Assembly: GCF_016772475.1 (NCBI RefSeq)
Contig: NZ_CP068595.1
Span: 3,100,001 to 3,164,000 of the forward strand
Origin: Paenibacillus sonchi
GTDB lineage: Bacteria > Bacillota > Bacilli > Paenibacillales > Paenibacillaceae
Direction: 5' to 3'
Length of the DNA: 64,000 nucleotides
In this document: piece by piece, positions 1-64,000 of the stretch
Layout: the number at the start of each line of letters is the position of its first letter
Numbering within the stretch: the stretch's first letter is position 1
The notes under the pieces: generated by a model
Seen by the model: only the letters and a program-made list of their open reading frames with translations
The model's database searches: none
Told to the model about the DNA's origin: nothing
Translations under genes and position numbers: made by a program

Positions 1-171
1 GGGAATCTGCTCCTGCTGGGAAAGACGGCCGCCAAGATCATGTATATTGCGGGTGACTCGATCCTCTCCCGGAGCCAGGGGAGAAAACTTCTGAACAAAT
101 GCCGGCTGGAGAGTATTCGCGGAACTCTTCATATGATCTGGAACCGGAAGAGAGAATCCGCAGCGGGGTGA
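1..171 (+). CDS. C-terminal end of an unidentified protein (5' truncated by window edge)
   Basis: An open frame runs from base 1 to a TGA at 169-171 and gives the last 56 residues of a protein that starts outside the window. The tail begins with a short hydrophobic stretch (LLLLGKTAAKIM) and is otherwise basic. I recognise no domain. The polymerase gene starts only 8 bases later, so this is probably the preceding gene of the same exopolysaccharide operon. A glycosyltransferase would fit the context, but the fragment itself does not show it. Confidence 0.55.
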   Translation, partial: GNLLLLGKTAAKIMYIAGDSILSRSQGRKLLNKCRLESIRGTLHMIWNRKRESAAG

Positions 172-179
172 GGGGGACA

Positions 180-1526
180 ATGATGAATTTTGAGTGGGGC
201 TCCAAAATGAATGTTTTGCCATACGGAATGCTCTACCTCATGTCCGCGCTGTTCCTTGGAGCGGCGGTCATCTACCAGCCGGTAATAGCGGTAGCCATCG
301 TGCTTCTGATTTTGCTGCTGGTTGTCTCTATCTCGCGTCCTGAACTCATCAGCTATTTCGTTCTGCTGACGACGGCGATCTCTATTAACTTTCTGTATCC
401 CGGCAGCATGTTTGGCGTTGAGATCCTATCGCTCTACAAGCTGGTGATCCTGATGCTGCTGGTGCCCTGCATTCTGGTGAATGGATTGAAATTCCGCCTT
501 AGCCCGCCGCTTTGGGCCATGGTGGGATTATTGTTCATCACCTTCGGCTCCTCGATCTGGCTGCCCGAAATGAGCGGTTCCATCGCGGTCAAAGCATTTA
601 TCGGCTTGTCCCTCCCTTTTGTTTTTCTCTTGATCAACTGGAAAAAGGAAGTGGCCGAACGGCAGATCCGCATTATCACTATGCTTCCACTGGTAAGCGT
701 GCTGGCCGGAATCGTGCTGCAGGTGGTGCATCTCCACTCTTTTCTCGATGTGGAATTCACCGGCGCTGTACGGGTTCAAGGAGCGAATATCCCGGCGCAT
801 CTGGCGATGCTGGCCTTCATGGGCGTGGGAATTGCATTCATTGAGATCAAGCGCAGTACGCAGCATATCCGTTTTTTCTACACCATGCTGGCGCTGAACT
901 TCCTGATTCTCATTGGAACAGGGACACGGGGGCCGATATTGGCACTGCTGTTAATGGTCCTGTACTACTTTTACGATATTTCGCGGCAATACTTGAAGGG
1001 CAGAACACAATATCTGATTCCGCTCCTGTGCTCGGTTATTCTGATCTTCTCGGCGGTATATCTGCAGCTCGACAATATTAAGAAGCGTTCCTTCGAACGC
1101 ACAACGGATACGGCAGTAGACTTGTCAGGCCGGGCAGAAGCCTGGGAGTACTTCCTGAACAAGGCGGCGGATTCTCCGTGGTCGGGCAGAGGACTTGGAG
1201 CAGTGACAGTGGCGAACGACGGGACACTGTATAAAGGGTTCGTGGTTCCCCACAACGAGTATATCCGCTTTTACTTTGATGGAGGGTATATCGGAGCCAT
1301 ACTGCTGCTGATTTCATTATTGGCTGTGTTTATTCTGGTGTACAGAGCTTTGGCACCGCCGGTCAAACCGTATTATCTGCTCTTTATAGCAGGATTTATG
1401 ATTTATTCGTTTTCCGACAACACGCTGTCGACGGTCCAATCGATCATTCCGTTCTGTTGGTACCTGAACTGCCTGTATCGATCTTCACAGCCAACCGATT
1501 CCCCACAAAAAGAAGTGATACGATGA
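180..1526 (+). CDS. O-antigen ligase/polymerase (Wzy-like) membrane protein
   Basis: A 448-residue integral membrane protein with roughly ten to twelve hydrophobic segments along its whole length. The C-terminal third carries the Wzy_C/O-antigen-ligase signature around PHNEYIRFYFDGG, preceded by GRGLGAV; GTGTRGPILALL lies in the middle. Such proteins polymerise or ligate lipid-linked repeat units on the outer face of the membrane. I chose the ATG at 180 because a GGGTGAGGGGG Shine-Dalgarno lies just upstream; an upstream in-frame start at 99 would overlap the preceding gene. The stop overlaps the start of the next gene (ATGA), so they are translationally coupled. It is the first of two polymerase-like genes in this locus, and which one polymerises the repeat unit cannot be told from sequence. 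Confidence 0.85.
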   Translation: MMNFEWGSKMNVLPYGMLYLMSALFLGAAVIYQPVIAVAIVLLILLLVVSISRPELISYFVLLTTAISINFLYPGSMFGVEILSLYKLVILMLLVPCILVNGLKFRLSPPLWAMVGLLFITFGSSIWLPEMSGSIAVKAFIGLSLPFVFLLINWKKEVAERQIRIITMLPLVSVLAGIVLQVVHLHSFLDVEFTGAVRVQGANIPAHLAMLAFMGVGIAFIEIKRSTQHIRFFYTMLALNFLILIGTGTRGPILALLLMVLYYFYDISRQYLKGRTQYLIPLLCSVILIFSAVYLQLDNIKKRSFERTTDTAVDLSGRAEAWEYFLNKAADSPWSGRGLGAVTVANDGTLYKGFVVPHNEYIRFYFDGGYIGAILLLISLLAVFILVYRALAPPVKPYYLLFIAGFMIYSFSDNTLSTVQSIIPFCWYLNCLYRSSQPTDSPQKEVIR

Positions 1527-2296
1527 ACCAAGTGAACATGTTCGATGTCAATTTCGATAACTATGATTTCATGGACCTGCTTGATTATATTGATAAAACG
1601 ATTCAGGAACGGTCGCAATCGTACATCCTGACCTGCAACGTCGATCATGTCATCAAGCTCCGCAAGGACAAAGAGTTCCAGACCGTGTATTCCCAGGCAG
1701 GTGCTGTAGTGGCAGACGGAATGCCGCTGATCTGGGCTTCGAAAATGCTGGGTAAGCCGCTGAAGCAAAAGGTGTCGGGAGCAGATCTTTTCAGCCGTCT
1801 CGGCAATGCCTTTGAGCAAAGAAAGTACCGGCTGTTCTTTCTGGGCTCTGCGCAAGGCGTGCCGGAACAGGCTACCAAGAATCTTAAAGCGGCTTATCCC
1901 GGAATGAATATTGTCGGCTGCTATTCTCCTTCCTACGGCTTTGAGCACAACGATGAAGAGAACCAGCGTATTATCGAAATGCTGACGGAAAGTCAGCCGG
2001 ATATTGTGTTCGTAGGCGTGGGAGCGCCGAAGCAGGAGAAGTGGATTTACCGGCATTACAACTCGTACCGGGCGCCAATCTCGATTGGTGTGGGAGCCAC
2101 CTTTGACTTTTTGTCAGGCTCAGTGAAAAGGGCGCCGAATTTCATGCAGAAAACAGGCCTGGAATGGTTCTGGCGGCTTAGCCAGGAACCGGGCCGCCTC
2201 TGGAAAAGATATTTGGTCGATGACGCCCAATTCCTGGTCCTGCTGCTCAAGGAGCTCCGCAAACGGGATAAAGTAAAGGGAGGCAGGCCGGAATGA
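1523..2296 (+). CDS. WecG/TagA/CpsF family glycosyltransferase (GT26)
   Basis: A 257-residue soluble transferase of the WecG/TagA/CpsF family, which moves an N-acetylmannosamine-type or related sugar from a nucleotide donor to an undecaprenyl-linked acceptor. Family hallmarks are present in order: TCNVDHVIKLRKD near residue 35, VADGMPLIWASK near residue 70, and VGVGAPKQEKWIYRH around residues 162-176, then GATFDFLSGSVKRAP. The start at 1523 overlaps the polymerase stop by four bases and has AAAAAGAAGTG upstream; the in-frame ATG at 1457 would overlap too far. The next gene again overlaps by ATGA. Its place between two polymerase-like genes supports an early transferase role in the EPS repeat unit; the donor sugar is unknown. 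Confidence 0.9.
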   Translation: MNQVNMFDVNFDNYDFMDLLDYIDKTIQERSQSYILTCNVDHVIKLRKDKEFQTVYSQAGAVVADGMPLIWASKMLGKPLKQKVSGADLFSRLGNAFEQRKYRLFFLGSAQGVPEQATKNLKAAYPGMNIVGCYSPSYGFEHNDEENQRIIEMLTESQPDIVFVGVGAPKQEKWIYRHYNSYRAPISIGVGATFDFLSGSVKRAPNFMQKTGLEWFWRLSQEPGRLWKRYLVDDAQFLVLLLKELRKRDKVKGGRPE

Positions 2297-3758
2297 ACGT
2301 GAGTCTTCCATCCATGAAGTCAGCAGGAATGCTGCTGCTGATCTGCGGCATCTGTCTGGGCCTTCCGCTGATGATCGGTTTTGCCAGCGCGAAGCTCAGC
2401 TCATCCAATAGTCTTCAGGGCGCTGTTCTGGCGGGCATTCTGTTTCCGGCCTTCCTGCTGGCTCTGCTGAAGCCGAAGGCGCTGATTGCCTACACCCTGC
2501 TGGTCTGGGCGGTCGCTCCGGAGCTGCGGCGCATCGCCGATTGGTCGGAAGGGGTCTACCATTCCGTATCCCTGCTTAGCCTGGCGCCGCTGTTGACGGG
2601 GGCTACCCTGGCAATTCCGGTGCTGAAGGAGATTCACCGCATCCGCAAATCCTCCACCCGGATTATCCTGCTCTTCTCGGTGGCACTGGCTTACGGGGCA
2701 CTGATCGGGCTCGCGAAGAACGGCATTGGCTCCGTGTACGACCTGGCGAATTACATCGTACCCCTGCTGCTGATTCCGTTCTTCGCGGTAACGCGCTTTA
2801 GACCGAAGGATATTGACCGGTTGCTGTACGCTTTTGCCAATATTGCAGTTCTGGTAGCCATTTATGGGATTGTCCAGTATTTAACCGTCCCTCCGTGGGA
2901 TGCCTTCTGGATGAAGAATGCCGACATGATGTCCATTGGCACACCGTATCCTTTGGAAATCCGGGTGTTCTCTACTCTGAATTCCCCGGGCCTGCGGCGA
3001 CCTTCCTGGTATTCGCTCTGGTACCGATGATTCTGGAGAAAAGATGGCAGGGAACGCTGCGCTGGATCGGTGTCATGCTCGTTGTCGTCTGCCTATTGAC
3101 CACACTGGTCCGTTCTGCCTGGCTGGTGATGCTGGTGATGCTGCTCGTATACATCGCTTCCTCCCCGTCCAAGGGGAAATGGAAGGCACTGCTCCAACTG
3201 GTATTTGTCGCTGCCGCTCTGTTCTGGATCGTCCCTAAGCTGCCGGGTGCAGAAGGATTGGTCGCCCGTATGGAGACACTGACCTCCGTTCAGGAAGACC
3301 ATTCTTACAATGAACGCCTGAGCCTGTGGCAGAACATGCTGCCGATGGTAGCTGCAAATCCGGTCGGGCAAGGGATAGGCAGTGTCGGCCAGGGGACGAA
3401 GATCGGCAACGGCGGCGAGCTTGGCGAATACGGAAACATGGATAACGGGGTTATCGCCCTGCTGCTTACCTTCGGAGTCCTTGGCGCTTTATTCTTCTTC
3501 GGCGCCCTTGGCGCTGTAATTAAGCAGATTGTAGTCAGAGTCACCAGCAAAGACAGCCTTCAGCCCTATGCCCGGCTGTCGCTGGCAGCATGGATGGGGG
3601 CAGTGATCAGCCTGGTATCGGACAACGGGTTTCCCGGACTCAAAGGCTACCTGGTCTGGATGCTGATTGGCCTGGGCCTCGGTGCCAAAGAGATTATTGA
3701 GAGCAGAAAGAAGGGAACACCACATGCAGCCATCGAACGCGAAATCACTTCCCACTAA
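2293..3758 (+). CDS. Second O-antigen ligase/polymerase-like membrane protein, frameshifted in this sequence
   Basis: Two overlapping frames together encode one polytopic O-antigen-ligase-like protein of about 488 residues. The first frame (2293-3030) holds the N-terminal membrane segments up to FSTLNSPG; the second continues with PAATFLVFALVPMILEK and carries the periplasmic loop (NERLSLWQNMLPMV, NPVGQGIGSVGQG) and last segments. Adding one G to the run at 2988-2990 (CCCCGGG) restores a continuous frame reading N-S-P-G-P-A-A-T. The start at 2293 overlaps the GT26 stop (ATGA) and has AGGGAGG upstream. The break is either a sequencing error or a recent mutation, and several similar breaks in this window favour error. 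Function as Wzy or ligase is inferred from family and context. Confidence 0.8.
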
Positions 3759-5103
3759 TACAGTCTGGTCTTCGCTCCGGCGGTTTACCAAGAGTAAGGA
3801 CAACAGTTCTGCCGCAGTGAAGACGATGTTCGTCAGCGTGCTGATCCTATTGGTTAATATGCTGACGGGTGTGCTGACCGCACGTTATCTGGGTCCTACA
3901 GGACGCGGGGAGCAGACAGCGATGGTGAACTGGTCACAATTCCTGGCGTTCAGCATGAGCTTCGGTATTCCTTCGGCACTGATCTACAATGCCAAAAAGA
4001 ATCCCGATGAGGCGGGCGTGCTCTACCGGATGGCCCTGTTAATCGCTCTGGCCTTCGGAACCTTGGCTATGATTGTCGGGATTGTGGTCCTTCCCTACTG
4101 GCTGAATTCATTCAGCCCGAATGTCGTACTGTTCGCGCAATGCTCGATGATCCTGTGTCCGCTGATTGTGGTATCACAGATCAACAATGCGGCTTTTCAG
4201 TTCAGAGGCGACTACAAGACGTTCAACTGGCTGCGGTATCTGCTTCCGCTGCTGACGCTGGCGGCCATCGGAATTTTGATTCTGACCCGCTCGATCAATC
4301 CGTTCACAACCGCCTTGGCATATCTGGTGCCGTCCGTTCCGATCTTCATCTGGATGACGATTACACTGCTCCGCACCTACAGGGTGAAGATGAAAGACGC
4401 TTACCTGAATTTCAAAAGACTGTTCACCTACGGGCTCGGCTCGTACGGAAATGACTTGCTCGGGCAGTTCTCTTACTATATCGACCAGATCATTATCGCC
4501 GGCCTGCTGCGGCCAGCCGATCTGGGTCTGTATGCGGTAGCGGTCAGTCTCTCGCGGATGGTCAACTTCTTCTCGAACTCGATCACCGTGGTGCTGTTTC
4601 CGAAAGCCTCTGAGCTGTCGAAGGATCAGGCGATTGCCCTTACCTTCAAAGCCTTCCGGATCAGCACAACCTGCACCCTGCTGGGCTCGCTGTTCCTGAT
4701 GCTGGTGGCTCCCTTCGTGATTCCGCTGCTCTACGGCAAGGACTTCAACACTGCGTTGACAGTGTTCCGCCTGCTGCTGCTCGAAGTAACCATCAGCGGC
4801 GGTACATTGATTCTGGCTCAAGTGTTCATGGCGCTTGGCAAACCGAAGTTCGTATCGATCCTGCAGGGTGTCGGACTGATCCTGGTGATCCCGCTGCTGT
4901 TCCTGCTGGTGCCGAAGTTCGGATTGTTCGGGGCAGGGGTGGCAATGCTGTCTTCGGCGGTGCTTCGCTTCCTGTTCATTATTCTTAATATCAGATACAA
5001 CCTGAAGGTCAAACTGCCCCGCCTGCTGATTAACGGGGAGGACATTCAGTGGTTGAAGACAACGATGAATTCTTATATCCGCAAAAAACCTATGGATACC
5101 TAA
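3724..5103 (+). CDS. Polysaccharide flippase (Wzx/MATE-like, oligosaccharide flippase superfamily)
   Basis: A 459-residue polytopic membrane protein of the MOP superfamily, which moves undecaprenyl-linked repeat units across the membrane. The typical N-terminus is visible (TARYLGPTGRGEQTAM after the first membrane helix), as is the internal repeat with FSYYIDQIIIAGLLRPADLGLYAVA and the LFPKASELS segment, with about twelve hydrophobic helices. The start at 3724 lies inside the end of the preceding polymerase gene (35-bp overlap) and has AAGAAGGGA in front; a start at 3667 would be unusually far inside. Together with the two polymerase-like proteins this makes the locus a Wzx/Wzy-dependent pathway. 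Confidence 0.9.
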   Translation: MQPSNAKSLPTNTVWSSLRRFTKSKDNSSAAVKTMFVSVLILLVNMLTGVLTARYLGPTGRGEQTAMVNWSQFLAFSMSFGIPSALIYNAKKNPDEAGVLYRMALLIALAFGTLAMIVGIVVLPYWLNSFSPNVVLFAQCSMILCPLIVVSQINNAAFQFRGDYKTFNWLRYLLPLLTLAAIGILILTRSINPFTTALAYLVPSVPIFIWMTITLLRTYRVKMKDAYLNFKRLFTYGLGSYGNDLLGQFSYYIDQIIIAGLLRPADLGLYAVAVSLSRMVNFFSNSITVVLFPKASELSKDQAIALTFKAFRISTTCTLLGSLFLMLVAPFVIPLLYGKDFNTALTVFRLLLLEVTISGGTLILAQVFMALGKPKFVSILQGVGLILVIPLLFLLVPKFGLFGAGVAMLSSAVLRFLFIILNIRYNLKVKLPRLLINGEDIQWLKTTMNSYIRKKPMDT

Positions 5104-5177
5104 GCTTGGAAGCGAACAGTGTAACCTGTGAGCTACGTTTTGCTTAAAAGAAAAAAGGACAGTGTGAGAGGAAAGCA

Positions 5178-5296
5178 GGGAAAGTTTGGAGCGGTAGAAG
5201 CGTTAGCGTTTGCCTTTGTCTTCTGATTTCAACCGCGAGTGCGGCCTGAAATAAAGAAATCAGAAGACAACAGCGATCGGAAGCCCAAACATTTCC
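5178..5296 (+). repeat. Dispersed structured element, copy A (5' of GT2 gene)
   Basis: One of three related ~120-bp elements in the window (others at 11201-11316 and 60380-60499), all plus strand and all just upstream of a gene. The ends pair with each other (GGGAAAGTTTGG with CCAAACATTTCCC, one bulge), and a perfect 15-bp stem is formed by 5216-5230 with 5256-5270. The conserved text includes GCCTTTGTC and GACAACAGCG plus CGGAAG. It fills most of the gap between the flippase and the GT2 gene. It could be a cis-acting RNA, a processing site or a miniature mobile repeat. Confidence 0.8.
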
Positions 5297-5339
5297 CGAA
5301 TTGACGACAAGCACTGGACTGAAAAAGGAGGATACCTTC

Positions 5340-6192
5340 ATGGATTCAATGAAAAGCGTGCTTGGCGGCCCGGGAAGTTACCCGATATCGGCCGTCATCA
5401 TTGCTCAGGATGACGAAGTTCGAATATCCAAAGCAATTCAGTCCTGCCGGTTGTTCGCCGATGAGGTGGTTGTAATCGACGGGGGAGCAAAGACGGGACG
5501 GTGCAACTTGCCGAAAGTTTGGACTGCCGGGTGTTCGTCAACCCCTGGCCGGGATATGCGAAGCAAAGGGAATTCGGAGTGGAACGCGCCGTCCATGATT
5601 GGGTCTTCCTGATTGATACCGACGAAGTGGTCAGTGAGGAGCTGGCGCAGGACATTCTGGACCGCAAGCCCGGTCTTACAGACAGGGCGGTAGCTTTTTC
5701 ACTGTACCGGATCGGTGATTTCCTGGGCAGATGGCTGGATAAAGGGGAATACCTGGTTCGCCTCTATAACCGCAAGGAATACGGCATCCGCAACAGTCTG
5801 GTGCACGAAATGCCTGAGGTATCGGAGGAAAAAACGGTCAAATTGAACGGGATACTCTGGCATCAGGGATTCCGCAGCATCAATGACCATGTCGCCCGCT
5901 TCAATAAATATACCGATCTGGAAGCGCAGACTGCCTATGCCAGCGGCAAGCCTTTTAAGATCAGCCATTTGCTGCTTCGCCCGCCGGCCCGTTTCTTACA
6001 GAAGTATTTCCTGCATGGCTTATTCAAGAAAGGCATCTCAGGTTTTGCGGTATCCGTTTTCTGGGTGATGTATGAATTCATGGTCGGCTTCAAGCATTAC
6101 GAACTGAACAGCTCCGGCAGGCTGGCCCGGCACAATGCAATGGGCCAGGCGGAAAAAGAGAAAAAGGGGAGAGAAGCTATGCCGTACAGTGA
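5340..6192 (+). CDS. Family 2 glycosyltransferase (WaaE/KdtX-like), frameshifted
   Basis: A GT2-type (GT-A fold) transferase. The N-terminus YPISAVIIAQDDEVRISKAIQ and the DGG donor-binding motif are in one frame from 5340; from about 5485 the protein continues one frame over (LAESLDCRVFVNPWPGYAKQ, then DWVFLIDTDEVVSEELA with the acidic DTDE metal site). Adding one G to the GGGGG run at 5481-5485 gives the expected DGGSKDGTVQLAES. The start has AAAAAGGAGGATACCTTC upstream. In the sequence as given, the frame then runs without a stop into the next glycosyltransferase. One extra base near the GGGG at 6166-6169 would end this gene at a TGA at 6190-6192, giving a 284-residue protein, the usual size. 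The end coordinate is therefore an inference. Confidence 0.75.
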
Positions 6193-7372
6193 CGGGTTGA
6201 ACATTATGACGACCGGCCTTAGCTGGCCCTCTTTACAGCCAGGCGGACTCAATACGTATTTCAAATCCGTGTGTGAGCAGCTCTCTTCGCGCAACAAAGT
6301 GCATGCGCTGATCTGCAGTCAGGAAACGCCATCCACACCCAAAGAGCTGATTATCCATAACGCCGGTGATCCGAAGCAGTCGATCTGGAAGCGTAAGGAT
6401 GCATTCCAGCGCAAGGCGGCAGACCTCATGGGGAATGGCAGCGGCCGGATCGATATTCTCTATTCCCACTTTGCGCCATACGGAATCGGCCCGGCGATTG
6501 AAGCCAAGAAACGCGGAATTCCGGTGGTGATGACCTTCCATGGCCCATGGAATGAAGAGATGAAGATCGAAGGCCAGGGCATCAAGCACCGGGTCAAAAC
6601 AACCATTGCCAAATCCATTGAACATAAAGCTTACAAGCTTGCGGATAAATTCATCGTGCTCAGCGAATATTTCCGCGACATGCTGCACAGCCTGCACGGG
6701 GTGCCGCTGCACAAGATCATAGTCATTCCGGGGGCGGCGAATGTGGAACGGTTCGTACCCGCTGCCAACCGGCTGGCGACCCGGCGGACGCTGAATCTTC
6801 CCGAGGGAGCCACTACGGTGCTGACTGTGCGGCGTCTGATGAACCGGATGGGGCTGCTGCAGCTGCTGGAAGCCTGGAAGCAGGTGTCCGAGCGGTTCCC
6901 GAATGCGATTCTGCTGATCGGGGGCAAAGGGCCGCTGCGCGGCGAGCTGGAAGGAAAAATCTCCGATTATGGACTCGCCAACAAAGTAAGGCTGCTGGGC
7001 TACATTCCCGATCATGAGCTGGCGTCCTACTATCAGGCAGCGGACATGTTCGTGGTCCCCTCCCAGGCGCTGGAGGGCTTCGGATTGATTACGGTTGAGG
7101 CGCTCTCCTCCGGACTTCCGGTGATGGCAACGCCAGTGGGCGGCAACAAGGAAATTCTGCAGGGCTTCCGGCCGGAGCTGCTGTTCAAAGGCTCAACCAG
7201 CGACGACATGGCGGAAGGCATGATCCACATGCTGGGCAACCGCAAGCTGCTGCCGGGCCGTGATGAATGCAGAAATCATGTGCTTGAGAAATACACCTGG
7301 CAGCATGTAGGCGACCAAGTGGAATCCGTATTCCTTGAAACTTTGGGAAAGGGTGTGGCGGCAGGATGCTAA
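6179..7372 (+). CDS. Family 4 glycosyltransferase (probably separate gene, read as fused to GT2)
   Basis: A 397-residue GT-B (GT4) transferase. Visible features are the N-terminal PGGLNTYFKSVCEQL acceptor-side segment, VMTFHGPWNEEM, and in the C-terminal donor domain TVRRLMNRMGLLQLLEAW, IGGKGPLRGELE, LGYIPDHELASYYQAADMFV and the nucleotide-binding EGFGLITVEALSSGLPV (the EX7E motif). The ATG at 6179 is preceded by AAAAAGGGGAGAGAAGCT, a good ribosome site with no role inside a fused protein. The preceding GT2 coding region is in frame with it as given, so a 676-residue GT2-GT4 fusion cannot be excluded. The stop overlaps the next start. It probably adds a sugar, perhaps mannose, to the EPS repeat unit. 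Confidence 0.8.
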   Translation: MPYSDGLNIMTTGLSWPSLQPGGLNTYFKSVCEQLSSRNKVHALICSQETPSTPKELIIHNAGDPKQSIWKRKDAFQRKAADLMGNGSGRIDILYSHFAPYGIGPAIEAKKRGIPVVMTFHGPWNEEMKIEGQGIKHRVKTTIAKSIEHKAYKLADKFIVLSEYFRDMLHSLHGVPLHKIIVIPGAANVERFVPAANRLATRRTLNLPEGATTVLTVRRLMNRMGLLQLLEAWKQVSERFPNAILLIGGKGPLRGELEGKISDYGLANKVRLLGYIPDHELASYYQAADMFVVPSQALEGFGLITVEALSSGLPVMATPVGGNKEILQGFRPELLFKGSTSDDMAEGMIHMLGNRKLLPGRDECRNHVLEKYTWQHVGDQVESVFLETLGKGVAAGC

Positions 7373-8508
7373 AAGTTGCTTATATCGATCACACCGCCAA
7401 ATGGAGCGGCGGAGAGGTAGCCTTGTTCAACATTCTTACCAACATCAGCAATCAGATCGAGCCGCTTGTGATCCTCGCTGAGGAAGGCGCATTGGCCGAA
7501 CGGCTCCGGGAGAAGGGCATCGATGTCCGTGTCATCCCGTTGGATGAGAGCATCCGCAACCGCGGACGGAATACCGTCAACCTGGGTGCTCCAGCCGCTG
7601 CGCTGGGACTGCTGGCTTACGGCCGCAAGCTGGCTCCTATTCTCAAGCAGGAGAAAGTGGATTGTGTGCATACCAATTCCCTGAAATCTGCATTCTATGG
7701 AGCCGTTGCCGCCAAAAAAGCAGGAGTGCCGCTCATCTGGCATATCCGGGATCATATCGGCGCCCCTTACCTTAAGCCGGTTGTCGCCAAGGCGATCCGG
7801 CTGCTGTCACGCCTGCTGCCGAATGGCGTCATTGCGAATTCACATTCCACGCTGAATGCGCTGGAGCTGCCCCGCACCAAGAAAACGCTGGTCGTATACT
7901 CCGCTTTTGCCAAAGCGATTGGTGAAGGAATCGGCAAACGGGAGCAGCAAAAAGACTTCAACGTCCTGCTGGTAGGCCGGCTGGCGCAGTGGAAAGGCCA
8001 GCATATTGTGCTGGAGGCTGCCAAGGCTTTTAAGAACGACAGCCGTGTGAAGTTCTGGCTGGCCGGGGATGCACTGTTCGGAGAAGAGGCGTACAAAAAC
8101 GAATTAATTCAGAAGATTCAGCAGGATGAGCTGACCAATGTCAGCCTGCTGGGTCATGTGGATGATATACAAGGCCTGATGAGCAAAGCTGATTTGCTGA
8201 TTCATACCTCGATAACGCCTGAACCGTTCGGCCAGGTGATTGTCGAAGGCATGGCGGCTGGACTGCCGGTGATTGCCTCCAATGAAGGCGGACCGGTAGA
8301 GATTGTGGTTCCCGGGGTAACGGGGCTGCTGATCCAGCCGGGAGACCCAGTTGTACTTGCAGACTCTATCACCTGGATGCTGAACCATCCTGAAGAGCGG
8401 AAACGGATGGCGGACAGTGGAATGAAACGGGTGAAAGAGCATTTTGTTATCGAAAATACGGTCAAGGATATCGTTGATTACTATAAAGGGCTGCTCGCGG
8501 CGACCTGA
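7366..8508 (+). CDS. Family 4 glycosyltransferase
   Basis: A 380-residue GT4 transferase. The N-terminal domain begins LKVAYIDHTAKWSGGEVALFN, with the GGEV loop typical of the family, and continues to VDCVHTNSLKSAFYGA and PLIWHIRDHIGAPY. The donor domain has LLVGRLAQWKGQHIVLEA, LGHVDDIQGLMSKADLLIH and EPFGQVIVEGMAAGLPVIA, which carries the two conserved glutamates. The ATG at 7366 overlaps the preceding stop by seven bases, so the genes are coupled. A gap of 100 bases without an obvious terminator follows. Substrate is unknown; GDP-mannose is plausible because manC lies in the same locus. Confidence 0.9.
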   Translation: MLKVAYIDHTAKWSGGEVALFNILTNISNQIEPLVILAEEGALAERLREKGIDVRVIPLDESIRNRGRNTVNLGAPAAALGLLAYGRKLAPILKQEKVDCVHTNSLKSAFYGAVAAKKAGVPLIWHIRDHIGAPYLKPVVAKAIRLLSRLLPNGVIANSHSTLNALELPRTKKTLVVYSAFAKAIGEGIGKREQQKDFNVLLVGRLAQWKGQHIVLEAAKAFKNDSRVKFWLAGDALFGEEAYKNELIQKIQQDELTNVSLLGHVDDIQGLMSKADLLIHTSITPEPFGQVIVEGMAAGLPVIASNEGGPVEIVVPGVTGLLIQPGDPVVLADSITWMLNHPEERKRMADSGMKRVKEHFVIENTVKDIVDYYKGLLAAT

Positions 8509-8608
8509 CCGCAGGTAAGTCAAGAGCTTCAAGCCCAGCCACGAACCAATATATCCATACGTTCACTACTTGATGTTGCTGCTCCATCAAACTTTGAGGA
8601 TGATTCAC

Positions 8609-9709
8609 ATGAAAATTGCGATAGCGCACGATTACTTAATCCAAATGGGCGGGGCGGAAAGAGTAGTGGAGGTATTCCACCACATGTATCCGGATGCTCC
8701 GATCTTCACGACGGTATTTAACGGAAGCCGGTTGACCGACAACCTCAAAGATGCGGATATCCGGGCCTCCTGGCTGCAAAAAATCCCGGGAGTGAAGACC
8801 AACTTTAAAGGGGTGCTGCCGCTTTATCCCATGGCCATCCGTGATTTGGACTTTCGCGGGTATGATATCGTCCTGAGTTCCAGCAGTGCTTTCATGAAAA
8901 GCATACAGGTGCCCGAGTCTACATTTCATCTGTGCTACTGTCATACTCCGATGCGGTTCGCCTGGGATTATGACACCTACATGGAGCGGCAATCGAATTC
9001 CGGATTGTTCAAAAGACTGCTTAAGGTCTACATGCAGCGGCTCAAGCACTGGGACCAGCGCACTTCCAAAAATGTTAACCAATTCGTTGCCAACTCGTCG
9101 GTGGTCAAGACCCGGATTCAGAATTACTATCACCGGGATGCCGATGTGATTTTTCCGCCGATCAACACCGCACGCTTCAGCAGTTCGTCTTCCATAGGCG
9201 ATTACTATCTGATCGTGTCCCGGCTGGTCTCTTACAAAAGGATTGATCTGGCGGTGGAAGCCTTCAACCGCAACGGGCTGAAGCTGTTTATCGTCGGCGA
9301 CGGCCCGGACCGCAAGCGCCTGGAGGGCATGGCCAAAGATAATGTATCGTTTCTGGGCCGGCTGGAGGATGCCGAGGTGACGGGGCTGATGTCGAAGTGC
9401 CGGGCGTTTATTTTTCCCGGTGAAGAGGATTTCGGCATCACCCCGCTTGAGGCCAATGCTGCAGGAAGACCGGTTATTGCCTATCAGGCCGGAGGGGCGC
9501 TGGATACCATCGTTCCTTATGTCAACGGCGTGTTCTTCCAGCGTCAGGAAGTTGATGATTTACTTAAGGCCATTTATGAAGTGGAGTCCTATGCGTGGGA
9601 CATTGGGCAGATCATGGACCATGCGCGTAAATTCGATGAACAGGCGTTTATGGTTCAGTTCAAGCAATATGTGGAACAGGCCTACGTCAATTTTCTAAAA
9701 GGAGGATGA
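8609..9709 (+). CDS. Family 4 glycosyltransferase, WbaZ-like (possible mannosyltransferase)
   Basis: A 366-residue GT4 transferase starting MKIAIAHDYLIQMGGAERVV. The block HLCYCHTPMRFAWDYDTY is characteristic of the WbaZ/mannosyltransferase-like subgroup, and the C-terminal domain has LIVSRLVSYKRIDLAVEAF, GDGPDRKRLE and FGITPLEANAAGRPVIAY. I chose 8609 because it has TTTGAGGATG ahead and matches the family N-terminus; the in-frame ATG at 8570 adds only an atypical leader. Four bases separate it from the UDP-glucose dehydrogenase gene, which has its own strong ribosome site. GDP-mannose use is an inference from subfamily and neighbours. Confidence 0.88.
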   Translation: MKIAIAHDYLIQMGGAERVVEVFHHMYPDAPIFTTVFNGSRLTDNLKDADIRASWLQKIPGVKTNFKGVLPLYPMAIRDLDFRGYDIVLSSSSAFMKSIQVPESTFHLCYCHTPMRFAWDYDTYMERQSNSGLFKRLLKVYMQRLKHWDQRTSKNVNQFVANSSVVKTRIQNYYHRDADVIFPPINTARFSSSSSIGDYYLIVSRLVSYKRIDLAVEAFNRNGLKLFIVGDGPDRKRLEGMAKDNVSFLGRLEDAEVTGLMSKCRAFIFPGEEDFGITPLEANAAGRPVIAYQAGGALDTIVPYVNGVFFQRQEVDDLLKAIYEVESYAWDIGQIMDHARKFDEQAFMVQFKQYVEQAYVNFLKGG

Positions 9710-9713
9710 TTGT

Positions 9714-11054
9714 ATGAAACTGGCAGTAATCGGTACCGGCTATGTCGGTCTTGTCTCTGGCGTATGTTTTACACTGAATGGAAATCATGTAATTTGCGTG
9801 GATAAGGATGAGGAAAAGATCAAAAAGCTCAGACAGATGGAATCCCCCATCTATGAGCCGGGTATTGAGGCACTCATTGAAATGAATTTGCGTGAGGGCA
9901 GGTTATCCTTCTCCTCGGATCTTCATGAATCGGTACGCCGGTCTGATATCGTCATTCTCGCGGTAGGGACGCCTTCTCTTCCGGGCGGTGAAGCAGACCT
10001 GAGATATATTGAAGGGGCGGCTACGGAAATCGCCCAGGCGATGGAAGGCTACAAAATCATTATGACCAAGTCAACCGTTCCTGTGGGCACAAATGAAAAA
10101 ATCCGCAAAATTATCGCCTCCCACACCACTCATCCCTTCGATATCGTCTCCGCTCCTGAATTCCTGCGTGAAGGCTCGGCGATCCAGGATACACTCCATC
10201 CGGACCGGATTGTTATCGGACTGGATAACCCGGAGCTTGAGCCTGCGATGCGCCAGCTTCACCAGGGCTTCACGGAAAATGTGTTCGTAACCGATATCCG
10301 CAGTGCGGAAATGATTAAATATGCATCGAATGCTTTTCTGGCGACGAAGATCTCCTTCATTAACGAGATTGCCAACATTTGTGAAAAAGTGGGAGCTGAT
10401 GTAACCGAGGTGGCAGAAGGTATGGGTATGGACCGGCGGATCGGCTCAACCTTCCTGCAGGCCGGTATCGGTTATGGCGGCTCCTGTTTCCCGAAAGACA
10501 CCAATGCGCTGATTCAAATTGCAGGCAATGTGGACTACGAGTTCAAGCTGCTGAAATCGGTGGTTGAGGTGAACAAAGACCAGCGCTTCATGATCATCTC
10601 GAAGCTGCATGAGTCCCTTGGCAACCTGCGCGGTGCAGTCATCGGCATCTGGGGATTGGCCTTTAAGCCGAACACCGACGATGTCCGCGAAGCCCCGGCC
10701 CGCGAAATTGTGGAGAGCCTGGTGGCCGAAGGCGCTACAGTGAAGCTGTATGATCCGATTGCTGCGGAGAACTTCAGACAGCAATACGATCATCCGCAGC
10801 TGCGCTGGTGCGGCCTGCCGGAAGAAGCGGCGGAAGGCAGCGATGCGGTCTGCCTGCTGACCGACTGGAGCGTGTTCAAGGACATCGATCTGCACAAGCT
10901 TGCGGAAGGGATGCGCCGCCAGGTGCTGATCGACGGACGCAACGTCTTCTCCAAAGAGCAGATCGAGGGAACCGGCTTTGAATACCATTCGGTCGGACGC
11001 CCGCAAATGGGGGGCCTCAGCGGCTACTCCCCCAGCGTAGCCGGCGCGGTCTAG
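9714..11054 (+). CDS. ugd: UDP-glucose 6-dehydrogenase
   Basis: A 446-residue enzyme that oxidises UDP-glucose twice with NAD+ to UDP-glucuronate. The N-terminal Rossmann motif VIGTGYVGLVSGVC begins at residue 4, STVPVGTNEKI and APEFLREGSAIQDTLHPDR follow, and the catalytic cysteine (residue 258) sits in GYGGSCFPKD. The C-terminal NAD/UDP-binding domain has WGLAFKPNTDDVREAPA. A textbook AAAAGGAGGATGATT ribosome site precedes the ATG. Its presence in the EPS locus implies a uronic acid, probably glucuronate, in the polymer. A 415-bp gap separates it from manC. Confidence 0.96.
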   Translation: MKLAVIGTGYVGLVSGVCFTLNGNHVICVDKDEEKIKKLRQMESPIYEPGIEALIEMNLREGRLSFSSDLHESVRRSDIVILAVGTPSLPGGEADLRYIEGAATEIAQAMEGYKIIMTKSTVPVGTNEKIRKIIASHTTHPFDIVSAPEFLREGSAIQDTLHPDRIVIGLDNPELEPAMRQLHQGFTENVFVTDIRSAEMIKYASNAFLATKISFINEIANICEKVGADVTEVAEGMGMDRRIGSTFLQAGIGYGGSCFPKDTNALIQIAGNVDYEFKLLKSVVEVNKDQRFMIISKLHESLGNLRGAVIGIWGLAFKPNTDDVREAPAREIVESLVAEGATVKLYDPIAAENFRQQYDHPQLRWCGLPEEAAEGSDAVCLLTDWSVFKDIDLHKLAEGMRRQVLIDGRNVFSKEQIEGTGFEYHSVGRPQMGGLSGYSPSVAGAV

Positions 11055-11469
11055 GCTGTATCTGCCGCCAAACAAGCGGCCATGCCGGATCTTTAGCAGG
11101 GGGCTTCGCCTGCGGGTGAAGCAGCTTGGGCGAACTAATTCCACTGGCTCGTTTTCCAGTGGAAATGCTGCCGGGGAAGCTGTTAAGGGAGGAACGGAGA
11201 GGAATTTTGGAACTGTAGGAGCGAATGCGTCCGCCTTTGTCTGCGGATTTCCACCTCGAACAGCGGTTTATATCAAGAAATCTGCAGACAACAGCGGCCG
11301 GAAGTCCAAACATTCCTTGGAGAGACTCCCGTAACAGCCGACCTGAAGTATTGTCACGCAACATAATGCGTCAGTGACATTCCTGCCTTTCATGCGTAAG
11401 CCACCCGGCAGCAGCTCACAATAACAATCCGATATTTACGCGACAACACATAAATAGGAGGGTTCACTT
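11055..11469. other. Intergenic region ugd-manC with hairpins and structured element
   Basis: No gene is visible. The region contains a 9-bp inverted repeat (TTCCACTGG at 11139-11147 with CCAGTGGAA at 11156-11164) without a T run, copy B of the dispersed structured element, and an imperfect dyad with TGTCAC and GTGACA arms around 11353-11380. The manC ribosome site AAATAGGAGGG lies at the end. I see no clear rho-independent terminator, so transcription may read through. Confidence 0.6.
11201..11316 (+). repeat. Dispersed structured element, copy B (5' of manC)
   Basis: Related to copies at 5178-5296 and 60380-60499. The outer arms GGAATTTTGGA and TCCAAACATTCC pair, and the long inner stem is 11237-11251 with 11277-11291 (one G-U pair). 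Relative to copy A, the seventh pair of the stem changes from T-A to G-C, and to C-G in copy C, which keeps pairing intact. Conserved blocks are CCGCCTTTGTC, GACAACAGCGGCCGGAAGTCC and AAACATTCC. It lies about 150 bases ahead of manC. Confidence 0.8.
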
Positions 11470-12843
11470 ATGAAACTGGTACTTCTATCTGGCGGTTCTG
11501 GTAAACGGCTCTGGCCTTTGTCCAACGATTCCCGTTCCAAGCAATTTCTGAAGGTGCTGCAAAGCCCGGCGGGCGAACCGGAATCCATGGTGCAGCGGGT
11601 ATGGAGACAACTTCAGGAGACAGGCATGGCGGATTCCTCGTATTTGGCTACCGGCCGCAGCCAGGTCGAAATGATTCAGAGCCAGCTCGGCGCAGAGGTG
11701 CCAATCATTGTGGAGCCGGAACGCCGCGATACCTTCCCGGCCATTGCTCTGACTGCAGCTTACCTGTATTCAATCGCAGGGGTGTCTCCAAGGGAGACTG
11801 TGGCTATTCTGCCCGTCGATCCGTATGTGGAGGCATCATTTTTTGAAACCGTCGTCCAGCTTGAGGCCACGATGCAGGAAAGCGGCGCAAATCTGGCGCT
11901 GATGGGCGTAGTCCCTGAGCTTGCCTCCGAGAAATACGGCTATATTATTCCTACCAGCGATGAAGCAGCGGCAAGCGGCTATATGCAGGTGAGCCATTTC
12001 CAGGAGAAGCCGGACCGCGCACAGGCCGAAGAGCTGATCAGCCGGGGGGCACTGTGGAACTGCGGAGTATTCGCTTTCCGCCTGGGCTATCTGCTGGATA
12101 TTCTGCAGCGCAAAGGTCTGCCTTTGAACTATGAGGAACTGCAGAAGCAGTATAAACTGCTGTCGTCCATCAGCTTTGACTACGAAGTGGTGGAAAAAGA
12201 GGAGAATATCGTCGTTCAGCCTTACGCCGGGTTCTGGAAGGATCTTGGCACATGGAATACCCTCACCGAGGAAATGAGCAGCAACCACGTGGGCAAAGGC
12301 TTCGTGACCGCCGATTCCGAAGGGACCTGCCTGATCAATGAACTGGACATTCCGGTCACAGTAATCGGAGCAAAGGACCTGATTATCGCAGCCAGCCCGG
12401 ACGGCATTCTCGTGACCCACAAAACGGAAAGCCCACGCATCAAGGAAGTGCTGAAGTCTTTTGAACAAAGACCGATGTACGAGGAGCGCCGCTGGGGCCA
12501 CTATAAGGTCATTGATTATGTGAAGTACGATGAGGGCAATGAAGTGCTGACCAAGCGGATTTTTATCTCCGAAGGCAAAAATATCAGCTACCAGCTGCAT
12601 CACAAACGCAGTGAAATCTGGACAATTGTCAGCGGCGAGGCAAGCATTGTGCTGAATGAGAAGATGCATAATGTGAAGGCAGGGGATGTAGTCCGCATAC
12701 CGGAAGGGACAAAACATGCCATTCTGGCGCTGACGGATGTGGAGTTCATTGAGGTGCAGACCGGCTCGGAGCTGGTGGAAGAAGACAATATCCGCATTAC
12801 ACTGGAGTGGGAAGACATCGCTCTGCAGCAGTTTATTTCGTAA
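11470..12843 (+). CDS. manC: Mannose-1-phosphate guanylyltransferase (bacterial ManC/CpsB type)
   Basis: A 457-residue enzyme making GDP-mannose from mannose 1-phosphate and GTP. The nucleotidyltransferase signature LLSGGSGKRLWPLSND starts at residue 4; SKQFLKV, VEPERRDTFPAIALTA, FQEKPDRAQAEELI and LWNCGVFAF follow. A C-terminal cupin region (RRWGHYKVIDY, LHHKRSEIWTIVSGEA, VRIPEGTKHAI) is the domain that in two-domain homologues carries phosphomannose isomerase activity; whether it is active here is not clear. The start has AAATAGGAGGGTTCACTT upstream. The gene closes the biosynthetic part of the EPS locus and supports a mannose-containing polymer, which matches the GH26 mannanase-family genes that follow. 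Confidence 0.93.
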   Translation: MKLVLLSGGSGKRLWPLSNDSRSKQFLKVLQSPAGEPESMVQRVWRQLQETGMADSSYLATGRSQVEMIQSQLGAEVPIIVEPERRDTFPAIALTAAYLYSIAGVSPRETVAILPVDPYVEASFFETVVQLEATMQESGANLALMGVVPELASEKYGYIIPTSDEAAASGYMQVSHFQEKPDRAQAEELISRGALWNCGVFAFRLGYLLDILQRKGLPLNYEELQKQYKLLSSISFDYEVVEKEENIVVQPYAGFWKDLGTWNTLTEEMSSNHVGKGFVTADSEGTCLINELDIPVTVIGAKDLIIAASPDGILVTHKTESPRIKEVLKSFEQRPMYEERRWGHYKVIDYVKYDEGNEVLTKRIFISEGKNISYQLHHKRSEIWTIVSGEASIVLNEKMHNVKAGDVVRIPEGTKHAILALTDVEFIEVQTGSELVEEDNIRITLEWEDIALQQFIS

Positions 12844-13025
12844 AAAAATGCGCCGAAGGCGCTGTCGAATCCGGCGAAACCTTCCCGGGTCATGTCGATT
12901 TCAGGTTTCAAGCTAGGGCTAAATAATCTATTTACCCAATTGTTACAATTCCAAAACAGGTATTAAGAACCATTTATTAAGGAAAGTTCATTAATGCTCT
13001 AAACTAAAAATTTAATAGAGACGAT

Positions 13026-13167
13026 ACTTACGGTAAGAGGGATAAATCCTTCCACTACGACAAAGGCAAACCTAATCGAAAGATAGGGACGCAAAGCTAT
13101 AGGGCCTCCGAAAGAGTGGCAGCCTGGCTACCGAAAGGAAGATGAATTTTGACAACTTACCGTAAGT
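13026..13167 (+). promoter_or_regulatory. Outer 12-bp complementarity enclosing riboswitch and start codon
   Basis: ACTTACGGTAAG at 13026-13037, just ahead of the aptamer, is perfectly complementary to CTTACCGTAAGT at 13156-13167, codons 3-7 of the GH26 gene. If paired in the mRNA it would close a large domain that contains the whole c-di-GMP aptamer, the Shine-Dalgarno and the TTG start. The pairing is seen directly; its function is inference, and each arm is itself near-palindromic, so chance or a different role is possible. Confidence 0.45.
13049..13141 (+). promoter_or_regulatory. Cyclic-di-GMP-I (GEMM-I) riboswitch
   Basis: The leader matches the GEMM-I aptamer in order: AAAGGCAAACC, a GAAA-tetraloop hairpin at 13071-13087 (CCTAATC-GAAA-GATAGG), GGGACGCAAAGC, a GGGCCT block and the TGGCAGCCTGGCTACCG 3' domain. 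The closing stem is CTTCC at 13049-13053 with GGAAG at 13137-13141. GGAAG is also the Shine-Dalgarno of the TTG start at 13149, seven bases away. Ligand binding stabilises the closing stem in this class, so c-di-GMP should hide the ribosome site: a translational off switch. The class identity is firm; the direction of control is inferred from the overlap. Confidence 0.9.
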
Positions 13168-15515
13168 CGCGTCTGGTGTCCATCATGTTAACTATTGCCC
13201 TGTTTCTGACTGCAGTGCCGTTTGGCCTGGGGAGCGCGCCATCGACGGCAGCTGCTGCCTCGAGTTCCTCAGCCCCGGTTAATCCCAATGCATCACCTGC
13301 TGCTGTCAAGCTGCTTGACGATCTAAACGCTATTTCAGGAAAAGGTATTATTACCGGCCAGCATGACTATCTGGAGAGCCCGGATGAATTCAGCAACAGG
13401 CTGAAGTGGACGAGCGGAAAGTACGCGGCCCTTCACGGCTACGAGCTTGGCTTAATCAGCGGCCAGTCGGAAAGCACTGGAGCAGCACAGCGCAGAAATG
13501 TGGTGAACAGTGCGATCAACTGGTACAAAAATGGCGGCATCGTCGCGATGACCTTCCATGAGCAGCTGCCCGGCACTTCGTACCAATGGGCGAATGTGCA
13601 GAGGACGCTTAGTCAAGCGGAATTCAACAAGTATGTAACACCGGGAACGGCTCAATACAAAAGCCTGATCGCCGATCTGGACAAAGTGGCCGTTTCGCTT
13701 AAGAGCTTGCGGGACGCTGGTGTTCCAGTCCTATGGAGACCCTACCATGAAATGAACGGCAACTGGTTCTGGTGGGGGAAGAAAAATAATTTTGCGGAAC
13801 TTTGGAATATTATGTATGACCGTTTCGTAAACGTTCATCAATTAAACAACCTGCTGTGGGTGTGGAACCCCAATGCTCCAAATGCCTCGTCCGATCCTTA
13901 TGAACTGACCTATCCGGGAGCAGACAAGGTAGACGTTCTCGCAGCAGATATATATAACAATGATTATATGAACAGATATCATGATAGCCTGCTGAGCCTC
14001 GCGGACGGCAAACCCATTGCCATTGGTGAAAATGGCGAAATGCCAAGCACCGCCAAGCTGCAGCTCTCCCAGAGACAATGGGTCTATATGATGAACTGGG
14101 GAAAGATGCTCTATGAAAACAACAGCACCACTACCATCAAAAACTTTATGAATGACAGTTACACCGTCACACTGGATCAATACAAAGCCGGGCTGGTGGA
14201 GTCACCTGCGGCTCCAGCTACTCCGACGGCTACGCCAACACCGGTGCCGACGGCTACACCGACACCAGTGCCGACGGCCACGCCGGCACCAACGGCCACG
14301 CCGACACCGGCACCAACGGCAAAGCCTATAGCCACACCGGTACTATCTCCGGATGATGGTATGGTGGTTCTTCCCGGTCTAAATGGTCTTCAGGGAGAAT
14401 ATTTCAAGAATATGACGCTATCGGGTACACCTGTACTCGTGCGTAACGACGCTGCGGTTAACTTCAACTGGCGCCTGAGCGCTCCGGTATCTTCACTGGG
14501 TGTGGATTATTTCTCGGTCCGCTGGACCGGGCTGATCAAACCGTCGTACAGCGAGACTTACACGATTTCCACGACTTCAGACGATGGTATCCGCGTCTGG
14601 ATTGACGGTACAGCTGTAATCGACAGTTGGACTAAGCAGAGCGGAACTGAACGTACCGGAAATATCACCTTGAAGGCAGGGCAGCTCTACGATATCAAAG
14701 TCGAGTATTACGAAAATGCAGGCGATGCCAACATTCGTCTGATGTGGCAGAGCACCAGCCAGACCAAAGCTACAGTTCCAACAAGCGCTTTGTACGTCAA
14801 GACCTCAGCCAGCACAAGTCAAGCATTGCTGGCAGCTGCACCAACACCGGTAGCAACCCCGGCACCAACACCGGTAGCAACCCCGGCACCAACGCCGGCA
14901 GCAACCCCGGCGCCAACCCCGGCAGCAACGCCGGTAGCAACCCCGGCAGTAACGCCGGTAGCGACTCCGGCGCCAACGCCGGTAGCGACTCCGGCAGCAA
15001 CGCCGGAACCTGCACTGGCACCGATGCCGGAACCGGCGTCGGCTCCAGCGCCAGCAGCGGCACCAGCAGCAGCGCCTGCTGATAACGGACTGCAGGGTGA
15101 ATATTTCAGCAACATGCAGCTGTCTGGTGCTCCGGCAGTTGTACGCACCGATGCTGTGCTCGATTTCAACTGGCGGCTGGGTTCGCCGGATGCTGCAATC
15201 GGCACCGATTTCTTCTCGGTACGGTGGAGCGGCAAGATCAAACCGCTGTATAGCGAAACCTATCAGATCTATACAACATCAGATGATGGTGTCCGCGTTT
15301 GGGTCAATGGCACTCTTGTGATTGACAGCTGGATGAAGCAGAGCGGAACCGAACGCACAGGAAGCATAAGCCTGCAAGCCGGGCAATTATATGATATCAA
15401 AGTGGAGTATTACGAGAACCAAGGGGATGCAAGAGCGCGGCTGATGTGGGAAAGTCCAAGCCAAGTCAAAGAGACGGTTCCTGCCAGCGCCCTTTTCCTT
15501 CCTTCCGCTTCCTAA
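13149..15515 (+). CDS. Secreted GH26 glycosidase (beta-mannanase family) with two PA14 modules
   Basis: A 788-residue secreted protein. It has a signal peptide (to about residue 36), a GH26 catalytic domain at about 45-345, a Pro/Thr/Ala linker at about 355-400, a PA14 module at about 413-550, a second linker at about 555-640 and a second PA14 at about 646-785. In the GH26 domain the acid/base is Glu201 (RPYHEMNGNWFWWG) and the nucleophile Glu294 (IGENGEMPS). Family members mostly cleave beta-mannans; PA14 modules bind carbohydrate. The start is a TTG: GGAAG lies seven bases upstream, and the ATG at 13142 reads a stop after seven codons. Position after manC, behind a c-di-GMP riboswitch, suggests it trims or releases the locus's own polymer. 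The exact substrate is not shown. Confidence 0.92.
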   Translation: MTTYRKSRLVSIMLTIALFLTAVPFGLGSAPSTAAAASSSSAPVNPNASPAAVKLLDDLNAISGKGIITGQHDYLESPDEFSNRLKWTSGKYAALHGYELGLISGQSESTGAAQRRNVVNSAINWYKNGGIVAMTFHEQLPGTSYQWANVQRTLSQAEFNKYVTPGTAQYKSLIADLDKVAVSLKSLRDAGVPVLWRPYHEMNGNWFWWGKKNNFAELWNIMYDRFVNVHQLNNLLWVWNPNAPNASSDPYELTYPGADKVDVLAADIYNNDYMNRYHDSLLSLADGKPIAIGENGEMPSTAKLQLSQRQWVYMMNWGKMLYENNSTTTIKNFMNDSYTVTLDQYKAGLVESPAAPATPTATPTPVPTATPTPVPTATPAPTATPTPAPTAKPIATPVLSPDDGMVVLPGLNGLQGEYFKNMTLSGTPVLVRNDAAVNFNWRLSAPVSSLGVDYFSVRWTGLIKPSYSETYTISTTSDDGIRVWIDGTAVIDSWTKQSGTERTGNITLKAGQLYDIKVEYYENAGDANIRLMWQSTSQTKATVPTSALYVKTSASTSQALLAAAPTPVATPAPTPVATPAPTPAATPAPTPAATPVATPAVTPVATPAPTPVATPAATPEPALAPMPEPASAPAPAAAPAAAPADNGLQGEYFSNMQLSGAPAVVRTDAVLDFNWRLGSPDAAIGTDFFSVRWSGKIKPLYSETYQIYTTSDDGVRVWVNGTLVIDSWMKQSGTERTGSISLQAGQLYDIKVEYYENQGDARARLMWESPSQVKETVPASALFLPSAS

Positions 15516-15707
15516 AGAAATACTGCTGAATTCATCCCGAACGCCGATACTCGTTAAGACGTTACAATATTAATCCTAAAAGTCCAATAGCCCTGCTTAT
15601 CGGCAGGGCTACTAAGCTATAGTCCTTCTATGCTGCATACTGGTCGAACTTTAAGTTCACCCGTGTGCGGATTGGAAGCCACCTACGGCTGGAGAGAGGA
15701 GATTACA
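15516..15707 (+). promoter_or_regulatory. Leader between the two GH26 genes with a strong hairpin
   Basis: A perfect 9-bp stem with a 6-base loop lies at 15588-15611 (TAGCCCTGC / GCAGGGCTA), and a shorter AGCC/GGCT hairpin sits before the ribosome site GGAGAGAGGAG. There is no T run after the main hairpin, so it is not a standard terminator. It may attenuate or process a transcript that continues from the riboswitch-controlled gene. It lacks the GGCAAACC and GACGCAAAGC blocks of a GEMM aptamer. Confidence 0.4.
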
Positions 15708-17225
15708 TTGAACACTTACCGCAAGTACCGGCTTTTTATTACGATCCTGCCTATTATGTTTATCCTTTCCTTGCTGCCCTGGAGTGAGGCGCGCAGTCTT
15801 TCTATTGAACGGAATGTGGTCATTCCCCCGGAGGCGGTCACACCGGTGAATCCATCGGCTTCACAGGAAGCTGCCGATCTGCTGGATTATCTGGTTGATC
15901 TCGGAGGAAAGGGCATAATCTCCGGCCAGCATGACTATCTGGAGAGCCCGGACGAATTCAACAACAAGCTGAAGAATGCCGCAGGGGATTACGCGGTGCT
16001 GCACGGCTATGAGCTTGGAGCGATTAACAACCAGTCGAAAGGAACTATTGCCCGGCAGCGCCAGGCTGTTGTGGCCAGCGCGATTAAATGGCATGAGGGT
16101 GGAGGCATCGTGGCGATGACGTTTCATCAGAACCTGCCCGGAACCACTCCGGAGTGGGCCAACGTGCATATGAGCCTGAGCCAGGAGAAGTTCGATGCCT
16201 ATGTTACACCGGGTACGCCGCAATACAAAAGCCTGCTTGCTTCACTTGACGAGATTGCCGTCTATTTGGGGGAGCTGCGGGATGCAGGAGTTCCTGTGCT
16301 GTGGCGTCCGTATCACGAGATGAACGGAAACTGGTTCTGGTGGGGGCAGAAGGATAACTTCTCCAGACTTTGGGATATTACGTACGACCGGCTGGTGAAC
16401 CAGCATAAATTGAATAATCTGCTGTGGGTATGGAATCCGAATGCTCCGAATAAGTGGGCAGAGCCTTACAGTGCCTATTATCCTGGGGCGGCTAAGGTGG
16501 ATGTACTGGCAGCTGATATCTACAATAATGATTACAAGCAGTCTTATTATGAAGGCCTGCTTGAATTGGCTAATGGAAAGCCTATTGGCATAGGAGAGAG
16601 CGGAGAACTGCCAGACCCTGCTATATTGTCTCAAACCCAAAGTAAATGGGTATATACGATGACATGGGGGAAAATGCTGACCGAAAATAACAACCTCCAG
16701 AAAATCCGGAGTTTTATGACCAATCAGCATACGGTATCCAGACAGGATTACGTTCAGGCGCTTAATGCCAAAACGAACAATGGATCAGGCATCATTCCGA
16801 AGAATGGCTTGAAAGGACAGTATTTCAACAATGCCGAACTCTCAGGAGACCCTGTGCTCACCCGTAATGACAAGAAGATTGACTTTAACTGGCATGGAGA
16901 TTCTCCGGCGGCAGGTGTGAACAAGGATTCCTTCTCCGTGCGCTGGACCGGGAAAATGAAGGCGGTCTACAGTGAGGAATATACGTTCACCGCTTCCTCG
17001 GATGATGGCGTCCGTGTATGGATCGGCGACAAGCTGATTATCGACAGCTGGAAGAAGCAAAGCGGTGTCAGCCGCGTGGGGAGCATTAAGCTCACAGCAG
17101 GAACCTCGTATAACCTGAAAGTAGAATATTACGAGAACCGCGGAGATGCAAGCATCCGCTTGATGTGGAAGAGTCCGAGCCAGAAGCCTGGGCCCATCCC
17201 CCAGAACGCCCTTACCCTTCCTTAA
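15708..17225 (+). CDS. Secreted GH26 glycosidase with one PA14 module
   Basis: A 505-residue paralogue of the preceding enzyme, sharing long identical blocks (GQHDYLESPDEF, RPYHEMNGNWFWWG, DVLAADIYNNDY). A signal peptide of about 27 residues is followed by GH26 to about residue 360 and, without the long Pro/Thr linker, one PA14 module (GLKGQYFNNAELSGDP to the end). Acid/base is Glu204 and nucleophile Glu297 (IGESGELPD). The TTG at 15708 is chosen because GAGAGAGGAG lies in front and the N-terminus (NTYRKYRLF) then matches its neighbour (TTYRKSRLV). The two genes are a tandem duplication. Likely secreted or cell-surface mannan or EPS hydrolase. Confidence 0.9.
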   Translation: MNTYRKYRLFITILPIMFILSLLPWSEARSLSIERNVVIPPEAVTPVNPSASQEAADLLDYLVDLGGKGIISGQHDYLESPDEFNNKLKNAAGDYAVLHGYELGAINNQSKGTIARQRQAVVASAIKWHEGGGIVAMTFHQNLPGTTPEWANVHMSLSQEKFDAYVTPGTPQYKSLLASLDEIAVYLGELRDAGVPVLWRPYHEMNGNWFWWGQKDNFSRLWDITYDRLVNQHKLNNLLWVWNPNAPNKWAEPYSAYYPGAAKVDVLAADIYNNDYKQSYYEGLLELANGKPIGIGESGELPDPAILSQTQSKWVYTMTWGKMLTENNNLQKIRSFMTNQHTVSRQDYVQALNAKTNNGSGIIPKNGLKGQYFNNAELSGDPVLTRNDKKIDFNWHGDSPAAGVNKDSFSVRWTGKMKAVYSEEYTFTASSDDGVRVWIGDKLIIDSWKKQSGVSRVGSIKLTAGTSYNLKVEYYENRGDASIRLMWKSPSQKPGPIPQNALTLP

Positions 17226-17291
17226 TGAATGAAGCAAAATCAGGCTTACAGAGCCTGGGCACACACCCCGGAAGAAAGCGAGGACATGGGA

Positions 17292-19976
17292 ATGAGAGCT
17301 AGGACTAAGAAAAAAACACGCAAACCACTTCATCTTTTACTAAAATTCGCAGCACTTGCCATCTTGTTTCTGTTATCCATCTCTGTCTTCGGAGAGGACG
17401 GGACCAATAAAGGCAAAGTGGAGGTAGATATGTCTGAACTGTCCGCCGCCAATGATGCGGGACCCGAGCTGCCGGAGGGCACGACCCTCTGGCAGCTCGG
17501 ACGGCATGACGGGTCCGATGCGGAATTTGCAGAGACCGGCACCTCTGATGGAAACGAAGCGATTAATATTGCTTCTCCGGCTTTGAAAGCTTCAGCACTC
17601 CAATCCATTCCTTCTGGGCTCAGAGGCGATACCAACCCTGAACTGCGGATTAAGTATAAATTGGATGAGATCCCGGAGAACGGGGTCTTATTTCGCGTAA
17701 GCATCCTTGATGCTTACAAATCCGTTCCGCAGATGAGCGTCTTTTCCAACCGTCAGCTATCGGGAATTATACAGATCGCCGGTATCGCCGGAACGGACAG
17801 CAAATACAATTTCCGTAAAACCTATGAGCTGTATATTCCCAAAGAACAGCTGGTTGCCGGCATTAATGAACTGAAGCTCCGGACTACACGCGGAATGTAT
17901 TCCTCAGATATGGAGGATAAATACAACTGGTGGACCTGGGATAATCTTAGTCTGGAGGCACTCAAGACGCCGATCAAGGAGCCGATTCACGGCAGCTATA
18001 CACTGACCGGGACTATGGTCAACAATAAGCAGTTTTATTTTGACGAAGGTGCGGTTACGCATCTGCCCTATATCATGAAGTGGCTCGGCGTAGCGTACAG
18101 CGGCAATATTATGCGTACCAGCTGTGCCAGCGATGTCGGACGCTCCTGTTCGAACATGGAAGAATACTACAAGGTGCTGAAGGATTACAATATGCAGGCT
18201 GTAGCCTTGTATCTGTACACTGGCGATATCAAACTTAATGAAGACGGCTCACTGCCGGAAACAGCAGAGAAGAAGCTGACGGATTATTTCGAGAAGTACA
18301 GCCCGTACTTCCAATATTATGAAGTGGACAATGAGCCGGGGCTGTTTAACCGCTCCAAGGCGGTTAATCTGGCGATTGCCGACTGGCTGAACAAGAAAGG
18401 CAAGACAATCGCCCCCCATCTGCAGACCGTGGCTCCAGGCTGGGCCTATTGGCCGGATTACAGCGATGATTCCTGCGGCAATCAGAAGGGCAGGGTGCGC
18501 CAGTGCGGCGACCCGGACGGCTGGGAACGTGATCCGAAGCAGCGGGACGAACTGGAGGAAGTGACCGATCTGACCAATGGGCATTCCTACGGCGATTCTT
18601 ATATTTTCAGCAACGGAGGCAGCTTTACCGAGAATCTGAAAACCTTCGGCGGAGCCGCAGACGGGCTTGGCAAAAAAATGCTGACGACCGAATTCGGGAC
18701 CTCCGACGCTCATGTGGATGCTTACCAATACGGGGCCTCCGAACGGACGGCCGCGGTGTTCGACCGGATTATGCGTGCGCATATCGGCTATGCGGATATG
18801 TTTGTCCAGCATGCCGCTTTTTTCAAAAACTTCAGTCTGTTCAAGTATGGCTTTAATCTGGAAGACCATGATCCGGTAAAAACGGAGATTTATTATACCA
18901 AGAAAGGCGAAGATTCACGTGTCAGCATCATGAGACGGCTGGATCTGGCTTATGCCACGCACGGCGCTCCGTTAAGCTACGAAATTACCAATAAGGATGC
19001 TCTGGCCGACAAGCTGGTGTATGTCCGTGCAGTCGATACCTCCACTCTGGAGCCTTTGGCCGGAACCGGAGCCACCTCGAACAAAGTATTGGTAAACTTC
19101 GTCAACTTTGAGGAAACACCGCAAACCGTCACTGTAAAAGTGAAGATGCCCAAGAAAACAGTGTATGAGGGCGAACGTTTCGGCAGCGGGGATACGTATG
19201 AAGAAGCCCGCAGCTATGTCTCGGGTAAAAGTGCTGGACCGACGCTTGAATTCAACGAAACACTCGCTCCCGGTGAGGCTGTACAGTATATTCTGGAGCC
19301 CTCCTCCGAGGTAGCGGATGTTGCACCCCAAGGTTTAAAGGCAGCAGCAGTCAAAGGACCCTCTGTTAAACTGAACTGGCTGGAGGCCCCCGGAGCAAGC
19401 TATGAAGTGCTCCGGGCCGACGGCTCCGGCAGTGATTTGAAGGTAATTGCCACCGGCATCAAGCAAACGGAATATACGGACGGCAGGCTGCAGGAGGGCA
19501 CATTGTACACATATGCAGTTCGTACAGCAGGTTCAAGTGTAGTGTCGGAGAAAACGCAGATCACAGCTACCGGACTGGTTCCCCTAGACCGTTCGGAGTG
19601 GAAGGTGTCATCCAATGTGAACACTCAGGCTTCAAGTCCGGCAAATGCCATTGACGGAGACAGGCGGACGCGCTGGGATACCGGCAAACACCAGGCCTCT
19701 GGGGAATATATCCAGATTGATCTGGCGGGTGTGCACTCGGTGGAAGCGATAGATTTGGACTATACCTTATCTTCTTATGATTATCCCCGGGGATATGAGC
19801 TGTATATTTCGGATGATGCAACAAGCTGGACCAAGATCGCTTCCGGTAAAGGAAGGTTTGAAAAGACCAAAATCGAATTCCCCGCAGTCAAAACAAGGTA
19901 TCTCCGGATTGTGCAGACCGGCTCGGGAGGGAATTACTGGTCCATTCATGAAATGCAAGTCTATTCAAGAGAATAA
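17292..19976 (+). CDS. Secreted clan GH-A-like glycosidase with Fn3-like and F5/8C (CBM32-like) domains
   Basis: An 894-residue exported protein with a basic N-terminus and one hydrophobic segment at about 16-34. A beta-rich region (about 60-230) precedes a putative TIM barrel. YYEVDNEPGLF carries the Asn-Glu-Pro motif (Glu348, candidate acid/base) and LTTEFGTSDAH the second glutamate (Glu467, candidate nucleophile), the layout of clan GH-A. A fibronectin-like segment (KLNWLEAPGASYEVLRADG) and a C-terminal discoidin-type domain (ASSPANAIDGDRRTRWDTG) follow. I cannot place it in a GH family. Several in-frame ATGs exist; 17292 has AGGA seven bases upstream. Its place 66 bases after the second GH26 gene suggests a joint role on the same polymer. 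Confidence 0.75.
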   Translation: MRARTKKKTRKPLHLLLKFAALAILFLLSISVFGEDGTNKGKVEVDMSELSAANDAGPELPEGTTLWQLGRHDGSDAEFAETGTSDGNEAINIASPALKASALQSIPSGLRGDTNPELRIKYKLDEIPENGVLFRVSILDAYKSVPQMSVFSNRQLSGIIQIAGIAGTDSKYNFRKTYELYIPKEQLVAGINELKLRTTRGMYSSDMEDKYNWWTWDNLSLEALKTPIKEPIHGSYTLTGTMVNNKQFYFDEGAVTHLPYIMKWLGVAYSGNIMRTSCASDVGRSCSNMEEYYKVLKDYNMQAVALYLYTGDIKLNEDGSLPETAEKKLTDYFEKYSPYFQYYEVDNEPGLFNRSKAVNLAIADWLNKKGKTIAPHLQTVAPGWAYWPDYSDDSCGNQKGRVRQCGDPDGWERDPKQRDELEEVTDLTNGHSYGDSYIFSNGGSFTENLKTFGGAADGLGKKMLTTEFGTSDAHVDAYQYGASERTAAVFDRIMRAHIGYADMFVQHAAFFKNFSLFKYGFNLEDHDPVKTEIYYTKKGEDSRVSIMRRLDLAYATHGAPLSYEITNKDALADKLVYVRAVDTSTLEPLAGTGATSNKVLVNFVNFEETPQTVTVKVKMPKKTVYEGERFGSGDTYEEARSYVSGKSAGPTLEFNETLAPGEAVQYILEPSSEVADVAPQGLKAAAVKGPSVKLNWLEAPGASYEVLRADGSGSDLKVIATGIKQTEYTDGRLQEGTLYTYAVRTAGSSVVSEKTQITATGLVPLDRSEWKVSSNVNTQASSPANAIDGDRRTRWDTGKHQASGEYIQIDLAGVHSVEAIDLDYTLSSYDYPRGYELYISDDATSWTKIASGKGRFEKTKIEFPAVKTRYLRIVQTGSGGNYWSIHEMQVYSRE

Positions 19977-19988
19977 GCCCATCCGAAT

Positions 19989-20023
19989 AACCTCCGTGGA
20001 TTTATGGACCACTGGGGTTTTTT
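19989..20023 (+). terminator. Rho-independent terminator after the glycosidase genes
   Basis: An 11-base stem AACCTCCGTGG / CCACTGGGGTT (one mismatch, one G-U pair) is followed by TTTTTT. It ends the EPS/glycosidase block. Confidence 0.75.
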
Positions 20024-20152
20024 ACTGTGAATTGGGAAAGCTGAAATAAGGGCAAGCGTTGCTTTGGGACTAGCGGGTATGGGGTAATAACGTACATATC
20101 AGACCAGCCTGGTGTGAAGAGCGTGACTTACAAGAAAGGCGGTACCTCAGAT

Positions 20153-21628
20153 ATGACTCATCTTGCGGACAATATTATTTTATTGCTGGCAGCGCTGCTG
20201 CTGGCCGGTGTGCTCTCTACCAAATTCTCCACGCGCTTTGGCATGCCCGCACTAGTGCTGTTCATCGCCGCGGGAATGGTGCTTAGCCGCTTTGTGTATT
20301 TCAACAATGCCTCGCTCACGCAGGTTGCCGGTATTTTTGCGCTGATTGTCATTTTGTTTGAGGGCGGGATGCAGACCAGCATCAAGGACATTCGGCCGAT
20401 CATGGCCCCTGCACTTTCTTTGGCGACGGTGGGCGTGCTGCTTACAACAGCGATTGTAGGAGTTTTCGCAAGGTTTGTGCTGGATGTGCCATGGGCGGAA
20501 AGTCTGTTGTTCGGAGCCATTGTGGGCTCCACTGATGCGGCGGCGGTATTCTCTGTCCTCGGCGGCAAAAATATTGACAAGCGCCTGACGTCTACGCTTG
20601 AGGCGGAGTCAGGCAGCAACGACCCCATGGCAGTGTTTCTGACCGTATCGCTGATTGAATGGATTCAGCATCCTGATACCGCCATCTGGAGCCTCCTGCT
20701 GTCTTTTGTATGGGAGATGGGGATAGGACTGGTGATGGGAGTAGCGGTCGGTAAGCTTGCCGTTTATCTGATCAACCGGATTAATCTCGATTCTACCGGG
20801 CTCTATCCGGTCATGGCGATTGGGTTCGCCGTGCTGGCCTATGGACTTGCAGCCATGGTCCATAGCAGCGGCCTGCTGGCGGTATATGTCATAGGCCTGA
20901 CTTTGGGAAATTCCGAGCTGATGTATCACCGGACGATCATGAATTTTAACCACGGCTTCGCATGGATGATGCAAATTGCCATGTTCACACTGCTGGGGCT
21001 GCTTGTGTTTCCGAATGAACTGGCGGACATTGCCTGGGAGGGCCTTCTGCTGTCCGTTATTCTTATGCTGATTGCAAGGCCGGCGGGAGTATTCCTGAGC
21101 CTGCTGTTTGCCAGATTCTCATTCCGGGAGAAAACATTGATCTCCTGGGCGGGCCTGCGCGGCGCGGTACCGATTGTACTCGCGACTTATCCGCTGCTGG
21201 CGGGACTTCCGCAAGGGCGGTTATTCTTTAATGTTGTATTTTTTGTGGTATTGACCTCGGCGGTCATTCAGGGGACAACCATTTCTCCGCTGGCCTCCCG
21301 GTTAAGGCTTGTCGGAAAAGACGATGCCCAGCCTTCGCTTATGGAGCTGGTGGCGCTCGGCAAGACGGATTCTGAATTCAATCATATTGCCATTGACAGG
21401 CATATGCCTATAGCCGGGATGCAAATCGCGCAGATAGGGCTTCCCGAGGATATTCTCTTCACCGCCATCATCCGTAATAAAAGTATTGTGACCCCGCATG
21501 GGAACACAGTCATCGAACCGGGAGACACAGTATATGTGCTCAGTCCAAAATCAAAGCGTGACGAGATGCGGGCCTTCTTCCGCAGCGGTAAAGGAAAGGT
21601 GGCAGAATCCAATCTGCCGATAATGTAA
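20153..21628 (+). CDS. Cation/proton antiporter (CPA1, NhaP2/CvrA-like) with C-terminal RCK_C domain
   Basis: A 491-residue protein. Twelve or so membrane helices span residues 1-390, with the family motifs GSTDAAAVFSVL and AESGSNDPMAVF (the Asn-Asp ion-binding pair). A cytoplasmic TrkA-C/RCK_C domain follows at about 405-485 (ITPHGNTVIEPGDTVYVLSP-like fold, here IVTPHGNTVIEPGDTVYVL). Such proteins exchange K+ or Na+ for H+, and the RCK_C part senses nucleotides or c-di-AMP in some relatives. I chose the ATG at 20153 with GAAAGGCGG ahead; a GTG at 20114 is possible. It stands alone, behind a terminator. Confidence 0.9.
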   Translation: MTHLADNIILLLAALLLAGVLSTKFSTRFGMPALVLFIAAGMVLSRFVYFNNASLTQVAGIFALIVILFEGGMQTSIKDIRPIMAPALSLATVGVLLTTAIVGVFARFVLDVPWAESLLFGAIVGSTDAAAVFSVLGGKNIDKRLTSTLEAESGSNDPMAVFLTVSLIEWIQHPDTAIWSLLLSFVWEMGIGLVMGVAVGKLAVYLINRINLDSTGLYPVMAIGFAVLAYGLAAMVHSSGLLAVYVIGLTLGNSELMYHRTIMNFNHGFAWMMQIAMFTLLGLLVFPNELADIAWEGLLLSVILMLIARPAGVFLSLLFARFSFREKTLISWAGLRGAVPIVLATYPLLAGLPQGRLFFNVVFFVVLTSAVIQGTTISPLASRLRLVGKDDAQPSLMELVALGKTDSEFNHIAIDRHMPIAGMQIAQIGLPEDILFTAIIRNKSIVTPHGNTVIEPGDTVYVLSPKSKRDEMRAFFRSGKGKVAESNLPIM

Positions 21629-21774
21629 TCTTATCTGCCGCAATGGAGTAATTTATGTCAATTCGGCAGCATTTGGCTAAATGTGATAGAAATAATAGGT
21701 GCAGAAAGGGGAGTGTGCTAGAATTTGCAGCAGTTCCATGTCATATGAATCGGACACCGTTATTTCAGGATAGC

Positions 21775-21828
21775 TTGCAATACTCTAAGCAATATGTTAA
21801 ATTGTATATAGATTTAGAATGAGTCTAA
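21775..21828 (+). promoter_or_regulatory. dps promoter with PerR-like box
   Basis: A -35-like TTGCAA (21775-21780) and -10-like TAAATT (21798-21803) are 17 bases apart. Just downstream, TTAGAATGAGTCTAA at 21814-21828 is a dyad that resembles the PerR consensus TTATAATNATTATAA at 11 of 14 positions, and the symmetric arms continue to ATTTAGA/TCTAAAT. In Bacillus the orthologous mrgA gene is repressed by PerR, so peroxide induction is a reasonable expectation here. Confidence 0.6.
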
Positions 21829-21868
21829 ATACAAATAACAAATAAATAAGCCATAGGAGGTTATTCGA

Positions 21869-22324
21869 ATGAGTACACAAATCAAGAGTCATACTGAACT
21901 GCACACTGCCTTAAACCGTCAGACCGCAAATTGGACGCTGCTGGGAGTGAAGCTGCATCATTACCACTGGTATGTGAGCGGGCCGCAATTCTTCACGCTC
22001 CACGCTAAATTTGAAGAGCTGTATACAGAAGCTGCCACATATGTGGATGATCTGGCTGAGCGCCTTCTGGCCATCGGAGGCCAACCGGCTTCAACGATGA
22101 CACAATATCTGGCTCTCTCCGATCTTAAAGAAGCTTCTGGAGGAGAAACCGCACAGGAAATGGTAGCCCAGCTGGTTAAGGACTTTGCTGTTGTGACCGG
22201 GGAATTGAAGAGCACGATCTCGGCTGCGGAAGAACTGGGCGACCAGCCTACTGCCGACCTGCTGACTGGAATAAGAACCAGCGTGGAGAAATCCGCCTGG
22301 ATGCTGAACGCATTCTTGGCTTAA
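21869..22324 (+). CDS. Dps/MrgA-type ferritin-like DNA-binding stress protein
   Basis: A 151-residue four-helix protein that forms dodecamers, oxidises and stores iron and protects DNA. The signature HHYHWYVSGPQFFTLHAKFEEL contains the intersubunit ferroxidase ligands, and YVDDLAERLLAIGGQP follows as in Bacillus MrgA. AGGAGGTTATTCG precedes the ATG. Upstream is a PerR-like box, downstream a strong terminator, so it is a single-gene unit. Confidence 0.95.
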   Translation: MSTQIKSHTELHTALNRQTANWTLLGVKLHHYHWYVSGPQFFTLHAKFEELYTEAATYVDDLAERLLAIGGQPASTMTQYLALSDLKEASGGETAQEMVAQLVKDFAVVTGELKSTISAAEELGDQPTADLLTGIRTSVEKSAWMLNAFLA

Positions 22325-22344
22325 ATCCAAGCTGCAGCATCAAC

Positions 22345-22384
22345 AAAGAGCGCCGCGCGAAGAGATTCGCGCGGCGCTCTTTTA
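22345..22384. terminator. Bidirectional terminator between dps and AIM24 gene
   Basis: A 16-bp perfect stem (AAGAGCGCCGCGCGAA and its complement) around a 4-base loop, with T-rich flanks on both strands. It lies between two convergent genes and can serve both. Confidence 0.92.
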
Positions 22385-22407
22385 CAATCGAATAACCGAT
22401 ATCGGGG

Positions 22408-23112
22408 TTACTTGATGAAGACCCCGCCAAAGGGCAAGGCTTCACGCAGAAAACGCTTGATAATGCCGTCCTCATTATTATCGCGTTCGAAGCGGCGGCT
22501 CTGGCGTCCGGCCTGAAACATTACCGGCCCGTGGCCGGTCATTTTCCAGTGATAGCTCATATGCTGGCTGGCTAAGTGATTGCCGTAGACGGTCAGCTCC
22601 AGCTTGGCGTTTTCGGGGTAAGCAATGATACTGCCAGCGTCCACATACAGCGGATCAAAGGGGTGCAGCTCGGCTTCACATACGGTTCCCTCGGTCAGAA
22701 TGCCGATGCTGCCCGGCCCCGAGAACTTAACCTTGATCACATCGCGTGTAACAAGCATATTCTTCATGCTCAGGACCCTGGTCTGCATAGTAATTCCTTT
22801 GCTGTAGAAGAACAGATGCCTGAAGTCATAGAGCAGATCGCTTTTCCCGTCCAGCTGGAAGGTTTTGACCCTGTAGCCGGGAGGCAGGGCGGCAACGAAG
22901 CGGCAAGGGCCGGTCATATCCGAGCGGATCAGCTTCCGTTTGCGGTACATTCCCTTGACATCCATCAGCCTGTCCGCGCGGCCTGAAGAAGGGCCCTGAT
23001 AGGCGATAATTTGCTGCGGATGCAGCACATGAATTTCTTCGTTCACGTCAACAGTGAAGGCCACGGCTTGTCCGCTGCCGCTGTCACCTTCATCCTGGAC
23101 ATCGATGTTCAT
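22408..23112 (-). CDS. AIM24 family protein
   Basis: A 234-residue beta-rich protein of the AIM24 family (named after a yeast mitochondrial protein; the bacterial role is not established). It shows the family pattern of repeated strands with MQTRVLSMKNMLVTRDVIKV-type segments and GPGSIGILTEGTV. It has no signal peptide or membrane helix. The start is preceded on the minus strand by GAGGGAGTGTAAACT. It is followed upstream by a small coiled-coil membrane protein gene on the same strand 24 bases away, so the two may be co-transcribed. Confidence 0.85.
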   Translation of the reverse strand: MNIDVQDEGDSGSGQAVAFTVDVNEEIHVLHPQQIIAYQGPSSGRADRLMDVKGMYRKRKLIRSDMTGPCRFVAALPPGYRVKTFQLDGKSDLLYDFRHLFFYSKGITMQTRVLSMKNMLVTRDVIKVKFSGPGSIGILTEGTVCEAELHPFDPLYVDAGSIIAYPENAKLELTVYGNHLASQHMSYHWKMTGHGPVMFQAGRQSRRFERDNNEDGIIKRFLREALPFGGVFIK

Positions 23113-23136
23113 AGTTTACACTCCCTCATGTACACA

Positions 23137-23604
23137 TTAACGCAGGCGGTCGCTTTTTCTGGATCTGTGGCGCATGCCCAGCCGCAGCAGCCGGATCAGC
23201 ACGAAGTAACCGAGTATCAGTGCAAGTCCGGTAATGACGGTGATTTTAATCCGGTTATAGTAGTTCTCCCTCGCTGTACGGTCATTTTTCAGTTCATCCA
23301 CCACTTGGCTGAGCTGGCGGTTCTGCTCCTGCAGGGCCGCGTTCTGGGCCTGATAATCAGCCATCTGCTGCAGGGTTTGCCCAAGCTGTTCCTTGGTCTG
23401 CTGCAGCTCCTCCGTAGTCTGCCTGTAGCTCTCCTGCAACTGGTTGACCTCGCCGGGAAGCTCCGAGAAATTCTGCAATCCATTATATAAGTCACTGAAA
23501 TAATTAGCCTTTGCCGCAGGAGCGGGAAATATGGCTGACAATCCCAGGAGCAGCATTACTGAACATAACAGCTTTGCATAAGGATGTTTTACTTTTGGCT
23601 TCAT
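23137..23604 (-). CDS. Small exported coiled-coil protein with C-terminal membrane helix
   Basis: A 155-residue protein that I do not recognise. An N-terminal signal-like segment (LLCSVMLLLGLSAIF, then PAPAAKA) is followed by a Gln-rich coiled coil at about 40-105 (ESYRQTTEELQQTKEQLGQT) and one membrane helix (ITVITGLALILGYFVLIRLL) with a basic tail. The layout is that of a membrane-anchored extracytoplasmic coiled coil. The ATG at 23604 is chosen because AGGTGGTG lies nine bases upstream; GTG codons at 23619 are alternatives. It lies just upstream of the AIM24 gene on the same strand. Confidence 0.7.
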   Translation of the reverse strand: MKPKVKHPYAKLLCSVMLLLGLSAIFPAPAAKANYFSDLYNGLQNFSELPGEVNQLQESYRQTTEELQQTKEQLGQTLQQMADYQAQNAALQEQNRQLSQVVDELKNDRTARENYYNRIKITVITGLALILGYFVLIRLLRLGMRHRSRKSDRLR

Positions 23605-23875
23605 TTCTGTAATCACCACCTGGTATAGACTGGGCTTCCTTTTTATTTTAACATAGCAGAACTGGCTTGGCTCGGCATCTGGTGCCGCGGAAGTGGCGCA
23701 ATTTGACGGTTTGGGCGATATTTTGTCCCCGGCAAGAGTTTACAAGTTTTTACCCTGCAGTCCAGGAGGATAACCATATCTACAGGTAATTCCGGATTCA
23801 GGCCATCAAGGTTTCTTTTTGCTACCGTTCCTGGCTGAATTCACGTATACTTTGTACGGAAAGGGGCTGCACGCT

Positions 23876-24562
23876 ATGAACAAATGGCTCAAAACCCTGC
23901 TGTTTCTTGCAGGTTCCGCTTTACTGACCCGGCTGATTCCATTTTCCTCCCTGTTCCGCAATCTGGATACGATGTTCCATGAATTTGGCCATGCGCTTGT
24001 CACACTGCTGCTCTCGGGAAGTGTGCTGCGCATTGAATTGTATGCAGATCATAGCGGAGTAACCTACTCGGCTATAGAAGCGGGCGGGAAGGCGGTTCTG
24101 GTTTCACTGGCGGGTTATACGCTGGCGTCATTATTCTCACTTCTGCTGTTTTATTTGTATAACAGGGGGTGGTATAGATGGGGGCTGCTGCTGGCATCCG
24201 GTGTGGCATTGGTGATGCTTGTCCTGTATGTGCGGGGCGGTTTCGGAATGCTGTGGCTGGGCGGGTTCATCCTGCTGAATGTCGTCATGCTGTTCGTCTG
24301 GCCAAAGGCCGGCAAATATTATTATTTATTTCTGGCCTTCCTCACCCTTGAGGAATCTGTCATGAGTTCGCTGTTTCTGGTCTCGGCTGCGGCGGTTACC
24401 CCGGGACGTGCAGGAGATGCCGCGAATCTGGCACGGCTTACTCCGCTGCCTGCGATTGTCTGGGCGCTTTTGTTTTTGGTATTCTCGCTGTTGTGTGCAA
24501 AATGGGCGCTGGGATTTTTCTTCAAGGAAGAGCGGGGCAGACGCAGTTCTGCAAGTTACTAA
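23876..24562 (+). CDS. M50B-like membrane metalloprotease family protein
   Basis: A 228-residue membrane protein with about six helices. FHEFGHAL places an HExxH zinc motif at residues 35-39 in the first helical region, as in the peptidase M50B-like family (relatives of site-2 proteases). The substrate is unknown. The start at 23876 has GGAAAGGGGCTG upstream and gives a normal N-terminus (MNKWLKTLLFLAGSA); a longer frame from 23819 has no ribosome site. A terminator follows 46 bases after the stop. Confidence 0.8.
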   Translation: MNKWLKTLLFLAGSALLTRLIPFSSLFRNLDTMFHEFGHALVTLLLSGSVLRIELYADHSGVTYSAIEAGGKAVLVSLAGYTLASLFSLLLFYLYNRGWYRWGLLLASGVALVMLVLYVRGGFGMLWLGGFILLNVVMLFVWPKAGKYYYLFLAFLTLEESVMSSLFLVSAAAVTPGRAGDAANLARLTPLPAIVWALLFLVFSLLCAKWALGFFFKEERGRRSSASY

Positions 24563-24607
24563 AATGAGTATTTATCGCCATGTTTCGACAAAAGAATGTT
24601 CATTCGC

Positions 24608-24648
24608 AAAGAGGCGTTCCCCTTTTAAAGGGGAGTGCCTCTTTTTTT
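24608..24648 (+). terminator. Rho-independent terminator after the M50B-like gene
   Basis: The stem AGAGGC-GTTCCCCTTT with AAAGGGGAG-TGCCTCT is followed by seven T residues. Confidence 0.88.
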
Positions 24649-24746
24649 GTCGATATTATAGGACCGAACATATATTCCATGACAAGGAGTTGTCCGCCAA
24701 TATTGGTACATTAATAGAAGACCCAGAAAAAGAAAGAGGTGGAAAT

Positions 24747-25430
24747 ATGCAAGCAAGTTTTCAGCCCACATTTACGTGGAGCCAGGAACGGATTTTTGCA
24801 GCCGGTGCGCAGAATGTAGTTCTGCTTATCGAGTGGAAGGGAATCTCCAATCCTGAGGAATCCCGCAAGCGGACCCGGAAGGTGGTGGCCCGTGAGATTG
24901 AACTTAGAGTCTGGCTGGAAGCACATGTAACCTTCAACAGATGTCATGGCTGCAACGCAGAAGCCGGGGAGGGGCGTTCTATCCTGCTTAAGCTTGGCAA
25001 ACTATATTCCAAAACACGGAAATACATCGCTTTGGAATTCACGATGGCGGCCAAACCGGCAGGCATTCATGAAGCCCTCTGGCTGCAATGGCAGTATAAA
25101 CAGCCTCCGGTAGAACGGATCCGGGAGCTGCCTCTCAAAAAGCTCAGCCTGGAATATACACATCATACAGATGTCCTGTCCGAGCGGTGCTGCTTCCATG
25201 TCGAGAAACACCTGGAACTCTTGAAGACAGAAAAACTGCTGGAAGAAGTGGCGGTGCAGCGCACCAAAGGCAACATCCAGACGGAGTTCGAGCATCTTCG
25301 CCGGCAGGCAGACGATTTACTGCTGCTGGCCGCCAGATCCGGAGATATGCAGCTTGTGAAAGAAGCGGAAACAGTGTATAAACAGCTTGACGCAAAGAGT
25401 CAAGTCTGGCGGAGGACAGCAACAAGATAG
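24747..25430 (+). CDS. Conserved-looking protein of unknown function
   Basis: A 227-residue soluble protein that I do not recognise. The N-terminal half looks beta-rich (VVLLIEWKG, REIELRVWLEAHVTF, KYIALEFTMAAKP) and the C-terminal third is helical and charged (HVEKHLELLKTEKLLEEVAV, EFEHLRRQADDLLLLAARSG). A CHGC cysteine pair is present near residue 66. The ATG at 24747 has AGAAAGAGGTGG in front; the open frame extends to 24408 but crosses the terminator and the preceding gene. It may be related to the non-catalytic region that follows vWA domains in some proteins, but I could not confirm this. Confidence 0.6.
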   Translation: MQASFQPTFTWSQERIFAAGAQNVVLLIEWKGISNPEESRKRTRKVVAREIELRVWLEAHVTFNRCHGCNAEAGEGRSILLKLGKLYSKTRKYIALEFTMAAKPAGIHEALWLQWQYKQPPVERIRELPLKKLSLEYTHHTDVLSERCCFHVEKHLELLKTEKLLEEVAVQRTKGNIQTEFEHLRRQADDLLLLAARSGDMQLVKEAETVYKQLDAKSQVWRRTATR

Positions 25431-25660
25431 GGGGGCTGCGGGCATTGTACGCGACCCTGCCAGTACATACATAAGCATATTCATTCATAATCTTTTGCGG
25501 GGATTAGTTAACAATCAACGATTTATAAGTGTGGTAATGTAGTAAAATAGTTCTATTATCTTTATTAATTTGGGTTATTACATCAATGGTTATAGATATA
25601 TATAACTAATTTATTTAAAATAATGGGTCTATTTTACCATAAACTCAAGGGGAACTGAAT

Positions 25661-26626
25661 ATGACAGACCGATTAATCCGGCTAATGCGCATTATTACGC
25701 TAGTGCAAGCCAAACCGGGAATTTTGGCCCGCGAACTGGCGGAACGCTGCGGCAACAGCGAGAGAACGATATACCGGGATATGGATGCGCTAAGCGCCAT
25801 GCACATCCCTATCATCCATTTGGGACATGGGAAAGGATACGCCTTTATCGGTAATTTTGCATTATATCCTCTGGATTGGTCGGAAGAAGAATCGGCCGCA
25901 TTTTCACAGCTGCGGGGCATTATGAATGACATCAAAAACATACTGCCTCCCGGCTTTGAGAGCGCCTATGAGAAAGTAATGGCCGCAGCCTACAAGCAGA
26001 AGGCGGAAAGGGAAGAAACGATGGAAACTGCCAAAAGAGAAGCTGGACAGCTATGGATGGAAAGGAGCGGGTACCAGGATGACCCGCCGCTCTTTTTGAC
26101 CGAGGTATTGAACGCCATTATGAAGCAAAACAGCATTCTGGCCGACTACAGCGAGAATGCCTATGCTGAAAGAGACATCCAGATTGATCCATACTGCCTT
26201 GTTCCCTTAGAGAATCGTTATCATCTAATCGGATTTTGTCATCGTTTCGGGATTATCCGGACTTTTCATCTTCATGGGTTCTCGAATGTGAAGCCGACGA
26301 ATCTTTGGTTTTCCAAAGAGCAATTTGATTTGCAGGCCTTTATGGAGCAGAAGTGGTCGCTCGACCGGGATAGTCTGCAGGTAGAGTTCAAGATCAGGTT
26401 TTCGGAGCAGATAATAGACCGGATCAAATACGAGGATATGTTCGTGAAACCCAGCAAGGTGGACCTCCAGACCAGGTGTCTGCATTTTAAAGTAGCCATA
26501 GAACAGGACATCGGCTTTGTCCGCTGGATTCTGAATTTTGAAGAAGAGGCTGAAATTATGGAGCCGCTATATTACCGGGAGATGTTGAGACATCAGCTGG
26601 AGAAATGGCTGTCGCTATATAAATAG
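25661..26626 (+). CDS. WYL-domain transcriptional regulator (DeoR/YafY type)
   Basis: A 321-residue regulator. An N-terminal winged helix (LMRIITLVQAKPGILARELA, then NSERTIYRDMDAL) is followed by a linker and a WYL ligand-sensing domain (IQIDPYCLVPLENRYHLIGF, RTFHLHGFSNV), then a C-terminal dimerisation segment (WILNFEEEAEIMEPLYYREM). WYL regulators sense nucleotides or other small effectors. AAGGGGAACTGAAT precedes the ATG. It lies upstream of and in line with the peptide transporter genes with a 253-bp AT-rich gap, so it is a candidate regulator of them; that link is inference. Confidence 0.9.
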   Translation: MTDRLIRLMRIITLVQAKPGILARELAERCGNSERTIYRDMDALSAMHIPIIHLGHGKGYAFIGNFALYPLDWSEEESAAFSQLRGIMNDIKNILPPGFESAYEKVMAAAYKQKAEREETMETAKREAGQLWMERSGYQDDPPLFLTEVLNAIMKQNSILADYSENAYAERDIQIDPYCLVPLENRYHLIGFCHRFGIIRTFHLHGFSNVKPTNLWFSKEQFDLQAFMEQKWSLDRDSLQVEFKIRFSEQIIDRIKYEDMFVKPSKVDLQTRCLHFKVAIEQDIGFVRWILNFEEEAEIMEPLYYREMLRHQLEKWLSLYK

Positions 26627-26879
26627 CACAGTTTTTTCTTTTATTATTGACTGAATTATTCCTATATAAACACTGGTGTTAGTTTTGTGTACAAAAACAT
26701 CTTGTCTATCCAGGATTTATATAGTAGTGTTATACATTAAATAACAATAATGTAGACTTATCCCCTTTTTTCTATCGCTTTATGTAAGGTATTAGTTATT
26801 CTTTATTTCTTCTTATGAGGCAGTTCACTATTCTTTCATTTGACCTTTGTTCAATTTCTAATAGAAGAGAGGGTTCATT

Positions 26880-27869
26880 GTGGTCCAGCCTATTCTGAAA
26901 GTTGAGGAATTGCACACCCATTTTTTTACTGAACGCGGCGAAGTGCCAGCAGTGGACGGAGTGGATTTATACATCAATCCGGGAGAAGTTCTGGGTGTGG
27001 TGGGCGAATCGGGCTGCGGCAAAAGCGTCACTTCGCTATCCATTCTGAAGCTCGTTCCTAATCCGCCGGGCAAGATCGTGAGCGGGCGTATTTTGCTGAA
27101 AGGCCAGGATATCGTACCGCTGAAAGAAAAAGAAATGCGCAACATCCGCGGCGATGCCGTGTCGATGATTTTTCAGGAGCCGATGACTTCCCTGAATCCG
27201 CTGTTTACTGTCGGCCAGCAAATCATAGAAACCGTCCGGCTGCACCGTGGCCTGTCCAAGAAGGATGCCCGGACCCATGCGGTGGACATGCTCCGCAAGG
27301 TCGGCATTCCCCGGCCGGAGGCCATCATCGATGAGTATCCGCATCAATTGTCGGGAGGCATGCGGCAGCGGGTGATGATTGCGATGTCGGTCTCCTGCAG
27401 CCCCGAGCTGCTCATTGCCGATGAGCCGACAACGGCGCTCGATGTTACGATCCAGGCGCAGATTCTTGACCTGATCCGCAAGCTGAACGAAGAGCAGGGA
27501 ACTGCCGTTATGCTGATCACCCATGATCTTGGGGTGGTGGCGGAAATGTGCCAGCGGGTTGCCGTAATGTATGCGGGCAAGGTGGTGGAGGAGGGCAGTG
27601 TGCGCGATATTTTCAAGAATCCGCTGCATCCTTACACCCGGGGGCTGATCCAGTCGGTGCCGAGAATGGGTGAAACCAGGGAGCGGCTGTATTCTATTCC
27701 CGGCAGTGTGCCGGCCCTGAGCACACAATTGCAGGGCTGCCGGTTCGCGCCGCGCTGCTCCCATGTGATGGAGCTCTGCCGGCAATCCCTTCCGCAGCTG
27801 AAGCTGCAGGAGGATAACCATAGCTGCAGATGCTGGCTGCATGATAGTCAACAGGAGGATGCGGTATGA
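26880..27869 (+). CDS. Peptide/nickel ABC transporter ATP-binding protein (DppD/OppD-like)
   Basis: A 329-residue ATPase. Walker A is [13 protein letters not shown], the signature [14 protein letters not shown], Walker [13 protein letters not shown], and the H-loop is ITHDLGVV. The C-terminal oligopeptide/dipeptide-specific extension ([16 protein letters not shown]) with its cysteines is present. The start is GTG with AGAAGAGAGGG upstream. Its stop overlaps the next gene (ATGA), so it is first in a five-gene peptide transport operon. Confidence 0.94.
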
Positions 27870-28858
27870 ATGATAGCCTGCTGGAGGTCAGGAACCTCAA
27901 AAAATATTATCCGGTTAACAAAGGTTTTTTCAACAAAACTCAAGCTTATATCAAAGCGGTTGATGACATATCCTTTTCAGTCAGGAAGGGTGAAACCTTT
28001 GGGCTTGTTGGAGAGAGCGGCTGCGGCAAATCAACGACCGGCCGTTCATTGCTTCGTCTGATCGAGCCTACGGCGGGGGAAGTCTGGTTTGAAGGCCGGG
28101 ATATCACGAAGCTGTCTATGGAGGACATGCGCAGGCAACGGCGGGAGATGCAGATTGTTTTCCAGGACCCGTTCTCTTCCCTCGACCCGCGGAATACCGT
28201 GCAGCGTATCCTGGAAGAGCCGATGATTGTGCATGGCGCAGGCAATGCGAAGGAGCGGCGGGCGGCTGTTGAACGGCTGGCCGATGTAGTGGGACTGGCC
28301 AAGGCGCATCTTCAGCGGTACCCGCATCAATTCTCCGGCGGCCAGCGCCAGCGGATCGGGATTGCCAGAGCGCTGGCGCTCCAGCCGAAGCTGATTATCG
28401 CTGATGAGCCTGTGTCTGCCCTTGATGTGTCTATCCAGTCCCAGGTCATTAATCTGATGCAGGATTTACAAAAAGAATTCGGACTAACTTACATATTCAT
28501 AGCCCATGACCTTAGTGTAGTGAAGCATATCTGCGACCGTGTTGCCGTGATGTACCTTGGGCGAATTGTGGAGATTACCGGTAAGAACAAGCTGTATGAC
28601 CAGCCGCACCATCCTTATACTCAAGCGCTGCTGTCAGCGGTTCCTGAACCTGATCCGGATATCCGCAAGGAGCGGGTCATTCTGCAGGGGGAAGTGCCGA
28701 GTCCGGCGAATGCGCCGGTAGGCTGTGCTTTTAATACCCGCTGCCCCCGGGTGATGGATGTCTGCCGCAGTACAAGACCTCCGCTGCTGGAAACCGGAGC
28801 CGGACATCTAACCGCATGTCATTTGTATGACGAAGAGAACCGTACCCATCTGGCTTAG
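27866..28858 (+). CDS. Peptide ABC transporter ATP-binding protein (DppF/OppF-like)
   Basis: A 330-residue ATPase, partner of the preceding subunit in the transporter heterodimer. Walker A is [13 protein letters not shown], the signature FSGGQRQRIGIARAL, Walker B LIIADEPVSALD, with the C-terminal extension CAFNTRCPRVMDVCRS. The start has AGGAGGATGCGGT and overlaps the DppD-like gene by four bases. A gap of 115 bases with no evident terminator leads to the binding-protein gene. Confidence 0.94.
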   Translation: MNDSLLEVRNLKKYYPVNKGFFNKTQAYIKAVDDISFSVRKGETFGLVGESGCGKSTTGRSLLRLIEPTAGEVWFEGRDITKLSMEDMRRQRREMQIVFQDPFSSLDPRNTVQRILEEPMIVHGAGNAKERRAAVERLADVVGLAKAHLQRYPHQFSGGQRQRIGIARALALQPKLIIADEPVSALDVSIQSQVINLMQDLQKEFGLTYIFIAHDLSVVKHICDRVAVMYLGRIVEITGKNKLYDQPHHPYTQALLSAVPEPDPDIRKERVILQGEVPSPANAPVGCAFNTRCPRVMDVCRSTRPPLLETGAGHLTACHLYDEENRTHLA

Positions 28859-28973
28859 TATGCAATGAGACTAATTCTGCAGGCAATCAATGGCCTTGGT
28901 ATATGGCAGCGCTTTGGCGCGACTCCATATAGAAGTTTTAACACTTTAACGAAAGAAGGGAGTTTTTCTAAAG

Positions 28974-30644
28974 ATGAAGAAATGGAGCAGTCTTGCACTG
29001 GCAGTAACGCTGGGGGCCGTTTTGACCTTAAGCGGCTGCGGAGGTGACAACAACAACAATGCCGGTACAGAAGCAACGGGTTCGAATGCAGCGGCAACCG
29101 CCGCACCGGAAAGCTCACCTGAAGCGGCGGCACAGCAGGATACCTTGATCCTGGGACGCGGCGGCGACTCGGCCTCGCTGGACCCGGCCATTGTGACCGA
29201 CGGTGAATCGCTTAAGATTGGCCATCAAGTGTTCGACTCTCTGCTGGAGTACAAACCCGGTACCTCCGAAGTACAAGCTTCACTTGCTGACAGCTGGGAA
29301 GTTTCTGCTGACGGTTTGACCTATACCTTCAAGCTGCATCCGGGTGTGAAGTTCCATGATGGAACGGATTTCAACGCCGAAGCGGTAGTGTTCAACTTCA
29401 CCCGCTGGAGCGATCCGGCAAGTGAATTCAAATTTGAAGGGGACTCCTTTGATTATTATGATTCCATGTTCGGTCCGGAGGGCAGCCGTGTGATCAAGGA
29501 AGTGAAGGCTGTGGATGCCACAACCGTACAATTTACTTTGAACCAGCCGCAGGCGCCATTCCTGCAGAATATTGCGATGACCTCCTTTGGGATTGCCAGT
29601 CCTGCTGCCATTAAGGAAAAGAAGGAGAACTTCAAGAATGAGCCTGTGGGCACCGGACCTTATGTGTTCAAGGAATGGAAGCGCAACGATTCCATTACAC
29701 TGGACAGGAATCCTAACTACTGGAAAGAAGGACTTCCTAAGCTGAACAAAATCATCGTTCGCTCTATTCCGGATAACTCGGCACGCTTCAACGCCTTGCA
29801 GAACGGCGAGATTGATCTGATGGAGGATCTGAGCCCGGATGATCTGTCCACGCTTGAAGGCAACACTGGACTGCAGAAGATTGAACGTCCGCCGTTCAAT
29901 GTGTCTTACCTCGGGTTCAACTTCAAACAGAAACCTTTTGACAATGTAAAAGTAAGACAGGCGCTGAACTATGCTGTCAATAAACAAGCTATTATCGATG
30001 CCTTCTTCTCGGGACAGGCCACTGCCGCTGTAAACCCGATGCCTCCATCACTGTGGGGCTACAACGATGCTGTGAAGGATTATGAATACGATCTGGATAA
30101 AGCCAAGGCACTTCTGGCCGAAGCCGGATATCCCGAGGGCCTCCCCGACCCGGTAACCCTGTATGCCATGCCTGTATCCCGTCCTTACATGCCTGACGGC
30201 AAGAAGGTTGCTGAAGCCATCCAAGCGGATTGGGAAAAAATCGGCGTAAAAACCGTTATTGAATCGCCGGAATGGGCGACTTACCTCGATGATACCAAAG
30301 CCGGAGAAAAAGATGATATCTACATGCTCGGCTGGACGGGCGACAATGGAGATCCGGATAACTTCCTCTACACCCTCCTGGATAAGGATGCTATTCCGGG
30401 AAACAACCGCAGCTTCTACGTAAATGAAGAACTGCATACCCTCCTGATCAATGCCCAGAAGGAAACGGATCAGGCCAAGCGTTCCGGTCTGTACAAGCAA
30501 GCCCAGGAAATTATCAAAGCGGACGCGCCTTGGATTCCACTGGTGCACACCACTCCGCTGCTGGCTGCAAAAGCAAACCTGAAAGGGTATGTTCCAGGTC
30601 CGACAGGTACGGAATATTATAGCGAAATTTACTTCGAACAGTAG
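28974..30644 (+). CDS. Peptide ABC transporter substrate-binding lipoprotein (DppA/OppA-like, SBP_bac_5)
   Basis: A 556-residue lipoprotein with the lipobox LSGCGGD (Cys22), a low-complexity Asn/Ala/Thr spacer, then a family 5 binding protein: GGDSASLDPAIVTDGESL, LADSWEVSADGLTYTFKLHP, VRQALNYAVNKQAIID and the typical GWTGDNGDPDNFLYTLL. It captures peptides outside the cell for the permeases that follow. GAAGGGAG lies ahead of the ATG with somewhat long spacing. Only 11 bases separate it from the first permease gene. The exact ligand (dipeptide, oligopeptide or other) cannot be read from the sequence. Confidence 0.94.
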   Translation: MKKWSSLALAVTLGAVLTLSGCGGDNNNNAGTEATGSNAAATAAPESSPEAAAQQDTLILGRGGDSASLDPAIVTDGESLKIGHQVFDSLLEYKPGTSEVQASLADSWEVSADGLTYTFKLHPGVKFHDGTDFNAEAVVFNFTRWSDPASEFKFEGDSFDYYDSMFGPEGSRVIKEVKAVDATTVQFTLNQPQAPFLQNIAMTSFGIASPAAIKEKKENFKNEPVGTGPYVFKEWKRNDSITLDRNPNYWKEGLPKLNKIIVRSIPDNSARFNALQNGEIDLMEDLSPDDLSTLEGNTGLQKIERPPFNVSYLGFNFKQKPFDNVKVRQALNYAVNKQAIIDAFFSGQATAAVNPMPPSLWGYNDAVKDYEYDLDKAKALLAEAGYPEGLPDPVTLYAMPVSRPYMPDGKKVAEAIQADWEKIGVKTVIESPEWATYLDDTKAGEKDDIYMLGWTGDNGDPDNFLYTLLDKDAIPGNNRSFYVNEELHTLLINAQKETDQAKRSGLYKQAQEIIKADAPWIPLVHTTPLLAAKANLKGYVPGPTGTEYYSEIYFEQ

Positions 30645-30655
30645 GTGAGCTGAAT

Positions 30656-31660
30656 TTGAACTCCTACCTATTAAAACGCATCATGGTATTGGTCCCTGTG
30701 CTGATCGGGATGACAATGATTGTTTTTTCCATTATTCATGCGATACCGGGTGATCCGGCGGAGACGATTCTGGGCCAAAAAGCTACAGAGCAGTCCAAGC
30801 AGGCGCTGCGGGAGCAGCTTGGACTGGACAAGCCATGGCTGCAGCAGTATTTCAATTATATGGGGGATTTGCTGCAAGGAGATCTGGGAACCTCAATCCG
30901 CACCAAAACGCCGATTGCCAAAGAAATAATGCCTTACCTTGCCGCGACTCTGGAGCTGACGGCCGCCGCTATGCTGTTTGCAGCGTTTGTAGGTGTCAAT
31001 GCGGGGATTCTGAGCGCTTGGCGGCAAAATTCATGGTTCGACTATACGGCGATGATTATTGCTCTTGTTGGCGTCTCCATGCCGATCTTCTGGCTGGGGC
31101 TGATGGAGCAGCTGCTGTTCGCGCTGAAGCTGCATTGGCTTCCATCCATAGGGAGGATGGACCAGCGCAATCCGGTGGAGAGCATTACCAATCTCTATGT
31201 GATTGATACGATTATTGCTGGACAGTGGGGGCAATTGTGGACGGTTATCAAGCATTTAATCCTGCCAAGCATCGCGCTCGGAACCATCCCGATGGCGATT
31301 ATTGCCCGGATGACCCGTTCCAGCATGCTGGAGGTTATGAATTCCGACTATATCCGTACGGCAAAAGCCAAAGGCATGCCGCAATTCCTGGTCGTGTACA
31401 AACATGCGCTCAAGAACGCGCTGATTCCTGTGCTGACGGTAGTGGGCTTGCAGACAGGCGCTCTTCTTGGCGGAGCCGTGCTGACTGAGACAATCTTTGC
31501 TTGGCCGGGCGTAGGAAGATATATATATGAAGCGATCAGTTCCCGTGACTACCCGGTGATTCAGACGGGGATTCTGGTCATTGCCTTTATTTTTGTTGTG
31601 ATCAATCTGCTTGTGGATCTGCTCTACGCCGCTATCGATCCGCGCATCAATTACAAGTGA
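30656..31660 (+). CDS. Peptide ABC transporter permease (DppB/OppB-like)
   Basis: A 334-residue permease with six membrane helices. The N-terminus YLLKRIMVLVPVLIGMTMIV is typical of DppB, and the coupling EAA-like motif is YIRTAKAKGMPQFLVVYKHA. A TTG start at 30656 is preceded by AGGTGAG with normal spacing; no ATG fits the family N-terminus. It sits 11 bases after the binding-protein gene and close to the second permease. Confidence 0.92.
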   Translation: MNSYLLKRIMVLVPVLIGMTMIVFSIIHAIPGDPAETILGQKATEQSKQALREQLGLDKPWLQQYFNYMGDLLQGDLGTSIRTKTPIAKEIMPYLAATLELTAAAMLFAAFVGVNAGILSAWRQNSWFDYTAMIIALVGVSMPIFWLGLMEQLLFALKLHWLPSIGRMDQRNPVESITNLYVIDTIIAGQWGQLWTVIKHLILPSIALGTIPMAIIARMTRSSMLEVMNSDYIRTAKAKGMPQFLVVYKHALKNALIPVLTVVGLQTGALLGGAVLTETIFAWPGVGRYIYEAISSRDYPVIQTGILVIAFIFVVINLLVDLLYAAIDPRINYK

Positions 31661-31671
31661 GGGGTGAACCT

Positions 31672-32565
31672 ATGGGACAGGCATCAATTCATGTAACGCC
31701 CCCGAGTGTACCTGCCGACAAGGTTTCCGGACCTTGGCTCGATGCGTGGAAGGCCTTCCGCAGGAACAAGACGGCTATGCTCGGGTTATGCATTATCGTG
31801 TTTTTTGTGCTGATCGCTCTGCTGGCGCCGCTTATTGCCCCCTATGGATTCAAGGAGCAGGAGCTGGTCAACCGGCTGAAAGCGCCGTCAGCGGCTCATT
31901 GGTTCGGCACGGATGATCTGGGAAGAGATATGTTCACCCGTATCATTTACGGAGCGCGCATCTCGCTCTGGGTCGGTTTCTTTGCCGTCATTGGATCTAT
32001 TATTGCAGGTACATTTCTCGGCATCCTGGCGGGATTCTACGGCAAATGGATTGATATGCTGATTTCGCGCCTGTTCGATATTCTGCTTGCTTTTCCGAGT
32101 ATTCTGCTGGCGATTGCTATCGTGGCAATTCTGGGGCCCTCCCTGCAGAATGCGCTGTACGCCATTGCTATCGTAAACATCCCTACGTACGGCCGGCTTG
32201 TGCGGGCGAAGGTGCTCTCCCTGAAGTCGGAGGAGTACATTACGGCGGCAAGAGCGATCGGGATGACCAACACCCGTATTCTGCTTACCCATATCCTGCC
32301 GAACAGCCTGACGCCGATTATTGTGCAGGGTACACTCGGCATCGCCACGGCCATAATTGAAGCAGCCGCACTTGGCTTCCTTGGCCTCGGTGCCCAGCCG
32401 CCGGACCCGGAATGGGGCAAGATGCTCTCCGATTCACGGCAGTTTATTCAGAAGGCTCCTTGGACAGTGGTGTTCCCGGGGCTGTCCATTATGCTGACTG
32501 TCCTGGGTTTTAACCTCATGGGAGACGGCCTGCGGGATGTGCTTGATCCACGGATGAAGAATTAA
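31672..32565 (+). CDS. Peptide ABC transporter permease (DppC/OppC-like)
   Basis: A 297-residue permease. The N-terminal cytoplasmic stretch and first helix (RNKTAMLGLCIIVFFVLIAL) are followed by HWFGTDDLGRDMFTRIIYG, the classic DppC signature, and the coupling helix region EYITAARAIGMTNTRILLTH. The ATG at 31672 has GAGGGGTGAACCT upstream; a GTG at 31657 is less likely. It is last in the operon and is followed by a terminator. Confidence 0.93.
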   Translation: MGQASIHVTPPSVPADKVSGPWLDAWKAFRRNKTAMLGLCIIVFFVLIALLAPLIAPYGFKEQELVNRLKAPSAAHWFGTDDLGRDMFTRIIYGARISLWVGFFAVIGSIIAGTFLGILAGFYGKWIDMLISRLFDILLAFPSILLAIAIVAILGPSLQNALYAIAIVNIPTYGRLVRAKVLSLKSEEYITAARAIGMTNTRILLTHILPNSLTPIIVQGTLGIATAIIEAAALGFLGLGAQPPDPEWGKMLSDSRQFIQKAPWTVVFPGLSIMLTVLGFNLMGDGLRDVLDPRMKN

Positions 32566-32575
32566 GGTGTTCCGA

Positions 32576-32619
32576 AAAGTCCTTTAGGCATTCGCGTGAT
32601 GCCTAAAGGACTTTCTTTT
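32576..32619 (+). terminator. Terminator of the peptide transporter operon
   Basis: The stem AAGTCCTTTAGGCAT / ATGCCTAAAGGACTT around TCGCGTG is followed by a T-rich tail. Confidence 0.92.
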
Positions 32620-32801
32620 GTTAGATAGAAAATTAGACATTCATGCCACCCATTTTTATCTAAGCATATCGCATATTAACATCGGATATTAACTATACAT
32701 AACTAAATATAAACAAACATAACTAAACGTATAGTAAAACAAAAAAAGATATGCTAGAATATCACCTGAATATACAAGATACATAAATGGGAGGAATGGG
32801 A

Positions 32802-33581
32802 ATGTTCAAGAAATTAGCAGTGGTTATCATGGCTGCGCTGTTGGCAGTGGGTCTGTCAGCAATGCCTGAGAAGCAGGTGCAGGCGGCCAGCAAGACGGAG
32901 ATTATGGTGTCTGCCGCAGCGAGCCTGCAGGACAGTCTTGATAAGATTGCCGTTCTCTATGAGAAGCAGCATCCTGATATTGATCTTGTCTTCAACTACG
33001 GCGCTTCCGGTACTCTGCAGAAACAGATTGAGCAAGGCGCACCTGCTGACCTGTTCTTCTCGGCAGGTGGCAAGCAAATGACTGCTCTGGTCAATGGAGG
33101 ACTTGTTTCTGACCATAAAGAGCTATTGAAGAATCAACTGGTGCTGGTTGTTCCTTCGGACTCCAAAGCTTCCATTACAGCCATTACACAGCTTACGGAT
33201 AAAGGCTTCAAGAAAGTGGCTGTCGGACAGCCCGAATCGGTTCCGGCCGGCCAATATGCGCAGCAGTCATTGACAGGGAAGAAGGTATGGGATAAGCTGC
33301 AAAGCAAGCTGGTATTTGCCAAGGACGTGCGCCAGGTGCTCTCTTATGTAGAAACAGGGAATGCCGATGCCGGATTCGTCTACAAAACAGATGCCCTTAC
33401 CTCCGGCAAAGTAAAGATTGCGCTAACTGTGGGTGCCCATGTACACAAAGCAATCAATTATCCGGTCGGGATTGTGAAGGATTCCAAGCATACGGCGGAG
33501 GCCAAAGCCTTTTACAGCTACGTGCAAACGAAGGCGGCAAGCGATATCTTTACAAGCTATGGATTTAAGCTTGCTGAATAA
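32802..33581 (+). CDS. modA: Molybdate ABC transporter substrate-binding protein
   Basis: A 259-residue periplasmic-type binding protein with a signal peptide (FKKLAVVIMAALLAVGLSA, cleavage near QVQAASK). The ModA pattern is clear: VSAAASLQDSLDKIAVLYEK, FNYGASGTLQKQIEQGAPAD, VGQPESVPAGQYAQQSL and TGNADAGFVYKTDAL. It binds molybdate or tungstate. The ATG at 32802 has GGGAGG seven bases upstream; in-frame ATGs at 32787 and 32796 lie within that site. The next gene is the permease, 19 bases on. Confidence 0.95.
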   Translation: MFKKLAVVIMAALLAVGLSAMPEKQVQAASKTEIMVSAAASLQDSLDKIAVLYEKQHPDIDLVFNYGASGTLQKQIEQGAPADLFFSAGGKQMTALVNGGLVSDHKELLKNQLVLVVPSDSKASITAITQLTDKGFKKVAVGQPESVPAGQYAQQSLTGKKVWDKLQSKLVFAKDVRQVLSYVETGNADAGFVYKTDALTSGKVKIALTVGAHVHKAINYPVGIVKDSKHTAEAKAFYSYVQTKAASDIFTSYGFKLAE

Positions 33582-33600
33582 ATCAACGGGGTGAACCGGG

Positions 33601-34263
33601 ATGGAGATCAATTGGACCGATTTTTTCGCCCCGGTCTGGCTTTCGGTCAAGATCTCAGTCATAACCAGCATCATTGTTTTCCTGCTGGCGACCCTGGCAG
33701 CCAAGGCGATGGCGGGCCGGAGGTTTCCGGGCTACAGCCTGGTTGAAACGGTGCTGCTGCTCCCGCTGGTACTGCCGCCAACCGTGGTCGGATTTGTGCT
33801 GCTGGTGATTCTGGGCCGGCGGAGCTGGATCGGGAAGCTGTACGAGCAATTTACGGAGCATACGATCCTGTTCACCTGGGGGGCGGCAGTTATTGCTGCA
33901 GTTGTGGTTGCTTTCCCCCTCGTATACCGCACAGTGAAGGCGGGCTTTGAAGGTGTGGAGAAGGATCTGGAGGATGCAGCACGCGCACAGGGGGCCAGCG
34001 AGCTTCAGGTGCTTGCGTATGTAACGCTTCCACTGGCAGGCCGTTCGCTGGCAGCCGGTTACGTGCTCGGATTCGCCCGCGGGCTGGGGGAGTTCGGAGC
34101 CACTATTATGGTGGCCGGCAATATTCCCGGCCGGACGCAGACCGTCCCCACCGCTATTTACGTGGCCGTCGATGGCGGCAATATGACGCTGGCCTGGCTG
34201 TGGGTGTGTTCAATTATCGGCATCTCTGCACTCATGCTGATGTTCGTCAACCGCCGTTCCTGA
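33601..34263 (+). CDS. modB: Molybdate ABC transporter permease
   Basis: A 220-residue permease with about five helices. ModB features are PLVLPPTVVGFVLLVILG, the coupling motif DLEDAARAQGASELQVLAYV, and FARGLGEFGATIMVAGNIPG. ATCAACGGGGTGAACCGGG is the ribosome site region. A terminator follows 40 bases after the stop and no ATPase (ModC) gene follows or precedes, so the transporter must borrow or find its ATPase elsewhere. Confidence 0.95.
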   Translation: MEINWTDFFAPVWLSVKISVITSIIVFLLATLAAKAMAGRRFPGYSLVETVLLLPLVLPPTVVGFVLLVILGRRSWIGKLYEQFTEHTILFTWGAAVIAAVVVAFPLVYRTVKAGFEGVEKDLEDAARAQGASELQVLAYVTLPLAGRSLAAGYVLGFARGLGEFGATIMVAGNIPGRTQTVPTAIYVAVDGGNMTLAWLWVCSIIGISALMLMFVNRRS

Positions 34264-34302
34264 TTGTGGACTAATTTGGGATATATCCGTTTCAGCATAA
34301 GG

Positions 34303-34342
34303 GGCAGGACTCAGGCATTGGAAGACCTGAGTCCTGCTTTTT
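34303..34342 (+). terminator. Terminator after modB
   Basis: The stem GCAGGACTCAGG / CCTGAGTCCTGC is followed by TTTTTGC. Confidence 0.92.
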
Positions 34343-34434
34343 GCTGTGTTATCTATGCATGCCGGATTTTGTGAATTTTCGAACAAAGGTCCGGTTTCCT
34401 TCGTAATGTGATATGAAAGGGCGGGCAGAGGAAA

Positions 34435-35004
34435 ATGGTCACTGATAAGCAGCTCATCGAAGGATACCGGACAGGCAGGCGGGAAATGCTCGAACTACTG
34501 GTAGAGAGATACAAGGATGACTTGTACCGGTTCTGCCGCCACCTCACCCTAAATGCCCTGGAAGCGGAGGATTTGTTTCAGGAGGTGTGGGTGCGGGTAA
34601 TCCGCAAGCTGGATCGTTACGATCCGGAGCGGTCTATTAAGGCATGGCTGTTTCAGGTGACCCTGAATATGTACCGGGACAGCTACCGGAAATGGAAAAA
34701 GCTCTATGAACGTCTTACCGGAGAAGCCTCCTGCCGTGTTCCGCTTCTTGAGCTACGGGACGGGGCACCGCTGACGGAGGAGCAGATCCTGCGGAATGAA
34801 AGGTATGCCCGCTTGGAAGAAGGACTCCGCAAGCTGCCAAAGCGGTATTTGGGCCCGCTGGTGCTCTACTATTACGAGGAATTTAGTTATGAGGAGATCG
34901 GAAAAATGCTGGATATTCCTATAGGGACGGTCAAATCGAGGCTGAATCAGGGCAAAAAGCTGCTGCAGAAGGCTGTGGAGCCATGGAGGGAGGAGTACCG
35001 GTGA
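34435..35004 (+). CDS. ECF-type RNA polymerase sigma factor
   Basis: A 189-residue sigma-70 family factor. Region 2 is at about 10-80 (ERYKDDLYRFCRHLTLNALE, AEDLFQEVWVRVIRKLDRY) and region 4 at about 120-180 (LPKRYLGPLVLYYYEEFSYE, then MLDIPIGTVKSRLNQGKKLL). It directs RNA polymerase to a small regulon under an unknown signal. GGGCGGGCAGAGGAAA precedes the ATG. The stop overlaps a GTG start of a small membrane protein gene, the usual place for an anti-sigma factor. Confidence 0.93.
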   Translation: MVTDKQLIEGYRTGRREMLELLVERYKDDLYRFCRHLTLNALEAEDLFQEVWVRVIRKLDRYDPERSIKAWLFQVTLNMYRDSYRKWKKLYERLTGEASCRVPLLELRDGAPLTEEQILRNERYARLEEGLRKLPKRYLGPLVLYYYEEFSYEEIGKMLDIPIGTVKSRLNQGKKLLQKAVEPWREEYR

Positions 35005-35321
35005 AAGAAACGGAACGGGAAGATAAGCAGGAGAAGCTGCTGCGCGAGTATTATAGCGAATTGATGCCGGCTCCAGCGGGACTGCAGGCGGCAACCTTGC
35101 GGCGGATTCGCAGGAAAGAGGACATGAACAAAACGGCTGCGGCTCTGGCGGTATTGAGTGCACTGGTTCTGCTGCTGTTGTGGGGATGTCTGCTGAGCGG
35201 CCCGATACCCCTGCTCTGGAAGCTGACGCTTCTGCTCTCCTGTGGTGCAGCTCCGGCTGTTGCAGCAGGGGTAGTTGTGCTGTATATATCCGGCAGAGAA
35301 GCGGAAAGTACGCAAAGCTAA
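35001..35321 (+). CDS. Small membrane protein, candidate anti-sigma factor
   Basis: A 106-residue protein with a charged cytoplasmic N-terminus of about 45 residues (KETEREDKQEKLLREYYSEL, then APAGLQAATLRRIRRK) and two membrane helices (ALAVLSALVLLLLWGCLL and a second near residue 85). The position, coupled to the ECF sigma gene by a GTGA overlap, and the topology fit an anti-sigma factor. The zinc-binding HxxxCxxC motif of the common anti-sigma domain is absent. The GTG at 35001 has GGAGGGAGGAG upstream. Confidence 0.65.
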   Translation: MKETEREDKQEKLLREYYSELMPAPAGLQAATLRRIRRKEDMNKTAAALAVLSALVLLLLWGCLLSGPIPLLWKLTLLLSCGAAPAVAAGVVVLYISGREAESTQS

Positions 35322-35365
35322 ACGGAACGTGGAGAAGAGGTGTGCAAAGGGGGAAGGGGGATGAA

Positions 35366-35749
35366 ATGAGAAACTTCAAATACTTGGGCATGCTGGTATT
35401 CTGGATCATTACATCTGGCATGCTGACTTTTCTGGCTGTGGCAGGCTACTGGATGATTCCTTATATGGCTGATATGTTCAACGAGGACCGGGTCTGGTTT
35501 ACCATAACGGCGCTGGCAGTGCTGCTGTTTACGGGTTTATACGTGACTTTGGGAGTGTTCATTTACAAGGATTCTTCGCGCAAAAAGATGAACACATGGC
35601 TGTGGTTGACCGCTGTCTTCTATATTCCTAATTTTATGGGGGTTGTGCTGTATTTTTATGCCCGGCGGCGGCATAAGATTCCGGCTGCAAATGATATGCA
35701 CACACAAATATGCCCGCATTGCGGACATATTATACATGCTGGGGAGTGA
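35366..35749 (+). CDS. PLDc_N-like membrane protein with C-terminal zinc-ribbon motif
   Basis: A 127-residue protein with three hydrophobic helices (about 8-30, 45-68 and 80-98), in which the stretch TWLWLTAVFYIPNFMGVVLY followed by FYARRR resembles the PLDc_N module found at the start of cardiolipin synthases. A C-terminal CPHCGH knuckle could bind zinc, though only one CxxC pair is present. It has no catalytic phospholipase domain. GGGGGAAGGGGGATGAA precedes the ATG. It belongs to the sigma operon by spacing (44 bases before, 6 after). Confidence 0.7.
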   Translation: MRNFKYLGMLVFWIITSGMLTFLAVAGYWMIPYMADMFNEDRVWFTITALAVLLFTGLYVTLGVFIYKDSSRKKMNTWLWLTAVFYIPNFMGVVLYFYARRRHKIPAANDMHTQICPHCGHIIHAGE

Positions 35750-35755
35750 ACGGGG

Positions 35756-36154
35756 ATGGATAAACAATGGCGGAAACGGCTTCTGCTGGCATTAATAGTC
35801 GGATCTTTGCTGCTTGCGGGATGCGAGAAACAAGTGATGTACGTCGGTTCCAGTACACCGCATCAAATGAAGGCTTCTTATTGGCTGCTGTCCGGCACCG
35901 AGAAGAAAACGCTGAAGCTTAAAAAAGGAGATACACTTTATCTGAGCTATGCCTCCAAAGTAGAGAAGGGCGAGCTGTCGATGAAGCTGTATGATCCTGA
36001 CCATAAGCTGTTTAAGGAACTGGAGACGAACAAGAAAGGCGAGGAAGAAGTGGAGATACAGCAAACCGGCTCCTACAAGCTGGAGGTTGTAGGAGCCGGT
36101 GCGAAAGGAAGCTATAAGGTCAGCTATAAAACAAAAAAAGAGGATTCCGAGTAA
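35756..36154 (+). CDS. Small lipoprotein of unknown function
   Basis: A 132-residue lipoprotein: lipobox LLLAGCEKQ with Cys23 after a basic, hydrophobic leader. The mature part (about 110 residues) is rich in Lys and Glu and appears beta-stranded (TLKLKKGDTLYLSYASKVEK, GSYKLEVVGAGAKGSYKVSY), like a small extracellular beta sandwich. I know no family for it. The ribosome site is GGGGAGTGAACGGGG. It starts six bases after the PLDc_N-like gene and is last in the ECF operon, so it may sense or execute the envelope response. Confidence 0.7.
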   Translation: MDKQWRKRLLLALIVGSLLLAGCEKQVMYVGSSTPHQMKASYWLLSGTEKKTLKLKKGDTLYLSYASKVEKGELSMKLYDPDHKLFKELETNKKGEEEVEIQQTGSYKLEVVGAGAKGSYKVSYKTKKEDSE

Positions 36155-36199
36155 GCGGAGAAGAAAAGGCACAGGAAGAGGCTTAGGCCGCGTTAGAGC

Positions 36200-37194
36200 T
36201 CAAGTCTCGTAAATGACCGTGCCGGTCTCGCTAAGGTCATAGCCGTGAATGGAGCTGAGCTCGTTCTGAAAGGCTGCTGAGCGCAAAATATCAAGAACTG
36301 TCCTAATCAATGTTTCGTGCCCCGGTTTCTTAAGCATCACCAGATCGTACCGTTCCTGAATGAGCGGGATGAAATCAACGCCGTCAATAATTTTGGCGGC
36401 TTTTTCTGTGCCGATGCCCACATCGGCTTCTCCCGGGCCACTCTGCCGGCTATGGCCAAATGGCTGTTCTCTTCGACAGCATACCCGCTGATTTGTGAGG
36501 CAGGAATGCCATGCAGGCGCAACTGCTCGTCGAGCAGCACCCGTGCCCCCGCCCCGCGTTCCCGGTTGATTATCCGGATTCCGCTCTGCTTCAGGTCGGA
36601 CCAGCTGCGGATTCCCTGCGGATTGCCCTTCTGCACATAGAAGCCTGCACTGCGCGTCAGCATATGCACTACGACATATGAAAAGCCAACCAGCAGTCTG
36701 CGGATATAGGGCAGGTTGTACTCCCCGCTGTCCCCGTCCAGCAGATGGGTGCTGACAATGTCGGATTCCCCGTGGTACATCGCGATCAGGCTGTCCAGAC
36801 TTCCGGCATACGACCGCAGCGGACGGAAGGAAGTCTCGCTTCGCTCCAGATGCGTAGCCAGTAAATCCAGCGACATATCCTGACCGGTGATCACCACATT
36901 ATCGGTGGCGGCTTTGCCGGGTTGGGCCGGCAGCTGCGTATGCTGCGGATGCGGGGCGGATGGGGGGATGAACAGGGGATTTTCTGCTGGCGCTGAGACT
37001 GGCGCGATACTCCCGGAGATGCCGCTGCGCGAATGCTGCTTGTAGGCCTCCAGATCGGAAAGATCCACGCGCATCTGCTTGCCTACCCGGTAGGAGGGCA
37101 GTTCCCCTTTCTTAATCAGATCATATACCTTAAGTTTGGATATTTTTAATAACCGGGCGATTTCTTCGGTTGTATAGGAAGTATTCTCGGACAT
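36200..37194 (-). CDS. HTH regulator with periplasmic-binding-protein-like domain, frameshifted
   Basis: A MerR/excisionase-type helix-turn-helix (YTTEEIARLLKISKLKVYDL, residues about 5-55) is fused through a Pro/Ala linker to a PBP-like ligand domain (about 100-331: IAMYHGESDIVSTHLLDGDS, GIRIINRERGAGARVLLDEQ). Homologous domains are ModA-like, so a molybdate or related ligand is possible. The reading frame breaks at GRVARG: adding one base to the CCC run at 36432-36434 restores GRVARGEADVGIGTEKAAK and the frame then runs to a TGA at 36200. The intact length is 331 residues. The start has AGGAGGCTTTACC on the minus strand. It lies 2 kb from modAB with the sigma operon between; a regulatory link to modAB is a guess. 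Confidence 0.8.
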
Positions 37195-37316
37195 GGTAAA
37201 GCCTCCTAAGATATGAACTGCGGCAGTTCTCAAAATAACGCTATGATAGCTCAAGACTAACCTATTTTAAGATGCTGCGCAATTAAAGAACTCCGGAGGC
37301 AGAGCGGGAGAGCGCT

Positions 37317-38096
37317 CTAAAAAGCCAAGTTTCTCCTATTCTTGGCCTGCTGCGCATCAGAGAGCCCGATCAATTCGGAAACGGTCACGAACCGGAAGCC
37401 CTGCTTCTGCAGCTCAGGCAGGATGATTTTGAGCGCCTCGCGGGTTTGCGATTGGCCGTGAACATGGTCATGGAACAGCACGATATCCCCGTTCCGCGCA
37501 TTCCGGATGACACGGCTGGAGATGCTGTATACGCCAGGGCGGTTCCAGTCGCGTGTATCCTGATGCCATGACCATAGCACAGGCTTGAGTCCCATGCTGT
37601 TGGAGACATCGACCAGGGTCTCGTCGTACATGCCTCCCGGCGGTCTGAACAGGCTGCTGTGCCTGCCGGATACTTTCACAATTTCCTTCTCCGTCAGCTC
37701 CAGCTCCTCTTGAATCTGCTGTTCGGAGATCGGCTTTTTGAAATAGACATGATTATAAGTATGATTGGCCAGTTCATGTCCTTCCGTGATCACCCTCCGG
37801 GCTACTTCGGGGTAGGCGGCGATGCGTTTGCCGATGGCGAAGAAGGTGCACTTGGCGTTGTACTGCTGCAGCACATCCAGAATCTGATCCGTCTCAGAGG
37901 GATCGGGACCGTCGTCGAACGTGAGCGCAATCACCTTTTGGGCAGTCGGCACTTCCCAGATCATTTCGCCTCTTTGCTCGTAATAATAGCGGTCTTTGAT
38001 ATGGGGGCTGCCCAGTGCGGGGCTTGCCATGCCAAATACTAATGCTGCTGCAACTGCAGCGGTTCTCCAGACGGATTTCATTGATTTCAGGTCCAT
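37317..38096 (-). CDS. Secreted polysaccharide deacetylase (NodB homology domain)
   Basis: A 259-residue exported enzyme of carbohydrate esterase family 4, which removes acetyl groups from peptidoglycan, chitin-like or other N-acetylated glycans. A signal peptide ends near SPALGS. The five NodB motifs are present: TFDDGPDPSETD, HELANHTYNH (metal histidines), RPPGGMYDE, WSWHQDTRDW and DIVLFHDH. The ATG at 38096 is used; ATG 38081 is an alternative, and neither has a strong ribosome site. It is divergent from the dGTPase-like gene. EPS or peptidoglycan as substrate cannot be decided. Confidence 0.92.
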   Translation of the reverse strand: MDLKSMKSVWRTAAVAAALVFGMASPALGSPHIKDRYYYEQRGEMIWEVPTAQKVIALTFDDGPDPSETDQILDVLQQYNAKCTFFAIGKRIAAYPEVARRVITEGHELANHTYNHVYFKKPISEQQIQEELELTEKEIVKVSGRHSSLFRPPGGMYDETLVDVSNSMGLKPVLWSWHQDTRDWNRPGVYSISSRVIRNARNGDIVLFHDHVHGQSQTREALKIILPELQKQGFRFVTVSELIGLSDAQQAKNRRNLAF

Positions 38097-38271
38097 TCCG
38101 CGCTGTATCGGGGTACAGGTTATTTGGATTACTCTGCTTAGAATGCGTCAGCGGCTATATGAAATATTCATTTTTGGCAGGTGTCCGCTTATTTCTATTT
38201 TAGAGTGAAAGTTCCGGGGAAAATGACTATAATGAAGTACTAAATACAGATCAAGGATAGGGGCAGCGGAT

Positions 38272-39681
38272 ATGACACTTATTGAAAAAAGAGAACACCG
38301 GCAATATCCGGAGATCACCCGACTGGAAACCTCGAGAGCCGCATATGAACGCGATTATTCGCGTCTGATCCATTCGCCGACCTTTCGCCGGCTGCAAGGC
38401 AAATCCCAGGTGTTCGGCGCAGGCACCGGCGATTATTACCGGACGCGTCTGACCCATTCATTGGAAGTGGCGCAGATTGCCCGTGAAGCGGCCAAAAGCC
38501 TGCTGCGCGCCTACCCGGAGGTTGAAACGGGACAAGCGGAGAATCCGGGGCTGGTCATTGATCCGGAGGTGGTGGAATGTGCAGCCATCGCCCATGACTT
38601 CGGCCACCCGCCGTTCGGCCACAAGGGAGAAGAAGTGCTGGACAGCATTCTGGAGCAGCTTGTGGTGAAGAAGACGGCAGAGGCGGTGCGGAAGTCCGGC
38701 GCAGGCCCGGTGCAGCAGCAGACGATCCGCGAGAATATGAGGCGGAAGTATGAGCATTTTGAAGGCAATGCCCACAATTTCCGGCTGATCATGTTCCTGG
38801 AGAAACGCGAGAATATCGACGGGCTGAACCTCTCGGATGCGGTGCTGCTGGGCATTAATAAGTATCCGTTTCCCGGTACGGTTTTGAAAAAAGGGATGTA
38901 TCTGCACGAATGGAACTACATTTCGGCCATCCGCAGCCAGTGGGGGATACCGGATGGGAAGAAAACGCTGGAAGCCCAACTGATGGATCTCTGTGATGAT
39001 ATCGCGTATTCCGCACATGATCTGGAAGACGGCATTAAGGCCGGTAAAATCGAGGTGCATGAGCACTTCATGCATGATGCGTATATCCAGCGGCTGATCG
39101 TAGAGAAAATTACCACTCTGGAGGATGCTTTCTGGACCGGATGGAAGAAAGCCGACATACACATCAAGGTTGAAGAGGTGCTGAGTTCCTTCCTGCGCGT
39201 ATGGATGGAGAAAATGCCTACCTGCGAGAACGATTATTCCCGCACCCGCCGGGAGGTTAAGGCTTATTGGGTCAGCACCTTTGTGGCCAGCCTTGGTGTC
39301 ATTGCGGACGGGAACTGGAAGAAAGTTACCTTCATTAAAGACGGCCAGGAGGATGAGGATATGCTGCGGACGGTCAGTGTGCTCAAAAGCTTCGCCTGGG
39401 TCACGATGATCCGTGATTTGCGGGTGCAGCGGCTGCAGAAACGCAGCGAGTGGATTCTGCGCCGTTTGTGGGAGGCATTCCTCGACCCGGAAACCTCGCG
39501 GGCCATTATTCCCAGCGATTGGCTGCAGCGCTTTGAGAAGGATCAGCGGCAGGTCAAGCCGATCTGGACATGGGAGCATATGGTGATTGATTATATCGCC
39601 GGGATGACGGATGCTTTTGCCGAGAAAATTTACAATGAGCTGTACGGCCTGAAGGTCGGCTCAATATATGATCTGGACTAG
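38272..39681 (+). CDS. dGTP triphosphohydrolase-like HD-domain protein
   Basis: A 469-residue HD-superfamily enzyme of the Dgt group, which hydrolyses dGTP or other dNTPs to the nucleoside and triphosphate. The metal ligands are in THSLEVAQIARE and AHDFGHPPFGHKG (His-Asp pair), with DDIAYSAHDLEDGI later; SPTFRRLQGKSQVF near the N-terminus is typical. GGATAGGGGCAGCGGAT precedes the ATG. It is transcribed alone. Confidence 0.93.
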   Translation: MTLIEKREHRQYPEITRLETSRAAYERDYSRLIHSPTFRRLQGKSQVFGAGTGDYYRTRLTHSLEVAQIAREAAKSLLRAYPEVETGQAENPGLVIDPEVVECAAIAHDFGHPPFGHKGEEVLDSILEQLVVKKTAEAVRKSGAGPVQQQTIRENMRRKYEHFEGNAHNFRLIMFLEKRENIDGLNLSDAVLLGINKYPFPGTVLKKGMYLHEWNYISAIRSQWGIPDGKKTLEAQLMDLCDDIAYSAHDLEDGIKAGKIEVHEHFMHDAYIQRLIVEKITTLEDAFWTGWKKADIHIKVEEVLSSFLRVWMEKMPTCENDYSRTRREVKAYWVSTFVASLGVIADGNWKKVTFIKDGQEDEDMLRTVSVLKSFAWVTMIRDLRVQRLQKRSEWILRRLWEAFLDPETSRAIIPSDWLQRFEKDQRQVKPIWTWEHMVIDYIAGMTDAFAEKIYNELYGLKVGSIYDLD

Positions 39682-39705
39682 AAGGATATCGTAAGCCGCG
39701 CCTGG

Positions 39706-39975
39706 AATGGCGGAGATCCTGGATGCCTCAGAGGATACAAGCGAAGCAGGAGGATTGGGCTCCCATCAGCGGACCGAAGCGGACAGAGGGGACTTTATTT
39801 TGCCAAAAATCTTGTTTTTTCAGCGGGTACGGACTCAGGAGTCGTTAAATCGTTCGATTGAGCCTGGAATAAAGGGGGAAAGGACAAATAGAGGCATCTC
39901 AGTCCGCATAACCTGCTGAACCGCTTGAATCGGCAAAATAAAGGCTCTCCTGTCCGCATCAGCTGGCGGATCGGT
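39706..39975. repeat. Dispersed repeat family X, copy 1
   Basis: The text is shared with 54664-54932 over about 265 bases with substitutions and small indels, including GCAGGAGGAT-GGGCTCC, GCGGACAGAGG, ACGGACTCAGGAG, CGTTCGATTGAGCCTGGAAT and CTCTCCTGTCCG. Short translations look alike only because the DNA is alike. Confidence 0.85.
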
Positions 39976-40027
39976 CTTGAAGAATAAAGACTCCCCTGCC
40001 CGCATCAGCTTCGGATCGATCTTGAAG
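39937..40027. repeat. 46-bp tandem duplication inside repeat X
   Basis: Two adjacent copies of a unit starting AATAAAG-CTC-CCTG-CCGCATCAGCT and ending GATC-TCTTGAAG, differing at a few positions. Confidence 0.75.
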
Positions 40028-40390
40028 AGGCCAAGCGGTAGCAGGGCTTTTTATTGTCCTGTCTTATGATTTATGGTCTTTAATTTGGAATTCTGGTGTT
40101 GATTTGCTCTATTTTGTTATTGTTTTGTTATTTATATTTGTAGGGATAGTACATAAGGGGTAAGAAATTTTGTTAACAGAAAATGCACAGGATGATTCTT
40201 GGGATTACTGAGTTTTATACAAGTATCCAGCGTTAGTGCTTATTCTGTTCAATAAATGAAATATGAAAAATTTAATAATAATTATATTTTTGTTATTGTA
40301 TATCTGCGGTTATGATGCTAATATTGCCAATGTAGTTATTGTGCTTCTTTGGATTTGAAAGCACTTACACTTACTGAGGAGGATGATTGG

Positions 40391-43300
40391 ATGAAGCGGT
40401 TCAAAAAAGGGCTCACCACGCTCCTGACCACCATCATGCTTGTTTCGACGGCGGCACCTGCGCTTGCTTACGTCAGGCAAGATGATCGATTGGGTACGCA
40501 CTGGGCGAAGGACAGCATTGCCAAGTGGCAGGGGAACGGAGTGATTCAGGGTTATCCTGACGGTTCGTTCAGACCCGGCAACAAGGTAACACGCGCGGAG
40601 CTGGTCAGCCTGGTGAACAAACTGTTCGGCTTCAGTGCTGCAGCGGAGACGTCTTTTGCAGATGTGCCGGCCGGGGCCTGGTACGCCAAGGATCTGTCGG
40701 TTGCCAAGCAGGCCGGCTATTATAAAGGCTTCCCGGACAACAAAGCGAAAGCGGATACACAAGTCACCCGCCAGGATGCGGCCGCCTTGCTGGCAGCGGT
40801 TTTTTCGCTTAAACCAAGCGCGGGAGCGGCTTCGGCTTCATTCACGGACAATGCGGCTATCAGCAGCTATGCCAAGGAAGCCGTCCAGGCGCTGCAGGGG
40901 ACGCTCCAGGGTTACCCGGATGGCAGCTTCCGCCCGGACAGTCCGGTTACCAGAGCGGAGACAGTCAGCATCATCGACAGGCTGGTCAGCCGCTACTATC
41001 ACACGGCCGGGACTGCTGACGGGGAAACGGTACAGGGCAACGTACTGGTCAACCATACCGGAGTTATTCTTAAAGACAACGTAATATCGGGCAATTTGTA
41101 TTTGGCCCCTGGAATCGGCAGCGGCGAGGCCTCTCTAGAGAAGGTAACGGTGCAGGGTGACGTGTATATTGCCGGAGGCGGGGAACATTCCATTCATATG
41201 AAGGATGCCAAGCTTGCACTCGTTGTTGTCAACCGCCCGGAAGGTAAGGTGCGGGTTACTGGCGAGGGTGCTACAGCTATAAAGCGGATGGAAATTGAAA
41301 GCGCTTCGATAATTGAAACGGATGCGGATGCAGTGATTTCCGAGGTTGTAACCGGTGCTGGTGCCGCCGGTACCTCTTTTGTGGGCAAGGGTACGATCAG
41401 CAGGCTGGATGTCCGTTCAGGACCGGTTGTTCTGAACGGCCAGCCTCTTGCGGCCGGAACTTATATTGTGAAAGGCGGAGCGGCATCGCCATGGACTGCA
41501 GCTGGAAGCACTCCGGTTCCAAGCCAACCGGCGTCCACACCTGCGCCCGACAGCGGCAGCGGAGGAACGGAACCGACGGCTACCCCTTCTCCCGGCAACG
41601 GTAACGGAGGAACAGAACCAACAGCGACCCCTGTTCCCAGCAGTGGCAATGGAGGAACTGAACCGACCCCGAGGGTCGTGAATCTCGCGGATGCTGACGC
41701 GTCGTCTGCTACGCGGTCGCTGTTCGTCTATCTGGACGATATCCGGGGCAGAGGCACGCTTTTCGGGCAGCAGCACGCAACGGACGAAGGTCAATCGATT
41801 ACAAAGCGTGACGGGACGGAATCCGATGTGAAAAATGCCGTCGGTGCGCATCCGGCCCTGTTCGGCTGGGATACGCTCAGCCTGGAGGGCAAAGAAAAGC
41901 CAGGTGTGGCGGGAGATGTGTATGCCAGTATTGATAACCTCGCTGCCAGCATGAAACATGCTTATGAAGCGGGCGGTGTGCTGACACTAAGCGCCCATAT
42001 GCCTAACTTTGTGACCGGCGGCGATTTCTATGATCTCAAGGGCTCTGTCGTCTCGCATATCCTGCCCGGCGGCGACAAGCATGGCGAGTTCAACGCCTTT
42101 CTGGATAATATCGCGCTGTTTGCGAACAGTCTGAAGGATGAAGGGGGCCGTTCCATTCCGGTTATATTCCGCCCGTTCCATGAACAGAGCGGCAGCTGGT
42201 TCTGGTGGGGGCGCGCTTTTACAACAGAAGACCAGTATAAAGAGTTATTCCGGTACACTGTAGAATACCTGCGGGATATTAAGAATGTGCACAACTTCCT
42301 GTACGCGTATTCTCCAGGCGGCGGATTTGGTACAAGTGGGCAGCAGTATCTTGAAACCTATCCGGGCGATGATTATGTAGATATTCTGGGCTTTGACAGT
42401 TACTACAACGGGGAAGGGCAAAGCTGGTTCGACGGCGTCGCAACCGAAGCCGCAACCCTCTCAAAGATTGCCGATGCAAAACACAAGATTGCGGCACTGA
42501 CCGAATTTGGTTATCAGAACATGAAAGTGGCGGGCAACTCCACTCCGGACTTCTACACCCGTCTTGCATCAGCACTGAAATCCAATCCGGATGCCAAAAG
42601 AATGGCCTTCATGCTGACCTGGGCCGACTTTACTCCAAGCGAGAACTCTTATGTTCCCTATCCGCTCGCTTCCGGGCAGGAGCATCAGATGATGGCTGAC
42701 TTTAAGTCCTTCTTCGACGATCCGTATACCCTGTTCAGCGGAGAAATCAACGGAGCTTACACACAAGCTGTTGACACTGCCGGGGAGCAGCCTTTCATGC
42801 ATATCGCTTCTCCGGCCAATCAGGCTACAGTGACGGAAGGCACAACCCTGATCCGTGTCCGCGTCCTGAACGGGTCACCGGCAAAAGTGGTGTACACGGT
42901 GGGTGAATCGGCCCTGGAAACGCCGCTCGTGCTGGACCCGGAAACAGGATTTTATGTGGCGGGCTGGTCGCCGGATGCAAAGCTGAACGGCAAAATTGCG
43001 GCGGTAACGGTGAAGGTATACGGTGAAGACGGGACTGTATTATTAGAGCAGACAAACTCCGTTTTTGTAAAAATCAGCGAAGTGCTGCTGGGAGCCTATA
43101 CGTTCGACAATGGCATTGAGGGCGTCCAGAGCAACGGCGGCTATCAAGCGGCAGTGGACTCCATCGAGCCGGGGCAGTTCAACGGCAGCGGCGTGCTGAA
43201 AGTCAATGCAAGCGGGATGAACCCTGCCGATACATGGCAGGAGCTGAAGCTGGAGCTTAAGAATGCGAAGTCGGTTATAGACAGCGTCTACCTGACAGAG

Positions 43301-44638
43301 GCGACGCGCGTGAAGCTTGATGTATGGGTGCCGGTCACTGCGCAGCCGGAGAACGGAAATGCAAGTCTGCAGGCTGTCGTGCAGCTGCCTCCGGACTGGA
43401 ACGGCAAGTATGGAATCGGAACGACTCAGATTTCTTTTGCCGATCTGCCGAAGGAAACTATTGACGGCGTGGAGTATGTGCATCTTACACCGGCAATCGA
43501 TATGACTAACGCGGCAGCTCTCCTGGCAGCCGACGATATTGCAGTATCCATTGTGGGCAGCGGACTGGCAAGCGGCAGCATTCCGGTGTATATCGACAAT
43601 ATCGGATTATACAGCACTTACGTGGAAACGGGCTCTGACCCGGCTGTGGTCGACGATTTCGAGAGCTATCTGGGCAGCGACGAGGCATTGAACACGAAAT
43701 TTGTCCATGCGGGAGGCGATGCGACGGAAACGGCGCTTGATGCGAACAAACATGGCGGCAGCTACGGCATGAAGTATACCTATACACTGGGCGCGAGCGG
43801 ATATGCCGGCGTGACCAAGGCGCTTAATGTAGACTGGTCCGGCTTCAACGCACTGCAGTTCTGGTATAAGCCGGATGCCAAGGGGCAGAAGCTGGTAATA
43901 CAGATTAATGCAGGCGGGAGCACTTACGAGTACTATCCCGACACTAATACTGAGCAGGCGGCACTTGTGACTGCAAAGTTTAGTGAATTCGTCCCGGCCA
44001 ATGGCGCAACAGGAACGCTGACCAAGACCAATCTGAAGGACGTTCAAAAGTTCTCGATCTACACCAATGCCAAGCCGGACGGCACGCAGCTCACATCTTC
44101 GATGTACTTTGACGACATCAAGGCGGTCAATGATCCCGGTGCCGGAACCGTTCCGGGAGGAAGCGACGGCGGGGGTACTGCTCCCGGGACACTGTTTGAT
44201 TTTGAAGGTTCTCTGCAAGGCTGGACATTCGGAGCGAACACTATGGGGGCAAGCGGATTAAGCCCGGCAACTGACGGCGGCAAGGGAGTGCTGAGCGCGG
44301 ACTATCCGCTTGATGCAGCTGCCGCAAATGTCTTTGACCTGAATTTTGTAGGCGATAAGGATCTGAGCAGCGGCAGCACACTGAAACTCCATGTCCGGGT
44401 TACTGCGGGAACCGCCAAAGGCAAAGTGTTCCTGAAAAGCGGGGCGGACTGGAATTGGGCCAATACCGAGGAAGTGACTTTGACCGATCAATATCAATGG
44501 ATTCCGCTTGATCTGAACGGTTTTGACTGGACGGGAAAAGTCAAGATCGATAAAACTATGGTTCGCGCCATAGGCTTGGAAATCTATTCTTCAGACAGTG
44601 CGGCTATAGTATATATTGACGACGTAATTTTGGAATAG
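40391..44638 (+). CDS. Giant SLH-anchored GH26 glycosidase (mannanase family) with carbohydrate-binding modules
   Basis: A 1415-residue cell-wall protein. After a signal peptide (to about 29) come three SLH domains (about 35-205; GVIQGYPDGSFRPGNKVTRA, YKGFPDNKAKAD, TLQGYPDGSFRPDSPVTRAE) that bind the secondary wall polymer. A beta-rich region and a Pro/Thr/Gly linker (about 375-430) follow, then GH26 at about 435-800. The acid/base is Glu598 (RPFHEQSGSWFWWG) and the nucleophile Glu705 (ALTEFGYQ). C-terminal modules resemble CBM27 (AYTFDNGIEGVQSNGGYQAA), CBM11 (VDDFESYLGSDEALNTKFVH) and another CBM with YIDDVILE at the end. The ATG at 40391 has TGAGGAGGATGATTGG. It probably degrades mannan at the cell surface; it is transcribed alone. 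Confidence 0.93.
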   Translation: MKRFKKGLTTLLTTIMLVSTAAPALAYVRQDDRLGTHWAKDSIAKWQGNGVIQGYPDGSFRPGNKVTRAELVSLVNKLFGFSAAAETSFADVPAGAWYAKDLSVAKQAGYYKGFPDNKAKADTQVTRQDAAALLAAVFSLKPSAGAASASFTDNAAISSYAKEAVQALQGTLQGYPDGSFRPDSPVTRAETVSIIDRLVSRYYHTAGTADGETVQGNVLVNHTGVILKDNVISGNLYLAPGIGSGEASLEKVTVQGDVYIAGGGEHSIHMKDAKLALVVVNRPEGKVRVTGEGATAIKRMEIESASIIETDADAVISEVVTGAGAAGTSFVGKGTISRLDVRSGPVVLNGQPLAAGTYIVKGGAASPWTAAGSTPVPSQPASTPAPDSGSGGTEPTATPSPGNGNGGTEPTATPVPSSGNGGTEPTPRVVNLADADASSATRSLFVYLDDIRGRGTLFGQQHATDEGQSITKRDGTESDVKNAVGAHPALFGWDTLSLEGKEKPGVAGDVYASIDNLAASMKHAYEAGGVLTLSAHMPNFVTGGDFYDLKGSVVSHILPGGDKHGEFNAFLDNIALFANSLKDEGGRSIPVIFRPFHEQSGSWFWWGRAFTTEDQYKELFRYTVEYLRDIKNVHNFLYAYSPGGGFGTSGQQYLETYPGDDYVDILGFDSYYNGEGQSWFDGVATEAATLSKIADAKHKIAALTEFGYQNMKVAGNSTPDFYTRLASALKSNPDAKRMAFMLTWADFTPSENSYVPYPLASGQEHQMMADFKSFFDDPYTLFSGEINGAYTQAVDTAGEQPFMHIASPANQATVTEGTTLIRVRVLNGSPAKVVYTVGESALETPLVLDPETGFYVAGWSPDAKLNGKIAAVTVKVYGEDGTVLLEQTNSVFVKISEVLLGAYTFDNGIEGVQSNGGYQAAVDSIEPGQFNGSGVLKVNASGMNPADTWQELKLELKNAKSVIDSVYLTEATRVKLDVWVPVTAQPENGNASLQAVVQLPPDWNGKYGIGTTQISFADLPKETIDGVEYVHLTPAIDMTNAAALLAADDIAVSIVGSGLASGSIPVYIDNIGLYSTYVETGSDPAVVDDFESYLGSDEALNTKFVHAGGDATETALDANKHGGSYGMKYTYTLGASGYAGVTKALNVDWSGFNALQFWYKPDAKGQKLVIQINAGGSTYEYYPDTNTEQAALVTAKFSEFVPANGATGTLTKTNLKDVQKFSIYTNAKPDGTQLTSSMYFDDIKAVNDPGAGTVPGGSDGGGTAPGTLFDFEGSLQGWTFGANTMGASGLSPATDGGKGVLSADYPLDAAAANVFDLNFVGDKDLSSGSTLKLHVRVTAGTAKGKVFLKSGADWNWANTEEVTLTDQYQWIPLDLNGFDWTGKVKIDKTMVRAIGLEIYSSDSAAIVYIDDVILE

Positions 44639-44777
44639 CTGTTAAAACAAAATAAAGTATTAGACTAGACTGAAAAATAAAGTTGTATTTGGTAGGGCCC
44701 GGACTGTGCACATTAGCAATCTATGAGAAACCGGGCCTGCGTGTGGATGATAAAATGCAGACAAAAGGAGGCTGCAT

Positions 44778-45328
44778 ATGGGACATGTAATCCTGATGAT
44801 GAATGTGACACTGGACGGTTGCTGTGACCACACGCAGGTGATTGCGGATGAGGAGCTCCACCAGTATACGGTGGACCTGATGGACCCGTCCGATGGTCTG
44901 CTTTTCGGACGTAAAATCTACCAGCTGATGGAAAGTGCTTGGCCAGCCATTGCCAGCAGCGGCGACGGACCTCAATTCATGGTCGACTTCGCACGCAAGC
45001 TCGATCAGAAACCTAAGTACGTCTTCTCGCGGACGCTGGATCACATGTCGTGGCAGAACTCATTCTTGTTGAAGGGGCCTGTTTCCGAGGAGGTGCCACA
45101 GCTTACGGCAGAAGGGAAGAACCTAGTCGTTAACGGCGGTCCCGGCCTCGGTTCCACCCTGGCACAGCTAGGCTTGGTGGATGAGTATCACTTCCTGGTA
45201 CAGCCAATCGTTGCCGGACGTGGCCCCCAATTATTGGGGGAGTTCGTGACCGACTTAATCTGAAACTGGCCGAGACCAGACCCTTTGGCTCCGGCGTCGT
45301 GGTGCTCCGCTACACGCCCGTTCGTTAA
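44778..45328 (+). CDS. Dihydrofolate reductase/RibD C-terminal family protein, frameshifted
   Basis: A RibD_C-type protein of 183 residues when repaired. The first frame begins VILMMNVTLDGCCDHTQV and contains GLLFGRKIYQLMESAWPA, NLVVNGGPGLGSTLAQLGLV and DEYHFLVQPIVAGRGPQLL; it then stops early at 45263. One base added to the GGGGG run at 45236-45240 restores GRGPQLLGGVRDRLNLKLAE and the usual C-terminus to a TAA at 45326. AAAGGAGGCTGCAT precedes the ATG. Proteins of this family are often annotated as reductases without a known substrate. It stands at the edge of a repeat-rich, possibly acquired patch. Confidence 0.82.
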
Positions 45329-45426
45329 CTGCTTGTCTGATCACCGAGGCTTTTGCGCTGTTGTTTTTCAATTCCTGAAGTTTTTCAAACACTGAAACTA
45401 CCTCTTAACTTTTTGCCTACATTACA

Positions 45427-45453
45427 CCCCGTGCGGCCGCACGGGGGTTTTTT
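45427..45453 (+). terminator. Palindromic terminator after the DHFR-like gene
   Basis: The perfect 20-base palindrome CCCCGTGCGGCCGCACGGGG is followed by a G and six T residues. Confidence 0.8.
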
Positions 45454-45614
45454 GTTGTCTAGGAAATTACGATTTCCCTTCTTTGTAGATATGAATATGT
45501 ACAACGTTGGGGATGAGTCGACGTGAATTTAGTGAATTCACCCAAAGAGGTGGAGATTAGTCGGGTTCGGCCGCCTTTTTCCGACCGGCGCTGGTGGAGA
45601 AGCAGGTGGGCAGT

Positions 45615-45720
45615 GCTATCGGGTAAGCAGGGCTATCGGGTAAGCAGGGCTATCGGGTAAGCAGAGTTATCAGGTGAGCAGAGCTATCGGGTAAGCAGAG
45701 TTATCAGGTAAGCAGGGCTA
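45615..45720. repeat. 17-bp tandem repeat, about six copies
   Basis: The unit GGCTATCGGGTAAGCAG recurs with a 17-base period; variants have AGTTATCAGGTGAGCAG and AGTTATCAGGTAAGCAG. There is no surrounding open frame of note and 17 is not a multiple of three, so it is non-coding. Confidence 0.9.
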
Positions 45721-46130
45721 TGGAGATTGTACTAGTAAACCGTAGTCTTCACGTGGAATAACCACAATGGACTCTTTGCATGACTGCACTTCGTGCAATA
45801 GAATTCTTATTGTTCTGTGTTGAACCGCCTTCTGCTGTATTTAGTGCAGCAGATTTTCGGATATCGAGCCCAAAACAGCCTTTCCAGCGGATTCTAATGT
45901 ACAGAGTGCAATTGATGGAGCCTTTCGACTGATTTACGGGTTATTCTGCTGTAGAGAATGCAATAGACATTCATGCCGCCCCATGGCGGCACATAAGACG
46001 ATGAAATCTTGGAGAAGTCACTCAATTCGGCTTCGCAAAATTCGAGGCTTCCATAATAATGTCGTAAGAATCGGACATCGTTATTTCAGGATAGAATGCG
46101 AGTTTCTGGCCGTTCAAATATTTAGCTGGA

Positions 46131-46236
46131 GAAAGGGAACTTATTTCTCCTCCAAATCTACAAATGAGAGATTGAAGTGGAGAATAGGATAATTGAGCAA
46201 ATTAGTGATCCTTTTTCCACTTGGAATTGCCGGATG
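46131..46236. repeat. Dispersed repeat family Y, copy 1
   Basis: Shares AAAGGGAACTTATTT, a central GAAGTGGA segment and AAATTAGTGATCCTTTTTCCACTT with 54978-55163. Confidence 0.75.
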
Positions 46237-46357
46237 GTCCATACAGGGTTCCTTCAGGCAGCGCTAAACTGAAATCCAAAACGGTTACTTTATCCTGTCA
46301 ACGACGGCGTAGCTGTTTTGTTCTGGCATTAGCCAGCTGAGTACACGAAGCGTGCGA

Positions 46358-46780
46358 AACAAAAAACCACCTGCTATGCGGGTGGTGTAGTGATGCTTAT
46401 AGCCAAAAACCACCTGATGCGATCGTTATAATAGGAGTGTTCAAGCTGCTATGTCTAACGAAAGGAGAAGGTGGTTTTTGTGGCACAAGCCAGAGAAGGC
46501 ATGGCACAACCCAAATGGATGTGCAAGTACCCTATCGTATTCACCCCAAAGTATAGAAGAAAGGTGATCTACAATCAATACAAAGAAAGTATCCGAGATA
46601 TCCTAAGCAGCTCTGTGGCTGCAAAGGAGTAGAGATTATCAAAGGGTACCTCATGCCCGATCATATTCATATGCTGGTGAGTATTCCACTGAAAATGAGC
46701 GTCCCGAGTTTTATGGGATATCTGAATGGAAAAAGTGTGCTCATGATCTTCGATAAGCATGCAAACTTGAAGTACAGGTG
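46358..46780 (+). mobile_element. Remnant of an IS200/IS605-family element
   Basis: The left part has a subterminal hairpin (ACCACC-TGCTATGCGG-GTGGT near 46362-46388) and a second inverted pair, AAAAACCACC near 46405 with GGTGGTTTTT at 46470-46479, that would sequester the tnpA ribosome site AAAGGAGAAGG, a known control device in IS200 elements. The transposase is broken and truncated, and no right end is recognisable; homology stops near 46780 at a set of 51-bp repeats. Confidence 0.8.
46480..46780 (+). pseudogene. IS200-type transposase TnpA (Y1_Tnp), frameshifted and truncated
   Basis: The TnpA N-terminus is recognisable (KWMCKYPIVFTPKYRRKVIY) in the frame starting with GTG at 46480 and ends at a TAG at 46630-46632. 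One frame over, the protein continues with VEIIKGYLMPDHIHMLVSIP (the HuH metal/catalytic histidines) and MGYLNGKSVLMIFDKHANLK, then loses homology. The Tyr-containing catalytic C-terminus is missing, so the gene is dead. Confidence 0.9.
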
Positions 46781-46821
46781 GTTATGGTTTGGATCGTCCC
46801 AAGACGAATCTGTACGAAAAC

Positions 46822-46992
46822 AACGGCAGAAATGCCGTTGATGGAGCGCCGCCGGTCAGTTTGCTCCGAAACAACGGCAGAAATGCCGTTATTGAACCGC
46901 TCTAGGTCAGTTTGCTCTAAAGTAACGGCAGAAATGCCGTTATTGAACCGCTCTAGGTCAGTTTGCTCCGAAACAACGGCAGAAATGCCGTT
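46822..46992. repeat. 51-bp direct repeat with an 18-bp palindrome, four copies
   Basis: AACGGCAGAAATGCCGTT occurs at 46822, 46873, 46924 and 46975, exactly 51 bases apart. The spacers between them are near-identical (ATTGAACCGCTCTAGGTCAG and GTTTGCTC-rich). The palindrome arms AACGGCA/TGCCGTT are invariant. The array starts where the IS200 homology ends. Confidence 0.92.
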
Positions 46993-47024
46993 GTTGAAGC
47001 ACTGGCGGTCAAGCGTTCCTCCGC

Positions 47025-47981
47025 TTAATACTGGCGGCTGTAGTCTACGAGATTACGTGAAGGAGTTCCTGATTTCAAATAGGATTTCATATTTTCTGTA
47101 AAAATCTCAACTACCCGGTCGGCATAACGGTCAGTGACCCCCGCACAGTGCGGCGTGATGACGACCTGCTCCATTCCCCACAGCGGATGGTCTCCCGGCA
47201 GCGGCTCCGTCTCAAACACGTCCAGCCCGGCACCAGCCAAATGTCCGCTGTTCAAGGCATCCATCAGAGCTTGGGTATCGGTTGTGGCCCCGCGGCCGAT
47301 ATTGATATAATAGGAGCTCTGCTTACAGGCTGCAAAAATGTCCGCGCCAAACATAAGCCGCGTCTCATCGGTAAGCGGCAGGGTGTTGATCAGGAAATCC
47401 CCCTGGCTCACAGCATCCTGAAGCCGGTCAGTGGTATAGACCTCATCGAAGCCTTCAGCCGGCTTGCCGGAGCGGCTTACACCTATGGTTGTCATCCGGA
47501 AGGCTTTGGCGATTCTGGCCGTTTCGCTGCCGATGGAGCCGGTACCGGCAATGACGGCGGTTTTGCCGGTCAGCTCGCTCTCGCTGCCTTCGGAGTGCCA
47601 CTTGCGGTTCAACTGGTTGCGCACAGCTGTATGCAGATTCCGGGTGAAGAGCAGCATGAAGCCGAAGATTACCGCCGTAATCGGTTCGGCGTGCACACCG
47701 CTGGCGTTGGTTAACAGAATTCCTTTGTTCTCCATGGCTGCCAGAGGAAGCTTCTCCACTCCAGCGGACCAGGTCTGTACCCAGCGCAGCGGAGATTCGG
47801 CGCTCAGCAGCGTATCGCTAATCCCCTTGCCCCAGCCGATGACAATTTCGGCTTCGGCGAGCTGTGCAAGATCAGGCGTCTTGCCGTCACCCAGGGTCAG
47901 TGTATAGCCTGGGGCGGCGTCACGGATTAAGTCCTGCTGCCGGTGTGATAGTTTCTGCAAACAAACGATGGATTTCGTCAA
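47025..47981 (-). CDS. D-2-hydroxyacid dehydrogenase (phosphoglycerate dehydrogenase-like)
   Basis: A 318-residue NAD-dependent dehydrogenase. The Rossmann motif is AGTGSIGSETARIAKAFRM, the catalytic arginine is in NIGRGATTDTQ, a glutamate follows in LDVFETEPLPGDHPLW, and the histidine is in ITPHCAGVTDRYAD. The subgroup resembles glyoxylate/hydroxypyruvate-type enzymes, but the substrate is not set by sequence. The start is TTG with ACGGAGGGAATCCTA on the minus strand. Its 3' end lies 33 bases from the 51-bp repeat array. Confidence 0.92.
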   Translation of the reverse strand: MTKSIVCLQKLSHRQQDLIRDAAPGYTLTLGDGKTPDLAQLAEAEIVIGWGKGISDTLLSAESPLRWVQTWSAGVEKLPLAAMENKGILLTNASGVHAEPITAVIFGFMLLFTRNLHTAVRNQLNRKWHSEGSESELTGKTAVIAGTGSIGSETARIAKAFRMTTIGVSRSGKPAEGFDEVYTTDRLQDAVSQGDFLINTLPLTDETRLMFGADIFAACKQSSYYINIGRGATTDTQALMDALNSGHLAGAGLDVFETEPLPGDHPLWGMEQVVITPHCAGVTDRYADRVVEIFTENMKSYLKSGTPSRNLVDYSRQY

Positions 47982-48070
47982 TAGGATTCCCTCCGTAATA
48001 CTATTTAATAGAGCTGGCTGATTCTGTATAGAATAAGGATAACAAATCTGTCCTGAAAGGTGAAATTGAA

Positions 48071-48676
48071 ATGGAACGTAAGGTGTCTGAAGCCGAAAGG
48101 GAGCGGCTGTTCATTGCGCTAAAGCTTCCTTTTGTGCTGTGTGAAAAATTGGAAAAAGAACGCAGAGTTTTATCGGGTAAACTGAATTTTGCCAAATGGA
48201 CACATTCTGAGGATTATCACATTACCCTGCAATTTCTCGGAGATACCCCGAAACGTTCGATTCCCGGCCTGCTCGAAGCTTTGAAGGAGATTCCCGCAGC
48301 TTGCCCGTCTTTTCAATTGCAGCTTTCGGAGTGGGGGATTTTTGGGCGTCCGGAGTCGCCAAAGGTGCTCTGGGCGGGGATTTCAGGTGAAACGCAAAAG
48401 CTGAAGGATCTTCAAAAGCGTGTGATTTCCGTTACCCGTCCTCTTGGCTTTATACCCGAAACGAGAGAATTTAAACCTCATCTTACCTTGGCCCGCAAAT
48501 ACCGGGATGAGCTGCCTTTCAGTCTGGAAAAACTTGCTCTTTTACGGGCTGAGGAGGCCTTGGAAGAGGAAGAAACTGACATCGCGGACTGGACGGTAGA
48601 CGGTTTTGTGGTGTATGCTACCAGGATGCATGCCATTCCTATGTATGAAATGATCGAAAAATTTACATTTTTCTGA
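48071..48676 (+). CDS. thpR: RNA 2',3'-cyclic phosphodiesterase (LigT/ThpR)
   Basis: A 201-residue 2H phosphoesterase that hydrolyses RNA 2',3'-cyclic phosphate ends. The two HxTx motifs are HITLQFLGDTP and HLTLARKYRDE, with RLFIALKLP at the N-terminus as usual. AAAGGTGAAATTGAA precedes the ATG. It is divergent from the dehydrogenase and followed by the cell-wall hydrolase gene. Confidence 0.93.
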   Translation: MERKVSEAERERLFIALKLPFVLCEKLEKERRVLSGKLNFAKWTHSEDYHITLQFLGDTPKRSIPGLLEALKEIPAACPSFQLQLSEWGIFGRPESPKVLWAGISGETQKLKDLQKRVISVTRPLGFIPETREFKPHLTLARKYRDELPFSLEKLALLRAEEALEEEETDIADWTVDGFVVYATRMHAIPMYEMIEKFTFF

Positions 48677-48758
48677 TAGAAAATCGGCAAGAAAGTTTTC
48701 AAAGCTTCCATTTTCGGTTACATACAATAGGAGTGTGCCGTAAAATAGGAGGTAAATA

Positions 48759-49652
48759 ATGGTAATTTTCAAACAAAACCGCTGTATTGCGCTGCTTGTT
48801 GGCGTTATTCTAGTGTGTTTCTCTGCGATAAGCCTGATGGGCCTTGAAGGTCCTGCCAAGGGCAAAGATACAGTACAAATGAATCCGTTGCAGCCGAACG
48901 CTCACGCATCTGACCGGACAAGCTCCAGTCAAGCCTCGACAGCTTCGCTGAGGACCAAAAGTTCCTCGGGACCCATGCTCTACACCACAGCCGCCTATCT
49001 GGTCCAAACCCAGAAGATCAGGCAAACCGCAGAATGGAGCAGTCTGGATAGACTGAAGCCGCAAGGCGCAGCCGCCAAGACTGATATTCTCCGGCAAAAG
49101 GCAGTTGTGGTGAAGTCAACTCCGCCCGTGGCGCAGCAAGCGGCCAAGACGGCGGCGGCTAAGGGGAGCCAGACCGTAATTACGAGAAAAACGGCAATTC
49201 AGCAACATCCCCCCACACAATTGTTCTTCTCTCGGACAAAGCTATTAAGCCAGGATCAGCGGGATCAAGCGACCTGGACCTACGCGGTATCCGAAGGAGA
49301 CCTGCTACTGCTGCAAAAAATCGTTATGGCAGAAGCAGAAGGCGAACCGTACCAGGGCAAAGTGGCAGTCGCCAACGTTGTTCTGAACCGGCTGCGGTCA
49401 GCCAATTTTCCCGACACCATACATGATGTGATCTATCAGAAGAGTCAATTCAGTCCTGTGGCCAACGGGCGTCTTAAGCGTGTGAAGCCAAACGCAGACT
49501 CGATCAAAGCCGTAACCGCCGCACTCTCCGGAATCAAAGCGGTAACGGACGATACGTATTTCTTCCTGTCGCTGAAGCTTGCCCAGGATCTTACGGTACA
49601 TCACTCCAGACAGTATGCTAAAACGATCGGCAATCATACTTTTTATAAATAA
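48759..49652 (+). CDS. Exported cell-wall hydrolase (SleB-like, Hydrolase_2 domain)
   Basis: A 297-residue protein with an N-terminal signal/anchor (CIALLVGVILVCFSAISLMG), a long low-complexity spacer rich in Ala, Ser, Thr and Lys (about 35-175), and a C-terminal Hydrolase_2 domain. The catalytic-region motif is IVMAEAEGEPYQGKVAVANV followed by VLNRLRS; QFSPVANGRL is typical. Relatives are spore-cortex lytic transglycosylases. No peptidoglycan-binding domain is visible. AATAGGAGGTAAATA precedes the ATG. Role in spores versus vegetative wall is open. Confidence 0.9.
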   Translation: MVIFKQNRCIALLVGVILVCFSAISLMGLEGPAKGKDTVQMNPLQPNAHASDRTSSSQASTASLRTKSSSGPMLYTTAAYLVQTQKIRQTAEWSSLDRLKPQGAAAKTDILRQKAVVVKSTPPVAQQAAKTAAAKGSQTVITRKTAIQQHPPTQLFFSRTKLLSQDQRDQATWTYAVSEGDLLLLQKIVMAEAEGEPYQGKVAVANVVLNRLRSANFPDTIHDVIYQKSQFSPVANGRLKRVKPNADSIKAVTAALSGIKAVTDDTYFFLSLKLAQDLTVHHSRQYAKTIGNHTFYK

Positions 49653-49854
49653 ATGGACTGGCTGCTTCATAAGCCGGCCACCTATATAACGGAAAAACCT
49701 GCGCTTGTGGCAGCATTATACCTGCGCATATCCGCCATCCCGGCGGCCTTGAAGAAACCCTATGGAGGGTTCTGTAGAAGTATCTGTCAAGCGCAGCTTA
49801 ACCTGGCTATGAGGCAGGCGTATAGAAGGAGGCGGAATTAAGCCGCCTGTATTA

Positions 49855-49904
49855 CCAATCAAAAACGGTACCGGCCTGTGATGGCCGGTACCGTTTTTGA
49901 TTGG
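49855..49904. terminator. Bidirectional terminator with 22-bp perfect stem
   Basis: CCAATCAAAAACGGTACCGG (continuing CC) pairs perfectly with its complement around TGTGAT; both sides are T-rich after a GC core. It separates convergent genes. Confidence 0.92.
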
Positions 49905-49926
49905 ACTGCAGAAGTTGTCTCTTCGC

Positions 49927-51138
49927 TTAAGGAGTAATATACACCGCTTCTTCATTCCGCGGCTGGGCTGCGGCAGCTGCGGCTACAGCCGCCAGTGAGC
50001 CGCGAGGCTCCGGAGACATTCCGCCTGGCTTGCCCAGCAGCTGCAGTACGGTGGATGCGCAGTGGCTTGGCTGCTGGCGGTCCGGGGCGATCCGGCGTCT
50101 GCGCAGCTCCTCCAGGCCTGCGTATTCACGCAGCAGCAGTGAGAACCATTTGTCCACCACATCCGAATCCAGCTCTTCAGCCAGCCCCAGTTCTACGAAG
50201 TATTGGCAATTCTTCTCCTCCTGGCCGGGAATGGCGCTGTAAAAAAGCATCGGAATGCCCTTGGCCTGGCCTTCCGTACAAGTCATTCCGCCGGGTTTGG
50301 TAATCAGCAGATCGGAGGCGTCCATCAGCTTGTTAATCTCGCTGGTGTACCCCAGAATCTTTACATTGGGATGATTCAGGAGCGGATTGGCCCGCATTTT
50401 GGCTACGAGCTTTTCGTTGCTGCCCATGCAGAAGACCAGTTGAATATCATCCATCCGCGCAGTGAGCGAGTTCATAACTTCCTTCCCGAACATGAGCCCC
50501 CAGCCGCCGCCCATAATCAGTACTGTGGGGATATCGGCCAGTCCCAGTTCCTTGCGGAGCAGTGTTTTGTTCGAACGCTCCCAGAATTTGGGGTGCAGGG
50601 GAATACCGGTAACCGCTACTTTCTCCGGGGACACGCCGCGTCCGGTGAGAATCGCCTTGACCCGGGAAGTGGACACCAGGTAGCGGTTCGCTTCGTCATT
50701 AATCCAGCTTCCGTGTGCATCATAATCTGTAATCAGCGTATACATAGGCACATCCAGGCCCTGACGTTTCAACCGGGAAATGACCGCAGCTGGAAGAGGG
50801 TGCGTACAAATAATCAGATCGGGCTTAAGCTGCTCAATGACCTGTGAGGCATGTGTATAAAAAATCCGGTGAAGCGCCAGCTTGGTCAACCGGTTCAGAG
50901 ATTTATGATATTGGGTCTTATACATCATGCCGACCAGTTTCGGCTGGCTGCTGACTGTTTTGCGGTAAGCTGAAAGAATCCAGGGAGCGACCGTAGGATT
51001 AAGGAATTTGCCAAGCTCAATCACCCTGCACTGCACATCCGGGCTAAGCCGCTTTAATCCTTCGGCCAGAGCATAGGCTGCCCCTGTATGGCCCGTACCG
51101 AAGCCTTCCGAAAACAGCAGTACTCTTTTCTTTCGCAT
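49927..51138 (-). CDS. Diacylglycerol glucosyltransferase-like (UgtP/MGDG synthase family)
   Basis: A 403-residue GT28-family transferase that adds glucose or galactose to diacylglycerol, giving membrane glycolipids. The N-terminal MGDG_synth domain has SEGFGTGHTGAAYALAEGL and PDLIICTHPLPAAVISRL; the C-terminal donor domain has IMGGGWGLMFGKEV and TKPGGMTCTEGQAKGIPML. The last 25 residues form an unusual Ala-rich tail (GSLAAVAAAAAAQP). AGGTGAACTT precedes the ATG on the minus strand. The acceptor could be another lipid. Confidence 0.88.
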   Translation of the reverse strand: MRKKRVLLFSEGFGTGHTGAAYALAEGLKRLSPDVQCRVIELGKFLNPTVAPWILSAYRKTVSSQPKLVGMMYKTQYHKSLNRLTKLALHRIFYTHASQVIEQLKPDLIICTHPLPAAVISRLKRQGLDVPMYTLITDYDAHGSWINDEANRYLVSTSRVKAILTGRGVSPEKVAVTGIPLHPKFWERSNKTLLRKELGLADIPTVLIMGGGWGLMFGKEVMNSLTARMDDIQLVFCMGSNEKLVAKMRANPLLNHPNVKILGYTSEINKLMDASDLLITKPGGMTCTEGQAKGIPMLFYSAIPGQEEKNCQYFVELGLAEELDSDVVDKWFSLLLREYAGLEELRRRRIAPDRQQPSHCASTVLQLLGKPGGMSPEPRGSLAAVAAAAAAQPRNEEAVYITP

Positions 51139-51330
51139 AAGTTCACCTGCTACTTTCTTTCATGGGTAGGATAAATCTTCTCTTACATTATACTAGGGAA
51201 ATTGCTTCTTTTCTCACATTATACAAATAAGACGTAAATAGAAAGTTAAAACCCTGCAAAAATAAAAAAATAAAGATTGCGCCCAAGTATTGCAAATGCG
51301 GAGACAAAGTGATAAAGTGGGTATTGACCG

Positions 51331-51371
51331 ATTGACCGAAATGGTAAAACAGTCACATTGCGGTGACTGCA
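51331..51371 (+). promoter_or_regulatory. Candidate TetR operator, copy 1 (autoregulatory)
   Basis: ATTGACC-N5-GGTAAAACAGTCA followed by CGGTG-ACTGCA is repeated almost unchanged at 52038-52076, upstream of the exporter gene. A second dyad, CAGTCAC-N6-GTGACTG, is at 51350-51369. The location 29 bases before the TetR start suggests autoregulation. Confidence 0.65.
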
Positions 51372-51399
51372 CAAATTCAGAAAGAGAGGAAGTGCGCAG

Positions 51400-51975
51400 G
51401 TGGCTGTGGTAGATCGAAGGCAGCAGGTACTCCAGGCAGCGACCAAGTCTTTTTCATTATTTGGCTACAAGGCGACTACAATGGACCAGGTCGCTAAGAT
51501 CGCCAATGTCGGCAAAGGAACCATCTACACCTTTTTTACGAACAAGGAACAGTTGTTTGATGAGATTCTCCGTGATGTCATAATGGATATGAAGTTGATC
51601 GCTGAGCGGGAAATCAAGCGGGAACGGTCTTTTTTTGACAATCTGCACCATGTTCTGGATGCCCTGCTGGAATTCCGCAGTGAACATGAGTTGTTCATCA
51701 AGCTGTCCCAGGAAAGCCGTGATTTCGGAACCCCACAGGCTAATGAAGGACTCGACAAGATTGAGAACGTCGTATTGGAATACTTGGAGCGGGAGGTGGA
51801 GCATGCGATAACCCAGGGGGAAGTCAAGCCCTGTGAACCCAAGATTGTATCGCTGGTGATGTTCAGATTGTATATTGTGCTTACAGCTGAACTGAGCAGT
51901 GTACATGTCCCCTTAACGAAGGAGCAGATCAAATCCTATTTTCATCTGTTTCTGGCAGAGGGGCTTGCAGAGTAG
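51400..51975 (+). CDS. TetR family transcriptional regulator
   Basis: A 191-residue regulator. The helix-turn-helix is at about 25-45 (TMDQVAKIANVGKGTIYTFF, then TNKEQLFDEI), followed by an alpha-helical ligand domain. The start is GTG with AGAGAGGAAG nine bases upstream. The exporter-like YhgE gene lies 180 bases downstream on the same strand, and both have the same sequence block in front, so the pair is probably repressor plus target as in Bacillus YhgD/YhgE. Confidence 0.9.
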   Translation: MAVVDRRQQVLQAATKSFSLFGYKATTMDQVAKIANVGKGTIYTFFTNKEQLFDEILRDVIMDMKLIAEREIKRERSFFDNLHHVLDALLEFRSEHELFIKLSQESRDFGTPQANEGLDKIENVVLEYLEREVEHAITQGEVKPCEPKIVSLVMFRLYIVLTAELSSVHVPLTKEQIKSYFHLFLAEGLAE

Positions 51976-52037
51976 CTTCATCACTTGTGAAACGGGCAGC
52001 TTCAACCGACTCCGGTAGGAGTTTTTATTTGCTCTCA

Positions 52038-52076
52038 ATTGACCAATTGGGTAAAACAGTCATTCGGTGTTACTGC
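52038..52076 (+). promoter_or_regulatory. Candidate TetR operator, copy 2 (before YhgE gene)
   Basis: ATTGACC-AATTG-GGTAAAACAGTCA-TT-CGGTGTTACTGCA aligns with the block before the tetR gene with only small differences. It lies about 80 bases ahead of the exporter start. Confidence 0.65.
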
Positions 52077-52155
52077 AAGTTTTCAAAAGAACCGCATCCT
52101 TAAAACAGTTTATAGCATTTTAAAGAGAGCATATGATCAGAAGGAGAGAACCAGA

Positions 52156-54510
52156 ATGAAATCTTTATCCGTATTTGCCAAGGACCTGGGCGCAGCGCTC
52201 AAGAAACCCAAGGTGCTGATTCCTATGTTTGTCGTCCTGTTCATTCCGGTGCTATACAGCGGATTGTTCCTGAAGGCATTCTGGGACCCGTACGGCAAAA
52301 TGAATGAGCTGCCTGTCGCAGTAGTCAATGAAGATAAAGGTGCCGACTATGAAGGCACGAAGCTTGCAGCAGGGAATGACCTGGTGACAGAGCTGAAGAA
52401 GACCGACGGGTTCAAATGGAACTTTGTAACCCGGGCGCAGGCTGAGTCCGGTTTGAAGGATAACACCTACTATATGGCTATTGTGGTTCCGGAAGATTTC
52501 TCCGAGAGTGCCACCACCCTGCTGGAAGCAGATCCGAAGCCAGCCAAAATTATTTATGAGCCAAATGAAGGCTACAACTTCCTGGCCGGTCAAATCGGCG
52601 GTACGGCTGTAAAAGATATCAAGACTAAAGTATCCGCCAAAATTACCGAAGCTTATACCACTTCTGTTTTTGACAAAATCAAAGATATCGGAAGCGGCCT
52701 TGGCGAAGCGGGAGACGGTGCCACCAAGATTGCGGACGGTGCCTCCAAGCTGGATGACGGTGCGCTCAAGCTGAAAGATAATCTGGTTGTGCTGACCGAA
52801 GGTACCGGCAAGCTGCTGGATGGTGCAGCCCCGCTGACAAAGGGTGTAGCGGATCTGAACACCGGTGCTGCTGCATTACATACAGGCAGCAGCACGCTTG
52901 CGGGCGGACTTCAGCAGCTGTCCGCAGCGCATAAGCAGCTCCAGGACGGCGTATCCCAGACGGCAGCAGGCAGCAAACAGCTGAACGCCGGATTACAGAA
53001 GACGGCAGCCGGAGCAGCCGCGCTGCAAGCAGGCACGAAGTCTGCGGTGGATGGAACGGCTAAGCTTCAAGCCGGTACCCAGTCTGTTGTCGACGGCAGT
53101 GCGAAGCTTGCCGCAGGACTTACCTCTTCCGTGGACGGCAGCGCGAAGCTGGCTGCCGGACTTCAGGCTTCGAAGGATGGCAGCGCGAAGACCAGCGCAG
53201 GCGCTAAAGCGGTAGCGGATGGCCTGCAGCAGCTGGCCAAATCAAATCCGCAGCTGGCGGCAAGCCCGGATGTGCAGAAGCTGCTGGCGGCAAGCGCCGC
53301 GGTTGCCCAAGGTACCGCACAGCTGGATCAGAGCCAGCAGCAGCTCCTTGAGGGCGCAACTGCGCTGCACAGCGGCCAGGAGCAGCTGGTGCAAGGGGCA
53401 AACCAACTGCACGCCGGTTCGCAGCAGCTGGATGCCGGTGTGACCCAGCTGCATGACGGAGCGCAGCAACTGAATGCCGGCAGCACACAGCTGCTGGATG
53501 GACAAAAGCAGCTCCTGGCCGGAGCCGGAGCGCTGGAAACCGGCGGCAGCAAGCTGGCCGCAGGCATGAAGCAGTTCGGCGCGAAGCTGAACGAAGCTGC
53601 AGCAGGCGGCGCCAAGCTGGCTGCCGGCAGCAAAACGCTTGAAGCCGGAACAACGAAGCTGCTGGCCGGAGCCGGACAGCTGAGCAGCGGCCTCAGCTCT
53701 GTAGCAGACGGCTCGAAGAAGCTCAGCGATGGAGCCGGACAGCTTAAGGATGGACTGGATGACCTGAAGAGCGGCTCCGGCGAGCTGGCAACGAAGCTCG
53801 GCGATGCCGCTGCGCAGACCAGCTCAGTGAACTCAAGCGATGCGCTTGTATCCATGTTCGCCCAGCCGGTACAGATTGAAGAGCAAAAAGTGAGTGCGGT
53901 GCCGAACTACGGCACAGGCTTTGCCCCGTACTTCCTGTCTCTAGGTTTGTTCGTTGGCGCATTGATCTGCACTCTGGTCATTCCGATGCGCGACTCTGAG
54001 GTTATCGGCGCCAGCCGGTTCAACCGCTTCATCAGCCGCACGCTTACCTTCTCGATGATGAGTGTGCTCCAGTCCTTGATGGCTGCCATTATTGTTCTGT
54101 ATGGACTGGGCCTGAATGTACAGAATGTTCCGCTGTTCTTTGCCTTTACCTTCATTACAAGCATCGCCTTTATGTGGATGATCCAGGCCATTGTTACCTG
54201 GATGGATCAGCCTGGACGGTTCGTTGTTATTGTTATACTGATCTTCCAGTTGACCACAAGCGCAGGAACCTTCCCGCTTGAGCTGATTCCGTCCTGGATG
54301 AAATTCTTCAACCCGCTGCTGCCTATGACCTACAGTGTCAAAGGCTTCAAGGCTGTAATTTCCACCGGCGATTTCAGCGCAATGTGGAGCGACGCCGGCC
54401 TGCTGGCCATTTACGGAGTCGTATTCCTGGCCTTTACCTTCACCTACTTCATAACCCGTGACCGGGATAGTGAAGTCGCCGTGAAGAATGAACAAGTATT
54501 GACTGTATAA
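52156..54510 (+). CDS. YhgE/Pip family membrane protein (ABC-2-like)
   Basis: A 784-residue membrane protein. The N-terminal YhgE/Pip region includes one helix (VLIPMFVVLFIPVLYSGLFL) and LPVAVVNEDKGADYEGTKLA. A central region of about 360 residues consists of short imperfect repeats with Gly, Leu, Ala and Asp at fixed spacing (LxxGxxxLxxG), a long extracytoplasmic rod. The C-terminal ABC-2-like domain has about five helices. The ATG at 52156 has GAAGGAGAGAACCAG; an upstream TTG frame would overlap the operator. Relatives act in export, phage infection or WXG100-type secretion. Confidence 0.9.
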   Translation: MKSLSVFAKDLGAALKKPKVLIPMFVVLFIPVLYSGLFLKAFWDPYGKMNELPVAVVNEDKGADYEGTKLAAGNDLVTELKKTDGFKWNFVTRAQAESGLKDNTYYMAIVVPEDFSESATTLLEADPKPAKIIYEPNEGYNFLAGQIGGTAVKDIKTKVSAKITEAYTTSVFDKIKDIGSGLGEAGDGATKIADGASKLDDGALKLKDNLVVLTEGTGKLLDGAAPLTKGVADLNTGAAALHTGSSTLAGGLQQLSAAHKQLQDGVSQTAAGSKQLNAGLQKTAAGAAALQAGTKSAVDGTAKLQAGTQSVVDGSAKLAAGLTSSVDGSAKLAAGLQASKDGSAKTSAGAKAVADGLQQLAKSNPQLAASPDVQKLLAASAAVAQGTAQLDQSQQQLLEGATALHSGQEQLVQGANQLHAGSQQLDAGVTQLHDGAQQLNAGSTQLLDGQKQLLAGAGALETGGSKLAAGMKQFGAKLNEAAAGGAKLAAGSKTLEAGTTKLLAGAGQLSSGLSSVADGSKKLSDGAGQLKDGLDDLKSGSGELATKLGDAAAQTSSVNSSDALVSMFAQPVQIEEQKVSAVPNYGTGFAPYFLSLGLFVGALICTLVIPMRDSEVIGASRFNRFISRTLTFSMMSVLQSLMAAIIVLYGLGLNVQNVPLFFAFTFITSIAFMWMIQAIVTWMDQPGRFVVIVILIFQLTTSAGTFPLELIPSWMKFFNPLLPMTYSVKGFKAVISTGDFSAMWSDAGLLAIYGVVFLAFTFTYFITRDRDSEVAVKNEQVLTV

Positions 54511-54528
54511 CAGCAAGCTGTTTACAGG

Positions 54529-54568
54529 AAAAACAAACTACAGAAAAACAAACTACAGAAAAACAAAC
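54529..54568. repeat. 15-bp tandem repeat, 2.7 copies
   Basis: AAAAACAAACTACAG repeats twice and then partly, directly before the terminator of the YhgE gene. Confidence 0.85.
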
Positions 54569-54602
54569 AAGAGCGCTCCATTCCGGGGCGCTCTTTTGTT
54601 CA
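54568..54602 (+). terminator. Terminator after the YhgE gene
   Basis: The stem AAGAGCGC-TCC / GGGGCGCTCTT is followed by TTGTT; A-rich text lies upstream. Confidence 0.85.
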
Positions 54603-54663
54603 AAGAATTTATATGTTTTGGGGAAACTGCCTTCCCCCTTTAACTGTAATACAGTGTGAAAAA

Positions 54664-54932
54664 ATGTGGATATCTTGGAAGCCTCACAGGAATATACGCG
54701 ATGCAGGAGGATAGGGCTCCATCCGCGGACTGATGCGGACAGAGGAGCCCTTATTTTGCTAAAAATCTTACTTTATCTACAGTTACGGACTCAGGAGCCG
54801 TTATATCGTTCGATCGAGCCTGGAATCAAGGGGAGAGGGACAAATAAAGGCATCTGAGTCCGTAGTCCTGCGGAATAGCCGAATCTTCTATCCATAACGG
54901 CTCTCCTGTCCGTAACGGCTGCGGATCAATCG
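54664..54932. repeat. Dispersed repeat family X, copy 2
   Basis: See copy 1 at 39706-39975. The shared core includes GCAGGAGGATAGGGCTCC, GCGGACAGAGG, ACGGACTCAGGAG, GAGCCTGGAAT and GGCTCTCCTGTCCG. Confidence 0.85.
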
Positions 54933-54977
54933 CAAAGGAATAGGGCGATCCATCTTTACCGGCTTCTTCGCAGGTAC

Positions 54978-55163
54978 TAGTTGGAAAAAGGGAACTTATT
55001 TTTACGGAAATTAAGAAATCCTGAGAGTGAAGTGGAAAAAGTACACCTAATCGGGCCACATTTCTGGTCCAATGGTGAAATGAGCTGAATTAGTGTCCCT
55101 TTTTCCACTTCATCTGCCCGAGGGATGGGTACTCCGGCAAATTAGTGTCCCTTTTTCCACTTA
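54978..55163. repeat. Dispersed repeat family Y, copy 2
   Basis: GGAAAAAGGGAACTTATTT, then two internal copies of AATTAGTGTCCCTTTTTCC followed by ACTT, at about 55087 and 55139. A related block is at 46131-46236. Confidence 0.75.
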
Positions 55164-55593
55164 AAGAGTTGCCGTAGGATTCATGTACTAGGGAATCAGC
55201 ACCCAGACTCTACTAATAGAAGTGTTTTTCTTAAAATATAATTTATATACTGCGGGAAAATAAATTATCCTTATGTTTCTGTATATTCAAGGATCAAAAC
55301 AGGCTAAAAAGTGCCATGAATGTGTCAGGAAAATGAATGCAGCGTTTTCATCGAATAAGTTCTTATTCGTTGTTGATGCATATTTATGCATAACTAAGAT
55401 TTTTTACGCTTCTATTCACTAAAGCTGTAACGCAAAAGCATTTGTTAATCAAGCTCATAAAAAAGTTTAAATTGCGCTCATGTCAGGTCGATGATAAAAT
55501 GATATAACCAATCTGTCTTGAATATTTATTAAGAATTCCCACTGAAAATTTTTCCTGAAATCCGTCTACTTTATAATAGAAAGGTTGCGTACA

Positions 55594-58500
55594 ATGAGAC
55601 ACACTGAACTGCCCGCCAAACAGGGCCTGTACGATCCCCAATTCGAAAAGGATGCCTGCGGAATGGGGTTTGTCGCCCATATCAAAGGCAAGCCGTCCCA
55701 CGATATTGTAAGTAACGCTTTGACTATGCTCTTCAACATGGAGCATCGGGGAGGCCAGGGAGCAGAACCAAACTCAGGTGACGGAGCCGGTATTATGCTG
55801 CAAATTCCGCACCGTTTCTTTGCCGGAGAAGCCAGCAAGCTTGGCTTTGAACTGCCTGAGCCGGGGCATTATGGCGTGGGAATGATCTTTTTGTCTCACA
55901 ACGAGGAGATCCGGGCCCGCCATGAAGCGCTCCTCAGCGGGATTATTGCTGAGGAAGGACAGCAGGTGCTCGGCTACCGCGATGTACCTACCTTTGACGA
56001 GATGCTGGGCAAGACGGCCAAGGCGGCCAAGCCTTATGTGCGCCAGGTATTTATCGGACGCTCCGAAGGCATTAAGGACGATCTGGCGTTTGAACGGAAG
56101 CTGTATGTCATCCGCAAACGCGCCGAGCTCTCCATCCGCTACGGCGGGGCAGAAGAGAGTGAATCCTTCTATGTGCCTAGCATGTCCTGTCGAAAGATCG
56201 TATACAAAGGCATGCTGACTACTGCACAGGTAGGACAGTTCTATCTGGATCTGCAGGATGAGAAGCTGGAATCGGCGATTGCCCTCGTTCACTCCCGGTT
56301 CAGCACCAACACGTTCCCGAGCTGGGAACGCGCGCATCCTTACCGTTTCATGATTCACAACGGCGAAATTAATACTCTGCGCGGCAACGTGAACTGGATG
56401 CATGCGCGCCAGTCGCTGTTCAAGAGTGAAGTGTTCGGGGAAGACCTGGGCAAGATCAAGCCGGTAGTGAATCCTGACGGCTCCGATACGGCCATGTTCG
56501 ACAACACATTCGAGTTCCTGTACCTCAGCGGACGCTCCCTGCCGCATGTGGCCATGATGATGGTTCCTGAGCCTTGGAGCAACCATGACAGCATGGACGA
56601 GAAGAAGAAGGCATTCTATGAATACCACAGCACGCTGATGGAGCCGTGGGATGGACCGGCCGCAATGGGCTTCACTGATGGCGTTCAGATCGGTGCGATC
56701 CTTGACCGCAACGGCCTGCGCCCGGCGCGTTATTATGTAACCAAAGATGATCTGATTATTCTATCCTCGGAAGCAGGCGTGCTTGATATCCCTGCTGAGG
56801 ACGTACTATACAAAGACCGTTTGAGACCAGGACGCATGCTGCTGGTGGACACGAAGGAAGGCCGGATCATTTCCGACGAAGAGGTCAAAGCCGCTATCGC
56901 TTCCGAGCAGCCATACCGCCAGTGGCTGGATGAGCACCTGATCGGCCTCGACGAGCTTCCTGATGCGCCGGAGCTGCCGAATCCGAAGCATGACAATGTG
57001 CAGCAGCTGCAGCAGTCCTTCGGATATACCTTTGAGGATCTGCGCAAGGTTCTGGAGCCTATGGCTTCCACCGGTGCTGAGGCTGTCGGCTCGATGGGCT
57101 ATGATGCCCCATTGGCCGTACTGTCGGACCGGCCACAGCGTCTTTATAACTATTTTAAACAAATGTTCGCCCAGGTAACCAATCCGCCGATCGATGCGAT
57201 TCGTGAAGAGCTGGTTACTTCCACAGCTACAACCATCGGACCTGAGCGCAACCTGCTCAAGCCGGAACCGGAAAGCTGCCGGCAGATTTCATTGGATTCA
57301 CCAATCCTCTCCAATGAGGACTTTGCGAAAATCCGCCATGTCCGCCGTGCAGGGTTCAAGTCGATGTCGATTCCGATTCTGTTCCCGGCTGAGCTTGGAG
57401 CGGAAGGGCTGCGCATCGCTCTGGAGCGGATGAATGAAGCTGCTGACCGCGTAATGGCCAAAGGACATAACATTCTGATTCTGTCCGACCGCGGCGTAGA
57501 CCGTGAGAATGCTGCTATTCCCGCACTGCTGGCCGTTTCCAGCCTGCATCACCACCTGATCCGCTCGGGAACGCGCACCAAGGTCAGCATCCTGCTGGAG
57601 TCCGGTGAACCGCGTGAAGTACATCATTATGCGCTGCTGCTTGGCTATGGGGTAAGTGCGGTTAACCCGTATCTCGCTTTTGAGAGTCTCGACGACATGA
57701 TTGGCCAAGGCTTGCTGCGCGGAATCTCGCATGAGAAGGCTGTGAAGAATTATATTAAAGCTGCGACAAAAAGCGTAGTAAAAATACTGTCCAAAATGGG
57801 CATCTCGACGATTCAATCCTACCGCGGCGCACAGATTTTTGAAGCTGTAGGCCTGAATGCGGAATTCGTGGACCGTTACTTTACCTGGACGCCTTCCCGC
57901 ATTGGCGGCATCGGCCTGGAAGAAGTGGCAGCGGAGTCGCTTGCGCATCATTACCGGGCCTTCACAGACAAGGACGGCAATGACAAGGTGCTCGATTCCG
58001 GCGGTGAATACCAGTGGCGCAGCGACGGGGAAGAGCATCTGTTCAACCCGCAGACCATTCATCTGCTGCAGCATTCCGTGCGAAGCGGCGATTACGGGCT
58101 GTACAAGAAGTATGCTGCACTGGTGCAAGGCGAAAGCGAGAAGCATCAGACCCTGCGTTCCATGCTCCAGTTCAAGCCTGTGAATGCACCGGTTCCGCTG
58201 GATGAGGTTGAATCTGCAGAATCGATCATGAAACGGTTCAAGACCGGCGCTATGTCCTTCGGCTCGATCAGCAAGGAAGCGCATGAGACGCTGGCGATTG
58301 CTATGAACCGCATCGGGGGCAAGAGCAATACCGGTGAAGGCGGAGAAGATCCGGCCCGCTTTACTCCGGACAGCAACGGCGATTCCCGCCGCAGTGCAAT
58401 CAAGCAGGTTGCATCGGGACGGTTCGGGGTGACCTCGAATTATCTGGTGAACGCCGACGAGATTCAAATCAAGATGGCGCAGGGCGCGAAGCCGGGTGAA

Positions 58501-60188
58501 GGCGGACAGCTTCCAGGCCGCAAGGTATATCCTTGGGTAGCCGAAGTGCGCGGCTCCACAGCGGGTGTAGGTCTGATCTCCCGCCGCCGCATCACGATAT
58601 CTATTCCATTGAGGATCTGGCTGAGCTGATCTACGATCTGAAGAATGCCAATCCCCGTGCGAACATTAATGTTAAGCTCGTGTCTGAGGTCGGTGTCGGA
58701 ACGATTGCCGCCGGGGTAGCCAAAGGCCGTGCCGATATTATCCTGATCAGCGGCTACGATGGCGGTACCGGCGCATCGCCGATGAACTCCATCCGCCATG
58801 CCGGTCTGCCTTGGGAGCTGGGTCTGGCCGAAACCCATCAGACATTGATGCTGAACAATCTGCGCGACCGTGTCGTACTCGAAACAGACGGCAAGATGCT
58901 CAGCGGACGCGACCTCGCTGTCGCTGTGCTGCTGGGTGCTGAAGAATACGGTTTTGCCACTGCTCCGCTTGTAGCTGTAGGCTGCATCATGATGCGGGTA
59001 TGTCAAATGGATACCTGTCCGGTTGGCGTAGCCACACAGAATCCGGAGCTTCGCAAGAACTTCACCGGTGATCCGCAGCATGTCGTGAACTTCATGACCT
59101 TTGTGGCACAGGATCTCCGCGAGATTATGGCGGAGCTTGGTTTTCGCACCATCGAAGAAATGGTTGGCCGCACCGATTGCCTGGATGCAGTGAAGGCCTC
59201 CAGTCATTGGAAGAAGAAAGGCGTCGACCTGAGCAGCCTGCTGCACACCCCGGCTATGCCGGAAGGAAGCACGCGCTTCAACAGTAAGCGCCAGAATCAC
59301 GGCCTAGAGGAAACACTGGATGTGTCGAAGCTGCTGGACCTGGCCGTACCGGCTCTGGAATCCGGCACCGGGGTTGAAGCTTCCCTGCCGATCACGAACG
59401 TCAACCGTGCGGTTGGTACGATCCTGGGCAGCGAGCTGACACGCAAATACGGTGCTGCTGGCCTCCCGGATGATACAATCCGTCTGTACTTCACCGGTTC
59501 GGCGGGACAGAGTCTGGGCGCATTTGTGCCGAAGGGAATCACCATCACCGTTGAAGGCGACTCCAATGACTATGTCGGCAAAGGGCTTTCCGGCGGGAAG
59601 CTGATCATTAAGCCATCCGCCCAGGCGACCTTTGCTGCTGAGGACAATATCATCATCGGGAACACGGCGCTGTACGGGGCTACCAGTGGTGAGGCATATA
59701 TCAGCGGCATTGCCGGAGAACGCTTCGCCGTCCGCAACTCCGGAGCAAACGTGGTTGTTGAAGGTGTAGGCGACCATGGCTGTGAATACATGACCGGCGG
59801 CCGTGTGGTTGTGCTTGGCGCGACCGGACGCAACTTTGCGGCAGGCATGTCGGGCGGCATCGCCTACGTATACGATCTGGACAATACGTTCATCAAGCGC
59901 TGCAACCTGGAAATGGTACTTCTGGAGCGCGTAGAGGAGCCAGAGGAAATTGCTGAGCTTCAGGGTCTGATTACGCGTCATACCGCGCTTACCGGCAGCA
60001 ATGCCGGACAACGCATCCTCGATGCATGGGATGAGGCCCTGCCGAAATTTGTCCGTGTTATTCCGAAGGATTACAAACGGATGATGGAGCAGATCCGCAA
60101 GGTGGAACAGACCGGCTTGACCGGCGAAGCCGCCCTGATGGCTGCGTTCGAAGCGAATATGCGCGAGCTTGCCCGTGTTGGCGGCTAA
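55594..60188 (+). CDS. gltB: Glutamate synthase large subunit, frameshifted
   Basis: About 1531 residues when repaired. After a short propeptide, Cys22 ([11 protein letters not shown]) is the amidotransferase nucleophile. The GATase type 2 domain spans about 22-430, the central domain about 470-760, the FMN-binding synthase domain about 800-1180 with the 3Fe-4S cysteines in [15 protein letters not shown], and the GXGXG beta-helix domain ends the protein. It makes glutamate from glutamine and 2-oxoglutarate. The frame breaks at 58580-58582: one C added to the CCC run restores [20 protein letters not shown]. The ATG at 55594 has AAAGG nine bases upstream. No small subunit (gltD) follows; a terminator does. 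Confidence 0.95.
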
Positions 60189-60228
60189 CCGCCCCGTAAT
60201 GCAAACAGCTATCTTGGCTGGCTGATCT

Positions 60229-60275
60229 AAAGGGACAACATTCCCTCCTTAACCGGAGGGAGGTTGTCCCTTTTA
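60229..60275 (+). terminator. Terminator after gltB
   Basis: The stem AAAGGGACAACATTCCCTCC / GGAGGGAGGTTGTCCCTTT (one mismatch) around TTAACC is followed by T-rich sequence. Confidence 0.92.
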
Positions 60276-60379
60276 CTATTGCTGCACTTTTTTCCGGTTT
60301 TCAGGAAAAAGGGAAGTTGTGGTAGAATAAAACCCATATAAAATGGATTGATGAACAACAATGAGGTGTAAGTAATGGA

Positions 60380-60499
60380 GGGGAAGTTTGGAACTGGAGG
60401 AGCGATAGCGACCGCCTTTGTCTCCGGATGTTATCCGCTAACAGCGATATAATCAAAAACATCTGGAGACAACAGCGGCCGGAAGTCCAAACATTCACC
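60380..60499 (+). repeat. Dispersed structured element, copy C (5' of ABC transporter genes)
   Basis: Outer arms GGGGAAGTTTGGAACT and AGTCCAAACATTCACC pair with few mismatches. The inner stem is 60418-60432 with 60458-60472, 15 bp with one G-U. A small GAGCGATAGCGACC hairpin region lies between, as in the other copies. Its stem differs from copy A at four pairs, all of which remain paired. Confidence 0.82.
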
Positions 60500-60571
60500 G
60501 CAGTTACGGCAACCACCTCAATTGCGCTACTATCAATTATTTTATATACACCAACGAAAGGAAGTGAGACC

Positions 60572-61498
60572 ATGCCGAACACGGCAGAAGTGGTAAAGCC
60601 CGTTGCGAGTCTTATGGGTGTAACCAAAAAAATCGGCAGCAAGACGCTGGTCAGCGACTTGACGCTTGATATCCCGCCCGGACAAATCTTTGGATTCCTC
60701 GGGCCGAATGGTGCCGGCAAAACAACCACCATTCGCATGATGGTCGGACTGATCTCGATCAGCCGCGGGGATATTCTGATTTGCGGCCGCAGCATTAAAG
60801 ATCATTTTGAAGAAGCTGTGGCGAATATAGGAGCGATCGTAGAGAATCCGGAGATGTACAAGTTCCTGACCGGATACCAGAATCTGCGCCAATACGCGCG
60901 TATGGTTCCCGGTGTGAATAAGAAGCGGATTCATGAGGTTGTAGAGCTGGTCGGGCTGGGGCAGCGGATTCATGACAAGGTGAAAACTTATTCGCTGGGA
61001 ATGCGCCAGCGGCTGGGGGTAGCCCAGGCGCTGCTGCACCGTCCGAAGCTCCTGATTCTGGATGAGCCGACGAACGGCCTTGATCCGCAGGGGATTCGCG
61101 AGCTGCGTGATTATTTGCGCCGTTTGTGCCAGGAAGAGGGAACTACGGTGTTCGTCTCCAGCCATCTGTTGTCCGAGATGGAGCTGATGTGTGACTCGGT
61201 GGCGATCATCCAGAACGGCAAATTGATTGACGTGAAGCAGCTCAAAGCAGTAGGGGCTGAAATACTGCCTGGCGGCGAGACGCTGTTTGAGGTTAGTGAT
61301 CCTGAAGCAGCGCTGGCCCTGATGGGGACCGGGGTGCTGAAGGATGGGGGAGTTGCCGTCGCAGCGGACCGCGAAGTGATCGCGGAGCTGAATGCGAAGC
61401 TGGTAACGGGCGGAATTAAGGTCTACGGTATTCGGGTGCTGTCCCGTTCACTGGAGGATCAATTCCTGGAAATCACCGGAGGTGAAGGCATTGGGTAA
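60572..61498 (+). CDS. ABC transporter ATP-binding protein (BcrA-like)
   Basis: A 308-residue ATPase of the bacitracin-resistance/ABC-2 exporter type. Walker A is GPNGAGKTTTIRMM, the signature YSLGMRQRLGVAQAL, Walker B LLILDEPTNGLDPQG and the H-loop VSSHLLSEMELM. A C-terminal accessory domain of about 80 residues is typical of this group. The ATG at 60572 has CGAAAGGAAGTGAGACC; an upstream frame from 60428 runs through the structured element and is not used. Its last codons overlap the permease start. Transported substrate unknown. Confidence 0.92.
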   Translation: MPNTAEVVKPVASLMGVTKKIGSKTLVSDLTLDIPPGQIFGFLGPNGAGKTTTIRMMVGLISISRGDILICGRSIKDHFEEAVANIGAIVENPEMYKFLTGYQNLRQYARMVPGVNKKRIHEVVELVGLGQRIHDKVKTYSLGMRQRLGVAQALLHRPKLLILDEPTNGLDPQGIRELRDYLRRLCQEEGTTVFVSSHLLSEMELMCDSVAIIQNGKLIDVKQLKAVGAEILPGGETLFEVSDPEAALALMGTGVLKDGGVAVAADREVIAELNAKLVTGGIKVYGIRVLSRSLEDQFLEITGGEGIG

Positions 61499-62276
61499 TT
61501 TCGCGGCTCTCATACATAATGAGAACGTCAAAATCTACAGTCGTATACGCACATGGATTATGCTGATTATTCTGGCGGTGATGAGCGCACTGTTTCCGGC
61601 ATTGTTCTACTATACCAGCAGCGATCCCTCCACAACAGAACTGTGGAACAGCTTCCAGACGACCGTGAGTGTTTCTTTCTTCCTGAATACGATCTTTACT
61701 GTGGTGATCGCTTCCGACTCCGTGGCGGGCGAATTTTCCTGGGGAACGATTAAGCTGCTGCTGATCCGCCCTTGGAGCCGTTCCAAAATACTGCTGTCCA
61801 AATATATTTCCCTGATCCTGTTCAGCCTGCTGAGCACTGCTGTGCTGATCGTTTTCGGATATGTGTCGGCGCTGATATTCTCGTCTTCTTCCGGGCTTGG
61901 AGGAGCTTCCGTCTCAGATTGGAGTCCGGCAGAGTACACGTTCCTGGGCATCCTGTGCAGCTATGCCGAGCTGTTTATCACCGCTGCGCTGGCCTTCATG
62001 GTTTCCAGTGTGTTCCGGGCAAGCGGGCTGGCCATCGGATTGTCGCTGTTCATTATGTTCGCCAAGGATATTATCACGGTAATCTTCAGCCCTGAGCGTT
62101 ACGAGTGGGCCAAATACCTGATCTTCACCCACATGGATCTGCATGGCTATTTGATGACAGACAAGGGTCCAGGCGGGTCCACGCTGGGATTCGCTCTCGT
62201 GGTGCTCGCTGTCTATTATCTGATATTCATGCTGGTGTCATGGATTGTATTCCGTAAAAGAGACGTTGCCGCGTAG
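61491..62276 (+). CDS. ABC-2 type permease
   Basis: A 261-residue membrane protein with six helices, partner of the preceding ATPase. The pattern NENVKIYSRIRTWIMLIIL, then VAGEFSWGTIKLLLIRPWSR is typical of BcrB-like permeases. I chose the TTG at 61491 because GGAGGT lies seven bases upstream and overlaps the GTG at 61482; the gene overlaps the ATPase stop by eight bases. An open 70-bp gap follows before convergent genes. Confidence 0.88.
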   Translation: MGNFAALIHNENVKIYSRIRTWIMLIILAVMSALFPALFYYTSSDPSTTELWNSFQTTVSVSFFLNTIFTVVIASDSVAGEFSWGTIKLLLIRPWSRSKILLSKYISLILFSLLSTAVLIVFGYVSALIFSSSSGLGGASVSDWSPAEYTFLGILCSYAELFITAALAFMVSSVFRASGLAIGLSLFIMFAKDIITVIFSPERYEWAKYLIFTHMDLHGYLMTDKGPGGSTLGFALVVLAVYYLIFMLVSWIVFRKRDVAA

Positions 62277-62347
62277 CCCGGGCTGATTCCGCATCAGCCT
62301 GCTTCAAGGCGTTTTGTGCCAATATAACAATTGACATGTTCCCGCGG

Positions 62348-62785
62348 CTAAGCCGTTTCTGCTTGTTTGGAGCCGCGTTTGCCGGCTTTGTCCGCCTGCT
62401 CTTTTTTCTGAAGTCCGCCTGCTTTTTCTGTGGCGGGCTCTTCGGCCATGGCAACGGAGCCGTTGAGCACACTGCCCTCCATGATGCTTAAGCTGCCGGC
62501 CAGAATATTGCCATGCAGCTGTCCGGTGTCTGTCATCATCAGCCGCTGGTCAGCAATCACATCCCCGTAGACTTTGCCTGCAATAATGATATCCTGTGCT
62601 CTGATACTGGAACGGACAGTTCCCTGTTCACCGACAGTAACCGTTCCCTGGCAGTGGATTTCCCCGCTGAAATTGCCCTCGATCCGTAAATTGGTGTCGC
62701 AGTTCAATTTGCCCTCCAAAGTTCCGCCGTGCCCGATTAAGGAGTCGGTGGACTTTGCTGGCATTTGCAGTTTATTTTTCCCCAC
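62348..62785 (-). CDS. Bactofilin (polymer-forming cytoskeletal protein)
   Basis: A 145-residue protein whose core (about 18-105) is the bactofilin beta-helix with regular LEGKLNCDTNLRIEGNFSG and GTVRSSIRAQDIIIAGKVYG repeats. Bactofilins polymerise into filaments without nucleotide and place cell-wall enzymes. The C-terminal tail is Lys/Ala-rich. The start is a GTG with GGAGGATGAGAGCAT upstream on the minus strand. It lies 38 bases after the M23 peptidase gene, the standard bactofilin/M23 pairing. Confidence 0.93.
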   Translation of the reverse strand: MGKNKLQMPAKSTDSLIGHGGTLEGKLNCDTNLRIEGNFSGEIHCQGTVTVGEQGTVRSSIRAQDIIIAGKVYGDVIADQRLMMTDTGQLHGNILAGSLSIMEGSVLNGSVAMAEEPATEKAGGLQKKEQADKAGKRGSKQAETA

Positions 62786-62823
62786 ATGCTCTCATCCTCC
62801 TTCAATTTATTCCAGTTCCCGGC

Positions 62824-64000
62824 TTATGGCTGTACATAACCCAAGGGATTGACCGGCCTGTTTTGTTTGACTACCTGGAAATGAAGATGCGGTCCTGTGC
62901 TGCGTCCGGTATTGCCGAGCAGGGCGATCTTCTGGCCCTTGCTGACCTTGGTGCCCGGGGCAACAAGCATTGTGTTCAAATGCATGTACCAGGTCTCCAG
63001 TCCGTTGTCATGCTGGAGAATAATATATTTGCCGCGTGCGCCCATTTGCTCGGCGGCAGTGACCACGCCGTCCATTGCTGCATAAATAGGATCACCGATG
63101 CTGCCGGCAATATCAATGCCGGAATGATAGGCCGATACTCCCTTAAAAGGGTCAGAACGGTAGCCGAAGCTGGAGGTAATAACCTTGGATTGTGTAGGCC
63201 ATAGGACCGCCGGTGCCAGCCGGGCTTGTTCGGCGCGTGCCTGTTTGGCCTGCAGGTTGGCTTTGGCGGTATTTGCCTTTTGGGCCTCTGTAATGGTTGA
63301 AGTGATACTGCTCATCATTTCATCCAGCATACTGCGGATTTCCTCATAGTCGTCCTTCGTCTCCCGTACCAGCGCCAGGGGATCATTCTGGTAGACCGCG
63401 ATATATTCTCCGCCGACCTGCGGAGTGACCGTACCGTCAAGCGCAGCCGGCATCGCTTCCAGCCGGAACTGCACGGCAGACAGCACGGGAGCGGCAGAGG
63501 CAGAGGCGGGAGAGACGGCAATAGGCGGACTGCCGGGTAAGCCTGTCAGACTGGATGGTGCCGCTGTAGCTGTAGCCACAGAGGCTTCATGCAGGTTGCC
63601 TGCGGAGGCGGAGGTCTTGGAGGCAGAGGTTTCTTTCTTGCTGCCGGAGGCCGCACTGCTGTCTTTGTCAATAAGTGACTGGAGCTGCTGCTCCAATTCG
63701 CTGACACTTTTCAGCTTCTCTTTGATCTGGTCTGCTTCCTCCGATAGCTCGGTTACCTGACTGCGGAGCTGCAATAGGGCTTTATCCTTATCGGCAACCT
63801 TCATTTCCATCCGCAAATTGGTCAGGGACAGTGCCGCAGCTTCCGCTTCCAGCTCGGATATGGAGCGGGAGGCATGAAAATGCATGGAGGTGACCAGACT
63901 GGAGAGAGAAAGGGCCGCTGCGGCCGGCAGCACCAGAGCGAGCGGTTTGGATAGCTGAAGCTGTCTTACCGGACGCCCGGCTTCGCGGACAACGAGCAGC
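62824..64000 (-). CDS. M23 family metallopeptidase, 5' end beyond window
   Basis: The frame runs open to the window edge, so the first residues are missing; 391 residues are present. A basic N-terminal tail and one membrane helix (LALVLPAAAALSLSSLV) are followed by a coiled coil (about 50-105), a Ser/Ala-rich spacer and the C-terminal LytM/M23 domain. Zinc ligands are in HSGIDIAGSIGD and GPHLHFQV, with WYMHLN between. The lack of the usual start inside the window shows that a GTG at 63931-63933 is internal, not the real start. It cleaves peptidoglycan cross-bridges and is membrane anchored; the bactofilin gene follows. Confidence 0.92.
   Translation of the reverse strand, partial: LLVVREAGRPVRQLQLSKPLALVLPAAAALSLSSLVTSMHFHASRSISELEAEAAALSLTNLRMEMKVADKDKALLQLRSQVTELSEEADQIKEKLKSVSELEQQLQSLIDKDSSAASGSKKETSASKTSASAGNLHEASVATATAAPSSLTGLPGSPPIAVSPASASAAPVLSAVQFRLEAMPAALDGTVTPQVGGEYIAVYQNDPLALVRETKDDYEEIRSMLDEMMSSITSTITEAQKANTAKANLQAKQARAEQARLAPAVLWPTQSKVITSSFGYRSDPFKGVSAYHSGIDIAGSIGDPIYAAMDGVVTAAEQMGARGKYIILQHDNGLETWYMHLNTMLVAPGTKVSKGQKIALLGNTGRSTGPHLHFQVVKQNRPVNPLGYVQP

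Follow-up and report, generated by a model that had tools for sequence, protein, structure and literature searches.

Copies A, B and C, three dispersed repeats in the Paenibacillus sonchi genome, are probably old members of a family of non-autonomous, MITE-like transposons carrying a conserved RNA junction, the old copies having been kept in the leaders of host genes. They lie in a window of 64,000 nucleotides (the whole stretch of DNA that was analysed), in which a first-pass annotation had placed three plus-strand elements and read them as either an undescribed structured RNA or a miniature mobile element. Both halves of that reading are supported for the family, but A, B and C themselves are old and fixed and do not represent the mobile form. 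Matches to model R2 recover all three on the + strand where they had been placed, and their parts were read from the sequence and from folding:

5171..5303, + strand: copy A, intercistronic, with the GT2 start some 44 bases downstream (R2 match, 131.5 bits)
5216..5230, + strand: copy A, inner stem, 5' arm (15 bp)
5256..5270, + strand: copy A, inner stem, 3' arm (15 bp)
11192..11324, + strand: copy B, manC leader, with the start some 154 bases downstream (R2 match, 144.3 bits)
11237..11251, + strand: copy B, inner stem, 5' arm (15 bp)
11277..11291, + strand: copy B, inner stem, 3' arm (15 bp)
60373..60505, + strand: copy C, leader of the ABC ATPase gene (R2 match, 150.4 bits)
60386..60395, + strand: copy C, outer helix P1, 5' arm GTTTGGAACT
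60396..60417, + strand: copy C, junction strand including a mini-hairpin of two pairs; conservation between bacterial families falls in this part
60418..60432, + strand: copy C, inner stem, 5' arm (15 bp)
60458..60472, + strand: copy C, inner stem, 3' arm (15 bp)
60484..60492, + strand: copy C, outer helix P1, 3' arm AGTCCAAAC

Rereading of the inner stem agrees with the substitutions first described: pair 7 is T-A, G-C and C-G in the three copies, pair 9 is T-A, G-U and G-U, and pairs 13 and 15 change jointly in copy C. The next start codon lies about 44 (A), 154 (B) and 73 (C) bases downstream, within the range of 44 to 154 given originally. Folding energy is below that of shuffled sequences for each copy (z = -5.07 for A, -4.30 for B and -5.50 for C), and the 3' arm, at up to 3 mismatches, occurs 3 times in the window vs a mean of 0.00 in 100 shuffles. 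Copy C is flanked on its 5' side by a promoter-like TGTGGTAGAAT, recognized by eye only, and on its 3' side by a ribosome site. The window copies are without inverted ends, C having a degenerate pair as judged by eye.

The pattern derived for the element has 68 matches in the P. sonchi genome, 34 per strand, vs 0 for a reversed control, and the model has 75, of which 2 are antisense duplicates, leaving about 73 copies with 150 of 3059 candidates scored. Within the Paenibacillales, model matches are present in 153 of 198 genomes and 27 of 43 genera, and in a class-wide sample of 398 genomes 38 of the 39 matching genomes belong to this order; both counts are lower bounds, as scoring was limited to 17 and 8 candidates in each genome, respectively. 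The family is, within the sampled class, almost wholly confined to Paenibacillales. Copies number from tens to more than 100 per genome, and the loci named in the wider copy listing are a sample and give a lower bound. As the first-pass annotation had supposed, the elements belong to no family in Rfam at the gathering score; the best sub-threshold match of copy C scores 17.8 bits where the cut-off is 57. An EAR-type RNA was considered, and Rfam gave no match to it. A phage or plasmid origin was set aside: copy C matched a single plasmid record and no phage record, and the element pattern had matches in 2 viral contigs.

The core is built of P1, which is the long outer helix, of a three-way junction that includes a mini-hairpin of two pairs, and of an inner stem of 15 bp, which is variable. 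The element is modular in that one hairpin insert is optional and inner stems can be exchanged. Across bacterial families the letters of the junction are conserved, and the stems vary by matched changes of both pair members. The wider alignment of 193 copies contains significant covariation: when every pair of columns is tested, 3 reach E<0.05, and each of these belongs to the stem (our own R-scape-like implementation with a phylogeny-aware null, not R-scape itself). Under a second null the significant pairs number 2, again stem pairs, and the top 41 include 14 structural pairs where 0.13 are expected. Order-wide, 96.7% of the alignment is paired vs 74.7% when shuffled and 32-49% when slid, and the two-pair junction helices (helices 5 and 6) covary, helix 6 weakly. 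Wobble polarity is visible family-wide, G-U exceeding A-C in 27 pairs with the reverse in 4 and ties in 10. The GT2 site provides a single-locus view: 97.9% of cells pair vs 91.7% shuffled, and both sides have changed in 14 of 41 pairs, two-sided changes totalling 61 cells and one-sided changes 3 when summed from the pair table. At this site alone the covariation test over all pairs gives no significant pair, wobble polarity is absent (G-U in 4 cells, A-C in 5), and of five pair measures one goes against expectation (20 further pair types observed vs 25.5 shuffled). As one-sided intermediates are so few at GT2, some of the covariation may reflect DNA-level correction of one arm by the other instead of RNA selection. 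Absence of significant covariation in a wider alignment had been named as one refuting outcome, and it did not come true. The sarcin-ricin motif requires U at a position where many copies have G, and a sarcin-ricin-like internal loop was dropped on that ground.

Young copies in this genus have inverted ends TATAGATTGAACTT and span about 185-260 bp between them. In the P. sonchi genome both ends are found in 26 of 55 classed copies and one end in 7 of 55, and inverted-end matches at up to 3 mismatches number 144 vs 44 for the reversed control. Shortened derivatives of about 55-105 bp also exist, which are without the core and have both ends. Target duplication of TA is seen in a copy at 9045 of the near relative G028, where CCAAC-TA-[element]-TA-GCAC stands against the empty site CCAACTAGCAC; among 12 sites examined for it, 1 is clean, 1 agrees apart from a mismatch, a further one shows TG, and the others are inexact or unclear. 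The empty orthologous sites anticipated for a mobile element were found: of the 13 G028 copies in a syntenic block of 400 kb, 8 are absent at the matching place from both G000 and G031. G032 and G083 have nested copies at the ABC site. An IS630-type transposon with similar ends, whose protein contains a winged HTH and a DDE_3 domain, is present in 3 copies in G028 and in 1 apparently decayed copy in G009, among 21 DDE_3 loci of the ten genomes searched. None of the 3 DDE_3 hits in the P. sonchi genome carries the ends, and the partner may have been lost from this genome. The mobile-element alternative is supported by the inverted ends and empty sites of young copies and by the IS630 partner seen in relatives. 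More distant families share the junction sequence but differ in their arms and inverted ends, the ends being assigned by eye; those seen in other genera are GGCTCAA and GAGCGTGTTCAAAAA.

Copies A, B and C occupy the identical place in both close relatives of the 400-kb block, all three being present in G028, G000 and G031. Among 30 GT2 orthologs fetched, the element is at the place of copy A in 24, truncated in 2 and missing from 4; the element of copy B is found in 28 of 30 manC orthologs; and at 30 ABC ATPase orthologs it is present in 21, truncated in 4, missing from 4 and of uncertain state in 1. Host genes evidently manage without the element at the empty GT2 (4/30) and ABC (4/30) sites and at the 2/30 manC sites that are without it. 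At the ABC and manC sites inner stems have been swapped wholesale between near relatives. Deep vertical conservation is unsupported by the peptidase U32 gene, at which the element is in that place in 1 of 30 distant genomes and resembles a separate insertion; copies too divergent for model R3 would escape detection in this test.

Random orientation away from gene starts with no transcript had been named as the other refuting outcome, and as far as orientation goes it did not come true: where the flanking genes run in the same direction (tandem settings), 98 copies are sense and 9 antisense, among 154 copies (p = 5e-20). Gene calls come from our own heuristic, an earlier and cruder caller having given 28:4 and 45:4; the rows of G028 and G031 include orthologs of A, B and C, and L102 supplies five tandem copies, class II standing at 47:4 after removal of four. 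Among 30 distant loci the tandem orientation is 13:2. Young copies are already sense-biased at 26:5 and class I does not differ significantly from the rest (p = 0.12), so it is possible that sense orientation arises from insertion bias. Orientation by replication strand is unsupported, as the non-tandem P. sonchi copies number 9 leading and 6 lagging (small numbers, with the leading strand deduced from gene majority and G-C skew and ambiguous at 2.0-2.5 Mb); orientation tracks genes rather than replication. Old copies precede genes read as pyrR, argG, pheT, prfB, parC, leuS, purM and manC, and in other species pheT, parC, argG, prfB and U32 again follow a copy, in most cases at near-equal spacing. 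These downstream genes share no common pathway, and neither a terminator nor a ribosome-site switch was seen beside the copies on inspection by eye rather than by scanning.

As mentioned, a MITE-like transposon with a conserved RNA junction is probably the best account of these data. An IS630-type transposase would move copies in trans at TA targets, and the element would normally be transcribed within host leaders and operon spacers, where selection for the sense-RNA fold would render insertion harmless to the host transcript; the fold may shield that transcript from termination or decay, or supply a defined processing site. Copies A, B and C would have lost their mobile ends and remain as structured leader segments that probably still trade inner stems with other copies. 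A rather unlikely competitor is a purely selfish DNA hairpin with functionless RNA, in which pairing is maintained during replication, through template switching or correction of one arm by the other, and also through copy-to-copy exchange. The near absence of one-sided changes at GT2, the wholesale stem swaps and the close relatives that do without the element would all suit such a hairpin; however, the covarying two-pair junction helices (one weakly so) do not have the length that arm correction needs, the conserved letters of the internal loop are not healed into pairs, and a strand-neutral DNA process does not predict the sense bias or the family-wide excess of G-U.

A classical cis-regulatory RNA of host genes, binding a ligand or protein and having also become mobile, is improbable. 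Its attraction lies in the conserved junction and in the recurrence of the same housekeeping genes downstream of old copies, mostly at similar spacing in other species, but the absence of a shared pathway, of a visible switch and of an Rfam match weighs on the other side, and tens to more than 100 copies per genome with empty orthologous sites are unlike a riboswitch. That the core is part of the transposition machinery, read by the transposase as single-stranded DNA or RNA, is very improbable: ends and core do travel jointly in young copies, and one folded DNA strand would also yield strand polarity, but an identical core is combined with different inverted ends in other families (by eye), the core-less derivatives retain both ends, and non-tandem orientation does not track replication.

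In the Paenibacillus literature no description of the repeat was found by title or start of abstract among the matches listed, most subscription journals being outside the coverage. By the title of a paper in a reference list, bcr1 is reportedly specific to the Bacillus cereus group. The repeats bcr1-bcr18 of that group resemble the present family as Bacilli repeats in untranslated regions and operon spacers, some being MITE-like and some having conserved RNA structure, and differ from it in that the Paenibacillales family is found in another order (PMC3446304). RUP of Streptococcus pneumoniae is similar in its small size (about 100 bp), its many intergenic copies (about a hundred), its IS630-Spn1-like ends and its TA target; RUP is described as lacking other signatures of structure or function, whereas here an order-wide junction core, fixed orthologous copies and sense bias are found (PMC2229807). 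BOX of S. pneumoniae is similar in having a modular interior with an optional central module and a structured transcript, and is proposed to be IS-moved (PMC3049150); the present family differs in its modules, which are an optional hairpin insert and exchangeable inner stems. Correia/NEMIS of Neisseria is a MITE with a folded transcript for which RNase III cutting is proposed; the likeness lies in a MITE that folds, and the host differs (PMC2229807).

Structured small repeats are often taken for lineage-specific debris. In this family a single RNA junction has lasted throughout an order; it sits on what look like different transposon ends, is sense-oriented, and is found in fixed housekeeping leaders with site-specific paired substitutions. 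The long-standing question of whether such repeats owe their success to RNA functions is now directly testable. A tentative and rather doubtful extension is that the junction is a portable RNA device on several unrelated Paenibacillales miniature transposons, protecting or promoting the host transcript (e.g., by processive antitermination or decay control), with hosts retaining copies as leaders of housekeeping operons; this would constitute an undescribed class of mobile cis-acting RNA. Model R3 would probably annotate very many unmarked leader segments in Paenibacillales.

The first-pass annotation had reported three copies of a dispersed element with a 15-bp inner stem and a set of stem pair changes between them; the copies, the stem and all of the changes were found again in the window. 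Its suggestion that the element may be undescribed agrees with an Rfam search, in which the elements had no match and the sole match in the window was a riboswitch. The 3' arm of the element had no chance occurrence in shuffled windows.

5171..5303, plus strand, copy A, upstream of the GT2 gene
11192..11324, plus strand, copy B, upstream of manC
60373..60505, plus strand, copy C, upstream of the ABC ATPase gene
13056-13136, c-di-GMP-I-GGC riboswitch, 61.9 bits (Rfam)

Just 3' of the riboswitch begins a long ORF (13149-15515) that resembles a secreted protein, its translation suggesting a GH26-type mannanase.

The annotation had also proposed a search of Paenibacillus genomes, a covariation test and a look for empty orthologous sites, and all three bore it out. 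The host genome (7.78 Mb; window at C1:3100001-3164000) holds 68 copies by a 23-base arm pattern, 34 per strand, against none for the reversed pattern. R2, a covariance model built on 58 diverse copies, gave 75 matches there among 150 candidates scored, two of them antisense on copies counted already. With up to two mismatches the arm pattern is present in 25 of 60 genomes, the host included, all of one genus; among at least 80 named-genome rows listed, five are labelled Bacillus sp. FJAT-27264 and the others Paenibacillus. Across the order Paenibacillales, R2 matches 153 of 198 genomes and 27 of 43 genera, in five of the families listed (f1, f2, f4, f6, f10), with E-values outside the host's own family down to about 1e-24. 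A further model, R3, matched 39 of 398 genomes in a sample of the class, 38 of them within the order and one outside it (G428, E 8e-7). The arm pattern also occurs in two viral contigs (L188, L189), and in Paenibacillus sp. HW567 five copies stand in tandem (L102:4489-5419) with a repeat unit of about 199 bp; the genes on either side read as sensor-kinase-like and as a response regulator.

In an alignment of 193 copies the standard form has 41 pairs. They make up an outer helix (P1), a couple of short helices at the junction, a mini-hairpin of two pairs, the inner stem and a small hairpin at the tip. Under a tree-based null that redistributes substitutions, three pairs pass at E<0.05 among all column pairs, every one in the inner stem. 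A second null, preserving the changes per column, passes two among all pairs, both in the inner stem, and 10 of 41 when structural pairs alone are tested; 14 structural pairs are in the top 41 versus 0.13 expected. At GT2 alone (19 standard-form sequences out of 24 intact), no pair passes the all-pairs test under either null, while 10 of 41 pass the structure-only test and 13 of the top 41 are structural. One pair, a structural one, passes the all-pairs test at manC, with 3 of 41 structure-only and six in the top 41; for ABC, under the second null only, the figures are one (structural), 7 of 41 and six. Cells at GT2 are paired in 97.9% of cases versus 91.7% when shuffled and 36-51% when slid, and two-sided changes occur at 14 pairs versus a shuffled mean of 8.4; further pair types number 20, fewer than the shuffles' 25.5. 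An order-wide alignment is 96.7% paired, and 34 of its 37 pairs have two-sided changes, figures biased towards structure by its fitting to the model.

Inverted ends CTATATAGATTGAACTT ... AAGTTCAATCTATATAG bound many copies in the host genome, and copies were classed as I (both ends), half (one end) or II (none), with A, B and C in class II. Among the best-matching 30 loci for each gene, taken from a larger number of genomes with a match, the GT2 site is intact in 24, truncated in two and empty in four; manC carries the element in 28; and the ABC site carries it in 21, with four truncated, four empty and one ambiguous. By reading of translations, class II and half copies of the host appear to precede pyrR, argG, manC, pheT, prfB, parC, leuS, purM and others. 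Several of these genes recur downstream of copies in other species: pheT at 123, 123 and 113 bases, argG at 67 and 74, prfB at 218 and 215, and parC at 57 and 55 but 147 in one; the U32 gene recurs there too, at 65 and 65 bases.

Random orientation, named in the annotation as part of what would count against its reading, was not found. Among 154 copies placed by codon-scored gene calls, tandem gene settings hold 98 sense and 9 antisense (class I 26:5, half 21:0, class II 51:4), the other 47 being convergent, divergent or ambiguous. Thirty distant loci gave 13:2, with 15 non-tandem or ambiguous. Outside tandem settings the host's copies are 9 leading and 6 lagging, so that within these small numbers orientation tracks transcription, not replication.

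Summed over 40 of the 41 pairs, G-U cells outnumber A-C cells by 386 to 40, with G-U higher in 27 pairs, A-C in 4 and 10 tied; this excess points to the sense strand as what folds. The GT2 site taken alone has no such excess (4 versus 5 A-C cells), and one-sided changes there amount to 3 cells versus 61 two-sided, a scarcity of intermediates that fits either strong selection or correction of one arm by the other. Pairing could on the latter account be kept in DNA with no RNA role. We regard this as unlikely, since covariation of the two-pair junction helices (weak in one) lies beyond the reach of arm correction, which also does not explain the persistence of conserved unpaired letters.

Copies also exchange parts. 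Although the ABC-site genes of the host and its close relatives G028 and G031 share 97-99% identity, G031 has an inner stem wholly different from that of the other two, and the host's outer arms are unlike those of both relatives with complementarity kept. Inner-stem types at manC likewise switch among near relatives. Some copies have an additional hairpin module: of 169 extracted cores, 34 measure 145-154 bp in place of 110-114. In L022, L040 and L063 its loop CCGTAGG could pair with a variant CTTACGG near the junction, a possible pseudoknot; the co-occurrence of the two is not constant.

Mobility is seen in a 400-kb syntenic block common to the host and these two relatives. Copies A, B and C are in all three genomes, whereas 8 of 13 copies in G028 have no counterpart in either of the other two genomes, at sites with flanks 82-99% identical; its remaining copies are A, B and C, a truncated one flagged in both of the others, and one for which only G031 is flagged. 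The host has eight copies in the block: A, B, C and a fourth are common to both relatives, and the remaining four were not found there, the comparison being incomplete for three of these. One clean empty site has a CTAG target with its TA duplicated; further sites fit inexactly, one giving TG. One form of the end motif has 144 genome matches versus 44 for the reversed control, and internally deleted derivatives reach down to about 55 bp. In a search of 21 DDE_3 transposase loci in ten genomes, three copies in G028 and a fourth in G009, which looks decayed, have similar ends on both sides, and none of the three loci in the host does; in locus L361 the winged-HTH and DDE_3 parts lie in two overlapping frames. 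The ABC ATPase leader holds one copy nested in another in relatives G032 and G083 (L217, L239).

Most copies in f2, f4, f6 and f10 have the core CUGGAG(A/G)AGCG..AGCGUUCGCCUUUG + CAACAGCG(A/G)(U/C)CGGA or close variants, with the mini-hairpin shortened in the copies of f2 and in one of f4. The sequences of outer arms and inner stems vary among these families with complementarity kept. Other inverted ends, read by eye, are GGCTCAA in G168, G142 and G041, and AGAGCGTGTTCAAAAA in the flanks of G052. Capture of the core by different transposons is offered as a suggestion only, because these ends were read by eye. At the U32 gene the element occurs in 1 of 30 distant genomes, with GGCTCAA ends; this copy is probably an independent insertion, and the result speaks against very deep retention by descent at this gene. 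Judged by published descriptions, the nearest kinds are RUP, BOX, bcr repeats and Correia elements (PMC2229807, PMC3049150, PMC3446304); no element combining a junction found across an order, a bias to the sense direction and fixed copies in leaders was found in the literature searched.

A second dispersed repeat, ending TTTTTCCAACTA, often directly adjoins the inverted ends (L038, L043, L194, L199, L209 and others), and in L198, L199 and L203 a third type of repeat, which has TGCACTTTATGCAA-like motifs, comes after a single inverted end.
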